Source of the DNA: Hyaloperonospora brassicae
Taxonomy: Eukaryota > Oomycota > Peronosporomycetes > Peronosporales > Peronosporaceae
Direction: 5' to 3'
Length of the DNA stretch: 64,000 bases
Assembly (NCBI GenBank): GCA_947650285.1
Contig: CANTFL010000409.1
Coordinates: 62,001-126,000 of the forward strand
Part shown: piece by piece, positions 1 to 64,000 of the stretch
Numbering within the stretch: position 1 is the first letter of the stretch
Layout: each line of letters opens with the position of its first letter
Notes under the pieces: generated by a model
Databases searched by the model: none
Told to the model about the DNA's origin: nothing
What the model saw: the letters and a program-made list of their open reading frames with translations, nothing else
Position numbers and translations under genes: made by a program

Positions 1-34
1 GCGGGAGATTGCGGGTTCGAGTCCCGTCGGAGAC
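1..34 (+). tRNA. tRNA-Arg(ACG), 5' part missing at window edge
   Basis: Only positions 39-72 of the tRNA are present: the 3' half of the anticodon stem, the variable loop, the T arm with an intact GGTTCGAGTCC B box, and the acceptor 3' strand. These bases match the array consensus. Confidence 0.9.
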
Positions 35-719
35 TGTCTTTGACTGGTCGCTCCTTTGCGATTGTTCTTGGACGCCCAAAGACGATGGACAGCGTTTTGA
101 ACACTGGCCGTCTAAGAGGCGCATGGTGTATCTTCGACCACTTCATTGGATTGTACACAGAGATCAACTCGATACAGTAGGAAAGACGAAACAGTCGAAC
201 TGTATCTACGCATCTCTCTGAGCTCCACTGCCGTGCTGAAGTGAAATCTGCGCCGCCGAGACACGTTAATCTTCTTGGCAGTGTCTGTTTACGTGTTTGT
301 GTGTTTCTTCTATTCTTTGTGGCAGCGTCTTGCATGATGTACAATCGACAGAATATGGTTCTAGCTGTAAGCGAGCACACTCCATTGCGACAACAACAAC
401 GAGCTCAGATGCGGCGAAAACGAAAGTCGTTCTTCTCCGATGGAAGGTCTATTCGATTCAGTATCGCAAGCGACGTTTCGAATGTGAAACCTATCGATTG
501 CTACCTCACAAACATGTCGAAATGATGTATTTTAGCTTGAGGTACGTGTTCAGCAGTCCTGGCACGTGCTGCTTCGAAGGTAATCCCACTTTACTGAATA
601 CGTGTCGCAGGACAGCTGTAAATGTGCGAGTGTGGCCAGGAATGGTAGCAGTCAGTCGTTGAAGTTGGAAAGGATGCAGTTGCGGATGTGAAGCGAGTGT
701 GGAGCATGCAATGAGGAGC

Positions 720-791
720 GTCCCCGTGGCCCAATGGATAAGGCATCCGCCTACGAAGCGGGAGATTGCGGGTTCGAGTCCCGTCGGAGAC
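720..791 (+). tRNA. tRNA-Arg(ACG), consensus copy (reference for the array)
   Basis: A 72-base cloverleaf can be drawn: acceptor GTCCCCG/CGGAGAC, D arm GCCC..GGC, anticodon stem TCCGC/GCGGG with loop CTACGAA (anticodon ACG, reading CGU, CGC and CGA after A34-to-inosine), variable loop AGATT, T arm GCGGG/CCCGT. The internal Pol III promoter boxes are TGGCCCAATGG (A) and GGTTCGAGTCC (B). CCA is not encoded and there is no intron. The acceptor stem has one mismatch, C4-A69, where T4 would pair. The next base is T, an unusual discriminator for arginine. The first run of four T lies at 852-855, so a trailer of about 60 bases is expected. Confidence 0.9.
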
Positions 792-1476
792 TGTCTTTGA
801 CTGGTCGCTCCTTTGCGATTGTTCTTGGACGCCCAAAGACGATGAACAGCGTTTTGAACACTGGCCGTCTAAGAGGCGCATGGTGTGTCTTCGGCCACTT
901 CATTGGATTGCACACAGAGATCAACTCGATACAGTAGGAAAGACGAAACAGTCGAACTGTATCTACGCATCTCTCTGAGCTCCATTGCCGTGCTGAAGTG
1001 AAATCTGCGCCACCGAGACACGTTAATCTTCTTGGCAGTGTCTGTTTACGTGTTTGTGTGTTTCTTCTATTCTTTGTGGCAGCGTCTTGCATGATGTACA
1101 ATCGACAGAATATGGTTCTAGCTGTAAGCGAGCACACTCCATTGCGACAACAACAACGAGCTCAGATGCGGCGAAAACGAAAGTCGTTCTTCTCCGATGG
1201 AAGGTCTATTCGATTCAGTATCGCAAGCGACGTTTCAAATGTAAACCTATCGATTGCTACCTCACAAACATGTCGAAATGATGAATTTTAGCTTGAGGTA
1301 CGTGTTCAGCTGTCCTGACACGTGCTGCCTCGAAGGTTATCCCACTTCCACTGAATACGTGTTGCAGGACAGCTGTAAATGTGCGGGTGTGGCTAGGAAT
1401 GATAGCAGTCAGTCGTTGGAGCTGGAAAGGATGCAGTTGCGGATGTGAAGCGAGTGTGAAGCATGCAATGAGGAGC

Positions 1477-1548
1477 GTCCCCGTGGCCCAATGGATAAGG
1501 CATCCGCCTACGAAGCGGGAGATTGCGGGTTCGAGTCCCGTCGGAGAC
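1477..1548 (+). tRNA. tRNA-Arg(ACG), consensus copy
   Basis: Identical to the array consensus, including the C4-A69 mismatch. Confidence 0.9.
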
Positions 1549-2233
1549 TGTCTTTGACTGGTCGCTCCTTTGCGATTGTTCTTGGACGCCCAAAGACGAT
1601 GAACAGCGTTTTGAACACTGGCCGTCTAAGAGGCGCATGGTGTGTCTTCGGCCACTTCATTGGATTGCACACAGAGATCAACTCGATACAGTAGGAAAGA
1701 CGAAACAGTCGAACTGTATCTACGCATCTCTCTGAGCTCCATTGCCGTGCTGAAGTGAAATCTGCGCCACCGAGACACGTTAATCTTCTTGGCAGTGTCT
1801 GTTTACGTGTTTGTGTGTTTCTTCTATTCTTTGTGGCAGCGTCTTGCATGATGTACAATCGACAGAATATGGTTCTAGCTGTAAGCGAGCACACTCCATT
1901 GCGACAACAACAACGAGCTCAGATGCGGCGAAAACGAAAGTCGTTCTTCTCCGATGGAAGGTCTATTCGATTCAGTATCGCAAGCGACGTTTCAAATGTA
2001 AACCTATCGATTGCTACCTCACAAACATGTCGAAATGATGAATTTTAGCTTGAGGTACGTGTTCAGCTGTCCTGACACGTGCTGCCTCGAAGGTTATCCC
2101 ACTTCCACTGAATACGTGTTGCAGGACAGCTGTAAATGTGCGGGTGTGGCCAGGAATGATAGCAGTCAGTCGTTGGAGCTGGAAAGGATGCAGTTGCGGA
2201 TGTGAAGCGAGTGTGAAGCATGCAATGAGGAGC

Positions 2234-2305
2234 GTCCCCGTGGCCCAATGGATAAGGCATCCGCCTACGAAGCGGGAGATTGCTGGTTCGAGTCCCGTCG
2301 GAGAC
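2234..2305 (+). tRNA. tRNA-Arg(ACG), variant G51T
   Basis: T-stem base 51 is T instead of G, which leaves T51 opposite C63. The B box is intact. The copy at 4505 shares the change. Confidence 0.8.
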
Positions 2306-2990
2306 TATCTTTGACTGGTCGCTCCTTTGCGATCGTTCTTGGACGCCCAAAGACGATGGAAAGCGTTTTGAACACTGGCCGTCCAAGAGGCGCATGGTGT
2401 ATCTTCGACCACTTTATTGGATTGTACACAGAGATCAACTCGATACAGTAGGAAAGACGAAACAGTCGAACTGTATCTACGCATCTCTCTGAGCTCCACT
2501 GCCGTGCTGAAGTGAAATCTGCGCCGCCGAGACACGTTAATCTTCTTAGCAGTGTCTGTTTACGTGTTTGTGTGTTTCTTCTATTCTTTGTGGCAGCGTC
2601 TTGCATGATGTACAATCGACAGAAGCTGGTTCTAGCTGTAAGCAAGCACATTCCATTGCGGCAACAACAATGAGCTCAGATCAGGCGAAAACGAAAGTCG
2701 TTCTTCTCCGATGGAAGATCTATTCGATTCAGTATCGCAAGCGACGTTTCGAATGTAAACCTATCGATTGCTACCTCACAAACATGTCGAAATGATGCAT
2801 TTTAGCTTGAGGTACGTGTTCAGCAGTCCTGGCACGTGCTGCTTCGAAGGTAATCCCACTTTCACTGAATACGTGTCGCAGGACAGCTGTAAATGTGCGA
2901 GTGTGGCCAGGAATGGTAGCAGTCAGTCGTTGAAGTTGGAAATGATGCAGTTGCGGATGTGAAGCGAGTGTGGAGCATGCAATGAGGAGC

Positions 2991-3062
2991 GTCCCCGTGG
3001 CCCAATGGATAAGGCATCCGCCTACGAAGCGGGAGATTGCGGGTTCGAGTCCCGTCGGAGAC
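2991..3062 (+). tRNA. tRNA-Arg(ACG), consensus copy
   Basis: Identical to the array consensus. Confidence 0.9.
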
Positions 3063-3747
3063 TGTCTTTGACTGGTCGCTCCTTTGCGATTGTTCTTGGA
3101 CGCCCAAAGACGATGAACAGCGTTTTGAACACTGGCCGTCTAAGAGGCGCATGGTGTGTCTTCGGCCACTTCATTGGATTGCACACAGAGATCAACTCGA
3201 TACAGTAGGAAAGACGAAACAGTCGAACTGTATCTACGCATCTCTCTGAGCTCCATTGCTATGCTGAAGTGAAATCTGCGCTGCCGAGACACGTTAATCT
3301 TCTTGGCAGTGTCTGTTTACGTGTTTGTGTGTTTCTTCTATTCTTTGTGGCAGCGTCTTGCATGATGTACAATCGACAGATGCTAGTTCTAGCTATAAGC
3401 GACCACATTCCATTGCGGCAACAACGATGGTCTCAGATCAGGTGAAAACGAAAGTCGTTCTCCTCCGATGGAAGGTCTATTCGATTCAGTATCGCAAGCG
3501 ACGTTTCAAATGTAAACCTATCGATTGCTACCTCACAAACATGTCGAAATGATGAATTTTAGCTTGAGGTACGTGTTCAGCTGTCCTGACACGTGCTGCC
3601 TCGAAGGTTATCCCACTTCCACTGAATACGTGTTGCAGGACAGCTGTAAATGTGCGGGTGTGGCCAGGAATGGTAGCAGTCAGTCGTTGGAGCTGGAAAG
3701 GATGCAGTTGCGGATGTGAAGCGAGTGTCGAGCATGCAATGAGGAGC

Positions 3748-3819
3748 GTCCCCGTGGCCCAATGGATAAGGCATCCGCCTACGAAGCGGGAGATTGCGGG
3801 TTCGAGTCCCGTCGGAGAC
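3748..3819 (+). tRNA. tRNA-Arg(ACG), consensus copy
   Basis: Identical to the array consensus. Confidence 0.9.
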
Positions 3820-4504
3820 TGTCTTTGACTGGTCGCTCCTTTGCGATTGTTCTTGGACGCCCAAAGACGATGAACAGCGTTTTGAACACTGGCCGTCTAA
3901 GAGGCGCATGGTGTGTCTTCGGCCACTTCATTGGATTGCACACAGAGATCAACTCGATACAGTAGGAAAGACGAAACAGTCGAACTGTATCTACGCATCT
4001 CTCTGAGCTCCATTGCCGTGCTGAAGTGAAATCTGCGCCACCGAGACACGTTAATCTTCTTGGCAGTGTCTGTTTACGTGTTTGTGTGTTTCTTCTATTC
4101 TTTGTGGCAGCGTCTTGCATGATGTACAATCGACAGAATATGGTTCTAGCTGTAAGCGAGCACACTCCATTGCGACAACAACAACGAGCTCAGATGCGGC
4201 GAAAACGAAAGTCGTTCTTCTCCGATGGAAGGTCTATTCGATTCAGTATCGCAAGCGACGTTTCAAATGTAAACCTATCGATTGCTACCTCACAAACATG
4301 TCGAAATGATGCATTTTAGCTTGAGGTACGTGTTCAGCTGTCCTGACACGTGCTGCCTCGAAGGTTATCCCACTTCCACTGAATACGTGTTGCAGGACAG
4401 CTGTAAATGTGCGGGTGTGGCCAGGAATGATAGCAGTCAGTCGTTGGAGCTGGAAAGGATGCAGTTGCGGATCTGAAGCGAGTGTGGAGCATGCAATGAG
4501 GAGC

Positions 4505-4576
4505 GTCCCCGTGGCCCAATGGATAAGGCATCCGCCTACGAAGCGGGAGATTGCTGGTTCGAGTCCCGTCGGAGAC
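4505..4576 (+). tRNA. tRNA-Arg(ACG), variant G51T
   Basis: Same T-stem change as at 2234. The two copies lie in duplicated two-unit blocks. Confidence 0.8.
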
Positions 4577-5260
4577 TATCTTTGACTGGTCGCTCCTTTG
4601 CGATCGTTCTTGGACGCCCAAAGACGATGGAAAGCGTTTTGAACACTGGCCGTCCAAGAGGCGCATGGTGTATCTTCGACCACTTTATTGCATTGTACAC
4701 AGAGATCAACTCGATACAGTAGGAAAGACGAAACAGTCGAACTGTATCTACGCATCTCTCTGAGCTCCACTGCCGTGCTGAAGTGAAATCTGCGCCGCCG
4801 AGACACGTTAATCTTCTTAGCAGTGTCTGTTTACGTGTTTGTGTGTTTCTTCTATTCTTTGTGGCAGCGTCTTGCATGATGTACAATCGACAGAAGCTGG
4901 TTCTAGCTGTAAGCAAGCACATTCCATTGCGGCAACAACAATGAGCTCAGATCAGGCGAAAACGAAAGTCGTTCTTCTCCGATGGAAGATCTATTCGATT
5001 CAGTATCGCAAGCGACGTTTCGAATGTAAACCTATCGATTGCTACCTCACAAACATGTCGAAATGATGCATTTTAGCTTGAGGTACGTGTTCAGCAGTCC
5101 TGGCACGTGCTGCTTCGAAGGTAATCCCACTTTACTGAATACGTGTCGCAGGACAGCTGTAAATGTGCGAGTGTGGCCAGGAATGGTAGCAGTCAGTCGT
5201 TGAAGTTGGAAAAGATGCAGTTGCGGATGTGAAGCGAGTGTGGAGCATGCAATGAGGAGC

Positions 5261-5332
5261 GTCCCCGTGGCCCAATGGATAAGGCATCCGCCTACGAAGC
5301 GGGAGATTGCGGGTTCGAGTCCCGTCGGAGAC
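5261..5332 (+). tRNA. tRNA-Arg(ACG), consensus copy
   Basis: Identical to the array consensus. Confidence 0.9.
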
Positions 5333-6017
5333 TGTCTTTGACTGGTCGCTCCTTTGCGATTGTTCTTGGACGCCCAAAGACGATGAACAGCGTTTTGAAC
5401 ACTGGCCGTCTAAGAGGCGCATGGTGTGTCTTCGGCCACTTCATTGGATTGCACACAGAGATCAACTCGATACAGTAGGAAAGACGAAACAGTCGAACTG
5501 TATCTACGCATCTCTCTGAGCTCCATTGCTATGCTGAAGTGAAATCTGCGCTGCCGAGACACGTTAATCTTCTTGGCAGTGTCTGTTTACGTGTTTGTGT
5601 GTTTCTTCTATTCTTTGTGGCAGCGTCTTGCATGATGTACAATCGACAGATGCTAGTTCTAGCTATAAGCGACCACATTCCATTGCGGCAACAACGATGG
5701 TCTCAGATCAGGTGAAAACGAAAGTCGTTCTCCTCCGATGGAAGGTCTATTCGATTCAGTATCGCAAGCGACGTTTCAAATGTAAACCTATCGATTGCTA
5801 CCTCACAAACATGTCGAAATGATGAATTTTAGCTTGAGGTACGTGTTCAGCTGTCCTGACACGTGCTGCCTCGAAGGTTATCCCACTTCCACTGAATACG
5901 TGTTGCAGGACAGCTGTAAATGTGCGGGTGTGGCCAGGAATGGTAGCAGTCAGTCGTTGGAGCTGGAAAGGATGCAGTTGCGGATGTGAAGCGAGTGTCG
6001 AGCATGCAATGAGGAGC

Positions 6018-6089
6018 ATCCCCGTGGCCCAATGGATAAGGCATCCGCCTACGAAGCGGGAGATTGCGGGTTCGAGTCCCGTCGGAGAC
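6018..6089 (+). tRNA. tRNA-Arg(ACG), variant G1A
   Basis: The first acceptor base is A, so the terminal pair becomes A1-C72 in addition to the C4-A69 mismatch. The rest is consensus. Confidence 0.75.
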
Positions 6090-6774
6090 TGTCTTTGACT
6101 GGTCGCTCCTTTGCGATCGTTCTTGGACGCCCAAAGACGATGGAAAGCGTTTTGAACACTGGCCGTCCAAGAGGCGCATGGTGTATCTTCGGCCACTTCA
6201 TTGCATTGTACACAGAGATCAACTCGATACAGTGGGAAAGACGAAACAGTCGAACTGTATCTACGCATCTCTCTGAGCTCCATTGCTATGCTGAAGTGAA
6301 ATCTGCGCCGCCGAGACACGTTAATCTTCTTGGCAGTGTCTGTTTACGTGTTTGTGTGTTTCTTCTATTCTTTGTGGCAGCGTCTTGCATGATGTACAAT
6401 CGGCAGAAGCTAGTTCTAGCTATAAGCGACCACATTCCATTGCGGCAACAACGATGGTCTCAGACCAGGTGAAAACGAAAGTCGTTCTCCTCCGATGGAA
6501 GGTCTATTCGATTCAGTATCGCAAGCGACGTTTCGAATGTAAACCTATCGATTGCTACCTCACAAACATGTCGAAATGATGCATTTGAGCTTGAGGTACG
6601 TGTTCAGCTGTCCTGACACGTGCTGCCTCGAAGGTTATCCCACTTCCACTGAATACGTGTTGCAGGACAGCTGTAAATGTGCGGGTGTGGCCAGGAATGG
6701 TAGCAGTCAGTCGTTGGAGCTGGAAAGGATGCAGTTGCGGATCTGAAGCGAGTGTGAAGCATGCAATGAGGAGC

Positions 6775-6846
6775 GTCCCCGTGGCCCAATAGATAAGGCA
6801 TCCGCCTACGAAGCGAGAGATTGCGGGTTCGAGTCCCGTCGGAGAC
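6775..6846 (+). tRNA. tRNA-Arg(ACG), probably defective (G18A, G42A)
   Basis: The first G of the invariant D-loop GG pair (G18), which normally contacts the T loop, is A. G42A also breaks the C28-G42 pair of the anticodon stem. It is probably a decaying copy, although both promoter boxes remain close to consensus. Confidence 0.65.
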
Positions 6847-7531
6847 TGTCTTTGACTGGTCGCTCCTTTGCGATCGTTCTTGGACGCCCAAAGACGATGG
6901 AAAGCGTTTTGAACACTGGCCGTCCAAGAGGCGCATAGTGTATCTTTGGCCACTTCATTGCATTGTACACAGAGATCAACTCGATACAGTAGGAAAGACG
7001 AAACAGTCGAACTGTATCTACGCATCTCTCTGAGCTCCATTGCTATGCTGAAGTGAAATCTGCGCCGCCGAGACACGTTAATCTTCTTGGCAGTGTCTGT
7101 TTACGTGTTTGTGTGTTTCTTCTATTCTTTGTGGCAGCGTCTTGCATGATGTACAATCGACAGAATATGGTTCTAGCTGTAAGCGACCACATTCCATTGC
7201 GGCAACAACGATGGTCTCAGACCAGGTGAAAACGAAAGTCGTTCTCCTCCGATGGAAGGTCTATTCGATTCAGTATCGCAAGCGACGTTTCAAATGTGAA
7301 ACTATCGATTGATAAAGAACAAACATGTCGAAATGATGCATTTTAGCTTGAGGTACGTGTTCAGCTGTCCTGACACGTGCTGCTTCGAAGGTTATCCCAC
7401 TTTCACTGAATACGTGTTGCAGGACAGCTGTAAATGTGCGGGTGTGGCCAGGAATGGTAGCAGTCAGTCGTTGAAGCTGGAAAGGATGCAGTTGCGGATG
7501 TGAAGCGAGTGTGGAGCATGCAATGAGGAGC

Positions 7532-7603
7532 GTCCCCGTGGCCCAATGGATAAGGCATCCGCCTACGAAGCGGGAGATTGCGGGTTCGAGTCCCGTCGGA
7601 GAC
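7532..7603 (+). tRNA. tRNA-Arg(ACG), consensus copy
   Basis: Identical to the array consensus. Confidence 0.9.
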
Positions 7604-8289
7604 TGTCTTTGACTGGTCGCTCCTTTGCGATCGTTCTTGGACGCCCAAAGACGATGGAAAGCGTTTTGAACACTGGCCGTCCAAGAGGCGCATGGTGTAT
7701 CTTCGGCCACTTCATTGGATTGTACACAGAGATCAACTCGATACAGTAGGAAAGACGAAACAGTCGAACTGTATCTACGCATCTCTCTGAGCTCCATTGC
7801 TATGCTGAAGTGAAATCTGCGCCGCCGAGACACGTTAATCTTCTTGGCAGTGTCTGTTTACGTGTTTGTGTGTTTCTTCTATTCTTTGTGGCAGCGTCTT
7901 GCATGATGTACAATCGACAGAATATGGTTCTAGCTGTAAGCGACCACATTCCATTGCGGCAACAACGATGGTCTCAGACCAGGTGAAAACGAAAGTCGTT
8001 CTCCTCCGATGGAAGGTCTATTCGATTCAGTATCGCAAGCGACGTTTCAAATGTGAAACTATCGATTGATAAAGAACAAACATGTCGAAATGATGCATTT
8101 TTAGCTTGAGGTACGTGTTCAGCTGTCCTGACACGTGCTGCCTCGAAGGTTATCCCACTTTCACTGAATACGTGTTGCAGGACAGCTGTAAATGTGCGGG
8201 TGTGGCCAGGAATGGTAGCAGTCAGTCGTTGAAGCTGGAAAGGATGCAGTTGCGGATGTGAAGCGAGTGTCGAGCATGCAATGAGGAGC

Positions 8290-8361
8290 GTCCCCGTGGC
8301 CCAATGGATAAGGCATCCGCCTACGAAGCGGGAGATTGCGGGTTCGAGTCCCGTCGGAGAC
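8290..8361 (+). tRNA. tRNA-Arg(ACG), consensus copy
   Basis: Identical to the array consensus. Confidence 0.9.
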
Positions 8362-9047
8362 TGTCTTTGACTGGTCGCTCCTTCGCGATCGTTCTTGGAC
8401 GCCCAAAGACGATGGAAAGCGTTTTGAACACTGGCCGTCCAAGAGGCGCATGGTGTATCTTCGGCCACTTCATTGGATTGTACACAGAGATCAACTCGAT
8501 ACAGTAGGAAAGACGAAACAGTCGAACTGTATCTACGCATCTCTCTGAGCTCCATTGCTATGCTGAAGTGAAATCTGCGCCGCCGAGACACGTTAATCTT
8601 CTTGGCAGTGTCTGTTTACGTGTTTGTGTGTTTCTTCTATTCTTTGTGGCAGCGTCTTGCATGATGTACAATCGACAGAATATGGTTCTAGCTGTAAGCG
8701 AGCACATTCCATTGCGGCAACAACGATGGTCTCAGACCAGGTGAAAACGAAAGTCGTTCTCCTCCGATGGAAGGTCTATTCGATTCAGTATCGCAAGCGA
8801 CGTTTCAAATGTGAAACTATCGATTGATAAAGAACAAACATGTCGAAATGATGCATTTTTAGCTTGAGGTACGTGTTTAGCTGTCCTGACACGTGCTGCT
8901 TCGAAGGTTATCCCACTTTCACTGAATACGTGTTGCAGGACAGCTGTAAATGTGCGGGTGTGGCCAGGAATGGTAGCAGTCAGTCGTTGAAGCTGGAAAG
9001 GATGCAGTTGCGGATGTGAAGCGAGTGTCGAGCTTGCAATGAGGAGC

Positions 9048-9119
9048 GTCCCCGTGGCCCAATGGATAAGGCATCCGCCTACGAAGCGGGAGATTGCGGG
9101 TTCGAGTCCCGTCGGAGAC
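9048..9119 (+). tRNA. tRNA-Arg(ACG), consensus copy
   Basis: Identical to the array consensus. Confidence 0.9.
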
Positions 9120-9804
9120 TGTCTTTGACTGGTCGCTCCTTTGCGATCGTTCTTGGACGCCCAAAGACGATGGAAAGCGTTTTGAACACTGGCCGTCCAA
9201 GAGGCGCATGGTGTATCTTCGGCCACTTCATTGGATTGTACACAGAGATCAACTCGATACAGTAGGAAAGACGAAACAGTCGAACTGTATCTACGCATCT
9301 CTCTGAGCTCCATTGCTATGCTGAAGTGAAATCTGCGCCGCCGAGACACGTTAATCTTCTTGGCAGTGTCTGTTTACGTGTTTGTGTGTTTCTTCTATTC
9401 TTTGTGGCAGCGTCTTGCATGATGTACAATCGACAGAATATGGTTCTAGCTGTAAGCGAGCACATTCCATTGCGGCAACAACGATGGTCTCAGACCAGGT
9501 GAAAACGAAAGTCGTTCTCCTCCGATGGAAGGTCTATTCGATTCAGTATCGCAAGCGACGTTTCAAATGTGAAACTATCGATTGATAAAGAACAAACATG
9601 TCGAAATGATGCATTTTAGCTTAGGGTACGTGTTTAGCTGTCCTGACACGTGCTGCTTCGAAGGTTATCCCACTTTCACTGAATACGTGTTGCAGGACAG
9701 CTGTAAATGTGCGGGTGTGGCCAGGAATGGTAGCAGTCAGTCGTTGAAGCTGGAAAGGATGCAGTTGCGGATGTGAAGCGAGTGTGGAGCATGCAATGAG
9801 GAGC

Positions 9805-9876
9805 GTCCCCGTGGCCCAATGGATAAGGCATCCGCCTACGAAGCGAGAGATTGCGGGTTCGAGTCCCGTCGGAGAC
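9805..9876 (+). tRNA. tRNA-Arg(ACG), variant G42A
   Basis: The anticodon stem 3' strand reads GCGAG, giving a C28-A42 mismatch. Shared with the copies at 6775, 10562, 11321 and 23440. Confidence 0.75.
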
Positions 9877-10561
9877 TGTCTTTGACTGGTCGCTCCTTTG
9901 CGATCGTTCTTGGACGCCCAAAGACGATGGAAAGCGTTTTGAACACTGGCCGTCCAAGAGGCGCATGGTGTATCTTCGGCCACTTCATTGGATTGTACAC
10001 AGAGATCAACTCGATACAGTAGGAAAGACGAAACAGTCGAACTGTATCTACGCATCTCTCTGAGCTCCACTGCCATGCTGAAGTGAAATCTGCGCCGCCG
10101 AGACACGTTAATCTTCTTGGCAGTGTCTGTTTACGTGTTTGTGTGTTTCTTCTATTCTTTGTGGCAGCGTCTTGCATGATGTACAATCGACAGAATCTGG
10201 TTCTAGCTATAAGCGAGCACATTCCATTGCGGCAACAACGATGGTCTCAGATCAGGTGAAAACGAAAGTCGTTCTCCTCCGATGGAAGGTCTATTCGATT
10301 CAGTATCGCAAGCGACGTTTCAAATGTGAAACTATCGATTGCTAACGAACAAACATGTCGAAATGATGCATTTTAGCTTGAGGTACGTGTTTAGCTGTCC
10401 TGACACGTGCTGCTTCGAAGGTTATCCCACTTTCACTGAATACGTGTTGCAGGACAGCTGTAAATGTGCGGGTGTGGCCAGGAATGGTAGCAGTCAGTCG
10501 TTGAAGCTGGAAAGGATGCAGTTGCGGATGTGAAGCGAGTGTGGAGCATGCAATGAGGAGC

Positions 10562-10633
10562 GTCCCCGTGGCCCAATGGATAAGGCATCCGCCTACGAAG
10601 CGAGAGATTGCGGGTTCGAGTCCCGTCGGAGAC
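10562..10633 (+). tRNA. tRNA-Arg(ACG), variant G42A
   Basis: Same C28-A42 mismatch as its left neighbour. Confidence 0.75.
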
Positions 10634-11320
10634 TGTCTTTGACTGGTCGCTCCTTTGCGATCGTTCTTGGACGCCCAAAGACGATGGAAAGCGTTTTGAA
10701 CACTGGCCGTCCAAGAGGCGCATGGTGTATCTTCGGCCACTTCATTGGATTGTACACAGAGATCAACTCGATACAGTAGGAAAGACGAAACAGTCGAACT
10801 GTATCTACGCATCTCTCTGAGCTCCATTGCTATGCTGAAGTGAAATCTGCGCCGCCGAGACACGTTAATCTTCTTGGCAGTGTCTGTTTACGTGTTTGTG
10901 TGTTTCTTCTATTCTTTGTGGCAGCGTCTTGCATGATGTACAATCGACAGAATGCTGGTTCTAGCTGTAAGCGACCACATTCCATTGCGGCAACAACGAT
11001 GGTCTCAGATCAGGTGAAAACGAAAGTCGTTCTCCTCCGATGGAAGGTCTATTCGATTCAGTACCGCAAGCGACCTTTCGAATGTGAAACTATCGATTGC
11101 TACCTCACAAACATGTCGAAATGATGAATTTTAGCTTGAGGTACGTGTTCTAGCAGTCCTGACACGTGCTGCTTCAAAGGTTATCCCACTTTCACTGAAT
11201 ACGTGTTGCAGGACAGCTGTAAATGTGCGGGTGTGGCCAGGAATGGTAGCAGTCAGTCGTTGAAGCTGGAAAGGATGCAGTTGCGGATGTGAAGCGAGTG
11301 TCGAGCATGCAATGAGGAGC

Positions 11321-11392
11321 ATCCCCGTGGCCCAATGGATAAGGCATCCGCCTACGAAGCGAGAGATTGCGGTTTCGAGTCCCGTCGGAGAC
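11321..11392 (+). tRNA. tRNA-Arg(ACG), degenerate (G1A, G42A, G53T)
   Basis: Three changes relative to consensus. G53T breaks the conserved G53-C61 pair and alters the first bases of the B box, so both transcription and folding are doubtful. Probably a pseudo-tRNA. Confidence 0.6.
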
Positions 11393-12076
11393 TGTCTTTG
11401 ACTGGTCGCTCCTTTGCGATCGTTCTTGGACGCCCAAAGACGATGGAAAGCGTTTTGAACACTGGCCGTCCAAGAGGCGCATGGTGTATCTTCGACCACT
11501 TTATTGCATTGTACACAGAGATCAACTCGATACAGTAGGAAAGACGAAACAGTCGAACTGTATCTACGCATCTCTCTGAGCTCCACTGCCGTGCTGAAGT
11601 GAAATCTGCGCCGCCGAGACACGTTAATCTTCTTGGCAGTGTCTGTTTACGTGTTTGTGTGTTTCTTCTATTCTTTGTGGCAGCGTCTTGCATGATGTAC
11701 AATCGACAGAATATGGTTCTAGCTGTAAGCGAGCACACTCCATTGCGACAACAACAACGAGCTCAGATGCGGCGAAAACGAAAGTCGTTCTCCTCCGATG
11801 GAAGGTCTATTCGATTCAGTATCGCAAGCGACGTTTCGAATGTAAACCTATCGATTGCTACCTCACAAACATGTCGAAATGATGCATTTTAGCTTGAGGT
11901 ACGTGTTCAGCAGTCCTGGCACGTGCTGCTTCGAAGGTAATCCCACTTTACTGAATACGTGTCGCAGGACAGCTGTAAATGTGCGAGTGTGGCCAGGAAT
12001 GGTAGCAGTCAGTCGTTGAAGTTGGAAAGGATGCAGTTGCGGATGTGAAGCGAGTGTGGAGCATGCAATGAGGAGC

Positions 12077-12148
12077 GTCCCCGTGGCCCAATGGATAAGG
12101 CATCCGCCTACGAAGCGGGAGATTGCGGGTTCGAGTCCCGTCGGAGAC
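12077..12148 (+). tRNA. tRNA-Arg(ACG), consensus copy
   Basis: Identical to the array consensus. Confidence 0.9.
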
Positions 12149-12833
12149 TGTCTTTGACTGGTCGCTCCTTTGCGATTGTTCTTGGACGCCCAAAGACGAT
12201 GAACAGCGTTTTGAACACTGGCCGTCTAAGAGGCGTATAATATGTATTCGGCCACTTTATTGGATTGCACACAGAGATCAACTCGATACAGTAGGAAAGA
12301 CGAAACAGTCGAACTGTATCTACGCATCTCTCTGAGCTCCATTGCTATGCTGAAGTGAAATCTGCGCCGCCGAGACACGTTCACCTTCTTGGCAGTGTCT
12401 GTTTACGTGTTTGTGTGTTTCTTCTATTCTTTGTGGCAGCGTCTTGCATGATGTACAATCGACAGATGCTAGTTCTAGCTATAAGCGACCACATTCCATT
12501 GCGGCAACAACGATGGTCTCAGATCAGGTGAAAACGAAAGTCGTTCTCCTCCGATGGAAGGTCTATTCGATTCAGTATCGCAAGCGACGTTTCAAATGTA
12601 AACCTATCGATTGCTACCTCACAAACATGTCGAAATGATGAATTTTAGCTTGAGGTACGTGTTCAGCTGTCCTGACACGTGCTGCCTCGAAGGTTATCCC
12701 ACTTCCACTGAATACGTGTTGCAGGACAGCTGTAAATGTGCGGGTGTGGCCAGGAATGGTAGCAGTCAGTCGTTGGAGCTGGAAAGGATGCAGTTGCGGA
12801 TGTGAAGCGAGTGTCGAGCATGCAATGAGGAGC

Positions 12834-12905
12834 GTCCCCGTGGCCCAATGGATAAGGCATCCGCCTACGAAGCGGGAGATTGCGGGTTCGAGTCCCGTCG
12901 GAGAC
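12834..12905 (+). tRNA. tRNA-Arg(ACG), consensus copy
   Basis: Identical to the array consensus. Its unit shares the private variant GATACAGTGGGAAAG with the unit at 6018. Confidence 0.9.
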
Positions 12906-13590
12906 TGTCTTTGACTGGTCGCTCCTTTGCGATCGTTCTTGGACGCCCAAAGACGATGGAAAGCGTTTTGAACACTGGCCGTCCAAGAGGCGCATGGTGT
13001 ATCTTCGGCCACTTCATTGCATTGTACACAGAGATCAACTCGATACAGTGGGAAAGACGAAACAGTCGAACTGTATCTACGCATCTCTCTGAGCTCCATT
13101 GCTATGCTGAAGTGAAATCTGCGCCGCCGAGACACGTTCACCTTCTTGGCAGTGTCTGTTTACGTGTTTGTGTGTTTCTTCTATTCTTTGTGGCAGCGTC
13201 TTGCATGATGTACAATCGGCAGAAGCTAGTTCTAGCTGTAAGCGAGCACATTCCATTGCGGCAACAACGATGGTCTCAGATCTGGTGAAAACGAAAGTCG
13301 TTCTCCTCCGATGGAAGGTCTATTCGATTCAGTACCGCAAGCGACGTTTCGAATGTAAACCTATCGATTGCTACCTCACAAACATGTCGAAATGATGCAT
13401 TTGAGCTTGAGGTACGTGTTCAGCTGTCCTGACACGTGCTGCCTCGAAGGGTTTCCCACTTCCACTGAATACGTGTTGCAGGACAGCTGTAGATGTGTGG
13501 GTGTGGCCAGGAATGGTAGCAGTCAGTCGTTGGAGCTGGAAAGGATGCAGTTGCGGATCTGAAGCGAGTGTGAAGCATGCAATGAGGAGC

Positions 13591-13662
13591 GTCCCCGTGG
13601 CCCAATGGATAAGGCATCCGCCTACGAAGCGGGAGATTGCGGGTTCGAGTCCCGTCGGAGAC
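13591..13662 (+). tRNA. tRNA-Arg(ACG), consensus copy
   Basis: Identical to the array consensus. Confidence 0.9.
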
Positions 13663-14347
13663 TGTCTTTGACTGGTCGCTCCTTTGCGATTGTTCTTGGA
13701 CGCCCAAAGACGATGGAAAGCGTTTTGAACACTGGCCGTCCAAGAGGCGCATGGTGTATCTTCGGCCACTTCATTGGATTGCACACAGAGATCAACTCGA
13801 TACAGTAGGAAAGACGAAACAGTCGAACTGTATCTACGCATCTCTCTGAGCTCCATTGATATGCTGAAGTGAAATCTGTGCCGCCGAGACACGTTCACCT
13901 TCTTGGCAGTGTCTGTTTACGTGTTTGTGTGTTTCTTCTATTCTTTGTGGCAGCGTCTTGCATGATGTACAATCGGCAGAAGCTGGTTTTAGCTGTAAGC
14001 AAGCACATTCCATTGCGGCAACAACAATGAGCTCAGATGCGGCAAAAACGAAAGTCGTTCTCCTCCGATGGAAGGTCTATTCGATTCAGTATCGCAAGCG
14101 ACATTTCGAATGTAAACCTATCGATTGCTACCTCACAAACATGTCGAAATGATGCATTTTAGCTTGAGGTACGTGTTCAGCTGTCCTGACACGTGCTGCC
14201 TCGAAGGGTTTCCCACTTCCACTGAATACGTGTTGCAGGACAGCTGTAGATGTGTGGGTGTGGCCAGGAATGGTAGCAGTCAGTCGTTGAAGTTGGAAAG
14301 GATGCAGTTGCGGATGTGAAGCGAGTGTGAAGCATGCAATGAGGAGC

Positions 14348-14419
14348 GTCCCCGTGGCCCAATGGATAAGGCATCCGCCTACGAAGCGGGAGATTGCGGG
14401 TTCGAGTCCCGTCGGAGAC
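14348..14419 (+). tRNA. tRNA-Arg(ACG), consensus copy
   Basis: Identical to the array consensus. Confidence 0.9.
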
Positions 14420-15104
14420 TGTCTTTGACTGGTCGCTCCTTTGCGATCGTTCTTGGACGCCCAAAGACGATGGAAAGCGTTTTGAACACTGGCCGTCCAA
14501 GAGGCGCATGGTGTATCTTCGGCCACTTCATTGGATTGCACACAGAGATCAACTCGATACAGTAGGAAAGATGAAACAGTCGAACTGTATCTACGCATCT
14601 CGCTGAGCTCCATCGCTATGCTGAAGTGAAATCTGCGCCGCCGAGACACGTTAATCTTCTTGGCAGTGTCTGTTTACGTGTTTGTGTGTTTCTTCTATTC
14701 TTTGTGGCAGCGTCTTGCATGATGTACAATCGACAGATGCTAGTTCTAGCTATAAGCGATCACATTCCATTGCGGCAACAACGATGGTCTCAGATCAGGT
14801 GAAAACGAAAGTCTTTATCCTCCATTGGAAGGTCTATTCGATTCAGTACCGCAAGCGACCTTTCAAATGTGAAACTATCGATTGCTACCTCACAAACATG
14901 TCGAAATGATGAATTTTAGCTTGAGGTACGTGTTCAGCAGTCCTGACACGTGCTGCTTCGAAGGTTATCCCACTTTCACTAAATACGTGCTGCAGGACAG
15001 CTGTAAATGTGCGAGTGTGGCCAGGAATGGTAGCAGTCAGTCGTTGAAGCTGGAAAGGATGCAGTTGCGGATGTGAAGCGAGTGTGAAGCATGCAATGAG
15101 GAGC

Positions 15105-15176
15105 GTCCCCGTGGCCCAATGGATAAGGCATCCGCCTACGAAGCGGGAGATTGCGGGTTCGAGTCCCGTCGGAGAC
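15105..15176 (+). tRNA. tRNA-Arg(ACG), consensus copy
   Basis: Identical to the array consensus. Confidence 0.9.
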
Positions 15177-15864
15177 TATCTTTGACTGGTCGCTCCTTTG
15201 CGATCGTTCTTGGACGCCCAAAGACGATGGAAAGCGTTTTGAACACTGGCCGTCCAAGAGGCGTATAATATGTATTCGGCCACTTTATTGCATTGTACAC
15301 AAAGATCAACTCGATAAAGTAGGAAAGACGAAACAGTCGAACTGTATCTACGCATCTCGCTGAGCTCCATTGCTATGCTGAAGTGAAATCTGCGCCGCCG
15401 AGACACGTTCACCTTCTTGGCAGTGTCTGTTTACGTGTTTGTGTGTTTCTTCTATTCTTTGTGGCAGCGTCTTGCATGATGTACAATCGACAGAACATGG
15501 TTCTAGCTGTAAGCGAGCACACTCCATTGCGACAACAACAACGATGGTCTCAGATCAGGCGAAAACGAAAGTCGTTCTTCTCCAATGGAAGATCTATTCG
15601 ATTCAGTATCGCAAGCGACGTTTCGAATGTAAACCTATTGATTGATAACGAACAAACATGTCGAAATAATGCATTTGAGCTTGAGGTACGTGTTCAGCTG
15701 TCCTGACACGTGCTGCTTCGAAGGTTATCCCACTTTCACTAAATACGTGCTGCAGGACAGCTGTAAATGTGCGGGTGTGGCCAGGAATGGTAGCAGTCAG
15801 TCGTTGAAGCTAGAAAGGATGCAGTTGCGGATGTGAAGCGAGTGTGAAGCATGCAATGAGGAGC

Positions 15865-15936
15865 GTCCCCGTGGCCCAATGGATAAGGCATCCGCCTACG
15901 AAGCGGGAGATTGCGGGTTCGAGTCCCGTCGGAGAC
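15865..15936 (+). tRNA. tRNA-Arg(ACG), consensus copy
   Basis: Identical to the array consensus. This unit and its neighbours are the longest in the array (760-761 bp). Confidence 0.9.
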
Positions 15937-16624
15937 TATCTTTGACTGGTCGCTCCTTTGCGATCGTTCTTGGACGCCCAAAGACGATGGAAAGCGTTTT
16001 GAACACTGGCCGTCCAAGAGGCGTATAATATGTATTCGGCCACTTTATTGCATTGTACACAAAGATCAACTCGATAAAGTAGGAAAGACGAAACAGTCGA
16101 ACTGTATCTACGCATCTCGCTGAGCTCCATCGCTATGCTGAAGTGAAATCTGCGCCGCCGAGACACGTTCACCTTCTTGGCAGTGTCTGTTTACGTGTTT
16201 GTGTGTTTCTTCTATTCTTTGTGGCAGCGTCTTGCATGATGTACAATCGACAGATGTTAGTTCTAGCTGTAAGCGAGCACATTCCATTGCGACAACAACA
16301 ACGATGGTCTCAGATCAGGCGAAAACGAAAGTCGTTCTTCTCCAATGGAAGATCTATTCGATTCAGTATCGCAAGCGACGTTTCGAATGTAAACCTATTG
16401 ATTGATAACGAACAAACATGTCGAAATAATGCATTTGAGCTTGAGGTACGTGTTCAGCTGTCCTGGCACGTGCTGCTTAGAAGGTTATCCCACTTTCACT
16501 GAATACGTGCCGCAGGACAGCTGTAGATGTGCGGGTGTGGCCAGGAATGGTAGCAGTCAGTCGTTGAAGCTGGAAAGGATGCAGTTGCGGATGTGAAGCG
16601 AGTGTGGAGCATGCAATGAGGAGC

Positions 16625-16696
16625 GTCCCCGTGGCCCAATGGATAAGGCATCCGCCTACGAAGCGGGAGATTGCGGGTTCGAGTCCCGTCGGAGAC
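16625..16696 (+). tRNA. tRNA-Arg(ACG), consensus copy
   Basis: Identical to the array consensus. Confidence 0.9.
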
Positions 16697-17385
16697 TGTC
16701 TTTGACTGGTCGCTCCTTTGCGATCGTTCTTGGACGCCCAAAGACGATGGAACAGCGTTTTGAACACTGGCCGTCCAAGAGGCGTATAGTGTGTCTTCGG
16801 CCACTTTATTGCATTGTACACAAAGATCAACTCGATACAGTAGGAAAGACGAAACAGTCGAACTGTATCTACGCATCTCGCTGAGCTCCATTGCTATGCT
16901 GAAGTGAAATCTGCGCCGCCGAGACACGTTCACCTTCTTGGCAGTGTCTGTTTACGTGTTTGTGTGTTTCTTCTATTCTTTGTGGCAGCGTCTTGCATGA
17001 TGTACAATCGACAGATGTTAGTTCTAGCTGTAAGCGAGCACATTCCATTGTGACAACAACAACGATGGTCTCAGATCAGGCGAAAACGAAAGTCGTTCTT
17101 CTCCAATGGAAGATCTATTCGATTCAGTATCGCAAGCGACGTTTCGAATGTAAACCTATTGATTGATAACGAACAAACATGTCGAAATAATGCATTTGAG
17201 CTTGAGGTACGTGTTCAGCTGTCCTGGCACGTGCTGCTTAGAAGGTTATCCCACTTTCACTGAATACGTGTCGCAGGACAGCTGTAGATGTGCGGGTGTG
17301 GCCAGGAATGGTAGCAGTCAGTCGTTGAAGCTGGAAAGGATGCCGTTGCGGATGTGAAGCGAGTGTGGAGCATGCAATGAGGAGC

Positions 17386-17457
17386 GTCCCCGTGGCCCAA
17401 TGGATAAGGCATCCGCCTACGAAGCGGGAGATTGCGGGTTCGAGTCCCGTCGGAGAC
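17386..17457 (+). tRNA. tRNA-Arg(ACG), consensus copy
   Basis: Identical to the array consensus. Confidence 0.9.
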
Positions 17458-18143
17458 TGTCTTTGACTGGTCGCTCCTTTGCGATCGTTCTTGGACGCCC
17501 AAAGACGATGGAACAGCGTTTTGAACACTGGCCGTCTAAGAGGCGCATGGTGTGTCTTCGGCCACTTCATTGGATTGCACACAGAGATCAACTCGATACA
17601 GTAGGAAAGATGAAACAGTCGAACTGTATCTACGCATCTCTCTGAGCTCCATTGCTATGCTGAAGTGAAATCTGCGCCGCCGAGACACGTTAATCTTCTT
17701 GGCAGTGTCTGTTTACGTGTTTGTGTGTTTCTTCTATTCTTTGTGGCAGCGTCTTGCATGATGTACAATCGACAGATGTTAGTTCTAGCTGTAAGCGAGC
17801 ACATTCCATTGCGACAACAACAACGAGCTCAGATCAGGCGAAAACGAAAGTCGTTCTTCTCCAATGGAAGATCTATTCGATTCAGTATCGCAAGCGACGT
17901 TTCGAATGTAAACCTATTGATTGATAACGAACAAACATGTCGAAATAATGCATTTGAGCTTGAGGTACGTGTTCAGCTGTCCTGGCACGTGCTGCCTCGA
18001 AGGTTATCCCACTTCCACTGAATACGTGTCGCAGGACAGCTGTAGATGTGCGGGTGTGGCCAGGAATGGTAGCAGTCAGTCGTTGGAGCTGGAAAGGATG
18101 CAGTTGCGGATGTGAAGCGAGTGTCGAGCATGCCATGAGGAGC

Positions 18144-18215
18144 GTCCCTGTTGTCCAATGGATAAGGCATCCACCTACGAAGCGGGAGATTGCGGGTTCG
18201 AGTCCCGTCGGAGAC
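18144..18215 (+). tRNA. tRNA-Arg(ACG), degenerate (C6T, G9T, C11T, G30A)
   Basis: Four changes: the A box becomes TTGTCCAATGG (G9T is outside the usual consensus), C6T and C11T leave G-T pairs, and G30A gives an A30-C40 mismatch. The copy at 21171 carries the same set. Anticodon and B box are intact. Reduced transcription or function is likely. Confidence 0.6.
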
Positions 18216-18899
18216 TGTCTTTGACTGGTCGCTCCTTTGCGATCGTTCTTGGACGTCCAAAGACGATGGAAAGCGTTTTGAACACTGGCCGTCCAAGAGG
18301 CGCATGGTGCATCTTCGGCCACTTTATTGCATTGTACACAGAGATCAACTCGATACAGTAGGAAAGATGAAACAGTCGAACTGTATCTACGCATCTCTCT
18401 GAGCTCCATTGCTATGCTGAAGTGAAATCTGCGCCGCCGAGACACGTCCACCTTCTTGGCAGCGTCTGTTTACGTGTTTGTGTGTTTCTTCTATTCTTTG
18501 TGGCAGCGTCTTGCATGATGTACAATCGACAGATGTTAGTTCTAGCTGTAAGCGAGCACATTCCATTGCGACAACAACAACGAGCTCAGATGCGGCGAAA
18601 ACGAAAGTCGATCTTCTCCGATGGAAGGTCTATTCGATTCAGTATCGCAAGCGACGTTTCGAATGTAAACCTATCGATTGATAAAGAACAAACATGTCGA
18701 AATGATGCATTTTAGCTTGAGGTACGTGTTCAGCAGTCCTGGCACGTGCTGCTTCGAAGGTAATCCCACTTTACTGAATACGTGTCGCAGGACAGCTGTA
18801 AATGTGCGAGTGTGGCCAGGAATGGTAGCAGTCAGTCGTTGAAGTTGGAAAAGATGCAGTTGCGGATGTGAAGCGAGTGTGGAGCATGCAATGAGGAGC

Positions 18900-18971
18900 G
18901 TCCCCGTGGCCCAATGGATAAGGCATCCGCCTACGAAGCGGGAGATTGCGGGTTCGAGTCCCGTCGGAGAC
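18900..18971 (+). tRNA. tRNA-Arg(ACG), consensus copy
   Basis: Identical to the array consensus. Confidence 0.9.
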
Positions 18972-19656
18972 TGTCTTTGACTGGTCGCTCCTTTGCGATC
19001 GTTCTTGGACGCCCAAAGACGATGGAAAGCGTTTTGAACACTGGCCGTCCAAGAGGCGCATGGTGTATCTTCGGCCACTTCATTGGATTGTACACAGAGA
19101 TCAACTCGATACAGTAGGAAAGACGAAACAGTCGAACTGTATCTACGCATCTCTCTGAGCTCCATTGCTATGCTGAAGTGAAATCTGCGCCGCCGAGACA
19201 CGTTAATCTTCTTGGCAGTGTCTGTTTACGTGCTTGTGTGTTTCTTCTATTCTTTGTGGCAGCGTCTTGCATGATGTACAATCGACAGAAGCTTGTTTTA
19301 GCTGTAAGCAAGCACATTCCATTGCGACAACAACAATGAGCTCAGATGCGTCAAAAATGAAAGTCGTTCTTCTCCGATGGAAGGTCTATTCGATTCAGTA
19401 TCGCAAGCGACGTCTCAAATGTGAAACTATCGATTGATAAAGAACAAACATGTCGAAATGATGCATTTTAGCTTAGAGTACGTGTTCAGCTGTCCTGACA
19501 CGTGCTGCTTCGAAGGTTATCCCACTTTCACTGAATACGTGTTGTAGGACAGCTGTAAATGTGCGGGTGTGGCCAGGAATGGTAGCAGTCAGTCGTTGAA
19601 GCTGGAAAGGATGCAGTTGCGGATGTGAAGCGAGTGTGGAGCATGCAATGAGGAGC

Positions 19657-19728
19657 GTCCCCGTGGCCCAATGGATAAGGCATCCGCCTACGAAGCGGGA
19701 GATTGCGGGTTCGAGTCCCGTCGGAGAC
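19657..19728 (+). tRNA. tRNA-Arg(ACG), consensus copy
   Basis: Identical to the array consensus. Confidence 0.9.
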
Positions 19729-20413
19729 TGTCTTTGACTGGTCGCTCCTTTGCGATCGTTCTTGGACGCCCAAAGACGATGGAAAGCGTTTTGAACACTG
19801 GCCGTCCAAGAGGCGCATGGTGTATCTTCGGCCACTTCATTGGATTGTACACAGAGATCAACTCGATACAGTAGGAAAGACGAAACAGTCGAACTGTATC
19901 TACGCATCTCTCTGAGCTCCATTGCTATGCTGAAGTGAAATCTGCGCCGCCGAGACACGTTAATCTTCTTGGCAGTGTCTGTTTACGTGTTTGTGTGTTT
20001 CTTCTATTCTTTGTGGCAGCGTCTTGCATGATGTACAATCGACAGAAGCTGGTTCTAGCTGTAAGCGAGCACATTCCATTGCGACAACAACAACGAGCTC
20101 AGACCAGGCGAAAACGAAAGTCGTTCTTCTCCGATGGAAGGTCTATTCGATTCAGTATCGCAAGCGACGTCTCAAATGTGAAACTATCGATTGATAGCGA
20201 ACAAATATGTCGAAATAATGCATTTGAGCTTGAGGTACGTGTTCAGCTGTCCTGACAAGTGCTGCTTAGAAGGTTATCCCACTTCCACTGAATACGTGTT
20301 GCAGGACAGCTGTAAATGTGCGGGTGTGGCCAGGAATGGTAGCAGTCAGTCGTTGAAGCTGGAAAGGATGCCGTTGCGGATGTGAAGCGAGTGTGGAGCA
20401 TGCAATGAGGAGC

Positions 20414-20485
20414 GTCCCCGTGGCCCAATGGATAAGGCATCCGCCTACGAAGCGGGAGATTGCGGGTTCGAGTCCCGTCGGAGAC
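20414..20485 (+). tRNA. tRNA-Arg(ACG), consensus copy
   Basis: Identical to the array consensus. Confidence 0.9.
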
Positions 20486-21170
20486 TGTCTTTGACTGGTC
20501 GCTCCTTTGCGATCGTTCTTGGACGCCCAAAGACGATGGAAAGCGTTTTGAACACTGGCCGTCCAAGAGGCGCATGGTGTATCTTCGGCCACTTCATTGC
20601 ATTGTACACAGAGATCAACTCGATACAGTAGGAAAGATGAAACAGTCGAACTGTATCTACGCATCTCTCTGAGCTCCATTGCTATGCTGAAGTGAAATCT
20701 GCGCCGCCGAGACACGTTCACCTTCTTGGCAGTGTCTGTTTACGTGTTTGTGTGTTTCTTCTATTCTTTGTGGCAGCGTCTTGCATGATGTACAATCGAC
20801 AGATGCTAGTTCTAGCTGTAAGCGAGCACATTCCATTGCGACAACAACAACGAGCTCAGATCAGGCGAAAACGAAAGTCGTTCTTCTCCAATGGAAGATC
20901 TATTCGATTCAGTATCGCAAGCGACGTTTCGAATGTAAACCTATTGATTGATAACGAACAAACATGTCGAAATAATGCATTTGAGCTTGAGGTACGTGTT
21001 CAGCTGTCCTGGCACGTGCTGCCTCGAAGGTTATCCCACTTCCACTGAATACGTGTCGCAGGACAGCTGTAGATGTGCGGGTGTGGCCAGGAATGGTAGC
21101 AGTCAGTCGTTGGAGCTGGAAAGGATGCAGTTGCGGATGTGAAGCGAGTGTCGAGCATGCCATGAGGAGC

Positions 21171-21242
21171 GTCCCTGTTGTCCAATGGATAAGGCATCCA
21201 CCTACGAAGCGGGAGATTGCGGGTTCGAGTCCCGTCGGAGAC
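21171..21242 (+). tRNA. tRNA-Arg(ACG), degenerate (C6T, G9T, C11T, G30A)
   Basis: Same four changes as the copy at 18144, exactly 3027 bp (four units) away, so it arose by duplication of that variant. Confidence 0.6.
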
Positions 21243-21926
21243 TGTCTTTGACTGGTCGCTCCTTTGCGATCGTTCTTGGACGTCCAAAGACGATGGAAAG
21301 CGTTTTGAACACTGGCCGTCCAAGAGGCGCATGGTGCATCTTCGGCCACTTTATTGCATTGTACACAAAGATCAACTCGATACAGTAGGAAAGATGAAAC
21401 AGTCGAACTGTATCTACGCATCTCTCTGAGCTCCATTGCTATGCTGAAGTGAAATCTGCGCCGCCGAGACACGTTCACCTTCTTGGCAGCGTCTGTTTAC
21501 GTGTTTGTGTGTTTCTTCTATTCTTTGTGGCAGCGTCTTGCATGATGTACAATCGACAGATGCTAGTTCTAGCTATAAGCGATCACATTCCATTGCGACA
21601 ACAACAACGAGCTCAGATGCGGCGAAAACGAAAGTCGTTCTTCTCCGATGGAAGGTCTATTCGATTCAGTATCGCAAGCGACGTTTCGAATGTAAACCTA
21701 TCGATTGATAAAGAACAAACATGTCGAAATGATGCATTTTAGCTTGAGGTACGTGTTCAGCAGTCCTGGCACGTGCTGCTTCGAAGGTAATCCCACTTTA
21801 CTGAATACGTGTCGCAGGACAGCTGTAAATGTGCGAGTGTGGCCAGGAATGGTAGCAGTCAGTCGTTGAAGTTGGAAAAGATGCAGTTGCGGATGTGAAG
21901 CGAGTGTCGAGCATGCAATGAGGAGC

Positions 21927-21998
21927 GTCCCCGTGGCCCAATGGATAAGGCATCCGCCTACGAAGCGGGAGATTGCGGGTTCGAGTCCCGTCGGAGAC
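21927..21998 (+). tRNA. tRNA-Arg(ACG), consensus copy
   Basis: Identical to the array consensus. Confidence 0.9.
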
Positions 21999-22682
21999 TG
22001 TCTTTGACTGGTCGCTCCTTTGCGATCGTTCTTGGACGCCCAAAGACGATGGAAAGCGTTTTGAACACTGGCCGTCCAAGAGGCGCATGGTGTATCTTCG
22101 GCCACTTCATTGCATTGTACACAGAGATCAACTCGATACAGTAGGAAAGACGAAACAGTCGAACTGTATCTACGCATCTCTCTGAGCTCCATTGCTATGC
22201 TGAAGTGAAATCTGCGCCGCCGAGACACGTTAATCTTCTTGGCAGCGTCTGTTTACGTGTTTGTGTGTTTCTTCTATTCTTTGTGGCAGCGTCTTGCATG
22301 ATGTACAATCGACAGATGTTAGTTCTAGCTGTAAGCGAGCACATTCCATTGCGACAACAACAACGAGCTCAGATGCGGCGAAAACGAAAGTCGTTCTTCT
22401 CCGATGGAAGGTCTATTCGATTCAGTATCGCAAGCGACGTTTCGAATGTAAACCTATCGATTGATAAAGAACAAACATGTCGAAATGATGCATTTTAGCT
22501 TGAGGTACGTGTTCAGCAGTCCTGGCACGTGCTGCTTCGAAGGTAATCCCACTTTACTGAATACGTGTCGCAGGACAGCTGTAAATGTGCGAGTGTGGCC
22601 AGGAATGGTAGCAGTCAGTCGTTGAAGTTGGAAAAGATGCAGTTGCGGATGTGAAGCGAGTGTCGAGCATGCAATGAGGAGC

Positions 22683-22754
22683 GTCCCCGTGGCCCAATGG
22701 ATAAGGCATCCGCCTACGAAGCGGGAGATTGCGGGTTCGAGTCCCGTCGGAGAC
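22683..22754 (+). tRNA. tRNA-Arg(ACG), consensus copy
   Basis: Identical to the array consensus. Its unit is nearly the same as its left neighbour in the first half and as the unit at 18900 in the second half. Confidence 0.9.
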
Positions 22755-23439
22755 TGTCTTTGACTGGTCGCTCCTTTGCGATCGTTCTTGGACGCCCAAA
22801 GACGATGGAAAGCGTTTTGAACACTGGCCGTCCAAGAGGCGCATGGTGTATCTTCGGCCACTTCATTGCATTGTACACAGAGATCAACTCGATACAGTAG
22901 GAAAGACGAAACAGTCGAACTGTATCTACGCATCTCTCTGAGCTCCATTGCTATGCTGAAGTGAAATCTGCGCCGCCGAGACACGTTAATCTTCTTGGCA
23001 GTGTCTGTTTACGTGCTTGTGTGTTTCTTCTATTCTTTGTGGCAGCGTCTTGCATGATGTACAATCGACAGAAGCTTGTTTTAGCTGTAAGCAAGCACAT
23101 TCCATTGCGACAACAACAATGAGCTCAGATGCGTCAAAAATGAAAGTCGTTCTTCTCCGATGGAAGGTCTATTCGATTCAGTATCGCAAGCGACGTCTCA
23201 AATGTGAAACTATCGATTGATAAAGAACAAACATGTCGAAATGATGCATTTTAGCTTAGGGTACGTGTTTAGCTGTCCTGACACGTGCTGCTTCGAAGGT
23301 TATCCCACTTTCACTGAATTCGTGTTGTAGGACAGCTGTAAATGTGCGGGTGTGGACAGGAATGGTAGCAGTCAGTCGTTGAAGCTGGAAAGGATGCAGT
23401 TGCGGATGTGAAGCGAGTGTGGAGCATGCAATGAGGAGC

Positions 23440-23511
23440 GTCCCCGTGGCCCAATGGATAAGGCATCCGCCTACGAAGCGAGAGATTGCGGGTTCGAGTC
23501 CCGTCGGAGAC
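23440..23511 (+). tRNA. tRNA-Arg(ACG), variant G42A
   Basis: C28-A42 mismatch in the anticodon stem. Otherwise consensus. Confidence 0.75.
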
Positions 23512-24195
23512 TGTCTTTGACTGGTCGCTCCTTTGCGATCGTTCTTGGACGCCCAAAGACGATGGAAAGCGTTTTGAACACTGGCCGTCCAAGAGGCGCA
23601 TGGTGTATCTTCGGCCACTTCATTGGATTGTACACAGAGATCAACTCGATACAGTAGGAAAGACGAAACAGTCGAACTGTATCTACGCATCTCTCTGAGC
23701 TCCATTGCTATGCTGAAGTGAAATCTGCGCCGCCGAGACACGTTAATCTTCGTGGCAGTGTCTGTTTACGTGTTTGTGTGTTTCTTCTATTCTTTGTGGC
23801 AGCGTCTTGCATGATGTACAATCGACAGAAGCTGGTTTTAGCTGTAAGCAAGCACATTCCATTGCGACAACAACAATGAGCTCAGATCAGGCGAAAACGA
23901 AAGTCGTTCTTCTCCAATGGAAGATCTATTCGATTCAGTATCGCAAGCGACGTTTCGAATGTAAACCTATCGATTGATAACGAACAAACATATCGAAATA
24001 ATGCATTTGAGCTTGAGGTACGTGTTCAGCTGTCCTGGCACGTGCTGCTTAGAAGGTAATCCCACTTTACTGAATACGTGTCGCAGGACAGCTGTAGATG
24101 TGTGGGTGTGGCCAGGAATGGTAGCAGTCAGTCGTTGGAGCTGGAAAGGATGCAGTTGCGGATGTGAAGCGAGTGTGGAGCATGCAATGAGAAGC

Positions 24196-24267
24196 GTCCC
24201 CGTGGCCCAATGGATAAGGCATCCGCCTACGAAGCGGGAGATTGCGGGTTCGAGTCCCGTCGGAGAC
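24196..24267 (+). tRNA. tRNA-Arg(ACG), last copy of the array
   Basis: The tRNA itself is consensus. Its flanks differ: upstream reads GAGAAGC instead of GAGGAGC, and the downstream TTTT run present in other units is TTTA here (AGCGTTTAGAAC). The usual terminator candidate is therefore lost. The unit is interrupted 90 bp further on. Confidence 0.85.
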
Positions 24268-24357
24268 TGTCTTTGACTGGTCGCTCCTTCGCGATCGTTC
24301 TTGGACGCCCAAAGACGATGGACAGCGTTTAGAACACTGGCCGTCCAAGAGGCGCAT

Positions 24358-24746
24358 TGTAACGGGGCACTTTTGACTACGTAATGGTTGACCAGTACGG
24401 AGTATACTTTCACCGACAACAATGGTCGACACTGCCCTGCTAGGTGCTGAAGGATCGCATAGGAAGGAAAGGAGACCAAGTAGTCAAACCTAGTCTCTGG
24501 TAAAAGTATAACTGTACTAATATAATTAAGTCCTATAACTTCTTGAATCTCTGTTGTCCTGACTTAATTATACTAATGGAACTAAATGTATGATGACGTC
24601 TACTCACCACCCATTGCGCGCGTCTAGCAGAGATTGGTGGGTTGATATCATCACAATGTCAACCAATGAGTAGACCCTTCGGTCATCTCAACAATATCAC
24701 CATGTCTGCGATATTGTTGAAAGAATATTAGACGTAATATCGACGA
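24358..24746. mobile_element. 389-bp insertion-like segment at the array end
   Basis: The last unit is broken between AGAGGCGCAT and CGCATCTCTCTGAG. In intact units these two CGCAT sites are about 100 bp apart. The foreign segment starts TGTAACGGGG and is flanked by CGCAT on both sides. It contains a perfect 12-bp inverted repeat (TATAATTAAGTC at 24521-24532, complement at 24561-24572), a 10-bp one (CAACAATATC at 24689-24698, complement at 24710-24719) and a 9-bp one (GTCTACTCA at 24598-24606, complement at 24667-24675). The TG start and the size suggest a solo LTR or a non-autonomous element, but no CA end or terminal inverted repeats are seen. It encodes no protein. Confidence 0.45.
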
Positions 24747-24870
24747 CGCATCTCTCTGAGCTCCATTGCTATGCTGAAGTGAAATCTGCGCCGCCGAGAC
24801 GCGCTAACCTTCTTGGCAGTGTCTGTTTACGTGTTTGTGTGTTTCTTCTATTCTTTGTGGCAGCGTCTTG
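24746..24870 (+). repeat. Truncated fragment of the 757-bp unit
   Basis: About 125 bp match the middle of the unit, from ACGCATCTCTCTGAG to GGCAGCGTCTTG, with a few differences (for example GACGCGCTAACC for GACACGTTAATC). After 24870 the similarity stops. This is the ragged right end of the array. Confidence 0.9.
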
Positions 24871-26267
24871 TACGATATGCGGGATTGCCTGCCGTCATTA
24901 GATGAATTGTGGCGAGCCTATCACATTGTTTTTTGTATAAATGCTAATACGAAGATGGTAATGCAAAATTTTGATGTGTCCGGTTGCACTAACATATTTG
25001 ATACTATTATCGTTGGCCAATTTTATAATGTAAAATTCGTATACTTGAATGAGTACTTTCGCGCCAAATAGGTGGTGATTAGAAAGTTCATGTCATGTGT
25101 ATGTAGAAAAAGATGGTAAATTCAGACCATTTATTATCGACATGGAAAGCTACATTGAAGTCAATACACTTTTTGTACTTATTCAACCAGAGTGTTTGTG
25201 AGTCATTTTGATTCTTCTGAACTACTGTTCTCACAGCTTTTCGGGAAGACTGCCTACACTGTTGTCAGTTCAGCTCATCTTATACTCGTTGAAGAGTGAG
25301 CACGGCACCCCGTTGCAATGTGTACATACCCTAGGAGAATTCTTACCTAGTAAACAGCCTTGGTGCACAGTTTACCGTTCGATTGATATGTAATGCCCTC
25401 TTTTACCGTCTTATGGCATTCATACATATTCACCCTAGTATGAATGGTGTGGAGGATATATGTATGGAATAGGAATGCGCAGGTCATCTTGCGGTTGACA
25501 CCGCGCGAGAGAAATTCGAGCCCCTTGCCTATACGATATGCCTGAAACACTCATAAAGGCATTCCGTCACACGACTTCATCTTTAGCGCACGCATCACTG
25601 TACATCTACATTGGCAAAGGCTAATATCACTAAAGAGTATAAGACAGGCTTGATCGACCAACAATCGAATGAACACGGTTTTCTAGGAGTCAATAAGCCG
25701 AGAGAGATGAACGAAACTGTCCATGACCAGAAAGCCATTACAAAGGGTAACTGATAATGCTACCGACTCTTTGAAAAATGCGAGTCGATATTGTAAAAGT
25801 CTACGTTACTATGAGGTTACCGTAATTGGAGCATCTTTCCTCAGTGTGATTACAGTATCTCCGTGCGGCTCACCTTCTGAATCTAATTTGGCGCCCACGG
25901 CACTTGGTGTACGATGCTGATTGGTCGTCCACGGCAACGACAAAGCACTTCGCGACAGCGAATGTTGTCATAAAACCGTAAGTAGGACGTCCTTTGACTT
26001 TCGAACAAATATTTCCACCCACACCATCCGATAAGTTTCCTCGATTTGCTGCCAAACGTACCAAAACTTGTTAAAATAGTCCTCAAAAACGACTAATTAA
26101 AAAAGTTTTGGTGTCAAAGAAGACAAAATCACGGCCGTGGCTTTCGGTTTCAAAACGGCGCGGCTGGCTTTCGGTTTACTCGTACCGATATACCGACGTC
26201 CTCACAGCGCTTTACCCATTGTTACCGGTACGTGAACCTGTCCAGACCCGACACTTCCCAAACCACC
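24871..26267. other. Gene-poor spacer between the array and COX11
   Basis: I recognise no gene. A frame running from the repeat fragment to 25071 encodes about 65 residues beyond the repeat with no known motif. Short opposite-strand frames near 25870-26086 are not recognisable either. The last ~150 bp should include the COX11 promoter, but no TATA or initiator element stands out. Confidence 0.5.
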
Positions 26268-26978
26268 ATGCACCTGGCGTCCCGCCTCCGCTCGCACCGT
26301 GGCATCTGCGTCTCGGCGCCTTTTTCCCTGCAGCTCATGCGCCCCGTCGGTGTCAATGGCGTGCGCTGTATCACCAAACGAGCGGCAGAAGAAGCGCGAC
26401 GAGAAACCATCAAGAAGCGCAACCGCCGCGCCGTCATGTACCTGACAGGCACGGCCATCGCTTGTGTCGGAATTTCGTACGCTGCTGTACCGCTGTACAA
26501 GATCTTTTGCAAGGTGACGGGCTATGGAGGCACGACGAAACGTGTGGAGAAGTTCGTGGCCGATCAGCTCACCCCGCGCGAGGGCTCGAAGCCTATTCGC
26601 GTCACATTTGACGGCGGCGTGAGTTCCAACATGCCGTGGGTCTTTCGTCCGCAACAGCGCGATCTGTTGCTCGTGCCCGGGGAGACGGCACTAGCGTTCT
26701 ACACGGCGAAGAACAAGGCAGACAAAGCCATCACTGGCGTTGCTACGTACAACGTGCACCCGCCGTCAGCTGGCGTGTACTTTAACAAAATCCAGTGCTT
26801 TTGCTTCGAGGAGCAGCGACTCAAGCCGAACGAGGAGATTGACATGCCCGTGTTTTTCTTTATTGATCCTGAGATCTGCGATGACCCGTCGATGAACGGT
26901 GTGCACAATATCACGCTGTCGTACATGTTCTTCAAGACGGACGACGTGAGCGAAGACGACGTAGACCACGAGGACTGA
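26268..26978 (+). CDS. COX11: Cytochrome c oxidase assembly protein COX11 (CtaG family)
   Basis: COX11 delivers copper to the CuB site of subunit 1 of mitochondrial cytochrome c oxidase and is anchored in the inner membrane with its copper domain in the intermembrane space. The frame gives 236 residues from the first true ATG; the frame stays open 12 codons upstream, but only from a GTG. Residues 1-50 are rich in Arg and Ser and look like a transit peptide. One membrane segment lies at about 55-75 and is followed by YKIFC with the conserved Cys81. The copper-binding CFCF motif is at 177-180 within QCFCFEEQ, and the family motif FFIDPE follows. Single exon. Length fits the family. NF-YB follows on the same strand after 355 bp. 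Confidence 0.96.
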
Positions 26979-27333
26979 CGAGCTGAGCTGGCCGAGCAAT
27001 TGGAAGACGGACAAGAGAGACGACACGAGGGGTCAACCAGCGGGTAAAGTTGCAGCAGTAGGTGGTCACGATCGAGGCAAAAGCACAGGCGTCGGGGAGG
27101 AGCGATGGACGACAAGGACGGACACGACGCACGTAGGAACTTGTGTAGGACTTGTTGTGGCAGTCGTAGATGCTGTGGGAAGCGGGTACAGTTGTTTGAA
27201 TCTTTTGGCGTCTTTTGTTTTGCCTTTATATAACTTGCGTTTTCGATTCCTCGCCATTCGGACGCTTTTTTCGGGTTGTGCAAGACGACGACTGACCTTC
27301 TACTTCGGCGACGAAAAGGGGCGAGAAGAGAGT
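26979..27333. other. COX11-NF-YB intergenic region
   Basis: It should hold the COX11 3' end and the NF-YB promoter. TTTATATAA at about 27224-27232 lies roughly 100 bp before the NF-YB start and could act as a TATA-like element. Nothing else is recognisable. Confidence 0.4.
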
Positions 27334-27705
27334 ATGGCGAGCAAAGACGAGCACAACGACGACGAGATCCGCGAGCAGGACCGGTTCCTGCCGACGGCCA
27401 ACATTTCCCGGATCATGAAAGTGTCGCTGCCGTCCACGGCCAAGATCGCGAAGGATGGCAAGGAGACGGTGCAGGAGTGCGTGAGTGAATTCATCTCGTT
27501 CATCACGAGCGAGGCGAGCGACAAGTGCCAGCAAGAGAAGCGCAAGACGATCAATGGCGACGACATCATCTGGGCGATGAGCACGCTGGGCTTCGACTCG
27601 TACGTGGAGCCGCTGAAGCTGTACTTGCAAAAGTACAGGGAGTCGGTCAAAGTGGAGAAGAACGACAAGAAGGACAACGTCGGGTCGTTCGGGGCGTCTT
27701 CGTAG
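27334..27705 (+). CDS. NFYB: CCAAT-binding factor subunit NF-YB (HAP3)
   Basis: NF-YB pairs with NF-YC through histone folds and then joins NF-YA to bind CCAAT boxes in promoters, in the nucleus. The 123-residue product has an acidic start, then the histone fold from [12 protein letters not shown] at about residue 17 to LYLQKYRE near 106. Signature runs [17 protein letters not shown] and [10 protein letters not shown] are visible, and the tail is short and charged. I chose the ATG that leaves the core with a 16-residue lead. The same frame is open 59 codons upstream, but that part has no family resemblance. Single exon. It faces the kinesin gene across 1.26 kb. Confidence 0.95.
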
Positions 27706-27979
27706 AATCGACGCGAGGAGAAGTAGCAGGCGCAGGAGAAGGAGGAAGAGGAGGCGACGAACAGCAGCGTAACAGTAATGGGGGACAAGGGGACAGACGC
27801 GAGAGAAAGTAGCACTGCAGAAAGAAAAGGCTGAGAAAAAGAGAAGAATGACATGGACTTGGTCGTTATAGTTGTGCATTGCTTGGAAAGATGGGGAAAG
27901 GAGAAGGCGACTTTGATGTTGGTGTCGACAAGGGGATCCAGCACTAGCGCGGAAAGTCGTCGTCGTCGTCGTCGTCGTC

Positions 27980-28027
<48 letters not shown>

Positions 28028-28961
28028 CTCTGTCAAGCTATCGTTGCTGCTGTGGCCACGCAGTTCTGCGTCCTGCAGTTGTTTGGCCTTCGAAACAAAC
28101 ATACTCTTGCTTGCGTCCAGTGACAATGCGCAGTTAGACGGACCTGTCGGCGTGCAAAGAAGTCCAATTCGTGGTGACCGGCAGGTGACAGAGAGGTGCA
28201 AAGTGGCGGCGACATTGAGGTGAACTGCGTCCGTTGCTCAAACCGTCAACACTCACTTTTCGCAGTAGTTTCTCCAAACTATTGTGTGCAAACCGTTCCT
28301 GCTGTACGGTAGCAGGTAGTAAATAAGCGAAGCAGCTGCGTCGCCGCTCGGAGCTTCTGCTTGCTGACCCACACTACAGTACCAGTGCTCTCGTCGTCAA
28401 GCATGCCGAGACCCTCCTTGCCGGCCAGACCGGGTCAGACCGCGATGCAGCCCCTTGTGTGCTTTGGACTCACGTAGAGTTGTCTGCGGGTGGTTTTCGA
28501 TGCCCTCAGACGCCAGAAAGTCTTTCGGCTTTTTGCTCGAAGCTATCCCCGTTCGATCTCGTGTAGCCGTTGTCCGAAGAGAACCTTTTCCTCGTTAGTG
28601 ACAGATCTGCCGCCTTCGTTGCCAGCTGCTTCCCGCGTCGATTGCCATCACATCTCGTCCGCATCGCCTTTTCCGTTTTCTCCTCCAAGGTCTCTTCATG
28701 TAGATCTCTTTACCACATGAGGCAGTGCTTGCTTCGACTTGCACTTCCAGAGCCAATGGAGTCGATCCATGTTCATTGATGCTACATCGCCAAGTCAGAT
28801 GCCGAGTTGCGGAGGTTTCAGGGCTCACGACCTTGGCAAGACCGAGCGAGAAGCTTGGACAATAATAAGTACCAGCGATAGGTGAACGCGACGTGGTACA
28901 CTCATCCAGTTGTCGTCATGACATACACTGGACGGTGCAGCAGACAATACGACTTCGAGGG
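27706..28961. other. NF-YB/kinesin 3'-3' spacer
   Basis: Contains the 3' ends of two convergent genes and a trinucleotide repeat. The remainder (28030-28961) has only short frames without recognisable motifs. No RNA gene was recognised. Confidence 0.5.
27956..28026. repeat. GTC/AGT trinucleotide microsatellite
   Basis: A run of GTC (CGT) triplets passes directly into about 20 AGT triplets, roughly 70 bp in all, 250 bp downstream of the NF-YB stop. Poly-Ser and poly-Tyr frames across it are artefacts of the triplets. Confidence 0.95.
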
Positions 28962-31900
28962 TTATCGCTGCCAACTCGGACCTGATGAACTCGAAGGTGC
29001 CTTGACGCGCTTCTTGTGTGGGCCAGGCGATACCGATCGGCTGGTAGGCCGGCCTCGCATTGCTGATTTCCCCGATGCTTTGGCGATAGAAGCTGCAGTT
29101 GCGCTCGATGCACTACCTAAACTTGGCCGCTTGACTTTCTTTGCAAGGAGCGATCCGCTTGACGGGACGTTCAAGCTGGGCGACAGAGCCGATGGCGCAC
29201 TGCTCACAATGTTTTCCTTCTCCTTGAGCATCGTCCGCAGCTTTTCGAGTGAGCGCTGCAATTTGAGCTTGTCATCCGTAAGCAGCCGTACCTGATCCAG
29301 AAGACGGTTATTCTCCTCCTTTACCTTTACGTGGTGGTGAATCTTCTGGCGGCTGTTGTGATGACCGATCAGCTTTTCGTTCTCCTTCGACACTGTCTCC
29401 ACCTTTTCGGTCAGTGACTGAATCTCTCGCTGCATCTTCATCTTTTCGGCAACATATTTACGCTTCGCCTGACGAAGTGCGGCTTGAGCTACTGCCTTCG
29501 CCTTAGCTTCATTCATTGCACCTTCAGCGCTCTCAGTGCTCCCAACACCTGTCTGCTGCATCCCCAACACCTTTCGGACAGACTGATCTTGTTGTTCGGA
29601 CACGCGACGTTCAGTGCAACGACCATCGAGCTCGTGTTTCTGTTCCTTTCCATCAGGCAGAGCCTTGGCCTCAACACTCGTGCTATTTTGCACAGCCAAC
29701 TCGTGACTCGTCCCTGATTCTTTCGTCGGTACCTGCAAATCTTCGACCGCGACGCTCCTGTCATTCTGCGCCAGCTGGTTCCTACACTCGGCTGCAGAAG
29801 TAGTGTCAGGCTCAATTCGTACACCTTCTTGTTCTGACATTGCATCGAGCTGCCTGGTCGTCTGCATGAGCTGCTCAGTCTTTTCCGCCAGTAGCTTCTC
29901 CTTTTCCGCGATCTCTAGCTGAAGTGAGTGCTTATCTGCCATAAACGAGCTTTCAGCTTTTGCCAACGCCGCTGTCTTCTCCGCCACCGACTGCTCGAGC
30001 GCCTGCACTTGTCCACGTGCTGATTCCAACTTGTCTTCGTATTCGCGCGTCTTAAGATCCCACCCGATCTCGTTGTTGCGTGCACGATCCTTCATCGTTG
30101 CAATGAGGCCATCTGTTATCGAAATGGCAAGCTCCTTTTCGGCGAGCTCTGCTTCCTGCTTTTTTTTGAGGTTCTGATGCTCAAGTAACTGGCATTCTAG
30201 GTCACGTACAATCTCTCGCAGCTCCGCAACATCATCAGCAAGCTGTTCCTGTGTCGCGACGGAGTGAGCAGCATCGGACTCTAGCTTACCGATCTTGTTC
30301 TCTCCGTCAGCAACTTGATCCTTGAGCTGCTGAAGTGTCTCACTTTGCTCTGCGACTAAGAGCTTGAGCGACTTCCTTTCTTGCTCCAGCTCGCGGTTCA
30401 AAGCGGACAGAGAGTCCGCATGAAGACGCACTTCATCAGCGCACTTCTCAACAGCCAATAGCGATTCTTGAGAACGTTGCTCCAGCTGACACTTTTCGCT
30501 CACCCATGCCGCACGGGCTTCAGCAAATACATTTTCCAAATCCTGCTTTGCATCCTGCTCAATTTTCAGCGCTTCAGAAAACTTCAAGCGATCAAGCTCA
30601 ATGCTTTTCAGCTCGCCGCGCAACGTAGAATGAGTTTCCTTCAGCATAGTTACCTCTTCCCGCTGGCGTGACGCGACCCCTTCAGCATATCGGATCTTGT
30701 TCAATGCCTCCTCAAGACTGTTTGTCGTATCACGTACAGCGCCTTTACTTTCAACAAGTTCTTGCTGCAACTCCTCGATCCTTTTTGCATAGGAGGCAAG
30801 TTCAACGAGCTGTTGGGAATGCGTGATTGCAGCCTGGCTACAATCTTCCTGTGCCGATACAAGCTGTTTACGAAGATTGACCACGTCATCGGTGATTATT
30901 TGTTGCTGCAGTTGCTCAACTTCATACGAAAGCTTTTCATTCGTTTGCTCGGAAGCAGTGAGCCGAGCTTGCTGCAGCTCACACTTCTCTCGAAGCTCAA
31001 CCTTCTGCTCATCCAATTCTCCCACTCTCGCCAGCGAGTCCTCCAAGTGTTGTGACAAACTTCGAATCTTGTTCGCCATGGTGCCCTTCTCGATGTCAAG
31101 TTTCCTGGCAATATCCTGAAGATTCTCGAGCTCTTGCACTGCAAAAGCACGGTCTGATTCACATTTGACTTTCTCTTCACTCAATATGGACATATCGGCA
31201 TGACTCTTGAGCAATTCCTGTCGGACGTCTCCCAGCGCTAGTTCAAACTTCTGTGACTGATCATCCAACTGCTGCTTGAGTACACCAAGTGCCACGTCCT
31301 TCTCTTCTAACGCTAAGATGTGGAGATGAGCAGATTCCTTTGTCGTGACTTTATAGTCATCAAACTCAGAGCGAAGGTGCTCGTACTGCTCGCCTCTCAC
31401 CCGAAGCCTCTCATTGCAGTCTTCAACCAAGAGACACTCATGCTCTAGCGCTTGATGCTTAAGGAACTCAATTGCTTTCATGTGTTGTAGCTCGGTAGTT
31501 CTGGCTTTCCCTTCCAACCGTCCAATGGACTCAGTCAAGTTCTCGAGCTTTTCTTCCAAAACGATCTTTTCCTTCGTGTTTACAGCTGCAGTGCGCTTAA
31601 GCTCATCGATCACGCCTTCGCGATCCGACACTTTTGCTCGGAGATGGGCGATTTCCAGCGCACTTTCGTCCCGCGCTGCGCGGGCCTCCTCAAGTTCTGA
31701 AATCACTCGCTGATGTGCTTCTTCTAGATGCACCAGTTCTGCCTTTTGTTGAGCAAACTCATTTTCAGCTGTTTCGATCCGGTGCTCGAGCAGCTCTTTA
31801 GAATATGCAAGGGACCGATTTGTGGTGGCAGCGTCGGCCAATGCTGTCTCAAATTCAAACTGCGCACCTTCCCTTGCTCGCTCGAACTGTATCCCCATCT

Positions 31901-34013
31901 TTTCAGCTCGAACCTTCTCTTGGACCAGTTCTTTTTCAGTTAAAACCTGAGCGTGCTCTGCAAGGTGTACAGCTGCTTTGGAATCCGCAAGTCCACGTTC
32001 GAGGTCGTGTAGCTGAACCGACCAACTGCGTTTGAGCTCCTCCATACGTAGAAGCTGAAGCGACGCCTCTGCTGCTTTTTCTTCTAGACATGCGTTAACA
32101 GATGCTACCAAGTCCAGCTTTACCTGGTACTCATTTGCTTGGTGCTTCAGCGCCTCTTCTAACCGGGCAGAAATATCTGTATCCGCAACTTTTTGGGAAA
32201 ATCGCCCCTCCATGCTTTCGTCATCGTGAGTCTTGCTGTCCAGCAGTCGGTCTTGCAGATCGTGCTTGTCACGCAGCACAAGGGCAAGTTGTTTCGTCAG
32301 AGCTAGAATCATACTATTCATATTCTCGACTTCGCTGCTGACGCTCCCTGCGACATCAGCATCTTTAACCCCACAGCGCTGAAGCTTGTCTTGGAGCCCA
32401 ACCACACGCTTTTCCATCTCTTCGTATTTCATCCTCCACTCGATGGCATCTGCTGACGGCTTGTTCTCATCCACTCCTGTGCCGCCGATTCCTCGAAGTC
32501 GGAGCATCATTTTCAGCTGCGCGGCATTCTGTTTTAGCTTCGTACACAGCGCTTGGAGGTTCCCGTTTTTAAGCTGCAAACAGTCGCAAAAACGCTGCAG
32601 TTTATCGTTGTTCTCAGCAGTTGTTGCAAACGATTCTTCTAGCTCGCGAAAACGCGCGCCAATGGCCGGATCGCAGAGTCCTTGAAGCCGGGACGAAGCA
32701 GCTACGGAGCCTTCGCCCGAACTCACATCTGTCAGCGTAGTATTTTTCTTCTGAATAGAACAAGATCGTGGGATGCCACGGGCATTTTCTTGGTGTGCCT
32801 GCTGCAGCTGCCGTCGAAGTCGCTGGACCTCTTCTTGCAAAGCAACTGCACTGCCCACAGAGTCTTCGTTGACGACCGCGCTATTCTGAATCATCTTTGC
32901 CCTCTGGGCGAATTTAAGCGTAGAGAGCGTTTCAAATGCAGATTCTTCGGCGGGCGAAATGGTTGCGATCATAAACGTTTTCGAGTTTCCGCCGAGCGAA
33001 TCCTTCAAGAGAAACGTCAGCTTGGAATCACGATAGTGCACGTGGCGGTGCTTGCCTACAGATTGTTCCGATAGGCGCAGAATGACATTGCCAAGTGCGG
33101 ACAACGACTTGTTGATATTGCCAGCCTCCTTCAAACGCTCGCCTGCTGCGTCAGTACTTCGCTGACGTTCAGAGCCTGCTAAATCCACCAAATTGAATCG
33201 TGATGTACGGATCTTGGTGCCTTGCGACGACACTTCCTTCGACTGCAGTTGCAGAATGAACACACTGTGCGACCGACTGCTTTCTCGGTTCATCGACGTC
33301 TGGCCCACTCGTCGATTCTGCGCTCCAATCATCATGAGTTCTGCTGCTTCCTTTGAGTTGGTGACCACACTTTCGATCAGCCCTTCAACGTGAACACCTT
33401 TGCGTCCATTTTCTCGCAGCTGTAGCCCTGCTGTGTCTTTTGCACTGCCTCTGTCCAGCAGATCATACACGCGTTCATTGTAAATCTCTAAAAACGAGCA
33501 CGCAAACGTGTGCTGGACATGCGTTCGCTTGTCTGTAGCCACAACATTGTCAAAGAGGTAGTCAAATACACGAGGGACGAGCCCCCGCAGCGAAAGCTCC
33601 TGCGATGTCCGCGTCGCAGCTTCTGCAGTTATAACATCCTCTGCTCCCTGCATCGTGAACGTCTTGCCGGATCCCGTCTGGCCGTACGCAAAGATTGTGC
33701 CATTGTAGCCATCGAGACAGGCTTGCGTAATCGGCGCCCCCACGACCTCAAACACGTCGTTCTGACTCGCGTCTTCGCCAAACACTCGGTCGAACGTGAA
33801 CGTCTTGGCACCGACGTGTTTGCTCTGCAATAAGAGCGTCTGTTGCGCGGGATCAGAGGCCGCGACCGTCACGCACTTCTTCACAAACGATCCACTGCCG
33901 CAGACCGAGAGACCCGTAGAGCTACTCGAGGCCGTCAACGATACACCGAGACGCTCGCGCTCGTTGGGCGGCCGCACACGACAGAACACCTTGACGTTCG
34001 CGCTGTCGTCCAT
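28962..34013 (-). CDS. Kinesin-12-like motor protein with long coiled-coil tail
   Basis: The 1683-residue product is a plus-end-type kinesin with an N-terminal motor and a tail predicted to be mostly coiled coil. Kinesin-12 members (KIF15, plant PAKRP/POK) act in spindle assembly or cell-division-plane positioning. In the motor (about residues 6-375): P loop GQTGSGKT at 111-118, switch I region SSRSH at 245-249, switch II LVDLAGSE at 275-282, HYRDSKLT near 327. The run GERLKEAGNINKSLSALG and the QNSAVVNED neck are typical of kinesin-12. Heptad-rich sequence runs from about 390 to 1590, then a basic Ser/Pro-rich tail. No intron is needed. The start is the ATG at 34013; a TTG two codons upstream is not used. 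Subfamily assignment is by motif only. Confidence 0.93.
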   Translation of the reverse strand: MDDSANVKVFCRVRPPNERERLGVSLTASSSSTGLSVCGSGSFVKKCVTVAASDPAQQTLLLQSKHVGAKTFTFDRVFGEDASQNDVFEVVGAPITQACLDGYNGTIFAYGQTGSGKTFTMQGAEDVITAEAATRTSQELSLRGLVPRVFDYLFDNVVATDKRTHVQHTFACSFLEIYNERVYDLLDRGSAKDTAGLQLRENGRKGVHVEGLIESVVTNSKEAAELMMIGAQNRRVGQTSMNRESSRSHSVFILQLQSKEVSSQGTKIRTSRFNLVDLAGSERQRSTDAAGERLKEAGNINKSLSALGNVILRLSEQSVGKHRHVHYRDSKLTFLLKDSLGGNSKTFMIATISPAEESAFETLSTLKFAQRAKMIQNSAVVNEDSVGSAVALQEEVQRLRRQLQQAHQENARGIPRSCSIQKKNTTLTDVSSGEGSVAASSRLQGLCDPAIGARFRELEESFATTAENNDKLQRFCDCLQLKNGNLQALCTKLKQNAAQLKMMLRLRGIGGTGVDENKPSADAIEWRMKYEEMEKRVVGLQDKLQRCGVKDADVAGSVSSEVENMNSMILALTKQLALVLRDKHDLQDRLLDSKTHDDESMEGRFSQKVADTDISARLEEALKHQANEYQVKLDLVASVNACLEEKAAEASLQLLRMEELKRSWSVQLHDLERGLADSKAAVHLAEHAQVLTEKELVQEKVRAEKMGIQFERAREGAQFEFETALADAATTNRSLAYSKELLEHRIETAENEFAQQKAELVHLEEAHQRVISELEEARAARDESALEIAHLRAKVSDREGVIDELKRTAAVNTKEKIVLEEKLENLTESIGRLEGKARTTELQHMKAIEFLKHQALEHECLLVEDCNERLRVRGEQYEHLRSEFDDYKVTTKESAHLHILALEEKDVALGVLKQQLDDQSQKFELALGDVRQELLKSHADMSILSEEKVKCESDRAFAVQELENLQDIARKLDIEKGTMANKIRSLSQHLEDSLARVGELDEQKVELREKCELQQARLTASEQTNEKLSYEVEQLQQQIITDDVVNLRKQLVSAQEDCSQAAITHSQQLVELASYAKRIEELQQELVESKGAVRDTTNSLEEALNKIRYAEGVASRQREEVTMLKETHSTLRGELKSIELDRLKFSEALKIEQDAKQDLENVFAEARAAWVSEKCQLEQRSQESLLAVEKCADEVRLHADSLSALNRELEQERKSLKLLVAEQSETLQQLKDQVADGENKIGKLESDAAHSVATQEQLADDVAELREIVRDLECQLLEHQNLKKKQEAELAEKELAISITDGLIATMKDRARNNEIGWDLKTREYEDKLESARGQVQALEQSVAEKTAALAKAESSFMADKHSLQLEIAEKEKLLAEKTEQLMQTTRQLDAMSEQEGVRIEPDTTSAAECRNQLAQNDRSVAVEDLQVPTKESGTSHELAVQNSTSVEAKALPDGKEQKHELDGRCTERRVSEQQDQSVRKVLGMQQTGVGSTESAEGAMNEAKAKAVAQAALRQAKRKYVAEKMKMQREIQSLTEKVETVSKENEKLIGHHNSRQKIHHHVKVKEENNRLLDQVRLLTDDKLKLQRSLEKLRTMLKEKENIVSSAPSALSPSLNVPSSGSLLAKKVKRPSLGSASSATAASIAKASGKSAMRGRPTSRSVSPGPHKKRVKAPSSSSGPSWQR

Positions 34014-34369
34014 CGCCAATGGCCTGAGACAGCGTCGGCCACTTCGACGTTATTGTCGGTCGGCGCGGCAGGCAGTAAAAGAGGTGGACGGAATGTTATC
34101 GGAAGGTCGCTCACATTCGCGCGACATCCTAGAGCCGTTACGGCATGATGCGACTGGCCTTTGGCATCCCATCACCAGTAAGTGCAGAAACGGGTGCAGC
34201 AGAGCTACGAAATGACAAACGAGAGCATCGGATGGCTTATATGGCTTAACGATACAAAGTCCACTCGGTATCGCATGTTTTTGCAGCAGTTACTGTAAAG
34301 GAGGGCGACATCCAACCAACCAACCAGCCAGCCAACCAGCCCAAGCGACTAGATCGCCCACACGACCGT
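34014..34369. other. GCVH-kinesin spacer
   Basis: Kinesin promoter region plus the GCVH 3' end. It includes a run of CCAA/CCAG repeats at about 34312-34340. No gene. Confidence 0.5.
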
Positions 34370-35119
34370 CTAGTGCTCCTCGCTCTCGCACAGTTCCTTG
34401 TAAGCATTTTCGTCCAGCAGATCGTCCACGTCCGACATATTGTCCAGCTGCGGTAGCACACACAAGCCGTGAGTCAACGCAATGCTCTTGCTACCCACAA
34501 CTAAGACTTGCTCCGTAGCGTACCTCCAGCTTGATAAACCATCCACCACTCATGGCCTCATCGTTCACAAGGTTCGGTTCGTCCACCAGATTCTAAACAC
34601 AGCAATCACACTCCGTGAGTCGCGACAAAAAGGTACTTCCAAAGCCATTTAGCAGCAAGAGAGAGCCAGTACGCACGTCGTTCACGGCCGTGACAGTGCC
34701 AGAGGCAGGCGTGTACAAGTCGCTGGCAGCCTTGACGGACTCCACGGCACCGAACGTGTCGCTGTAAGCGTCATCAAATACACACACGCATCAAACGTCA
34801 GCATCGACAGAATAGCGACAACAGATAGAGGCCAACACACAAACGTAGACCACAGAGTTGCACCGTACCCCTTTTGGAACTTGTCCCCCACGGCTGGCAA
34901 GTCTACGTACACGACGTCCCCCAACGAGTTCTGGGCAAAGTCGGTGATCCCTACCGTGCCTTCCTTGCCATCGATCGTCACGTACTCGTGCTGCCGCGTG
35001 AACTTCGTCGAGAAGCAAGCAGAGCGTACGACATGCTGTGACGACATGCGCCACGCCGTAGGAGCAGCCGGCTTCAAAGCACGTGCGCGAAGTGTCTGAG
35101 AGACGATGCGAAGAGCCAT
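34370..35119 (-). CDS. GCVH: Glycine cleavage system H protein, mitochondrial
   Basis: The H protein carries the lipoyl arm that shuttles aminomethyl groups among the P, T and L proteins in mitochondrial glycine breakdown. Four exons: 35119-34869, 34761-34677, 34592-34524, 34447-34370. The introns are GT-AG of 107, 84 and 76 bp, and the phases add up to 483 bp (160 residues). Residues 1-37 look like a transit peptide. The lipoyl site is the Lys in ESVKAASD (about residue 94). The conserved end [12 protein letters not shown] is present. It shares a 261-bp divergent gap with the pseudouridine synthase. Confidence 0.94.
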
Positions 35120-35380
35120 AATATCGATAGCCGAGTAGATCGACGAAGAAGAGGGCGAGAGAGCTGCTGCACGAGCGAGTGAGTGACTGAAAACGTTGTC
35201 GAGTTTTCCGAAATGTTCGACTCGTGATCCTCTAATCGGAGCTCGTGTGTGGTGTGGCTACACCATAACATCGTACTCTACTATGGCTTACAAATTGCCA
35301 GAGGTTTGACCGAAAAACAGCTGACGCACCAATGACTCGAAGCCAGTCGAAGTCGTGACTTGGGCCTCAAACGGGTGGGC
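35120..35380. promoter_or_regulatory. Divergent promoter region, GCVH / pseudouridine synthase
   Basis: 261 bp separate the two start codons, so both promoters must lie here or overlap the first exons. I see no clear core element. Confidence 0.4.
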
Positions 35381-37404
35381 ATGACTCTGCTGACGCGCTT
35401 CGCCGTGCGTCCTCGCGGTCGTCCGGCTCTCCGAGGCTGCATTGGTCGTGGTCTTGCTGCAGCGTCGAGTGTCAGTGATAGCGTTGACGCCGGTGCGCGC
35501 TTGACGAACTCGTTGTCCAGTGCCAAGTTGGTCAAGCGAAAGGTGGCGATCGTTGGCGGCTACAAAGGCACGGGCTATCACGGACTGCAGTTGAATAACG
35601 ACGTGAACACTATCGAAGACGAAATACGACGCGCGATTTTCGAGGCTGGAGCCATGCGCGAGTCGAATCTCGAAGACTTGGGAAAGATCGATTGGTCTAG
35701 AAGCAGCCGCACGGACAAGGGCGTGCACGCGAGCTGCATTGTCGTGCGTTCTGCTGTCTTTGCTAGGATCATGAGTAGGGAGGAGACGCTGAGATCATGT
35801 GTCTGTTTGTGCTTACTTGTGGTTGTAGTTTTCTGGAAAGCTGTTGATCGATGAGGAAAACACAGTGGACCAGGCAACGGGTCGTGTGAAGGGACTCACA
35901 GAGGCGCTGAATGCGTCGCTGCCGGAGAATGTTCGCGTGTTCTCGTGTACCCGAGTGAACAAGCGCTTTTCTGCGCGGAAGAACTGCGTAATGCGTGAGT
36001 ACGAGTACTTCATGCCGCTTTCGTTCTTGCGAGACAGCACCCTTGCATCGCACGGAGCGGAGTTTGATCAAGACGAGGCTGTTGCTGAATTCTGCCGCGC
36101 GTTGCGTCGTTATGAGGGCGTGAACGATTTCCACAACTTTACGCGCTCGAGGTCTCACTTTTACAAGTTGCAGGCAAAGAGAGGTCAGTGGAAGCAGCAT
36201 AATCGATGCGAAGCAGGCCAATCGGAAGTGTGTAACGACGACGGTGTTGAAGATGACGACGGTGGCGAAGACGACGTGATTGAAGAACATGGAGATGCTG
36301 AGGGTTCTTTTGCAGAAGAGGAGAGCTTGGCTGTCGACGGCTGCACTAGTCGATTGAACCAGACTGAAGATGACGGAGGTCTTACTCGCAAGCTGCTGCT
36401 TCGTCATCGCCGATCCGTTTACTCGTGCTCAGGCAGCCTCGTTCAGGATTTCTGTGGCGAACCTTATTTGCGGGTCCATGTTGTCGGACAAGCGTTTTTG
36501 CTGAACCAGATTCGCTGCATGATCGGCGGCGCGCTAGCAGTAGCGACGAAGGGCATGTCTCGTGTTGCATTTGATGCTGCTTTGCGTAAGTGACTCATGT
36601 ATGTGTAGGCTTACCTGACACTAGCTGTCTAACCGTGCAATATGTTTGTTGTCGTGCTTGTTCACGAATGCAGTAACACCCCGTATCGTCCGCGTTCCGA
36701 TTGCTCCAGCCGAGGGACTTGTACTTCTTAGCAGCTCGTTTGGAGGAAAACGTCACACCGTCTCGCTGCACGCGGACCAGAACACCGCTCTTGCGCAAGA
36801 GCGCAAGGATATGATGCATCGGATACTTTTGAACCGCCGCGAAGACGAGAAGATGATGCAGTTTCGCGAGGAGGTTATCTACAAGGAGGTTTCTAGCAGC
36901 TGGGGCACAGAAGTAAAGTCGGACCAATGGCGCACGTACCTCGAGCGCTGTTATGAGTCGAACAAAGACCTCGACGAAGACGAGCTGTCGAGTGTGCTGT
37001 ACGAGCTAGACCAAGCCAAAATGAAGAGCGCGAGCAAGAGTCAGTCCATCGTTGAGCAAAACCGCATTGACCTCGGCGAGCACGGGCGTCAGGGTGCTTT
37101 ACTGCCGAAACAATTCACCACGAAGCTTTGCGTTCGGTACAGTGTGGCCCCCGGTATCTTCACGTCGGACTTGCGCCGCGCAGTGACCCGGGTAAGCAAG
37201 GGATTGAGTGGCATTGTGCGCTTGCAGTGTTCAAACTCCACCTGATGTGTGCTTGTTGTGTGTTGTTGCTGGTTGCAGCACCTCAAGACCGGCAAGATCC
37301 CGCTTGACGTGGAGGAAGAGCAGCTCATGGCGTACATTGACAACGTTGGTCCGAAAAGACTTGCGAGGGAGGGCCGGAAGCTCCGGTTGAGCCTTTGCAC
37401 CTAA
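35381..37404 (+). CDS. tRNA pseudouridine synthase, TruA/PUS1 family
   Basis: Enzymes of this family isomerise uridine to pseudouridine in tRNA, in nucleus, cytosol or mitochondria. Four exons: 35381-35743, 35829-36585, 36674-37191, 37279-37404. GT-AG introns are 85, 88 and 87 bp with matching phases, giving 587 residues. The first ~40 residues (Arg-, Ala- and Ser-rich) could be a transit peptide. The catalytic Asp is in SSRTDKGVHA near residue 112. Further family motifs are FSARKNC, MREYEYF and FLLNQIRCMIGGAL. An acidic insertion of about 60 residues (36210-36370) interrupts the second half. The extra C-terminal part with several charged helices is long for the family. It is more like PUS1 than PUS3, but the target position is not settled. 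The ATG at 35381 is the first in frame. Confidence 0.92.
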
Positions 37405-37614
37405 TTATAGAGCACGAGACCCAAACGTGGTCGATAGCAGGTAGAAAAGTAGCCATGTTGCCAGACGGATTGACGGGATTGGCTGCAGTGTGTATGCTTC
37501 GTCCAATCAGACGCGTTGTTTAATTTGCAATAGCTCCCCGAGGTCCCTTTTCTCAGTCTACTTTTCCAAGCAAAGCAAAAGGGAAGAAAACGAACAAACA
37601 CGCGAAGTCGAAAA

Positions 37615-39212
37615 ATGGCAAGTCGATCGACTCTTTGCACTACATGCGATGGCACTCAACTTGTGAACCGTTGCGAACAGTTTGGCGGCTTCGGTGGAGA
37701 CGGCAATCCCTTCGGCGTGCAGTTCAACTTTGGCGACTTTCCGCAGCGGTAGGCGCTTCGATTGAACCAAGCGAACTAGACACGCGGGTTCGAGCATCTA
37801 AGTTACTTACGCTGCTACTGGATGCAACAAAGGTTCGACGAGCACTACCGTGTGTACCCCGTTTCGTTTTGCGACAAGGCGCACCTCGAAGATGGCGACA
37901 AAAGTGCGTTTGGAGGATGATTTGTGGTTCTTCGTTGTAGTCTTTGGCGTTGACTGACGTCACTTTTTGGATTCTGTTCGACAGTTCTGCTGCCTCCCTC
38001 TGCACTTGAGACGCTGGGTACGTGGTTTGGAAATTGGGTGGGTGTAGAAGCAGGGGAAGAGCTGACTTGTGTTGCCCGCATGTAGCGCGTCTGCACATTG
38101 AGTACCCGATGTTGTTCAAGGTGACAAATGAAGGAGTCGAGCGGTTTTCGCATTGTGGCGTACTGGAGTTTAGTGCCCCAGAAGGGAGCTGCTACATGCC
38201 ATATTGGGTACGTCTTTGTCTTGCTCATGATGGCTCGTTTTGTGCCATTATTTGTGGAGACTGATACGATGATATGTGCATTTGGTAGATGATGCAAAAC
38301 CTTTTTGTAAAAGAGGGAGGAATTCTGAATGTGCAGAACGTCTCGCTGCCAAAGGCAACGTTTGTGAAGCTTCGACCGCAGTCTCAAGATTTCCTTGATA
38401 TCTCCAACCCGCGTGCAGTGTGCGTTTGTATAAGTAGGTCACGTGCATGTTAGACTATGTGCTCATTACGATTTGCTGTCTGAAGGTTGGAGGGCTCACT
38501 TCGAAAGTTTTCGTGCATGACGGTGGGCGACACGATTTGCCTGAAGTATAACAACAAGAACTACATGTTGGACGTGCGTGAAGTGAAGCCAGCACCTGCT
38601 GCGTGCATCATCGAGACAGACTGCGAGGTGGATTTCGAGCCTCCTGCCGATTATGTTCCTCCCGTTCCTGCAGCTACAAAAGCAGCGGCTGCAGCAGTAC
38701 CGTCGGATGTTCCGTATGGAGGTAAGGCAATGCCCTGCGTCGCATTTTACTTGCACGCTTTCGAATAAAATGCACCGATGTTTGTGTTTGGCATGATAGG
38801 CGTGCCAACCATGAGCGCAGAAGACATGAAGTGTGCACGTTTTGGTGGGACTGAGTCTGGTGGCTTGCGCCTGAAGAAAAGCGGTGAAAAGAGCGCAACT
38901 GACGCGGCGGCACTTCGCGCTGCTCGCCTACGCAAGTACGAAGCGTTTCACGGCACGGGTCACTCGCTGAGTGGAAAGACGTCAATACACGCTCGTGCCA
39001 CTTCTGGGGGTCAAAGCTTGGGAAGCAGTGGTGTCACGCTTGACGGAAGCAGCAGCAATATTGCAGCTGCCGGAACGGTGGTAAGACCTGCTGTCGGCCA
39101 TCGATTGAACGGTGAAGCCGTTTTTGTAGCTGACGAGGAGGAAAAGGATGAGGAGGCGAAAGAAAGCGACACACTGAAGCCTTTCCACGGTGAAGGCCGA
39201 CGGCTGAGATAA
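37615..39212 (+). CDS. UFD1: Ubiquitin fusion degradation protein UFD1
   Basis: UFD1 works with NPL4 as a cofactor of the AAA ATPase Cdc48/p97 and helps extract ubiquitinated proteins, including in ER-associated degradation. Seven exons fit by phase: 37615-37748, 37833-37903, 37985-38017, 38086-38207, 38289-38419, 38486-38721, 38800-39212; 1140 bp, 379 residues. Conserved runs include [48 protein letters not shown] and [10 protein letters not shown], covering the N-terminal double-psi barrel domain. After about residue 235 come Ala/Pro-rich and low-conservation sequence and a Cys-Arg-Phe-Gly-Gly segment. The lead of about 25 residues before the domain is Gly/Phe-rich. It follows the pseudouridine synthase on the same strand. 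Confidence 0.95.
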
Positions 39213-39407
39213 ATGCGCGATCTGAAGCACGCAGCATGTGAGGAAGAAGCGAGAGGAATACTGGTAAGAAAATGAACAGATCATTCGCGATAGTAGCCCG
39301 TGTTCGAACCAGGTTGGTGTGCACACATGTGGCGCCTTCAGCACCGATACATCAGATTGATAAGGATGGGCTGATTGCACGGATCGCCCAGTAGTTCCGT
39401 GACTCAC

Positions 39408-40509
39408 TCACTTGTCAGCAAGCGCGACCAGAACGCCCGACGTGACTTTGGTTCGTCTAATCAACCCACACCCTTCCATATCAGCCAAGTGGAACTCTAG
39501 TTGGAAGCACGAACACGCGAGTTTGGCTTTCTTCAACTGCTGCTCGTGCATCTCTTTGTACTTCGTGCGCTTCAGTGTCCTGATGATCAACGTCCGCGTC
39601 TTCCGTATCGCAGACACGAGCTTCCCTACGCCTGGGATCGAAAAGGAATACGCTTCGTCGTCTAGTCGAGGCGTCGGTAGCAAGAACCCAAGCCGCTGAA
39701 CTTGCCTGTTGATATAGCGAGCCCAAGCACGCACAACACATGTCAGCCTCACATTAATCCATGGCATGATGCTCGAGTGCGGTCACTTCCGACTTACCCC
39801 ACCATAGCTCGAATCTGTTGTTTGTCCGAGCAATCTTCGCTTTCATTCATGTGCACTACAAACATATCGATCGAAGCAGTTGATTGCGATGCGAGTTGCG
39901 GCAGCGCACGCCTAAACCAAGCCAAAGCGTTCAGCGTGGCCACGACAGCTTTGTCCCCGGGATGCTGGCGTATCTGCTCACGAAGTGCCACCTCACGCTT
40001 TTGCAACTCAGCAACGTAGTCTTCTGTACGTACGATAACTACATCGTCTGCTCCTGAGGGAATTTCGATCGCCATCAACCGGCCTTCGGTCTGGAATCGA
40101 TGCACCTGCCGAAGACAACGATGAAAGATCAATCAAGCAATCGATTGCGTCCACCACGCTTGCAGCAAGTGTCAATACGCATTACATTTTGGTCCACAAA
40201 TGTCCGGTTAGGCAATATCGTGTATCTAGGCACAAAAGCAAATGAGAGGGACCAGCAGTTTCTTCGAAGGATGTCGAGAGCTTACAGCTGGTGCCAAAGA
40301 GCCAACGGAGGGAGACCGAGCGCTGCACAGCCCTCAGAGTTGCGGCTCAACAGAAGCTGAATGGACGTCATGGTATCATCGATGAGATGGGCGAACGCGG
40401 CCCATTCGTCGTCTTCCACGACCGCAGCAGTAGCGGCTTTACGCTTACGCCGGAGCATTCTTGACGCGAAGGACGGCTTTTCGAGTGTGACCAGTTCTAG
40501 CGGATACAT
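39408..40509 (-). CDS. STK19: STK19 homologue (winged-helix protein)
   Basis: Human STK19, once called a kinase, is a DNA-binding winged-helix protein linked to transcription-coupled repair. Four exons are proposed: 40509-40286, 40225-40186, 40105-39798, 39705-39408; 870 bp, 289 residues. Matches to the human protein recalled from family knowledge: NRTFVD in the small exon 2 (human DRTSVD), ADDVVIVRTEDY (SDVLCVVQTGEY), FSIPGVGKLV (AVPGAGRFIK), and the end TKYKEM...VTSGVLVAL. No kinase motifs are present. The splice after exon 2 drops several residues found in relatives, so that junction is uncertain. It converges with UFD1 with 195 bp between the stops. Confidence 0.85.
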
Positions 40510-43500
40510 TTACTGCTTCAATTTCGATCGCTTCTATCGCTACAAACTCCATCAGGCTCTTCTATGAAGCTCGATACAAAGCTATCAGCAGAGTTTTATA
40601 ATGTTTTCCAAGGCTCAGGAGCTGCCGGATTCACACTTTTTCCGTTTATTACCACTCGTATGTATTACAACTTTGCAGCTCGCTCCGAGTCGGCGCACAT
40701 ATATAAGGGGCCAAGTGGATTGAATCGCGTGACAGGACATAGCGACGGGTGTTGCGGTCTGAACTCAAGGTACAGTATACGAATTGGTCGGTTGGTGGGG
40801 CTACAGCTGATCGAGAATGATGTCATACCTTTTAAGTTATACCTTTAGGCACGATCCAGCATAAACACTGGCAATAGATCCTTGAAGTTAACCAGTTGCC
40901 TCCACCTTGCTGTCTTCGATTGTATTTCGTGGTGACTCTATTGGCAATGTGAAAGGTGGCTAAAGGGTGGTGTTGTATCGCTGAATGGCAGGAAAGCTTA
41001 TTGGAAGCGAGTTCAAGTCGACCGGTTTCGTGAGCTTTTCGCTCAGCTATCGCAAGATCTTTTTACTGGTTTGCAAGACTGTCGGTCGTTTGACTCGAGT
41101 AAAAAACGGTAGGCGTCTATTGTTGCAAGCGGATGCCTCGGCTTGATGACGCGATAGCCAATGCATTTTATGGGCTTGGCACTTGTACACGATAATTAAA
41201 AATACGACAACATTTCTTTTCTCATGTGCGCATCCATTCGCTCATCGACCAAACTTTTACAAGCCCCGAAAAGCGACTCTTGTACGATGTGAAGTCTTGC
41301 GGTTGGAAAAGTGCTTGCTTGTGAACGAGCTCACAGAAACGAATGCAACATTTGTATCGTATTCAGGAAGGAGGTAAACACAAGCGATGTGTCATGTAAT
41401 TTTTTGCGCAGTGGTTATGAGCACATCAGCACCCTATACAATACTAAACTGAATTGTGAAAAGCTTTACTTAGCTGTGAGTTGGGTCTAGGTGAAACGAT
41501 ATACACCGCTGTGGATCTGCGTACCCATGTACCTTAAAACCATAATTGTGTCTAAATGGTTGGCAAACGCAAGGCCTGCTACTCCGTTCTCCATCTCTTA
41601 TATGGTGCATAAATGGTTGGAATAGGAGAATAGCGAGCATATGCTAGAGAGGACATCCTTTCTGGATGTACCAAGTTGCGGGACCCGTTGACAGTTAAGC
41701 GACACCGTGTGACTTCGTTTGAGGTATTAGAAGATCTAAACAAGTCCTTCGAGAAGCCTCGATATGCCGGAGAAAAAATATGCACGTATCCCAAGATACC
41801 TGTGTGCGTTGGGAAAACAAGGGAAAGTGCAACCCTCTGCTTGGTTTGGGGTTCATAACGTGCTGCAATTTTCGTGGTCGAGAAGAGGACCGATATGTAG
41901 TTCCTATTCCGACCAGTAACGCAGCCAACCTTATGTGGATGCACGAACTCGATGACATTAGTTCCGTGGAGGCCTCCATGGACACGCGAAAGACGATTGA
42001 GCTCAACGTCATGGATGCTGCTGAAAAAATGAACGTTGAGTGATACAACAGCACTTGTGCTCTTCTTGACGTGAGCCCTATATTGTGTTGGGCAATGTGA
42101 TGCCTTCTAAATGGAGATGACTCAGCGCCGCAATCAGCGGAAAAGGGTGTAGATGGGGTCATAATACCGGTTGTTTACGATCTTGTCTGGACCCATGCGT
42201 TTCCATGATCTCTCTTTGAGCAGCATTGCGCCATTCGTCGTGTAAGAGATTGATATATGTCTCCTTTTTTACACCGGTTGTTGAAAGAACCAAAAGATGA
42301 ATCACATCACTTCGTTTTGCATAAGTTCAGCAGGCGGTGTCTTCACTACATTTCCTTACCCCTCATCACGTCTTCGGCAACTTCACGCGATTTTATACGA
42401 CGATATGTCGTCGCTAATAACAGCTAAGAACAGGGAAGACAATAGTTTATTTTCGTGGGATTCCAGTGCATGCTATGATGTTCAATAAGTTGGCTTGTTA
42501 CCTACTTTGTCTTTTTTTATCGATCGAAGTTGTCGAAATCCTTTGTTGTTCCTTTTTGATTCGTGATAAATTATGAATATGATTTTCTTTGCATTCTTTT
42601 GGAGTCATTTCGAAAACATGGTTTGACGTACGGCAAGAAAGGTCGAAGTTATTATGTAAAGCTAGTAGTAGACTGAATCCGAAACATTTGAGATGTTGCC
42701 CTCAGCTGACCGGATCTATCATGTCTTAGTGCGGCATGTCGTCCTTGTTGGAAGTGCACTAGAGAGATGAGTGCACCAGCATTGCACCTACGCAGTTAGC
42801 AAGGCGGAATCAGTGAGTCTGGATAAGTTTTGGGTCAATCTGGACTAGATACGGCAGAACCACCCGTTAGGAGCGATCGGTTTGAAGGAGGAACTATAGC
42901 TCAAACAGGCGACCCCGTATCAACCAGTCCGTAGAAGAAAGCTTCAAGCGCAAGTTCCCATTGCGTCAGGCCTTTGTCAATAGCCACATCGTCGTCGGGC
43001 CGAAGCCTGTATCGCGCCAGCTCACAAAAAGCGCCTATTCACAAAGTTCAAAGTGTCTAACTCATGATTACTAACATCAATGGTGTTTCGAACAGAAGGT
43101 CTTGCAATGACTGCCGCATACACATTCTAACGAATTGCAGCTAAAAGTGGCGGACGCTAGTACGGCGAATTGCATTCCAGACAATACTCTATCTTGTCAC
43201 ATAAGAACGATGGGTGCAGATCGCTCATCTACCACATATCGAATCCCGGTGGATCGATATTTGCTGACTAAATTGGCAACAATACCTACCAAAACCGCAT
43301 ATGTACATACCTGTAGTGAACGATGGTGTTGTGTGTACTAAAAGGAAGATAGACGGTAAGCTCATAACGTTCAGTGCCAAAAAGCCAGCGGAAGGTATAT
43401 GAATCGATCGCTTGCATGTTGACAATTGAATACATTGGTACCAACATCAGCAAATCGTTCGACATTTGTTAGTTGGCACTTTCCGGAGGTTTACGCAAGA

Positions 43501-45439
43501 TTCGAGCATTGATGCAATATCAGGATATCTGCACTAAGTGAAGGACCTCCCACGAGATTATGTAATGTGAGGCAATGTTTAGCGTTTTCTAGCGCCAAAA
43601 TAAATTACAAGCCACGAGTCTTCGACACATGCTGGATGGCGCAGTGTTCAGGTATTCGCCCTTGTTTTTTTCTATTCATGAATCGATATACGGTCTAAGG
43701 TCATTTGCCGGTGGAGGCACTACCATAATTTTACAAGTATATTTTCAAGCACTACGCATAGCTCAATTTTTATTATCTTTTTAACATGTCCCACCACGTA
43801 TACAACTTCCGGGCTGGATCATTGGGTGAAGTGACGACAAAGGAATTGACTGACGTAAAGCTTTAATTCAATCGTTAACCTGCATAGCATGGACTAGTCG
43901 TGGAAATATCTCCCAAGATCTACCATATTTATATAGGGCGCGGAAAAAAGCAAAAAGTCTATACAATAAGAACAGCGAGGTAGATCTCGCAGGCGCTTGA
44001 GATTGCAACCGCGATCAAATGTATAGAGGAACACGAAGCAGACATTTATCGGGACAAGCAGGACCATTGCCAGCACAGCTGGTATAGGCGGAAGAACCTT
44101 TTTGGTTAGACTGACTTCACGATCAATGATCGCGGGTCAGAAGGCAAGAAAACAGGAAGTGAGATTGAGTGTAATAAAGAAAGATTACGAGAGAAACAAG
44201 ACAGACCGCGAGTACTTCATATCTAACTAGCGAGTGAACAACTGGAACAAGATCTGCTGTCTTGGAATTAGGCATCTTCCAAATCAAGATAGCGCCTCAA
44301 TCAAGATCGCTGCGTAAAACGTCACGTGCAGCATCATACCAAGTCATCCCTTGGCTCATGCGATATTGACACCTTCAGAAGATGTGAAGACGGGCTCAAG
44401 ACATCTAAATCGACGGCTACGAATGGTAGCCATAGCTGTATAAGGCGACACACGGATCATGTTTTTCTATGTGAGTAGGCAACACCAGATTTGACTTCTC
44501 CATACTCAAACATTCGTACCTCTCCTGTGAGTATGAGGGTGCAAAATCGATACAATCGTGTCCCTAAGACGAAGGTAATTTGAGTTAAAGGTATGTACCG
44601 ACGTGATATGTTGTTTACGGTCCTTCGTCCTCATGCTAACCACGTTACATCTGAGCCGAATTTCGACGGTATGTTTCCATCGTACAAGGAACATGATCGT
44701 ACTTTCGTCTTCATCACCACCCGGTGACCTTCTGGTTATCAGTTTACCAGCTGACAGATGCACCGCATATGTAGATCTTATCTGCTCTACTATGTTTCCA
44801 CGAAAGGGAGCCATACCCGATATCACCGCTATCCCACCAGGATGCATCCACAGAATACATACATACGGTTGTGCCTTGTCAACAAGTATAAGACGACAAA
44901 GTGTAAAATATAAAGAGCGGGCATGGCAAAAGTAATTCGCTTACGGACGCTAGCCAGAAGTTGTTCAGCCCACCGCTGCAGGTCTCCTCAATAGCTTACC
45001 GATCGCAAAGTAAGCTCTGCGAGTGCTGCGGCTTCTGCCACTGCCATACGTTTACCCATGCACCGAATATTCTAGAACGATTTTATCTATCGCCAAGAGT
45101 AGCACGACGTTGTAGACATTGTTGACGCACATCTAGTATCAGCCAGGTGCGATATCCCACATGACAACACGAGGGTGAGGACGAGCTGTTACGAAGTAGT
45201 GGGTGAAACCACAGCGATGTGTTTATATCTTAACACATTTCGGAAGGTGATTGAAATAGTAGAACGATTGGCTTGGAACCGATGGATCTCGTCGTTGCGC
45301 GCTAAGCTTGTCGACGTGCGTGCGAACCGCGTATATGTAACCAGCGGTGGGCTAAGCAAGTTATGTACGATCGCATGTATCTATGGACTTGACATATAGC
45401 TGGAGGGCACGTTGCAGCTGCCAGACCCCAGCAATATTA

Positions 45440-45660
45440 CTGGGAGGATCCGTGGCTGAAAGCTTACAGCGGACCCTACAAACCGCAAATTGATCAGTGG
45501 ATGTGTCGTGTGTCGAGGAGATGAGGTGTGGGGTGAATCGTTGTGAAAACAAGTTTGTGGCACTGTCCGCGATGAAGGCCGAGTTTGTGTCAGCTCCGCT
45601 AAAGGTGGATATTTCAGAAGGTCGAAATATACATCGAAAAGGTTGGCGCATACGTGTATG
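45440..45660 (+). pseudogene. Ty1/copia retrotransposon RNase H fragment (decayed)
   Basis: One frame reads KLTADPTNRKLISGCVVCRG, which resembles the copia RNase H region (D-x-RKS-x-SG). It then meets a stop near 45541. The next frame continues as NKFVALSAMKAEFVSA, the equivalent of the copia motif VALS-x-x-EAEY. The stop plus frame change show a dead copy. I saw no flanking LTR pair or upstream reverse transcriptase. Confidence 0.6.
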
Positions 45661-46077
45661 AACTGTTAGCTATGCACAAATCATCAAGCTAAGAATAAGC
45701 CGATGCATGGAGAAGATAACGCAAGGAGAGCAGAGCACACCACTGAGCGCCTCACGCTTTTTACGTAATTTGTACAGGTGGAAGCGATCAAGGTGATCTA
45801 CTGTAAGTCTGGTTCCATGCGAACATGCGTTCTCATCAACACTTTCATTGTGCCGCGGTTAATGGAAAAGCGCGACCCCATGTTGCTGTCTAGAAGACAC
45901 CTCAGAGGAGCGCAAACCCGTATTGCTGTCTGAGAGGCACATCTGGAAGCGGTATGAAACATGTGCGACCAATGTACCCAAATGGGCGAGATTGATGATA
46001 TCCAAATGGATGCGACAAGTGACTTGAATGACGCGACTAGTTTTGATGTAAGGGTACGGCTCTTCGAGCCGGCAAAC

Positions 46078-46158
46078 TGTCTTTGTTACCTGCAGTCACC
46101 CCCACATACATTCTCTGGATCTATGTGGGGGTGACTGTAGGTAACAAACACAGGAGAC
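46078..46158. repeat. Long near-perfect hairpin
   Basis: The arm at 46082-46108 (27 nt) pairs with 46122-46148 with one G-T pair, around a 13-nt loop. A further 6 nt upstream (from 46078) pair with an AGACAG beyond a short bulge on the right arm. It could be a palindromic element remnant or a source of structured RNA. Confidence 0.85.
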
Positions 46159-47922
46159 AGCGAGGACTGCCCATTTGAAAAGCATGCAATGACATATTCT
46201 CTAGACTCAACTCAAGAATGTAATATCGTCACATCTCGCCTTCCCGATCACACGTCCGCTGTCTTCCATGGCGCACATAGCGGAGTGTAGACTTTCTTGT
46301 CAAACCCGTAGCCCATGACAGCAATTCTCGACCACAGGAAGAAGGCCAGTATACCGGCTCGTTGACGGTCTTTCCGTCATTGATGTAGATCCTTTTAGGT
46401 CCAGATCAGGAAGCAATTCTTCTTCGTTTTCTCGGGCTTCGTGTGACTACGCGACCTCCTGACTCATTGCCTACCTTTCATTCATTCATTCGTTCGTCCG
46501 TCAAACGACATGGAGATACATTTTCGTTGACTTGGAGAATATGATACATTTATCGACTTGTTTTAGCATCGTACACGCAGGCGGACAGCTCGACAAATCG
46601 CAACCTTTGTCTGATCTAAATCACGTACTGTAATAGCTGCTCTAAAGCTTCACGCTCTTTAGACCTTCTTCGCACAGCCTTGTGACGCACCGATAGCTCC
46701 AAGTTGCAAGATTGTGCGCCTCATTGCGCTTTGTCACAAAATACTAGACAAGATGGCATATACGCCCGATCAGATCATCAAACCATATCGCACATGCGTA
46801 CGATTCCTCCGAGAGCTTGTCAACAATCCTCTCGGGTAGCAAGAGTTGCTAGTCTAGAATCCTGACTTGCAAATTGACTCGATCGTCGTCTTGCAATGGA
46901 GAGCTTAGCGAGCAAATAACTCGGGAACGCCATCGTGCGACCACTGATGTTTCTGCAGGTGAGCGAATATGCTTTCTGACTTGCAATCATTGCATCGATC
47001 TAGCATCGACACCATTCCCATCAATCTGCATGAGACGCAAACCTGTCGACTGCTAAAAGTGTGCCATCGTTGGGCTTGCCACTACTTTATCGGAAGTGCT
47101 ATTGCCGATTGACAGTGTCTGAGCTTCACGTCAACATCCGCCGGAGCTGCTGTTGATACGGTTGTATCTCGTTTTGCAGGCTCGTTGCTTCTTTGTCGGT
47201 CGGTACACGTGGATATCCAATCTATTCGTACTGGAACCTTCGAGAGCAACTCAGAGTTCGCGCACGTATCTAGCCTGTTCGTCGTCGACAGAAGCATTGC
47301 CATTGTCGTACCAGCAGTTCTCGTATTTGTCACACGCAAGTTGCTAGTGCATAAGAACAAAGCCATGCCGGTGGTCTGAGGCGCATGTGGAGACTAAGGT
47401 ACAGTAAAAGCACACTGCCAACCTTGCCACAAAGCCTGAGGTTCAGCCATCTTCGCATCTAACTCGACCACTTATACCAGCATCATTGCAGTGCACCGAA
47501 CCAAACCGGCCCGACTCGAACTAAACGTGGGACATGTGTTGCACTGCACCCCGCAGGCAGCAATACGACAAACCTGTCTCAGCACAATACAACCAACCGG
47601 TCTTCAGCCTTATGTCTACACACGATGGTCTTCCTCGTCGACTCGGCTCCACTGCCATTGTCATCTGCGCTTCTCCCGACACTGGATAGCAGCTAGCATG
47701 CAAAACGGACAGCGACAACACTTTATACACAGCTTTGTCCACAAATCCAGCCGGGCGCCAACGCTGCATTATCAATTAACGCCCACCACTAGACCTGTTT
47801 TCTTCCTTTTTCACAGTTGGTTCCTGTCCTCATCGCAAAGCTCCGTCTCGACCGAACAGACGCCCAAATATCCGTCCATCGAGTTGTCATTCCTGTGGTC
47901 AGCTGTTTGACAAGCACGTCGC

Positions 47923-48330
47923 TTACTCGTTCTCCTCAGCACGCACACGAGCATCGGGGTTCGTCACGCGGACGTTCAGCTGTTCCGCGCGCTCAATGAT
48001 CTCACGACGCTTGCGGCCCGACACGTTGTGCGCAATCTCAGCGCAGTACTTGCGGTTGTGCATGAGCAGCACCTCGAGCTCAGCCACATTGTTGACCACA
48101 AACTTGTAAAAGCCGTTGGGTAGCAAGTGGCGCGTCTTCTTGTTCGAGCCGTAGCCGACGTTCGGCATCTTAATGGCGCCCTTAAACTTTCGGCGCACGC
48201 GGCCATCAATACCTTTCGGGCGACGCCATGACTCCGGCACACGCTTGAAGCGGTTCGACTGGTGACGTTTGAACTTCGTCACCTTCTTCTTGACGATCTT
48301 TGGGCGGACGACGGGAGTAACCTGCACCAT
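47923..48330 (-). CDS. RPL32: Ribosomal protein eL32 (60S subunit)
   Basis: eL32 is a structural protein of the large cytosolic ribosomal subunit. The single coding exon gives 135 residues, the usual length. Typical motifs are [46 protein letters not shown] and EIAHNVS. The protein is highly basic. On the minus strand a GTTGTAG acceptor-like sequence abuts the ATG, which suggests an intron in the 5' leader, as is common for ribosomal protein genes (inference). It is divergent from the nuclease gene to its right. Confidence 0.97.
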
Positions 48331-49035
48331 CTACAACACGAGCAGCAGCACAAACGCACGATACACCCGCTGTCAGCAATGAGTTGACCCGTCTGCTGGT
48401 TCAGTTTCCTGTCCTGTGCACGGTCCATCCTATCGACCTCAGCGCTCTGTACTGATCGACGATCGCGGGATGGAACCCAATCATCACTTAGTGACACAGA
48501 GTATGCTCATGTTCACGAACGAGTCTCGTGACTGCAATCACGTCCACGAGCAGAAGGCGGACGTCTGTCTACGTATGGTCCACGTGTACCACGTCTGCAT
48601 CGACACATGGCGCGCAATACGCGTCTCTCTTACCTTTGAAATGAGGAACCGTTTGTGATTTCAGCACTGTTTGGAATCGAATTGGGCCGGACGAGAGCGT
48701 GCTCGCCATTCAATCGTGTGTCCACTTTTGGCCACTCAGACGACGAGAGCGTGCGCCAGCGAGCGCTGATTCGACGAAAGTGTGCGCAGATGTGATTGGC
48801 CGAGCGCGATATCATCGGCCGACCGTCGCGATGTCTTCCTCTCGAGCATCGCTCAGATCGTATCGGAACTGACTATGGAGACTCAAGTCATGCGCGTGCT
48901 GCCGGACGTTCGGGCTGGTACATTACTTGCGAGCAAATAGTGGTGTCTGACGTATTGTTTGTTGCAAGTGATGAGACGGTAACGCTGTTGTGGTGGTCCG
49001 ATGGTACATGGCACACAGCAACTGGCACCTCGCAG
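48331..49035. other. RPL32 / nuclease divergent region
   Basis: Holds the RPL32 leader and promoter and the unresolved 5' end of the next gene. The nuclease frame stays open upstream to 48796 without an ATG. An ATG at 48871 opens a short frame in another phase. I could not fix the first exon. Confidence 0.4.
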
Positions 49036-50418
49036 AAGCTCGTGGTGATGACGTACAATGTGTTGGCGCAGTGCTACGTCCGGTCCAGTTTGTTCCCGTA
49101 CTGCAGATCGGGAAATTTGCGGTGGAAAAAGAGGTCGAAGCTGCTGGTAGGAAGCACAAAGACGGACATTGTGGCCAGGTGCGCTGCTTGGTACAGTTGC
49201 TGACAAGGTAGTTGAGCAGGAAAGGGTCTTTGCTTCGAGTCTGCCTGTCACGCCTGATGTCATCTGTCTGCAGGTATGGGCAGTTAGTTGATCCGATAAT
49301 TGAATGAGAGTAGACGCTGCAGCAGGAGTAGTGTCGTCAATGTCGGACACGACGTTGGCACCGGTCGTTGTTGCTGATGCTGCTGCATTGTGCGTTAGGA
49401 AGTGGACAACTACCACGAGTTTTGGGTCGGCGCGCTCCAGAAACTTGGATACGAAGGGTAAAGTGCTGGCCGTGCCCTTTGTTCGGTGGATTCGCAATGA
49501 CAGTGTTTTGTCTCATGGGCTTCGGCTGCTTGTGCTGTTTGGCTGCCTGTGTTTTCTTCATCCAGACATTTCGTCAAGAAAACGAGCAATAAGCAGGATG
49601 GCGTGGCAGTGTTTTGGAACGCCGACAAGCTGAAGGTCAAACGGTCCAAGACAGTCAGTCTGGACCTGCCTGTTGGCGACGAATCGGGTAAGTTTGCGGT
49701 GGCACTCCAGTTTGCTGTTGTTGAGACTGCAGAATGACGAGCTAATGCCTGTGTGACCACGTGGACTAGACATCGACCGCGAGTTGCTTTCAAGGACTTG
49801 CCGAAGAGGAAGTGTGGGTGCAATAGTTCATTTTGAGCACGTCGGGACGCAGCTCGAGTTTGTCGTTGCGACAACGCACTTGTACTGGGACCCGATGCAA
49901 GCGGACGTGAAGTTACTGCAGTCCCGTCGAATGTTGCGTGCGATCACGACTTTTGTGAGCACGCTCGATGCATCACTGCCGACCATCTTTTCCGGCGACT
50001 TCAACTCGCTCCCGGACAGCAAAGTGTACGATTTCATCACGAGTTGCAACGACTTCAAAAGCGCCTACTCACTCTACGATGTGGACGGCGAACCCAAGTT
50101 CACCAACGTCAATGGCAGCGCCGAGACCAGCGACGGCAGACAAGTGGCGCGCTTTGTTGGCACGTTGGACTACATTTTCTACCGCTCGCATCGGTACGTG
50201 CACGTGTGCAAACATGTCGTCGTCGACAGAAGGGAAGGGAAGACAACCATCCAGCAGCCCTAACTTGTGTGTTCGTTTCCGACTACAGAATGCGACCCGT
50301 GGCGCTTATGGAGATCATGTCGATTGAAGATGCCAGTCGTGAAGTTGCGCTGCCCAGTGCCATCTCTCCATCCGACCACGTTCCACTGCTATGCGAGTTT
50401 CAGATTCTACTGAAGTGA
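49036..50418 (+). CDS. CCR4/Angel/nocturnin-type endonuclease-exonuclease-phosphatase family protein (5' end unresolved)
   Basis: Members of this family shorten mRNA poly(A) tails or remove phosphates from nucleotides, using Mg2+. Six exons are clear from the catalytic core: 49036-49146, 49208-49273, 49399-49457, 49566-49687, 49770-50193, 50289-50418, with GT-AG introns of 61-125 bp and matching phases, about 303 residues. Motifs: MTYNVLAQ near the start, DVICLQEV with the metal-binding Glu, KKTSNKQDGVAVFW, ATTHLYWDP, FSGDFNS, and SDHVPLLCEF with the catalytic His at the end. No leucine-rich repeats precede it, so it is closer to the Angel/nocturnin type than to full CCR4. The start codon must lie upstream, possibly in a separate exon. 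Confidence 0.88.
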
Positions 50419-50589
50419 CCACAAGGGACTCTCATGGACATAGTCAAGTCGGTCTCAGTCAGTCAGTCAGCACGAGTAGTAGTTTCGCAATGTAGCCAAG
50501 TGGTTCATCCACGCACTTTTTACAAAAAGCGGGATAAAACGTGCACCCGAGCGGTAAAAAGCACGTCGCTCATTGTTGCCACGTTTGAC

Positions 50590-53423
50590 ATGGGGGCAGC
50601 AACGAGTTCCTCGTCTGGTGCTTCGACGGCGGCCACAGTCGAGTCGCTCTTTAGCTCTGCGCACGAGAAAGCTGCGTGGGATAAGATCGTCGGTAAAGTG
50701 CCTGTTCCGTATCACGACGCAGCGTATGACACGGTCTTGGCAGCGCCAAAGGTACTGCCTCAGTTGTCGTTGACCCAAGTGGACCTACTGACTCGGGAAT
50801 ACGGCGACACGTTTGGTAAAAAGCAAAAAAACGATGACGATGGACACGCGATGAGGCTGTCTGTCTGTCTGTCTGTCTGTGTGTGTTTCTGTGTTGATAG
50901 TGCAGCAATGAGGTGCTACGGGTCTCCTGACTGTAATTTGGTGCGTGGACAGCTCGCAATAGTGTGTGCTCAGGGAACTTTCGCGTCTTGTTGCGCGACG
51001 TGACCCACACACTGCCACTGAGCTGCCGAGTGGCGGCGATGACAGAGAGCGAATGGGCGGCGTTTGCACGCGAGACAGGAGAGCGCGTGGCAGTAGACGG
51101 CAAGCGGCAGACAGTGGACGCGCACTTGCATCGAGCTGTGAACGCGCTGTTTTTGGTGCGGCAGTTTGCAATGAGACTGGTCGAGAAGACGGACGAGGGG
51201 CCGTTGCTGGCCCACTTTACCATGCAAGCGACTGACGAGGTGAATGGGCCTGCAGCCAGTCGACAGCGTAGGTCCATCAGTGCTTGACGACTTGTGAAGA
51301 TGTGCTTTGTTCCATGACGGGCGTTGAGTGTGTTGGTGCTTGGTGAACAGAGAAGCTGTCGGCTCAGATGGAACGTGAGGTCGACGGCAGCAAAAGCAAT
51401 GACGAGTCTGTGCGTGAACATACGTCGGATGACCTTGCTGTCCGCTTTCTGGATGTGCTGCTCACTACTCTCATGCAGTTGCAGCCAAAGTACGTACCTC
51501 GTCGTCGAGAGCTCGTCTATCCTGTCGTGCACTCAGTCGTGTCTGTATGTACGTGTGCATGTGCAGTGAAAAGACGTACAACTTGCACGTGGAAGTGGTA
51601 AACACGCTCTTGGTGCTCTTGTCCCCCATGGCGTACTCGCGAAGCCATGTCGCGCAAACCGGCAGTGACATACGGGCGCACAACCCTTTTCTTCATATGG
51701 TGATGGTATCTGCTCTGCCTGATGGCAGTCGATCGCACTGGGCGTCCGGTTTGACACGGCGCTTGTTACAGAATATCATCGATCAGCTTGCAGCCACTGG
51801 CCCGAACGCAACGACGAATACTGCAGTGGTAACTATGCGGAAGGCACGAGAGATGTCACTTGTGACGATGTCGGGAACCTCAGAACAGATATATGAGCCG
51901 GAGGAGAGCTCGTTCGTGTCCAGGTACTTTACACTGGAAGGTGTTGGCTCGATCGCGGGTGAGTGTGCTTCTAGTGTGCTTTTCTTCTTCGCGATCACTA
52001 TCTTACGATTCGATTGCGTTGTGCTTGTCGTGCAGCATCAGTGCTTCGCTTCCCGTGGAGCTTCGTTCGGCGATTCGCTACTCGCGCGGAAACTACCAGT
52101 CCACTCGCCGACCGCAGCACTCTTCTACTGCTGGTGCTGCTTCAGAGTTGTCGAGACAAGGACTCGCTGGTTACGAGCAATCCTTTTCGAGAAGCGCTTT
52201 GTGAGGTCATGAAGGGTGCTGCTGGTACCGACGACAGCTCGCGTGTGGAGACGAAAGACGCACGGGCTCAGTCAAGGAAACACGATGAAGCATCCACCGA
52301 CTCGAGTACGGACAAAGTGACGTTGTCGATGTCGGATTTATTTGATGTCGTTGGGAGTCACGCGTCATACGAAGCGAGCCATCTCATGCTGTACACGCTA
52401 CTTCACGCAAACCCAGCGATGTTGGGTACAGCCGTGAGCGACGCAGACATGGAGCGACTCTTGCTGCCTCTACTGGAGACGTTGTACCACGCGCGATGTG
52501 TGGAGCCCAGCCGCCTGTACATACTGGTCATCGTGCTGCTGCTTTTTACGCAAACCCCGACGTTTGTTCGCACGGCACATACTCTGCTTGTCGTACCCAA
52601 GGTGTCGTGGTACCAAGAGCACTACATGCTCGACATTTCACTGGGCAGCCTCATGATGGTCATCTTTACGCGGCTCATATCCCGCAACATCACCCACTTC
52701 CAGGACAGCTTCATTCACCTGAACGCTTTCGCAGCCTTGTCCAACCTCGCTCGCTCGGCCGAGAATGTGCACATCTATGCTGCTCAAGGCATGGTCGGGC
52801 TCATTGAGATGCTCGTCAAGAACGAGGCAAAGCTGGTTGCACGGATGCATCGCTTGACCACCACGGACAAGGAGGAGAGAGACGTGCTTGCACAAAAGCG
52901 TGCCGCGTACGTCGAGTTCATCCGGCTCTTGCTCGGTGTGTTGTCATCCTGTCTGAAGACCGAGCGGCTGCCGCGCAACCCTCAACTTATTTATGCGCTG
53001 TTGCACCGCGCCGATGTGTTTGCAGCGCTGCAGCGACACTCTGAAGTCATAGCGCATGTGCACGACAGTCCGATATGGAGCACGTTGACGCGGTTTCAGG
53101 CAGCAGTCGATGCAGAATCTTCCGGCGATGTGCTTGACGCGGACAGAGTGCTCGACATCATTCGATGCGAATGCGTTAGTCTCTTGGCGGCGTCATGTAC
53201 CGAGCCAGGGGGACCTGAAGGCGTTGCAGCGTCAGCCACGTCTGTCGACAACGACGATGTCAGCTATCAATACGAAGAGGAGACTGACCCGGAGCAGTTT
53301 TTCGTGCCGTACGTTTGGAAGCTCGTTCAGGAACAGACCCCTGACTTCTGCTGGAAAGTCGACAAGATCACGCTGTTCGTGCCAAGCGGCGCCTCTGCGC
53401 ATGGGGGCGCGTCGATAAGCTGA
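50590..53423 (+). CDS. DYM: Dymeclin
   Basis: Dymeclin is a Golgi-associated protein needed for normal Golgi organisation and trafficking. Five exons: 50590-50815, 50974-51267, 51351-51489, 51567-51958, 52036-53423; 2439 bp, 812 residues. Phases agree at every junction. The start MGAATSSSSG has Gly2 and fits an N-myristoylation signal, as in animal dymeclin. Family matches: LMLYTLLHANP, DMERLLLPLLETLYH, NPQLIYALLHR, and the end YEEETDPEQFFVPYVWKLV. Intron 1 (158 bp) contains a CTGT repeat. The protein is mostly helical with no catalytic domain. Length is somewhat above the human protein because of Ser/Asp-rich inserts after exon 4. Confidence 0.94.
50855..50887. repeat. CTGT microsatellite in dymeclin intron 1
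   Basis: Repeated CTGT units passing into GT repeats, about 30 bp, wholly intronic. Confidence 0.9.
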
Positions 53424-53533
53424 AGAACAGGGGCAAGTCGCAGACAACAGTAGACGTTAAACACACGGCTCGTATTCATGCTTGCTCAAGTGTCCCTGCA
53501 CGTGCACGCAGGAGCAACAGTAGGCTAGCGCAG

Positions 53534-54424
53534 TCACTTGCGCACAGTGGCGATCTTGCGCTCGGCAAAGCTGGGCAGCACGAATGAAGCTTCGTGGATC
53601 TTGGCATTGTAGTACCGCAGCGTCTGCTCCATCTTGTCGTCCGGCGTGCGCTTCGGCTTCGCTAGCACGCCGTCGCTCTCGTCGAGCGAGCACATGATGA
53701 ACCCAATTTGACCCGACGGGTACGTCGGAATCGTCGTGTACGCGTAATTGACCGACGGAAAAAGCGCTTGGCAGCGCTGCATGACGTCAACAATGAGGTC
53801 GAGATGCAGCCACAGGCACTCGCCTTGGGTGCAAATCACTCCGTCGTGCGACAGCGACTTCTTCATGCTCTCGTAAAACTCGGACCGGTAGAGCACCTCT
53901 GCCGGCCCGACTGGGTCCGACGAGTCGACAATGACCACGTCAAACTGGTGGCTCGTGTTCTCTCGCAGATAGACCGCTGCATCCGCGTGCAGGAGCGTGA
54001 CCCGCGGGTCGTCGAACGCCGTCGCGACCGTGTCTTTGAAAAACCGCTTCGACACGTCGCAGACCATTGCGTCGATCTCGCACATGACAATCTCCTCGAC
54101 GCAGTCGTGCTTGGCGACCTCGCGCAGCACGCCGCCGTCGCCGCCGCCGACAATGAGCACGCGCTTGGGCTGCGGGTGGGCAAACAGGGGCAGGTGCGCG
54201 ATCATCTCCTGGTACGCGAACTCGTCGCGCTCGGTGAGCTGAATCACACCGTCGAGCACGAGGACGTGGCCGTAGGTGGCCGACTTGAACACGAGCACGT
54301 CCTGGAAGTCCGACTTGGCCTGGAACAGCACGTTCTCGACCTCGAGCGAGAACTTCTGGCCGGGCCACATGGCTTCCGTCTCACTGAACCAGTGCTTCGC
54401 GTCAGTCTGCGGGACGGACGACAT
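53534..54424 (-). CDS. SPDS: Spermidine synthase
   Basis: Transfers the aminopropyl group of decarboxylated S-adenosylmethionine to putrescine to make spermidine, in the cytosol. The single exon encodes 296 residues. Landmarks: the N-terminal beta domain with WFSE and GQKFSLEVENVLF, the cosubstrate loop GGGDGG at 93-98, the acidic CEID after the next strand, and DSSDPVGPAEVLY at about 167-179 with the catalytic Asp. Length is standard. Its stop faces the dymeclin stop across 110 bp, and it diverges from U1-C. Confidence 0.97.
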   Translation of the reverse strand: MSSVPQTDAKHWFSETEAMWPGQKFSLEVENVLFQAKSDFQDVLVFKSATYGHVLVLDGVIQLTERDEFAYQEMIAHLPLFAHPQPKRVLIVGGGDGGVLREVAKHDCVEEIVMCEIDAMVCDVSKRFFKDTVATAFDDPRVTLLHADAAVYLRENTSHQFDVVIVDSSDPVGPAEVLYRSEFYESMKKSLSHDGVICTQGECLWLHLDLIVDVMQRCQALFPSVNYAYTTIPTYPSGQIGFIMCSLDESDGVLAKPKRTPDDKMEQTLRYYNAKIHEASFVLPSFAERKIATVRK

Positions 54425-54868
54425 CGGAGCGGCAGAGGGACGCGGGGGGGGGGGCGGGAGGCGCTGCGGGGCGAAGAGAGCGGCGGCCGCGACTCGACAA
54501 GTGGGTGGGCGAGAGCGACTGACTGGTCACGAGCGCTGGTAGGCGGATGACGCGCATGCAGAAAAAGGGACGGGACAGCAGGCTGGCTGGCCGGGTAGAA
54601 ACGGTATTGGACGGGCGGTTAGAAACGGTATTAGATGGACGGACGGACGGAGGAATTGATCGACCGATTTTATTCGGGTGGGGTGAGTGATCGACTGGTT
54701 GCTGACGGAGTGCTCGATTAATTGATCGACCGATGGGATTGTCGTGGCCGATTTTTTGTCGTGGGCGATTTTTGTCGTGCGTACACAATATTCGTGTGCG
54801 ATCTCTCGTTGGGGAGACCGGTGAATACCACGCGAGACGAAACTCGATAGTGGACAGACCGCGTGAGG
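54425..54868. promoter_or_regulatory. Divergent promoter region, spermidine synthase / U1-C
   Basis: 444 bp between opposing starts. An 11-base G run lies at 54444-54454, close to the spermidine synthase ATG. Short repeats of the GACGGACGG and AATTGATCGACCGA types occur. No known core element is clear. Confidence 0.4.
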
Positions 54869-55247
54869 ATGCCGCGCTACTATTGCGACTACTGCGACAC
54901 GTACCTCACGCATGACTCGGTGCGCCTCGCGTTGTGACGTGTATATGCATATTGTTGAACTGACGGCTGCGTGTGTGCATTGAACTAACGCCGACTTTGT
55001 GTGTCCCTTTCGCCGTCTTTACCTCTTCGTTGTGATTGCCATCGCTGTGCATGTCGTCATTGTTGTTATTGTTGTTATTGTTATTGTCATTATTGTCTTT
55101 GTCGTTGTTATTGGTGTCATTCTTGTTATTGTCGTTGTTATCGTTGTTATTGGTGTCGTTATTGTTGTTGTTGTTCCTGCTATTGTTATCATTGCTGTTG
55201 ATGCCAATGTTGTTGCTCTCGTTACGTGTTGCTACTTTTGTTGTCGC

Positions 55248-55281
<34 letters not shown>

Positions 55282-55877
55282 CTGAGATAGCAAGCCGGCC
55301 GCAAGCAGCACAATCGCGGCTGGAAACACCGCGAGAACGTCAAACTGTACTACGAGCAGTTCCTGGCTGGTCAGGGGGTCGTGATGACGCGTACGCTGTG
55401 CTGCACAGTCCCATCGGTGGTCGATCACTGTACCATTTGTACTGACATTGCTCCGTTGGGTGTGTTTGTGCGTACTTTGTCGATTGTTCGTGGGGCTGCA
55501 GCCGGCGAGTGGCTGCGTGGACCACTGCCAACCGGTTCCTTACCGCCTCGACCCAGTGGACTCCACAATGGCGGAATGGCCGGTGGATATCCGCCTCGGG
55601 GTGGCCCTCCTCGAGGTTTGATGCCTCCTTTGGGGATGCGGCCGCCCATGTTTCGCGGTGAGTAATACAGTGGTAAAAAGGAGAAGAAGAGGTGGATGAC
55701 GACGGACCGAAGAGTGCTGAGTGCTGAGTTGTGAATTGGTGATGGCGATTGTGTATAGGGCCTCCTCCACGTGGGCCTCCCATGATGGGAGGCATGGATT
55801 TTAGAGGACTACCGGGACCCGGAGGCATGGGCATGCCGTCTCCGCGGTCGATATATGGACCACCATCAGGCGCCTAA
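54869..55877 (+). CDS. SNRPC: U1 small nuclear ribonucleoprotein C (U1-C)
   Basis: U1-C stabilises U1 snRNA pairing with the 5' splice site. Exon 1 is 54869-54919 ([17 protein letters not shown]). Exon 2 starts at 55291 ([17 protein letters not shown]), completing the C2H2 U1-type zinc finger. The last exon is 55759-55877 with a Gly/Pro/Met-rich tail. Between 55291 and 55657 the frame is fully open, giving 178 residues. The part from about 55381 to 55500 reads unlike U1-C and may be another intron; its borders are not settled. The first intron (371 bp) is much longer than others nearby because of a triplet repeat. Donor GTGAGT at 55658 and acceptor TATAG at 55758 are clear. Confidence 0.9.
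55044..55280. repeat. ATT/GTT-type trinucleotide tract in U1-C intron 1
   Basis: About 240 bp of interrupted GTT, ATT and GTC triplets ending in a pure GTT run just before the exon 2 acceptor. It accounts for most of the intron. Long poly-Val/Leu or poly-Asn frames through it are artefacts. Confidence 0.93.
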
Positions 55878-57285
55878 TGCTCGTGACTGCATGCAAAGTT
55901 CATTTACGTTGCAGCGCGTGGAAGTTGCGGACTATACTTGGCATGAGCGTGAAACGTGCTAAAGCTTGTTGAGTTTCACGTGCGCGGTTGGAATATGCTA
56001 GCTGTGCAACGGTGACACAGCTGACGAATATACGCATATGATATCCTGGCGGTGAGTGTTGTCCGAATTGTCTGAGCTGCTTGCGGAAGCGATGGGTCGG
56101 TCGAGTTGAGCAAGATCGCTTGCACTCAAGTGGTAGTATGGTGATTACTACCGCTTGCTCAGGTTGCGATTGCGCTTGCACTGCTAGGATCCTTATCCAC
56201 GAACATGGTATCGATCACTGCCAAGATCGTGAGCAGCAGGATGAGACAAATCACGGCTCTCGTGCATCGGACTGGACCGCCACTAACCTTTGTCAGCGTA
56301 TCGTTCATCATTTTTGTTGACCGTATTCGTCTCATTAACGACTGTCAATGTAGCACGTTGATCCTCAGTGACTCCCTCGCGCTCGATTGCACCACGGCCA
56401 CCGCCACCGCAGCTACAAACGTCACTCGAGACGCCGACAATTCGCATCACCTCGTCAGGATTCGCTCTTACGGCATGCATATCCACCACTGTCGAGTGAC
56501 TCGATGGATCAATGCGACTCTTTGCAGAGTGTATGACGAGCACTTTCGGCCATGTTGTCTTCCGTTCCGAGATTGTGCCTGGCCATAACGTCCTTGACGT
56601 CAACCCGGGCGAGACAGATCTCTTCTTTGGCCTCCCGCTGTCGTCGAATATTCTCTCGAGAGCAAACATCCGGTGCTCACCTCTTGTCATTGCTGCCGCG
56701 CCGCTGTCTTGGAATACGCACAGTGCGTCGGTCGTTCATCCCCCAGCTTCCCACAAGACTCTGCAGATCATCCAAGTACGACCGTGTTCCGACAATGCAG
56801 TCGCTCGTGGATCCTGTCCCTCAGCTCGTGGACATGACCACTCACTTTGTCGCATTCCGTTTCCTCCTTGCAACGATCACCTTCCACGTCCTGTGGTAAA
56901 CCATCAACCACTTGTCCAGCTATCCATTACACGTACAAGTCGCGTCAACTCGCGGAAAACAGCTACTGTAGCCATTTCCCTCGACCTTCCACTTCAACAT
57001 CACCAGCCAGTCAAATGGTCTGTAGCCATCGATCGACTGGTCCACTGGACACACTCCACTGCCAACAACTTCTTGGCTGACCACTACCTCCCAACTTCGT
57101 GCATCGTGTGTCACCAAACTCTCCTCGACAAGTGAGTGAGTGTCTGCTACAACTGTTCTGTTCCAAGTGCCTCTAGTCACCAGAAGCCGTCAGGGCACCC
57201 GACAGTACCCGCCCAGCGCCCGCCACCTATTTGCCGAAACTCGCTACAGCCTCAAGGACTATTTGGTTGGCCCTCGTGAGCCGAC
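55878..57285. other. 1.4-kb region without a recognised gene
   Basis: The longest frame (+, 56512-57135, 207 codons) has no motif I know, and the opposite strand is also open in parts. The end of that frame (GACAAGTGAGTG) resembles a splice donor, so an unrecognised gene or a long 5' leader of the ankyrin gene is possible. Confidence 0.35.
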
Positions 57286-59522
57286 ATGTCCACGGAAAAA
57301 GCACAAGCGTTCGCCCATCGCGTCGTCGAGTTCGCCGACTACGAGCAATGCGTCAAGTTCTTTCTGGAGAAGGACATTGACTTTGACCGGTCTAATGACA
57401 TGGGCTGGACGGTGCTCATGAGCGTCTGTGCCTGTGGTGAGCTGCTGCTGCTGCTGTTGCGTTGGTCGCTGTGGTGCATGTTTGTTTCTTGCTGGGTGGT
57501 TGGACACCAAGAGCCTGATGGGACGGTGCTGCTGCTGGACGTGGTCTGCACGTGCGTTGCTGGCTGTGTGGTGGCTGTGGTTGCTGTCAGGCCGTGACGA
57601 CCTCGTGGGGCTCTGTGTCGACCGAACAACCGCACTCGACTCTGCGACAACGACAAACCGAACGACTGTGCTGCATCTATCGGCCATGTCCAAGAACGTG
57701 CGTTGGTGAACGAGCGCTGATCGAGACTGCGTTCGTGTGCGTACCTGACCCTGTACATGCTGACGTCTTCACCTCGTGGCTGCCTCATCGTGCACAGGTG
57801 CGGGTGATCGAGGCGCTCGCGGCGACTCGCGAACGGAAGCACAAGCTGCAGCAAGTCATTGACCAGACCAACGCACACGGCGACACGGGTGAGTGGGTAC
57901 TCGATCGATCGTTGGCTCCTTTTCAGCTGTGTCGTGTGCAACAAGCAGTTGACGTTCGCGCTCGGGTGGTTTCCTCGTGGTGGTTGACTGCTGCAGCTCT
58001 GATGATGGCGTGCGTTGCCAAGAACGTTCGCGCGGTGCAGCTGCTTGTCGAGATGGGGGCAAACACGAGCGCTGCCAATGCGAGTGGCATGACGGCCCTC
58101 ATGTGCGCTGCACGCATTGGCAACGATCCTCGTCCCGGGGTCGCAACAGCTGAGGAGCGGATGGAGCACAGCGCTCGCATACTGGACGTGCTTCTTGCAA
58201 CTGGAGCCGATGTCAACGTCGTCGAGAAGGCAGAGGGCAACACGGCGCTGCATCTGGCCGTGCTGAGCGCGAACCTCCATGCGGTCGAGTCGCTGACGGC
58301 ACGTGCACGAGGTCTGGACCTGACCGTGCGAAACCGAGCAAAGCAGACAGCACTGGACGTGTGCAAGCGCATGTCAGGCGTGACGTCTGCGCGGATCGAA
58401 GACCGGCTGCGTGACAAGTGGGCTCAGCACGAGCAAGCGGCGGCCCAGTTGAGCGTCGAGATGGAGCGAGAGCTGCTGCTGTGCTTGGCGGTGGGTCCTC
58501 CAACAGGCGAACCGAACCACAAGCCGACGTCGGTGGCACAGCCTCGTAGGAAGCACGACAAGAAGACTGCGGAGAACGGCGAGGCGTTGACCAGCGCCTT
58601 GTCGTCGGCAAGCGCTTCAGCTTCAGCACCAGAGCTGGACGACGGTCTTGCAAGCGTGAGCACGACGGAGCCTTCTGGACCAGACACTGCTAGTGCAGAA
58701 GTCGGACTGCAACTCCATTTAGTGCGAGTCGACGAAGACGTTCACGATGCTGAAAGCTCTTGGCACAGCGTCGTCACGAAGAAAAGTCGTGAGTCTGCAT
58801 ATCTGCGTCTCGGCTCTGCGTTGTGTGTGTGTATCTCGGAAGCTCTAACGCATGCGCTGTAGGGCGTAAGGATACGGTGCGCGGAAAAGCAGAAGCCAAA
58901 CCCATGCGTGAGAGCAAAACGCTTCCTCGCAAACCCCTTCCAGCCACCGCGAAGCATCTGCAACCACTTGCCGAGTCGGACCGAGTTCCAGCGGAGCAAA
59001 CGAGTTCAGATCACACCGAGGTACCAATCTCGACGAAACCAGTGCCACAAGCTTCTCTGTCGAGCCAGCCTCGTGTCCCTCGTACGACAAAGACCCCCAC
59101 GTCTGCAATCGAGCGCAGGCACGTGACGTCCAAGTTGGATGACAGCGAGCTCTCGACGTCAAGTATCTCCTACGACGTGATGAACACGAGCTTCCACCGA
59201 ACGTTTCCCGTGACAGCTGAGCTAGAGATTAACGTGGAGAAGTTCCTCATTGCATCGTCCACAAGCGACCGCGAGCTCGAGCCCACTGGTAGCTTGAGCA
59301 TCTCTCAAGTCGAAGCCCTGCAAGAGTCACACTGGCAGGCGTACCATTACCTTAATGAGAAAAAGGTAAGGCCTGCAACAGTCCGTTCGAAATGAGGATG
59401 CACCGAAGGTCCCAACGTCTCTCTCGTTTCTGACTTTGTAGATCGAATTGACGCGAGTACTCGAAGCTCAACGCGTCGAGGCCCGATTCGCCTTGCAGCA
59501 CGAGTTGATGCAGTGGAAGTGA
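57286..59522 (+). CDS. Ankyrin-repeat protein
   Basis: Function unknown; ankyrin repeats are protein-binding scaffolds. Six exons: 57286-57436, 57591-57697, 57798-57888, 57997-58788, 58863-59365, 59442-59522; 1725 bp, 574 residues with consistent phases. Ankyrin motifs are seen at GWTVLMSVCACG, NRTTVLHLSAMSKN, ALMMACVAKNVRAVQLLVEMGAN, MTALMCAA and NTALHLAVLSANLHAV. From about residue 250 a helical charged stretch leads to a long Ser/Thr/Pro-rich, probably disordered region. The C-terminal ~50 residues are helical and charged (possible coiled coil). The first repeats are split across the small exons 1-3. Confidence 0.85.
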
Positions 59523-59728
59523 TCGTCCAGCTATGCCTTGCGTTGACACATTTCGTTGGAGCTGCAGCTGGTCGTAGACGACATGAGGAAGTGGGATCAT
59601 ACGTAAGCATCGAGTCCAGTCGCTCTGCTGGCTCTTGCAATGCACGAACCATTACAACTTCGTCGGCAACTCGTCGGATTCAATTCAGGCCATGTCTCTT
59701 GTCGATCTACTTCCGCACGTCACTCGAT

Positions 59729-61052
59729 TCAAGCAAAATGCAAACCGCGGCACTTGCCGCTTGCATCAAACAGGAAACGCTCGAACTGTAGTCGTGATCC
59801 ATCAAGCCTTGCACGTTGTGGGCATCTATCTGCCGTGCTGGCAAACAGCTCCCGTACTGCCTGCGCTTGGTTCATCGAGCCGATCTCCATCAGCAAACAG
59901 GACTTTGTCGTACGATACGCTGGCATCTCGCTTTGCTTTATGTCCCAGTCAGATGCCACGGCAGTCTCTGTGCTGTGGTTTCGAAATAGGTTGGCCACAC
60001 TCTGGTGCAGATACTCATACATCCGCAACCCCTGCGGATCCACTCCAGTATCGTCAAGCAAAGGTCCACCATCTGGAAACAGCGCCAAGTGCGGCTCATA
60101 CGCGAGCACGTCTTGTCCAACAAGATGCAGTTCTCGACGTGGAATGTACGGAGGATTGCACAACACCACGTCGAAACGCTGGTACACGAGTGCATCCTCC
60201 TTGCCAAGTCGTGGTAACGTCTGCAGGTCTCGGAGCACGAACGCTGTCCGTCCGTCCAAATTGTGCGTACAGGCATTGCCTCTCGCAACCTCAAGTGCAC
60301 GTGGAGAAACGTCAATGCCCACTCCAGTGGCTCGTGGGAACTCGGACAGCGCCGCGAGCAGTAAACAGCCCGATCCTGTGCCAATGTCCAAGATACGCAG
60401 CGGTGTCTGCGGCTCGTATTGCTCCTGCCACGTCCATTCCAATGCAATGGTGAGAATGTGATGGACTCGCACGAACATTCACGAATGGGTCACGCACCAC
60501 TAACGTCTCAATGAGCACTTCACTGTCACTGCGTGGAATGAGTGTGTCTGGAGTCACTGCAAAGTCCATCGACCAAAACTCTCTCGAGCCAGCAATGTAA
60601 GCCAACGGCTCACCTGCGAGACGCCTTTTCACGAAACCGGTCAGCTTTGCAGCCTCGTGATTCGTCAACTGGAAGTGATATTTGACACAACAACAACAAA
60701 GCAAAAAAGCAAAAAAAGCACAAACACAGAAAACAGAAAATAAAAGCAAAACCAAATTGACATGAGATGGCTTCCTGTTGTTGCTTTTCTTGATCAAATA
60801 TTTCACTGTCCTTGTGGTACGAATTGCCCGTCATACCTTTCGCTCGTCGTGGAAGACCACGTCGTTGCTGCGTGCGAGTCGGGGCTCGAGAGCATTGGCC
60901 ACCAGCGCTTTGGCGTCATGACGAGCAGACACGCGGCAGCTGGAGCCTGTAGCAGAGCCTTCTTGGCGGTGTAGGCGCTCGCGGATCTCGTGTACGGCTC
61001 GACGCACTGTCTGGTGGCTGTGGATATGACGTCGAGACGCTGCCGAGCGCAT
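59729..61052 (-). CDS. PrmC/HemK-type release-factor glutamine methyltransferase, with a frame break
   Basis: HemK/PrmC enzymes methylate the Gln of the GGQ motif in release factors; this copy is probably mitochondrial. Exon 1 is 61052-60837 and exon 2 is 60668-59729, with a 168-bp GT-AG intron. Motifs: an Arg/His-rich start (possible transit peptide), RRLAGEPLAYIAG, REFWSMDFAV, LIPRSDSE, the SAM loop ILDIGTGSGC, and the catalytic NPPY in FDVVLCNPPYIP. Near 60460-60490 the reading frame shifts by one base between LIETLVV and HHILTIAL. A 28-bp GT-AG stretch would repair it but is too short for a normal intron, so a sequence error or a real mutation is likelier. The true start could be further upstream (ATG at 61082 or 61193). 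Confidence 0.83.
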
Positions 61053-61208
61053 GTTTGACTGATTGTGGCAACGATACGTCATTCGACCGAGGGAACATAG
61101 CGAAACAGTATGAACGGGATATGTGCGTTGCGGACTATGTGGAAACATATCATATCCCACGAGTAATGTTGCGTCGGATGAAGCTAACCACATAACTGCT
61201 GAAGACAA

Positions 61209-62345
61209 CCACTTGTCAAAAAAGAGTGTTTTGGGTCATTTGTGCCCAGTTCACTCGGCAAGTGCTGCATCGTTGTTGGTCCAACTTTGTGTCAGCAGTT
61301 GTTCCTGGTGTATGCCAGCCATACCCATTTTCTGAGTCGGAAGACTATTCGCAATGACTGTTTTGGCTTATTTTATGCGTCGAGACAGGATGTCGCGATG
61401 GGCCTTTATCCTGTGAGCTTTGCGATCGTGAAGCACGTTTGTAGCGAGCGCCATCTTTGACATAGCTATGCAAAGTACTGTCTCCTTCACGCACCTGTCA
61501 TGTCTACGAGTTGTTGTCGTGCAACAATCAGACGTAACGTGCGACATCACCAAGTTTTATTCACTTGTTTACAGCCCATTCGTCTGTACAGTACGTGCCG
61601 TCCATGACAGCAGACACAGCTCAGCAAAAGCTTTAGTTGTGCACAACACGACTACTACCTGATCGACTTCATGCGATCAAAGTGCGGTCCACAGCACGTC
61701 GTGCTTTTCGTCGCCTGTGCTCAAGTCGACATCGAAGAGTTTGCCCATAGCTAAACAAAGGCGAACGTCAAACTCAAACAAACGTCAGTACATATAACTT
61801 GCGCTCAGTCGTGTGAAACGAGCGCTGCATCGACATCTGATCTTTTGGTCTCGTCTCAGGTTCCTGACAAGTGGCAACGTGACGATATGCTTAGCCTGTC
61901 GTACGGTGCTCAAGTTCAGTATCGCTGTTTGGGTGGAGGGTAAGTACTGCATCAAATTGGGTTTGCACTCGCATTCCTGACGCGTTACGACGTACAACGT
62001 TACGTCCTACACGAGTGGCCGAAATATCTCGTGATGGTGCTCGATCGTCCGTGCACTGCACAAAGTGGACAACTGAATTCGTGCGGGCGATAGCGTGCGA
62101 TACATAGCAGCACCAGCAGCACATCAATCTCGGTCTGGAATGGAAACGAGCGTTAGCAGCTTCAGCCCAACTTTCAACTTTGGGCTCATGACATTTCGTT
62201 GCCATTGACTTTACCACGTTGACGCGACGTGGAATAGCGTAGATACAACTAAGACATCGGCTGCTCGTCATTGCCACCTTGATCACGAATACCTCTTCAG
62301 TTGCAGCCCACCTCCTCCACAAACTGCTGCAGCAATATCCGGAGA
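61209..62345. other. PrmC-CWC27 spacer with possible unrecognised exons
   Basis: No gene can be named. Two candidate minus-strand exons are described as a separate entry. The rest contains only short frames. Confidence 0.4.
61677..61976 (-). CDS. Possible 3' exons of an unrecognised gene
   Basis: Two stretches join in phase through a GT-AG intron of 154 bp: 61976-61905 (after acceptor GCGTCAG) and 61750-61677, ending in TGA. They read TQFDAVLTLHPNSDTELEH and then PMGKLFDVDLSTGDEKHDVL, and close with WTAL. Codon choice in the second part resembles the neighbouring genes. I do not recognise the protein, and upstream exons are not clear. An ATG at 61974 would give only 47 residues. Confidence 0.3.
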
Positions 62346-64000
62346 TCAACGCCGACCGTGACGGCGGTCTCTGTCACGGTGGCCTTGACGGTCATAGTCT
62401 CGAGAGCGACCATGTCGGTTGCTGCCTCGCGATCGATCCTGAGACCGGTTCCTCTTTGACTCTCCAACAGAGCTCTGGCCACGTTCATTGCGAGAGTCGA
62501 TCGTCATATAGTCCTACGTACGTATGCACAGAAGACAGCTTAGTCGACAGTCACGTTCGCGAGCATACACACAATGAACATCCTTACGTCTGCCGAAGGC
62601 TCGTTGACGGAGCGAAATTGGTCCTGTGATATTCGTACACGATACAAGACTGTTAGCGCTGAGCTTACAAGGCGGAAACGGCACCATAGATGCTGCAGGG
62701 GCTTACATCGATATGCTTCTTGAACTTGAGCTTGGCAGTCATCCACGACTTGTCGTCCGTCGTATCATCGTGTTCGTCGTCATCTTCGAGAATTTGCCCA
62801 TGGTAACTCTCTGTGACGTCCTTCTTGGTTCCATCGCTTTTGGCATCTGCATCACCGTCTGCAGGATTCGTCGTCTGAGTATTCACGCTGACAAGCGTCG
62901 CCTGAAACTGCTTCAGCTTCATCAGCGTCTCTTGCTCTCGCGTGCTGCGCTTACTGCTTTTTTTCGCTGCAAGTACTTTTGTCGCTGCTGTTGCAATGGA
63001 GTGAGCATATCTTGGAAAGCTCTGTCTTTTTCCAGCTTCTTTGCTTCCTCGCCCATTAGCAACGGAACAGCCTTCTTCGACTGTCGCAGCTCCTCTCGCA
63101 ATTTAGCATACTCTTCTCGGTCCGTCTTGTGGCGACTCGAGCTTGCAGAAAGCTTGTTGACACTCGTCGTATCGAGGCTTTTGTCAGCATCTCCCCTCTC
63201 TTTGCTCGACGCATTCTTGCTGGAAGCTGCTGCTACTGCAACTTTCAATTTCTCTCGCGCGCGTGCTTTCTTGTCCTCGCTGGCCACTTCGTTGTCGATC
63301 TCTGCGACACGCTGCAAGACCTCGGCATCTACTATTGCCTTGAGTTTGTGATCATCGAGTAAGTCGTGACTACTTGCCATCGTCTTTGCTTTCTTGTGAA
63401 ACGTCGAGGCAGCTCTACTGACTTCTTCTTGAAACGCCTCTTCATCGTCACCAAACGAAAGCAACTTCAAATCCTTCGTCGCTTTTCGCTTTGGCTTTTT
63501 CGTTGCCTGAACGTCATTCGACGCCTCGTTCCGCTTGACAGCTCTACTCAATGCAACAAGCACAAACGACAGTTACCGCCATATCCAGCCTTTCATCAAA
63601 GCCCGTGTTTCAACACGAAGTTACCGTGGAACAATGTCCTCGAACGGATTCCAGAGCACTTCAATGCTCAACAATTTCGGCGGACGAAGCGGACGGTCCT
63701 GCTCATTGGTTTCCACGTCTCCGACACTCAGCAGATTGAAAATGGTGTTGCCGGTCACCTACCACGTAAAGCCACAACAAACTCCCGATCAGTACCCCAT
63801 CACCCACTGGAGCTTCAGCCTCACTCAGCTCTTCTTGTGTGTACTCTTTTTTTTCGTACCTTGCCAAAGATCGTGTGCTTCTTGTCCAGAAAGTCGCAGG
63901 CGTCCAACGTGAAGAAAAACTGCGAGTGGTTCGAGTTGGGTTTGTTCTCATTGGCCATTGCCAGCAGTCCGCGATGAGTGAACCGCAGTCTCGAGTGAAA
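62346..64000 (-). CDS. CWC27: CWC27-type spliceosomal cyclophilin (5' end outside window; one frame break)
   Basis: CWC27 is a cyclophilin-fold protein of the activated spliceosome (Bact complex). Exons in reading order: 64000-63860 (partial), 63758-63625, 63543-62707, 62623-62588, 62513-62346; introns of 74-101 bp. Motifs: FTHRGLLAMAN, NHSQFFFTLDACDFLDKKHT, GKV, VLWNPFEDIVPR, then a Lys/Ala-rich coiled-coil region, STREQETLMKLKQFQ, WMTAKLKF, and an Arg/Asp/Ser-rich tail (RSRDYDRQGHRDRDRRHGRR). In the third exon a 7-A run near 62974-62980 needs one more A to keep frame: exon length and the two conserved halves both demand +1. Human CWC27 has a comparable layout. The start of the cyclophilin domain lies to the right of the window. 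Confidence 0.92.

Follow-up and report, generated by a model that had tools for sequence, protein, structure and literature searches.

Tandem arrays in which a single tRNA gene is repeated head to tail are already known in relatives within the Peronosporaceae, and two of them provide the closest precedents for the locus described here. In Phytophthora infestans and Peronospora effusa, most tRNA genes sit in such arrays (PMC9584435, PMC11540230), and tRNA counts vary widely between oomycete assemblies, from 380 to 8,606 (PMC9584435). According to the P. infestans account, tRNA copy numbers matched Illumina read depth, and unequal crossing-over was proposed to explain array growth (PMC9584435). 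In P. effusa, a large single-tRNA tandem array comprises 570 tRNA-Arg genes in 717-bp units. There, the tandem tRNA and its ~645-bp companion sequence were classed as SINE-like, each family was considered to reside at one location and to be likely unable to mobilise, and the array consensus sequences were placed in the transposon library that served for soft-masking (PMC11540230).

The window, that is, the whole 64,000-nt stretch of DNA analysed (C209:62001-126000), encodes a spermidine synthase that shares 86-89% identity with proteins from Peronospora, Hyaloperonospora, and Phytophthora, and none of the best 120 of 6542 matches exceeds 89%; this protein places the host among the oomycetes, in the Peronosporaceae. 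A blastn search of the contig with a single unit, together with the unit list, delimited the whole array to C209:30647-86360, where 74 tRNA-Arg(ACG) genes, one per unit and all on the same strand, follow each other head to tail at a single locus of 55.7 kb. The initial annotation had counted at least 33 such genes over 24 kb or more. This holds for the window, which contains 32 whole genes and the end of a 33rd, and understates the contig. The interval that it assigned to the array, 1..24357, was nearly right at its right end (Table 1), while the left end turned out to lie outside the window. The near-constant 757-bp period was borne out by spacings of 756-761 bp, mostly 757 bp, within the window, and the amplification of one isoacceptor with long spacers is real.

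Table 1. Coordinates of the array features in the window (positions are those of the window unless a contig is given).
Feature	Position	Strand	Details
Tandem array, right-hand 24.4 kb, ~757-bp units	1..24360	+	blastn of one unit against the contig and unit list
tRNA-Arg(ACG) 3' part, 33rd gene in the window	1..35	+	gene start C209:61963, 38 bases before the window
32 whole tRNA-Arg(ACG) genes, 73 bp each	720..24268	+	ARAGORN, Rfam RF00005
Whole-gene starts, first half	720, 1477, 2234, 2991, 3748, 4505, 5261, 6018, 6775, 7532, 8290, 9048, 9805, 10562, 11321, 12077	+	
Whole-gene starts, second half	12834, 13591, 14348, 15105, 15865, 16625, 17386, 18144, 18900, 19657, 20414, 21171, 21927, 22683, 23440, 24196	+	
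Reference unit (unit 43 of 73 complete units)	720..1476	+	tRNA 720-792, spacer 793-1476
48-bp spacer block, reference-unit example	1057..1104	+	unit positions 338-385, invariant in 73/73 complete units
First T3 after the tRNA, reference unit	796..798	+	offset +4, present at +4 in 73/73 complete units
Dispersed-repeat copy at the right array edge	24361..24745		replaces unit positions 166-245
Last array remnant	24746..24876	+	unit positions 246-376, 94% identical, beyond the insertion; blastn

At its right edge, the array is interrupted by a copy of a dispersed repeat with at least 40 matches among those scored of 2297 first-look candidates, and the first bases of this copy are presumably LTR-like. 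The GC content is ~49% (0.46-0.51 across 1-kb windows of 1-24000). TRF, with a longest period of 500 bp, reported no tandem repeat in 1-24360, and Rfam at gathering scores found no RNA family but tRNA in the window, and thus no other RNA gene in the spacer. A protein gene within the unit was also considered and rejected: the longest Met-start ORF in four units (10, 30, 43, and 60) is antisense, encodes 113-161 aa, and looks spurious because it differs among them.

All 32 whole window genes were folded by ARAGORN into a cloverleaf with anticodon acg on the + strand, and the same genes matched the Rfam tRNA family (RF00005) with 34.7-55.7 bits (gathering cut-off 29). Identical tRNA copies make up 22 of these 32 genes and 64 of the 74 over the array, and every one of the 10 variants belongs to units 45-73, the part of the array within the window. 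The changed gene positions include 9, 11, 17, and 53, which we take to be A-box or B-box letters; the earlier statement that each unit bears a promoter-containing tRNA is hence accurate for nearly all units, with some of these variants as exceptions. A C-A mismatch occupies the fourth pair of the acceptor stem in all copies, and neither position varies. Each unit would possess its own internal Pol III promoter, namely the tRNA A and B boxes, so that the array would multiply the dose of this tRNA; a high tRNA-Arg dosage stands as a possible role. Upon A34-to-inosine editing, the tRNA would read CGU, CGC, and CGA.

A canonical Pol III terminator (at least four T) was absent from the 59 bases downstream of the gene in 73 of 73 complete units, the first T4 being located at +60 in 71 of them (852-855 in the reference unit) and at +61 in the other 2; termination would therefore need the T3 listed in Table 1 or a long trailer. 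T4 is likewise absent within 30 bases of eight other tRNA kinds of this genome (Lys-CTT, Lys-TTT, Cys, Thr, Trp, Met, Ala, and Val), a survey that excludes a ninth entry on the possibly mitochondrial contig C737. It follows immediately at four dispersed Arg-CCG genes and lies near the T arm in the arrays of contigs C558 and C863. Further arrays in the same genome carry Lys-CTT (599-bp unit), Met (586 bp), Thr/Trp (~890 bp), and Lys-TTT with Cys (~1761 bp). The assembly-wide RF00005 search scored 63 of 4161 first-look candidates and so gives no genome total.

Pairwise identity between units ranges from 93.1 to 100%, with differences of up to 7%, and averages 98.3% among units 1-42 and 95.4% among units 43-73. 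Similarity is ordered along the array: the unit most like a given one lies a median of 2 positions away, whereas 500 permuted orders gave 16.8 on average and never less than 9.0. In units 1-42, none of the 73 tRNA positions varies, whereas the spacer has 66 variable sites among 684 (Fisher p = 0.0016). Over all 73 units, site counts did not differ significantly (9/73 in the tRNA versus 133/684 in the spacer, p = 0.16), and diversity (pi) was 0.007 in the tRNA versus 0.036 in the spacer, with 44 of 684 73-bp windows, the tRNA itself included, as low as the tRNA. The 48-bp block is the longest invariant run of the spacer, and its length was reached in 25 of 10000 permutations. We infer that unequal exchange or gene conversion within the array may have gained and lost copies and made them alike; the left 42 units would represent a recently homogenised core, and the right part, in the window, an older edge with drifted copies and some mutated tRNAs.

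Units 24, 25, 27, 28, and 29 are letter-for-letter identical, as would be anticipated had the assembler inflated the copy number, an artefact that the initial annotation named as a threat to its claim. However, most units can be told apart, their similarity follows the order just described, and both flanks are joined to the array on the same contig. Copy numbers in P. infestans were reported to agree with read depth (PMC9584435), and collapse of repeats, if anything, would make 74 an undercount. An inflated array is extremely improbable.

A tight Arg-ACG pattern, which skips one B-box variant copy of the array, yielded 73 matches in the 100.6-Mb assembly, all 73 inside the array. Two looser patterns listed 40 distinct places outside it, one of these listings covering 100 of 103 places; ARAGORN found a tRNA at none of the 40, and Rfam with E up to 0.1 gave no match at the 20 of them searched. 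A pattern with the GCG anticodon produced 22 matches, versus 38 for its backward control. Within this assembly of 898 contigs, these patterns, which are blind to intron-containing or divergent genes, detected no further Arg-ACG gene, and the array is apparently the only locus. Because of this, it is probably from the array that the cell obtains an essential tRNA. Across four window genes, 107 of the 146 Arg codons are CGT, CGC, or CGA.

These searches bear on a SINE-like origin, in which the unit would be a retroelement derived from a tRNA and multiplied locally; in P. effusa, this label was given to the tandem tRNA and its companion sequence (PMC11540230). One unit fragment does exist on another contig (C773:67071-67322, 95% identical, unit positions 28-279), but it is cut at both ends, within the tRNA and within the spacer. 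It was the only stray copy among the five matches scored of seven candidates in a whole-unit DNA search, the other four being Arg-CCG genes. This search ignores words common in the assembly and reports no array copy, and for these reasons we did not use it alone against dispersal. A 29-base spacer block allowing up to 3 mismatches gave 74 matches assembly-wide, and all 74 fall in the array or in the remnant at its edge. By eye, units abut directly, with no intervening target duplications and no A-rich tail before the next gene apparent. The gene scores as a tRNA and has no other Arg-ACG counterpart, and the P. effusa authors themselves regard the families as single-location and likely immobile (PMC11540230). 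A retroelement expansion is thus very unlikely. The apparently sole locus, the spacer block confined to the array, and the likeness of neighbours together fit a working gene family spread through unequal recombination more closely than they fit a mobile element.

The unit might alternatively be a selfish satellite that captured a tRNA, or a chromosomal landmark (boundary, subtelomere, or centromere) whose tRNAs are mostly passengers or chromatin elements. The initial annotation had offered the satellite, boundary, and subtelomere readings purely as inference. Array size, local homogenisation, and the invariant 48-bp block, which could serve chromatin, are compatible with this, and a link between tRNA arrays and nuclear organisation has been the subject of published speculation in P. 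infestans. Yet the array begins 30.6 kb inside a 231,684-bp contig and is flanked on both sides by other sequence with ordinary genes (an Alg9-like mannosyltransferase on the left; COX11, an NF-Y-type histone-fold protein, and a kinesin on the right), so a subtelomeric position gains no support. The absence of any other detected Arg-ACG gene also disfavours a captured passenger. We consider such an origin or function highly improbable as the main explanation; nevertheless, a locus could act as a landmark and supply tRNA at once.

We conclude that the locus is very probably a functioning family of nuclear tRNA-Arg(ACG) genes in a Peronosporaceae oomycete, maintained in a single head-to-tail array. 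A further-reaching proposal, which we regard as rather unlikely, is that the cell obtains the tRNA reading about three-quarters of Arg codons from this array alone and that the 48-bp block is a conserved spacer cis-element acting array-wide; it might serve Pol III chromatin, replication-fork control, or the control of copy number. In that case, the oomycete 'SINE-like' tRNA arrays would resemble rDNA loci and possess a maintenance element of their own. Were the restriction of Arg-ACG to one detectable locus general, soft-masking such arrays would hide essential tRNA genes. For work on the evolution of tandem tRNA genes, the array offers a compact and complete case in which a homogenised core adjoins a drifting edge.

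Among distant systems, the human 1q23.3 repeat is also a large tRNA-bearing tandem repeat, variable in copy number, but it has a 7.3-kb unit, 9-43 units per allele, CTCF binding, and an unrelated lineage (PMC4041453). Entamoeba, initially put forward as the best precedent, shares tandem arrays, which hold almost all of its tRNA genes. However, its units comprise 1 to 5 tRNA types with AT-rich spacers, which in E. histolytica and E. dispar contain short tandem repeats (PMC2652664), whereas here each unit has one gene and the spacer make-up reported above rules out an array of that type. The oomycete arrays are closer. Those of P. infestans have one tRNA per unit, one chromosome per array, and near-identical repeats, with rare variants clustered, often near one edge (there for monomeric arrays); the tRNA-Cys example differs in size (271 copies, 513-nt unit), and section 9 of that account describes no Arg-ACG array (PMC9584435). 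The chromosome 6 array of P. effusa matches ours in carrying one Arg tRNA per unit at a single chromosomal location, in a tRNA more uniform than its spacer, and in near-identical unit subgroups, a likeness of descriptions rather than of sequences, the P. effusa text being without the word anticodon (PMC11540230). Its unit measures 717 bp (72-bp gene, 645-bp interval) versus 757 bp here, isolate Pe1 has 570 copies over 412 kb versus 74 over 55.7 kb, and two of its stretches are inverted, in contrast to the single orientation of all 74 genes here (PMC11540230). The present array is a further case of this organisation, to which it adds three observations that bear on the SINE-like label: a sole detected Arg-ACG locus, a spacer block confined to the array apart from one truncated unit fragment elsewhere, and the likeness of neighbouring units.

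On the forward strand of the window, ARAGORN identified 32 whole tRNA-Arg(ACG) genes (720..24268), spaced 756-761 bp start to start and all scoring above the Rfam cut-off, which bears out the tandem tRNA-Arg(ACG) array proposed in the initial annotation. The limits of this array were set by aligning one unit, that is, a 73-bp gene plus its spacer, to the source contig (C209, 231,684 bp, in an assembly of 100.56 Mb in 898 contigs), including sequence upstream of the window, which itself occupies C209:62001-126000. The alignment runs from a partial unit at C209:30647 to C209:86360 (window 24360) and comprises 73 complete units, numbered along the array, and a final truncated unit still carrying its tRNA. 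The extent first proposed thus holds for the window portion, but that portion is only the right 44% of an array of 55.7 kb with 74 tRNA genes.

All 73 assembly-wide matches of a tight Arg-ACG pattern fell inside the array. Two looser patterns yielded 96 and 103 matches, 73 of each being array copies, and the off-array remainders (23 and 30) approximated the backward controls (13+11 and 14+14); a gene that contains an intron or has diverged would escape these patterns, and the assembly might not be complete. ARAGORN detected a tRNA at none of the 40 distinct off-array places among the looser-pattern matches listed (100 of 103 places for the second pattern). By pattern counts alone, a GCG anticodon was not enriched (22 matches vs 38 in the control), and four dispersed tRNA-Arg(CCG) genes are present in the assembly, on C868, C497, C792 and C861. 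An inosine-34 tRNA would read CGT, CGC and CGA, which make up 107 of the 146 Arg codons in four genes of the window. Because of this codon share, and since the pattern searches returned no second Arg-ACG gene, the array probably supplies the main decoder of Arg codons. Separately, the C868 and C497 Arg-CCG copies are nearly identical over 60 bases of 3' flank, and therefore were probably copied together with it.

Every copy of the array tRNA carries a C-A mismatch in the acceptor stem. On its 3' side, a run of three T lies at +4 and the nearest run of four T 60 bases downstream. In none of the nine tRNA kinds read besides Arg-CCG do the first 30 bases past the gene contain four T in a row. CTTT lies within ~10 bases of the end in six of them, namely Arg-ACG, Lys-CTT, Lys-TTT, Met, Ala and Val, but not in Cys, Thr or Trp. 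The four dispersed Arg-CCG genes are directly followed by four to five T, and TTTT also occurs in some arrays. Assembly-wide, a B-box followed by CTTTG matched 179 times vs once in controls, and at least 73 of the matches listed belong to the Arg-ACG array.

Over the 73 units, diversity was 0.007 in the tRNA vs 0.036 in the spacer. The share of variable sites did not differ significantly across all units (9/73 vs 133/684, p = 0.16), whereas it did in units 1-42 alone (0/73 vs 66/684, p = 0.0016). We therefore make only a modest case for constraint on the tRNA, since 44 of 684 73-bp windows, the tRNA itself included, show diversity as low and the all-unit difference is not significant. A 48-bp spacer block (unit positions 338-385) is invariant in 73/73 units; shuffling of variable columns gave an invariant stretch this long in 25 of 10000 trials, which is suggestive only, since this test assumes column independence. 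The longest Met-start ORF in each of units 10, 30, 43 and 60 is antisense (113-161 aa, differing among the four), and frames of this kind could account for the ORFs annotated in P. effusa spacers.

Pairwise identity between units ranged from 93.1 to 100% (mean 96.7%), averaging 98.3% in units 1-42 vs 95.4% in units 43-73. The closest-matching unit lay a median of 2 units away, whereas 500 permuted orders averaged 16.8 and never fell below 9.0, and blocks recur, for example units 44-46 resembling 47-49 and units 65-66 resembling 69-70. Such a pattern would be expected from unequal exchange or conversion acting locally. The 10 mutated tRNA copies all reside in units 45-73, within the more diverged, window-side part; PMC9584435 describes a comparable distribution of variant copies in monomeric arrays of P. 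infestans.

Mobility of the unit was assessed with a 29-base spacer block, for which none of the 74 assembly-wide matches (up to 3 mismatches) falls outside the array and its edge remnant. One stray unit piece of 252 bp (C773:67071-67322) is cut within both tRNA and spacer. At the right edge, a dispersed repeat, possibly LTR-like judging by its first bases, interrupts the array; 40 matches were scored of 2297 first-look candidates, at 91-93% identity with self excluded. A dispersed element thus struck the array, whose own unit does not appear to act like one. The ~1.5-kb stretch C773:67071-68590 is a small collection of tRNA-unit pieces, holding the truncated Arg-ACG unit fragment named above, a T-arm match identical to one repeated on C863, and a tRNA-Val(TAC). 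Another dispersed repeat with GCGCGATCGGTTCGATCCCGG-like sequence, resembling a T-arm, occurs at a dozen or more scattered places, with neither a tRNA nor an Rfam match at those examined.

The array is flanked on the left by genes for an Alg9-like mannosyltransferase and an alpha/beta hydrolase, and on the right by those for COX11, an NF-Y-type histone-fold protein, a kinesin and a GcvH domain, with spermidine synthase and dymeclin farther right. Among the matches listed, the spermidine synthase shares 89% identity with those of Peronospora matthiolae and Hyaloperonospora arabidopsidis, 87% with a cluster bearing the name of Phytophthora aleatoria and 81% with Bremia, which places the host among the Peronosporaceae, a family of oomycetes.

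Features to the right of the array, in window coordinates
Feature	Position	Basis	Remark
Dispersed repeat at right array edge	24361-24745		Replaces 80 bp of unit; begins TGTAACGG
Adjoining GTC (8.7 copies) and GTA (16 copies) trinucleotide runs	27956-28027		After the NF-Y-type gene
Spermidine synthase gene	53534-54424	Protein comparison	

Other tRNAs are likewise arrayed in this genome, with units of 599 bp for Lys-CTT and 586 bp for Met, and mixed units of about 890 bp for Thr/Trp and about 1761 bp for Lys-TTT with Cys; further repeats, known by T-arm pattern alone, have periods of 386, 765 and about 1839 bp. The 22-kb contig C737, perhaps mitochondrial, holds Met, Ser and Asn tRNA genes within about 260 bases.

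According to PMC9584435, long-read oomycete assemblies contain 380 to 8,606 tRNA genes and assembly artefacts call for caution; we therefore do not claim such arrays for every oomycete. The same paper places all 271 tRNA-Cys genes of P. infestans on one chromosome in 513-nt units, with the assembly in agreement with read depth. In P. effusa, PMC11540230 reports about 99.6% of >6,000 tRNA genes within 33-39 clusters, including a tRNA-Arg cluster of 570 units of 717 bp (412 kb) whose size ranges between 129 and 412 kb in different isolates; its unit was labelled SINE-like, and the authors consider each family immobile. The present genome shares this plan of tandem tRNA units, for Arg-ACG and for other tRNAs, so the array represents an organisation already known from oomycetes in the open-licence literature covered.
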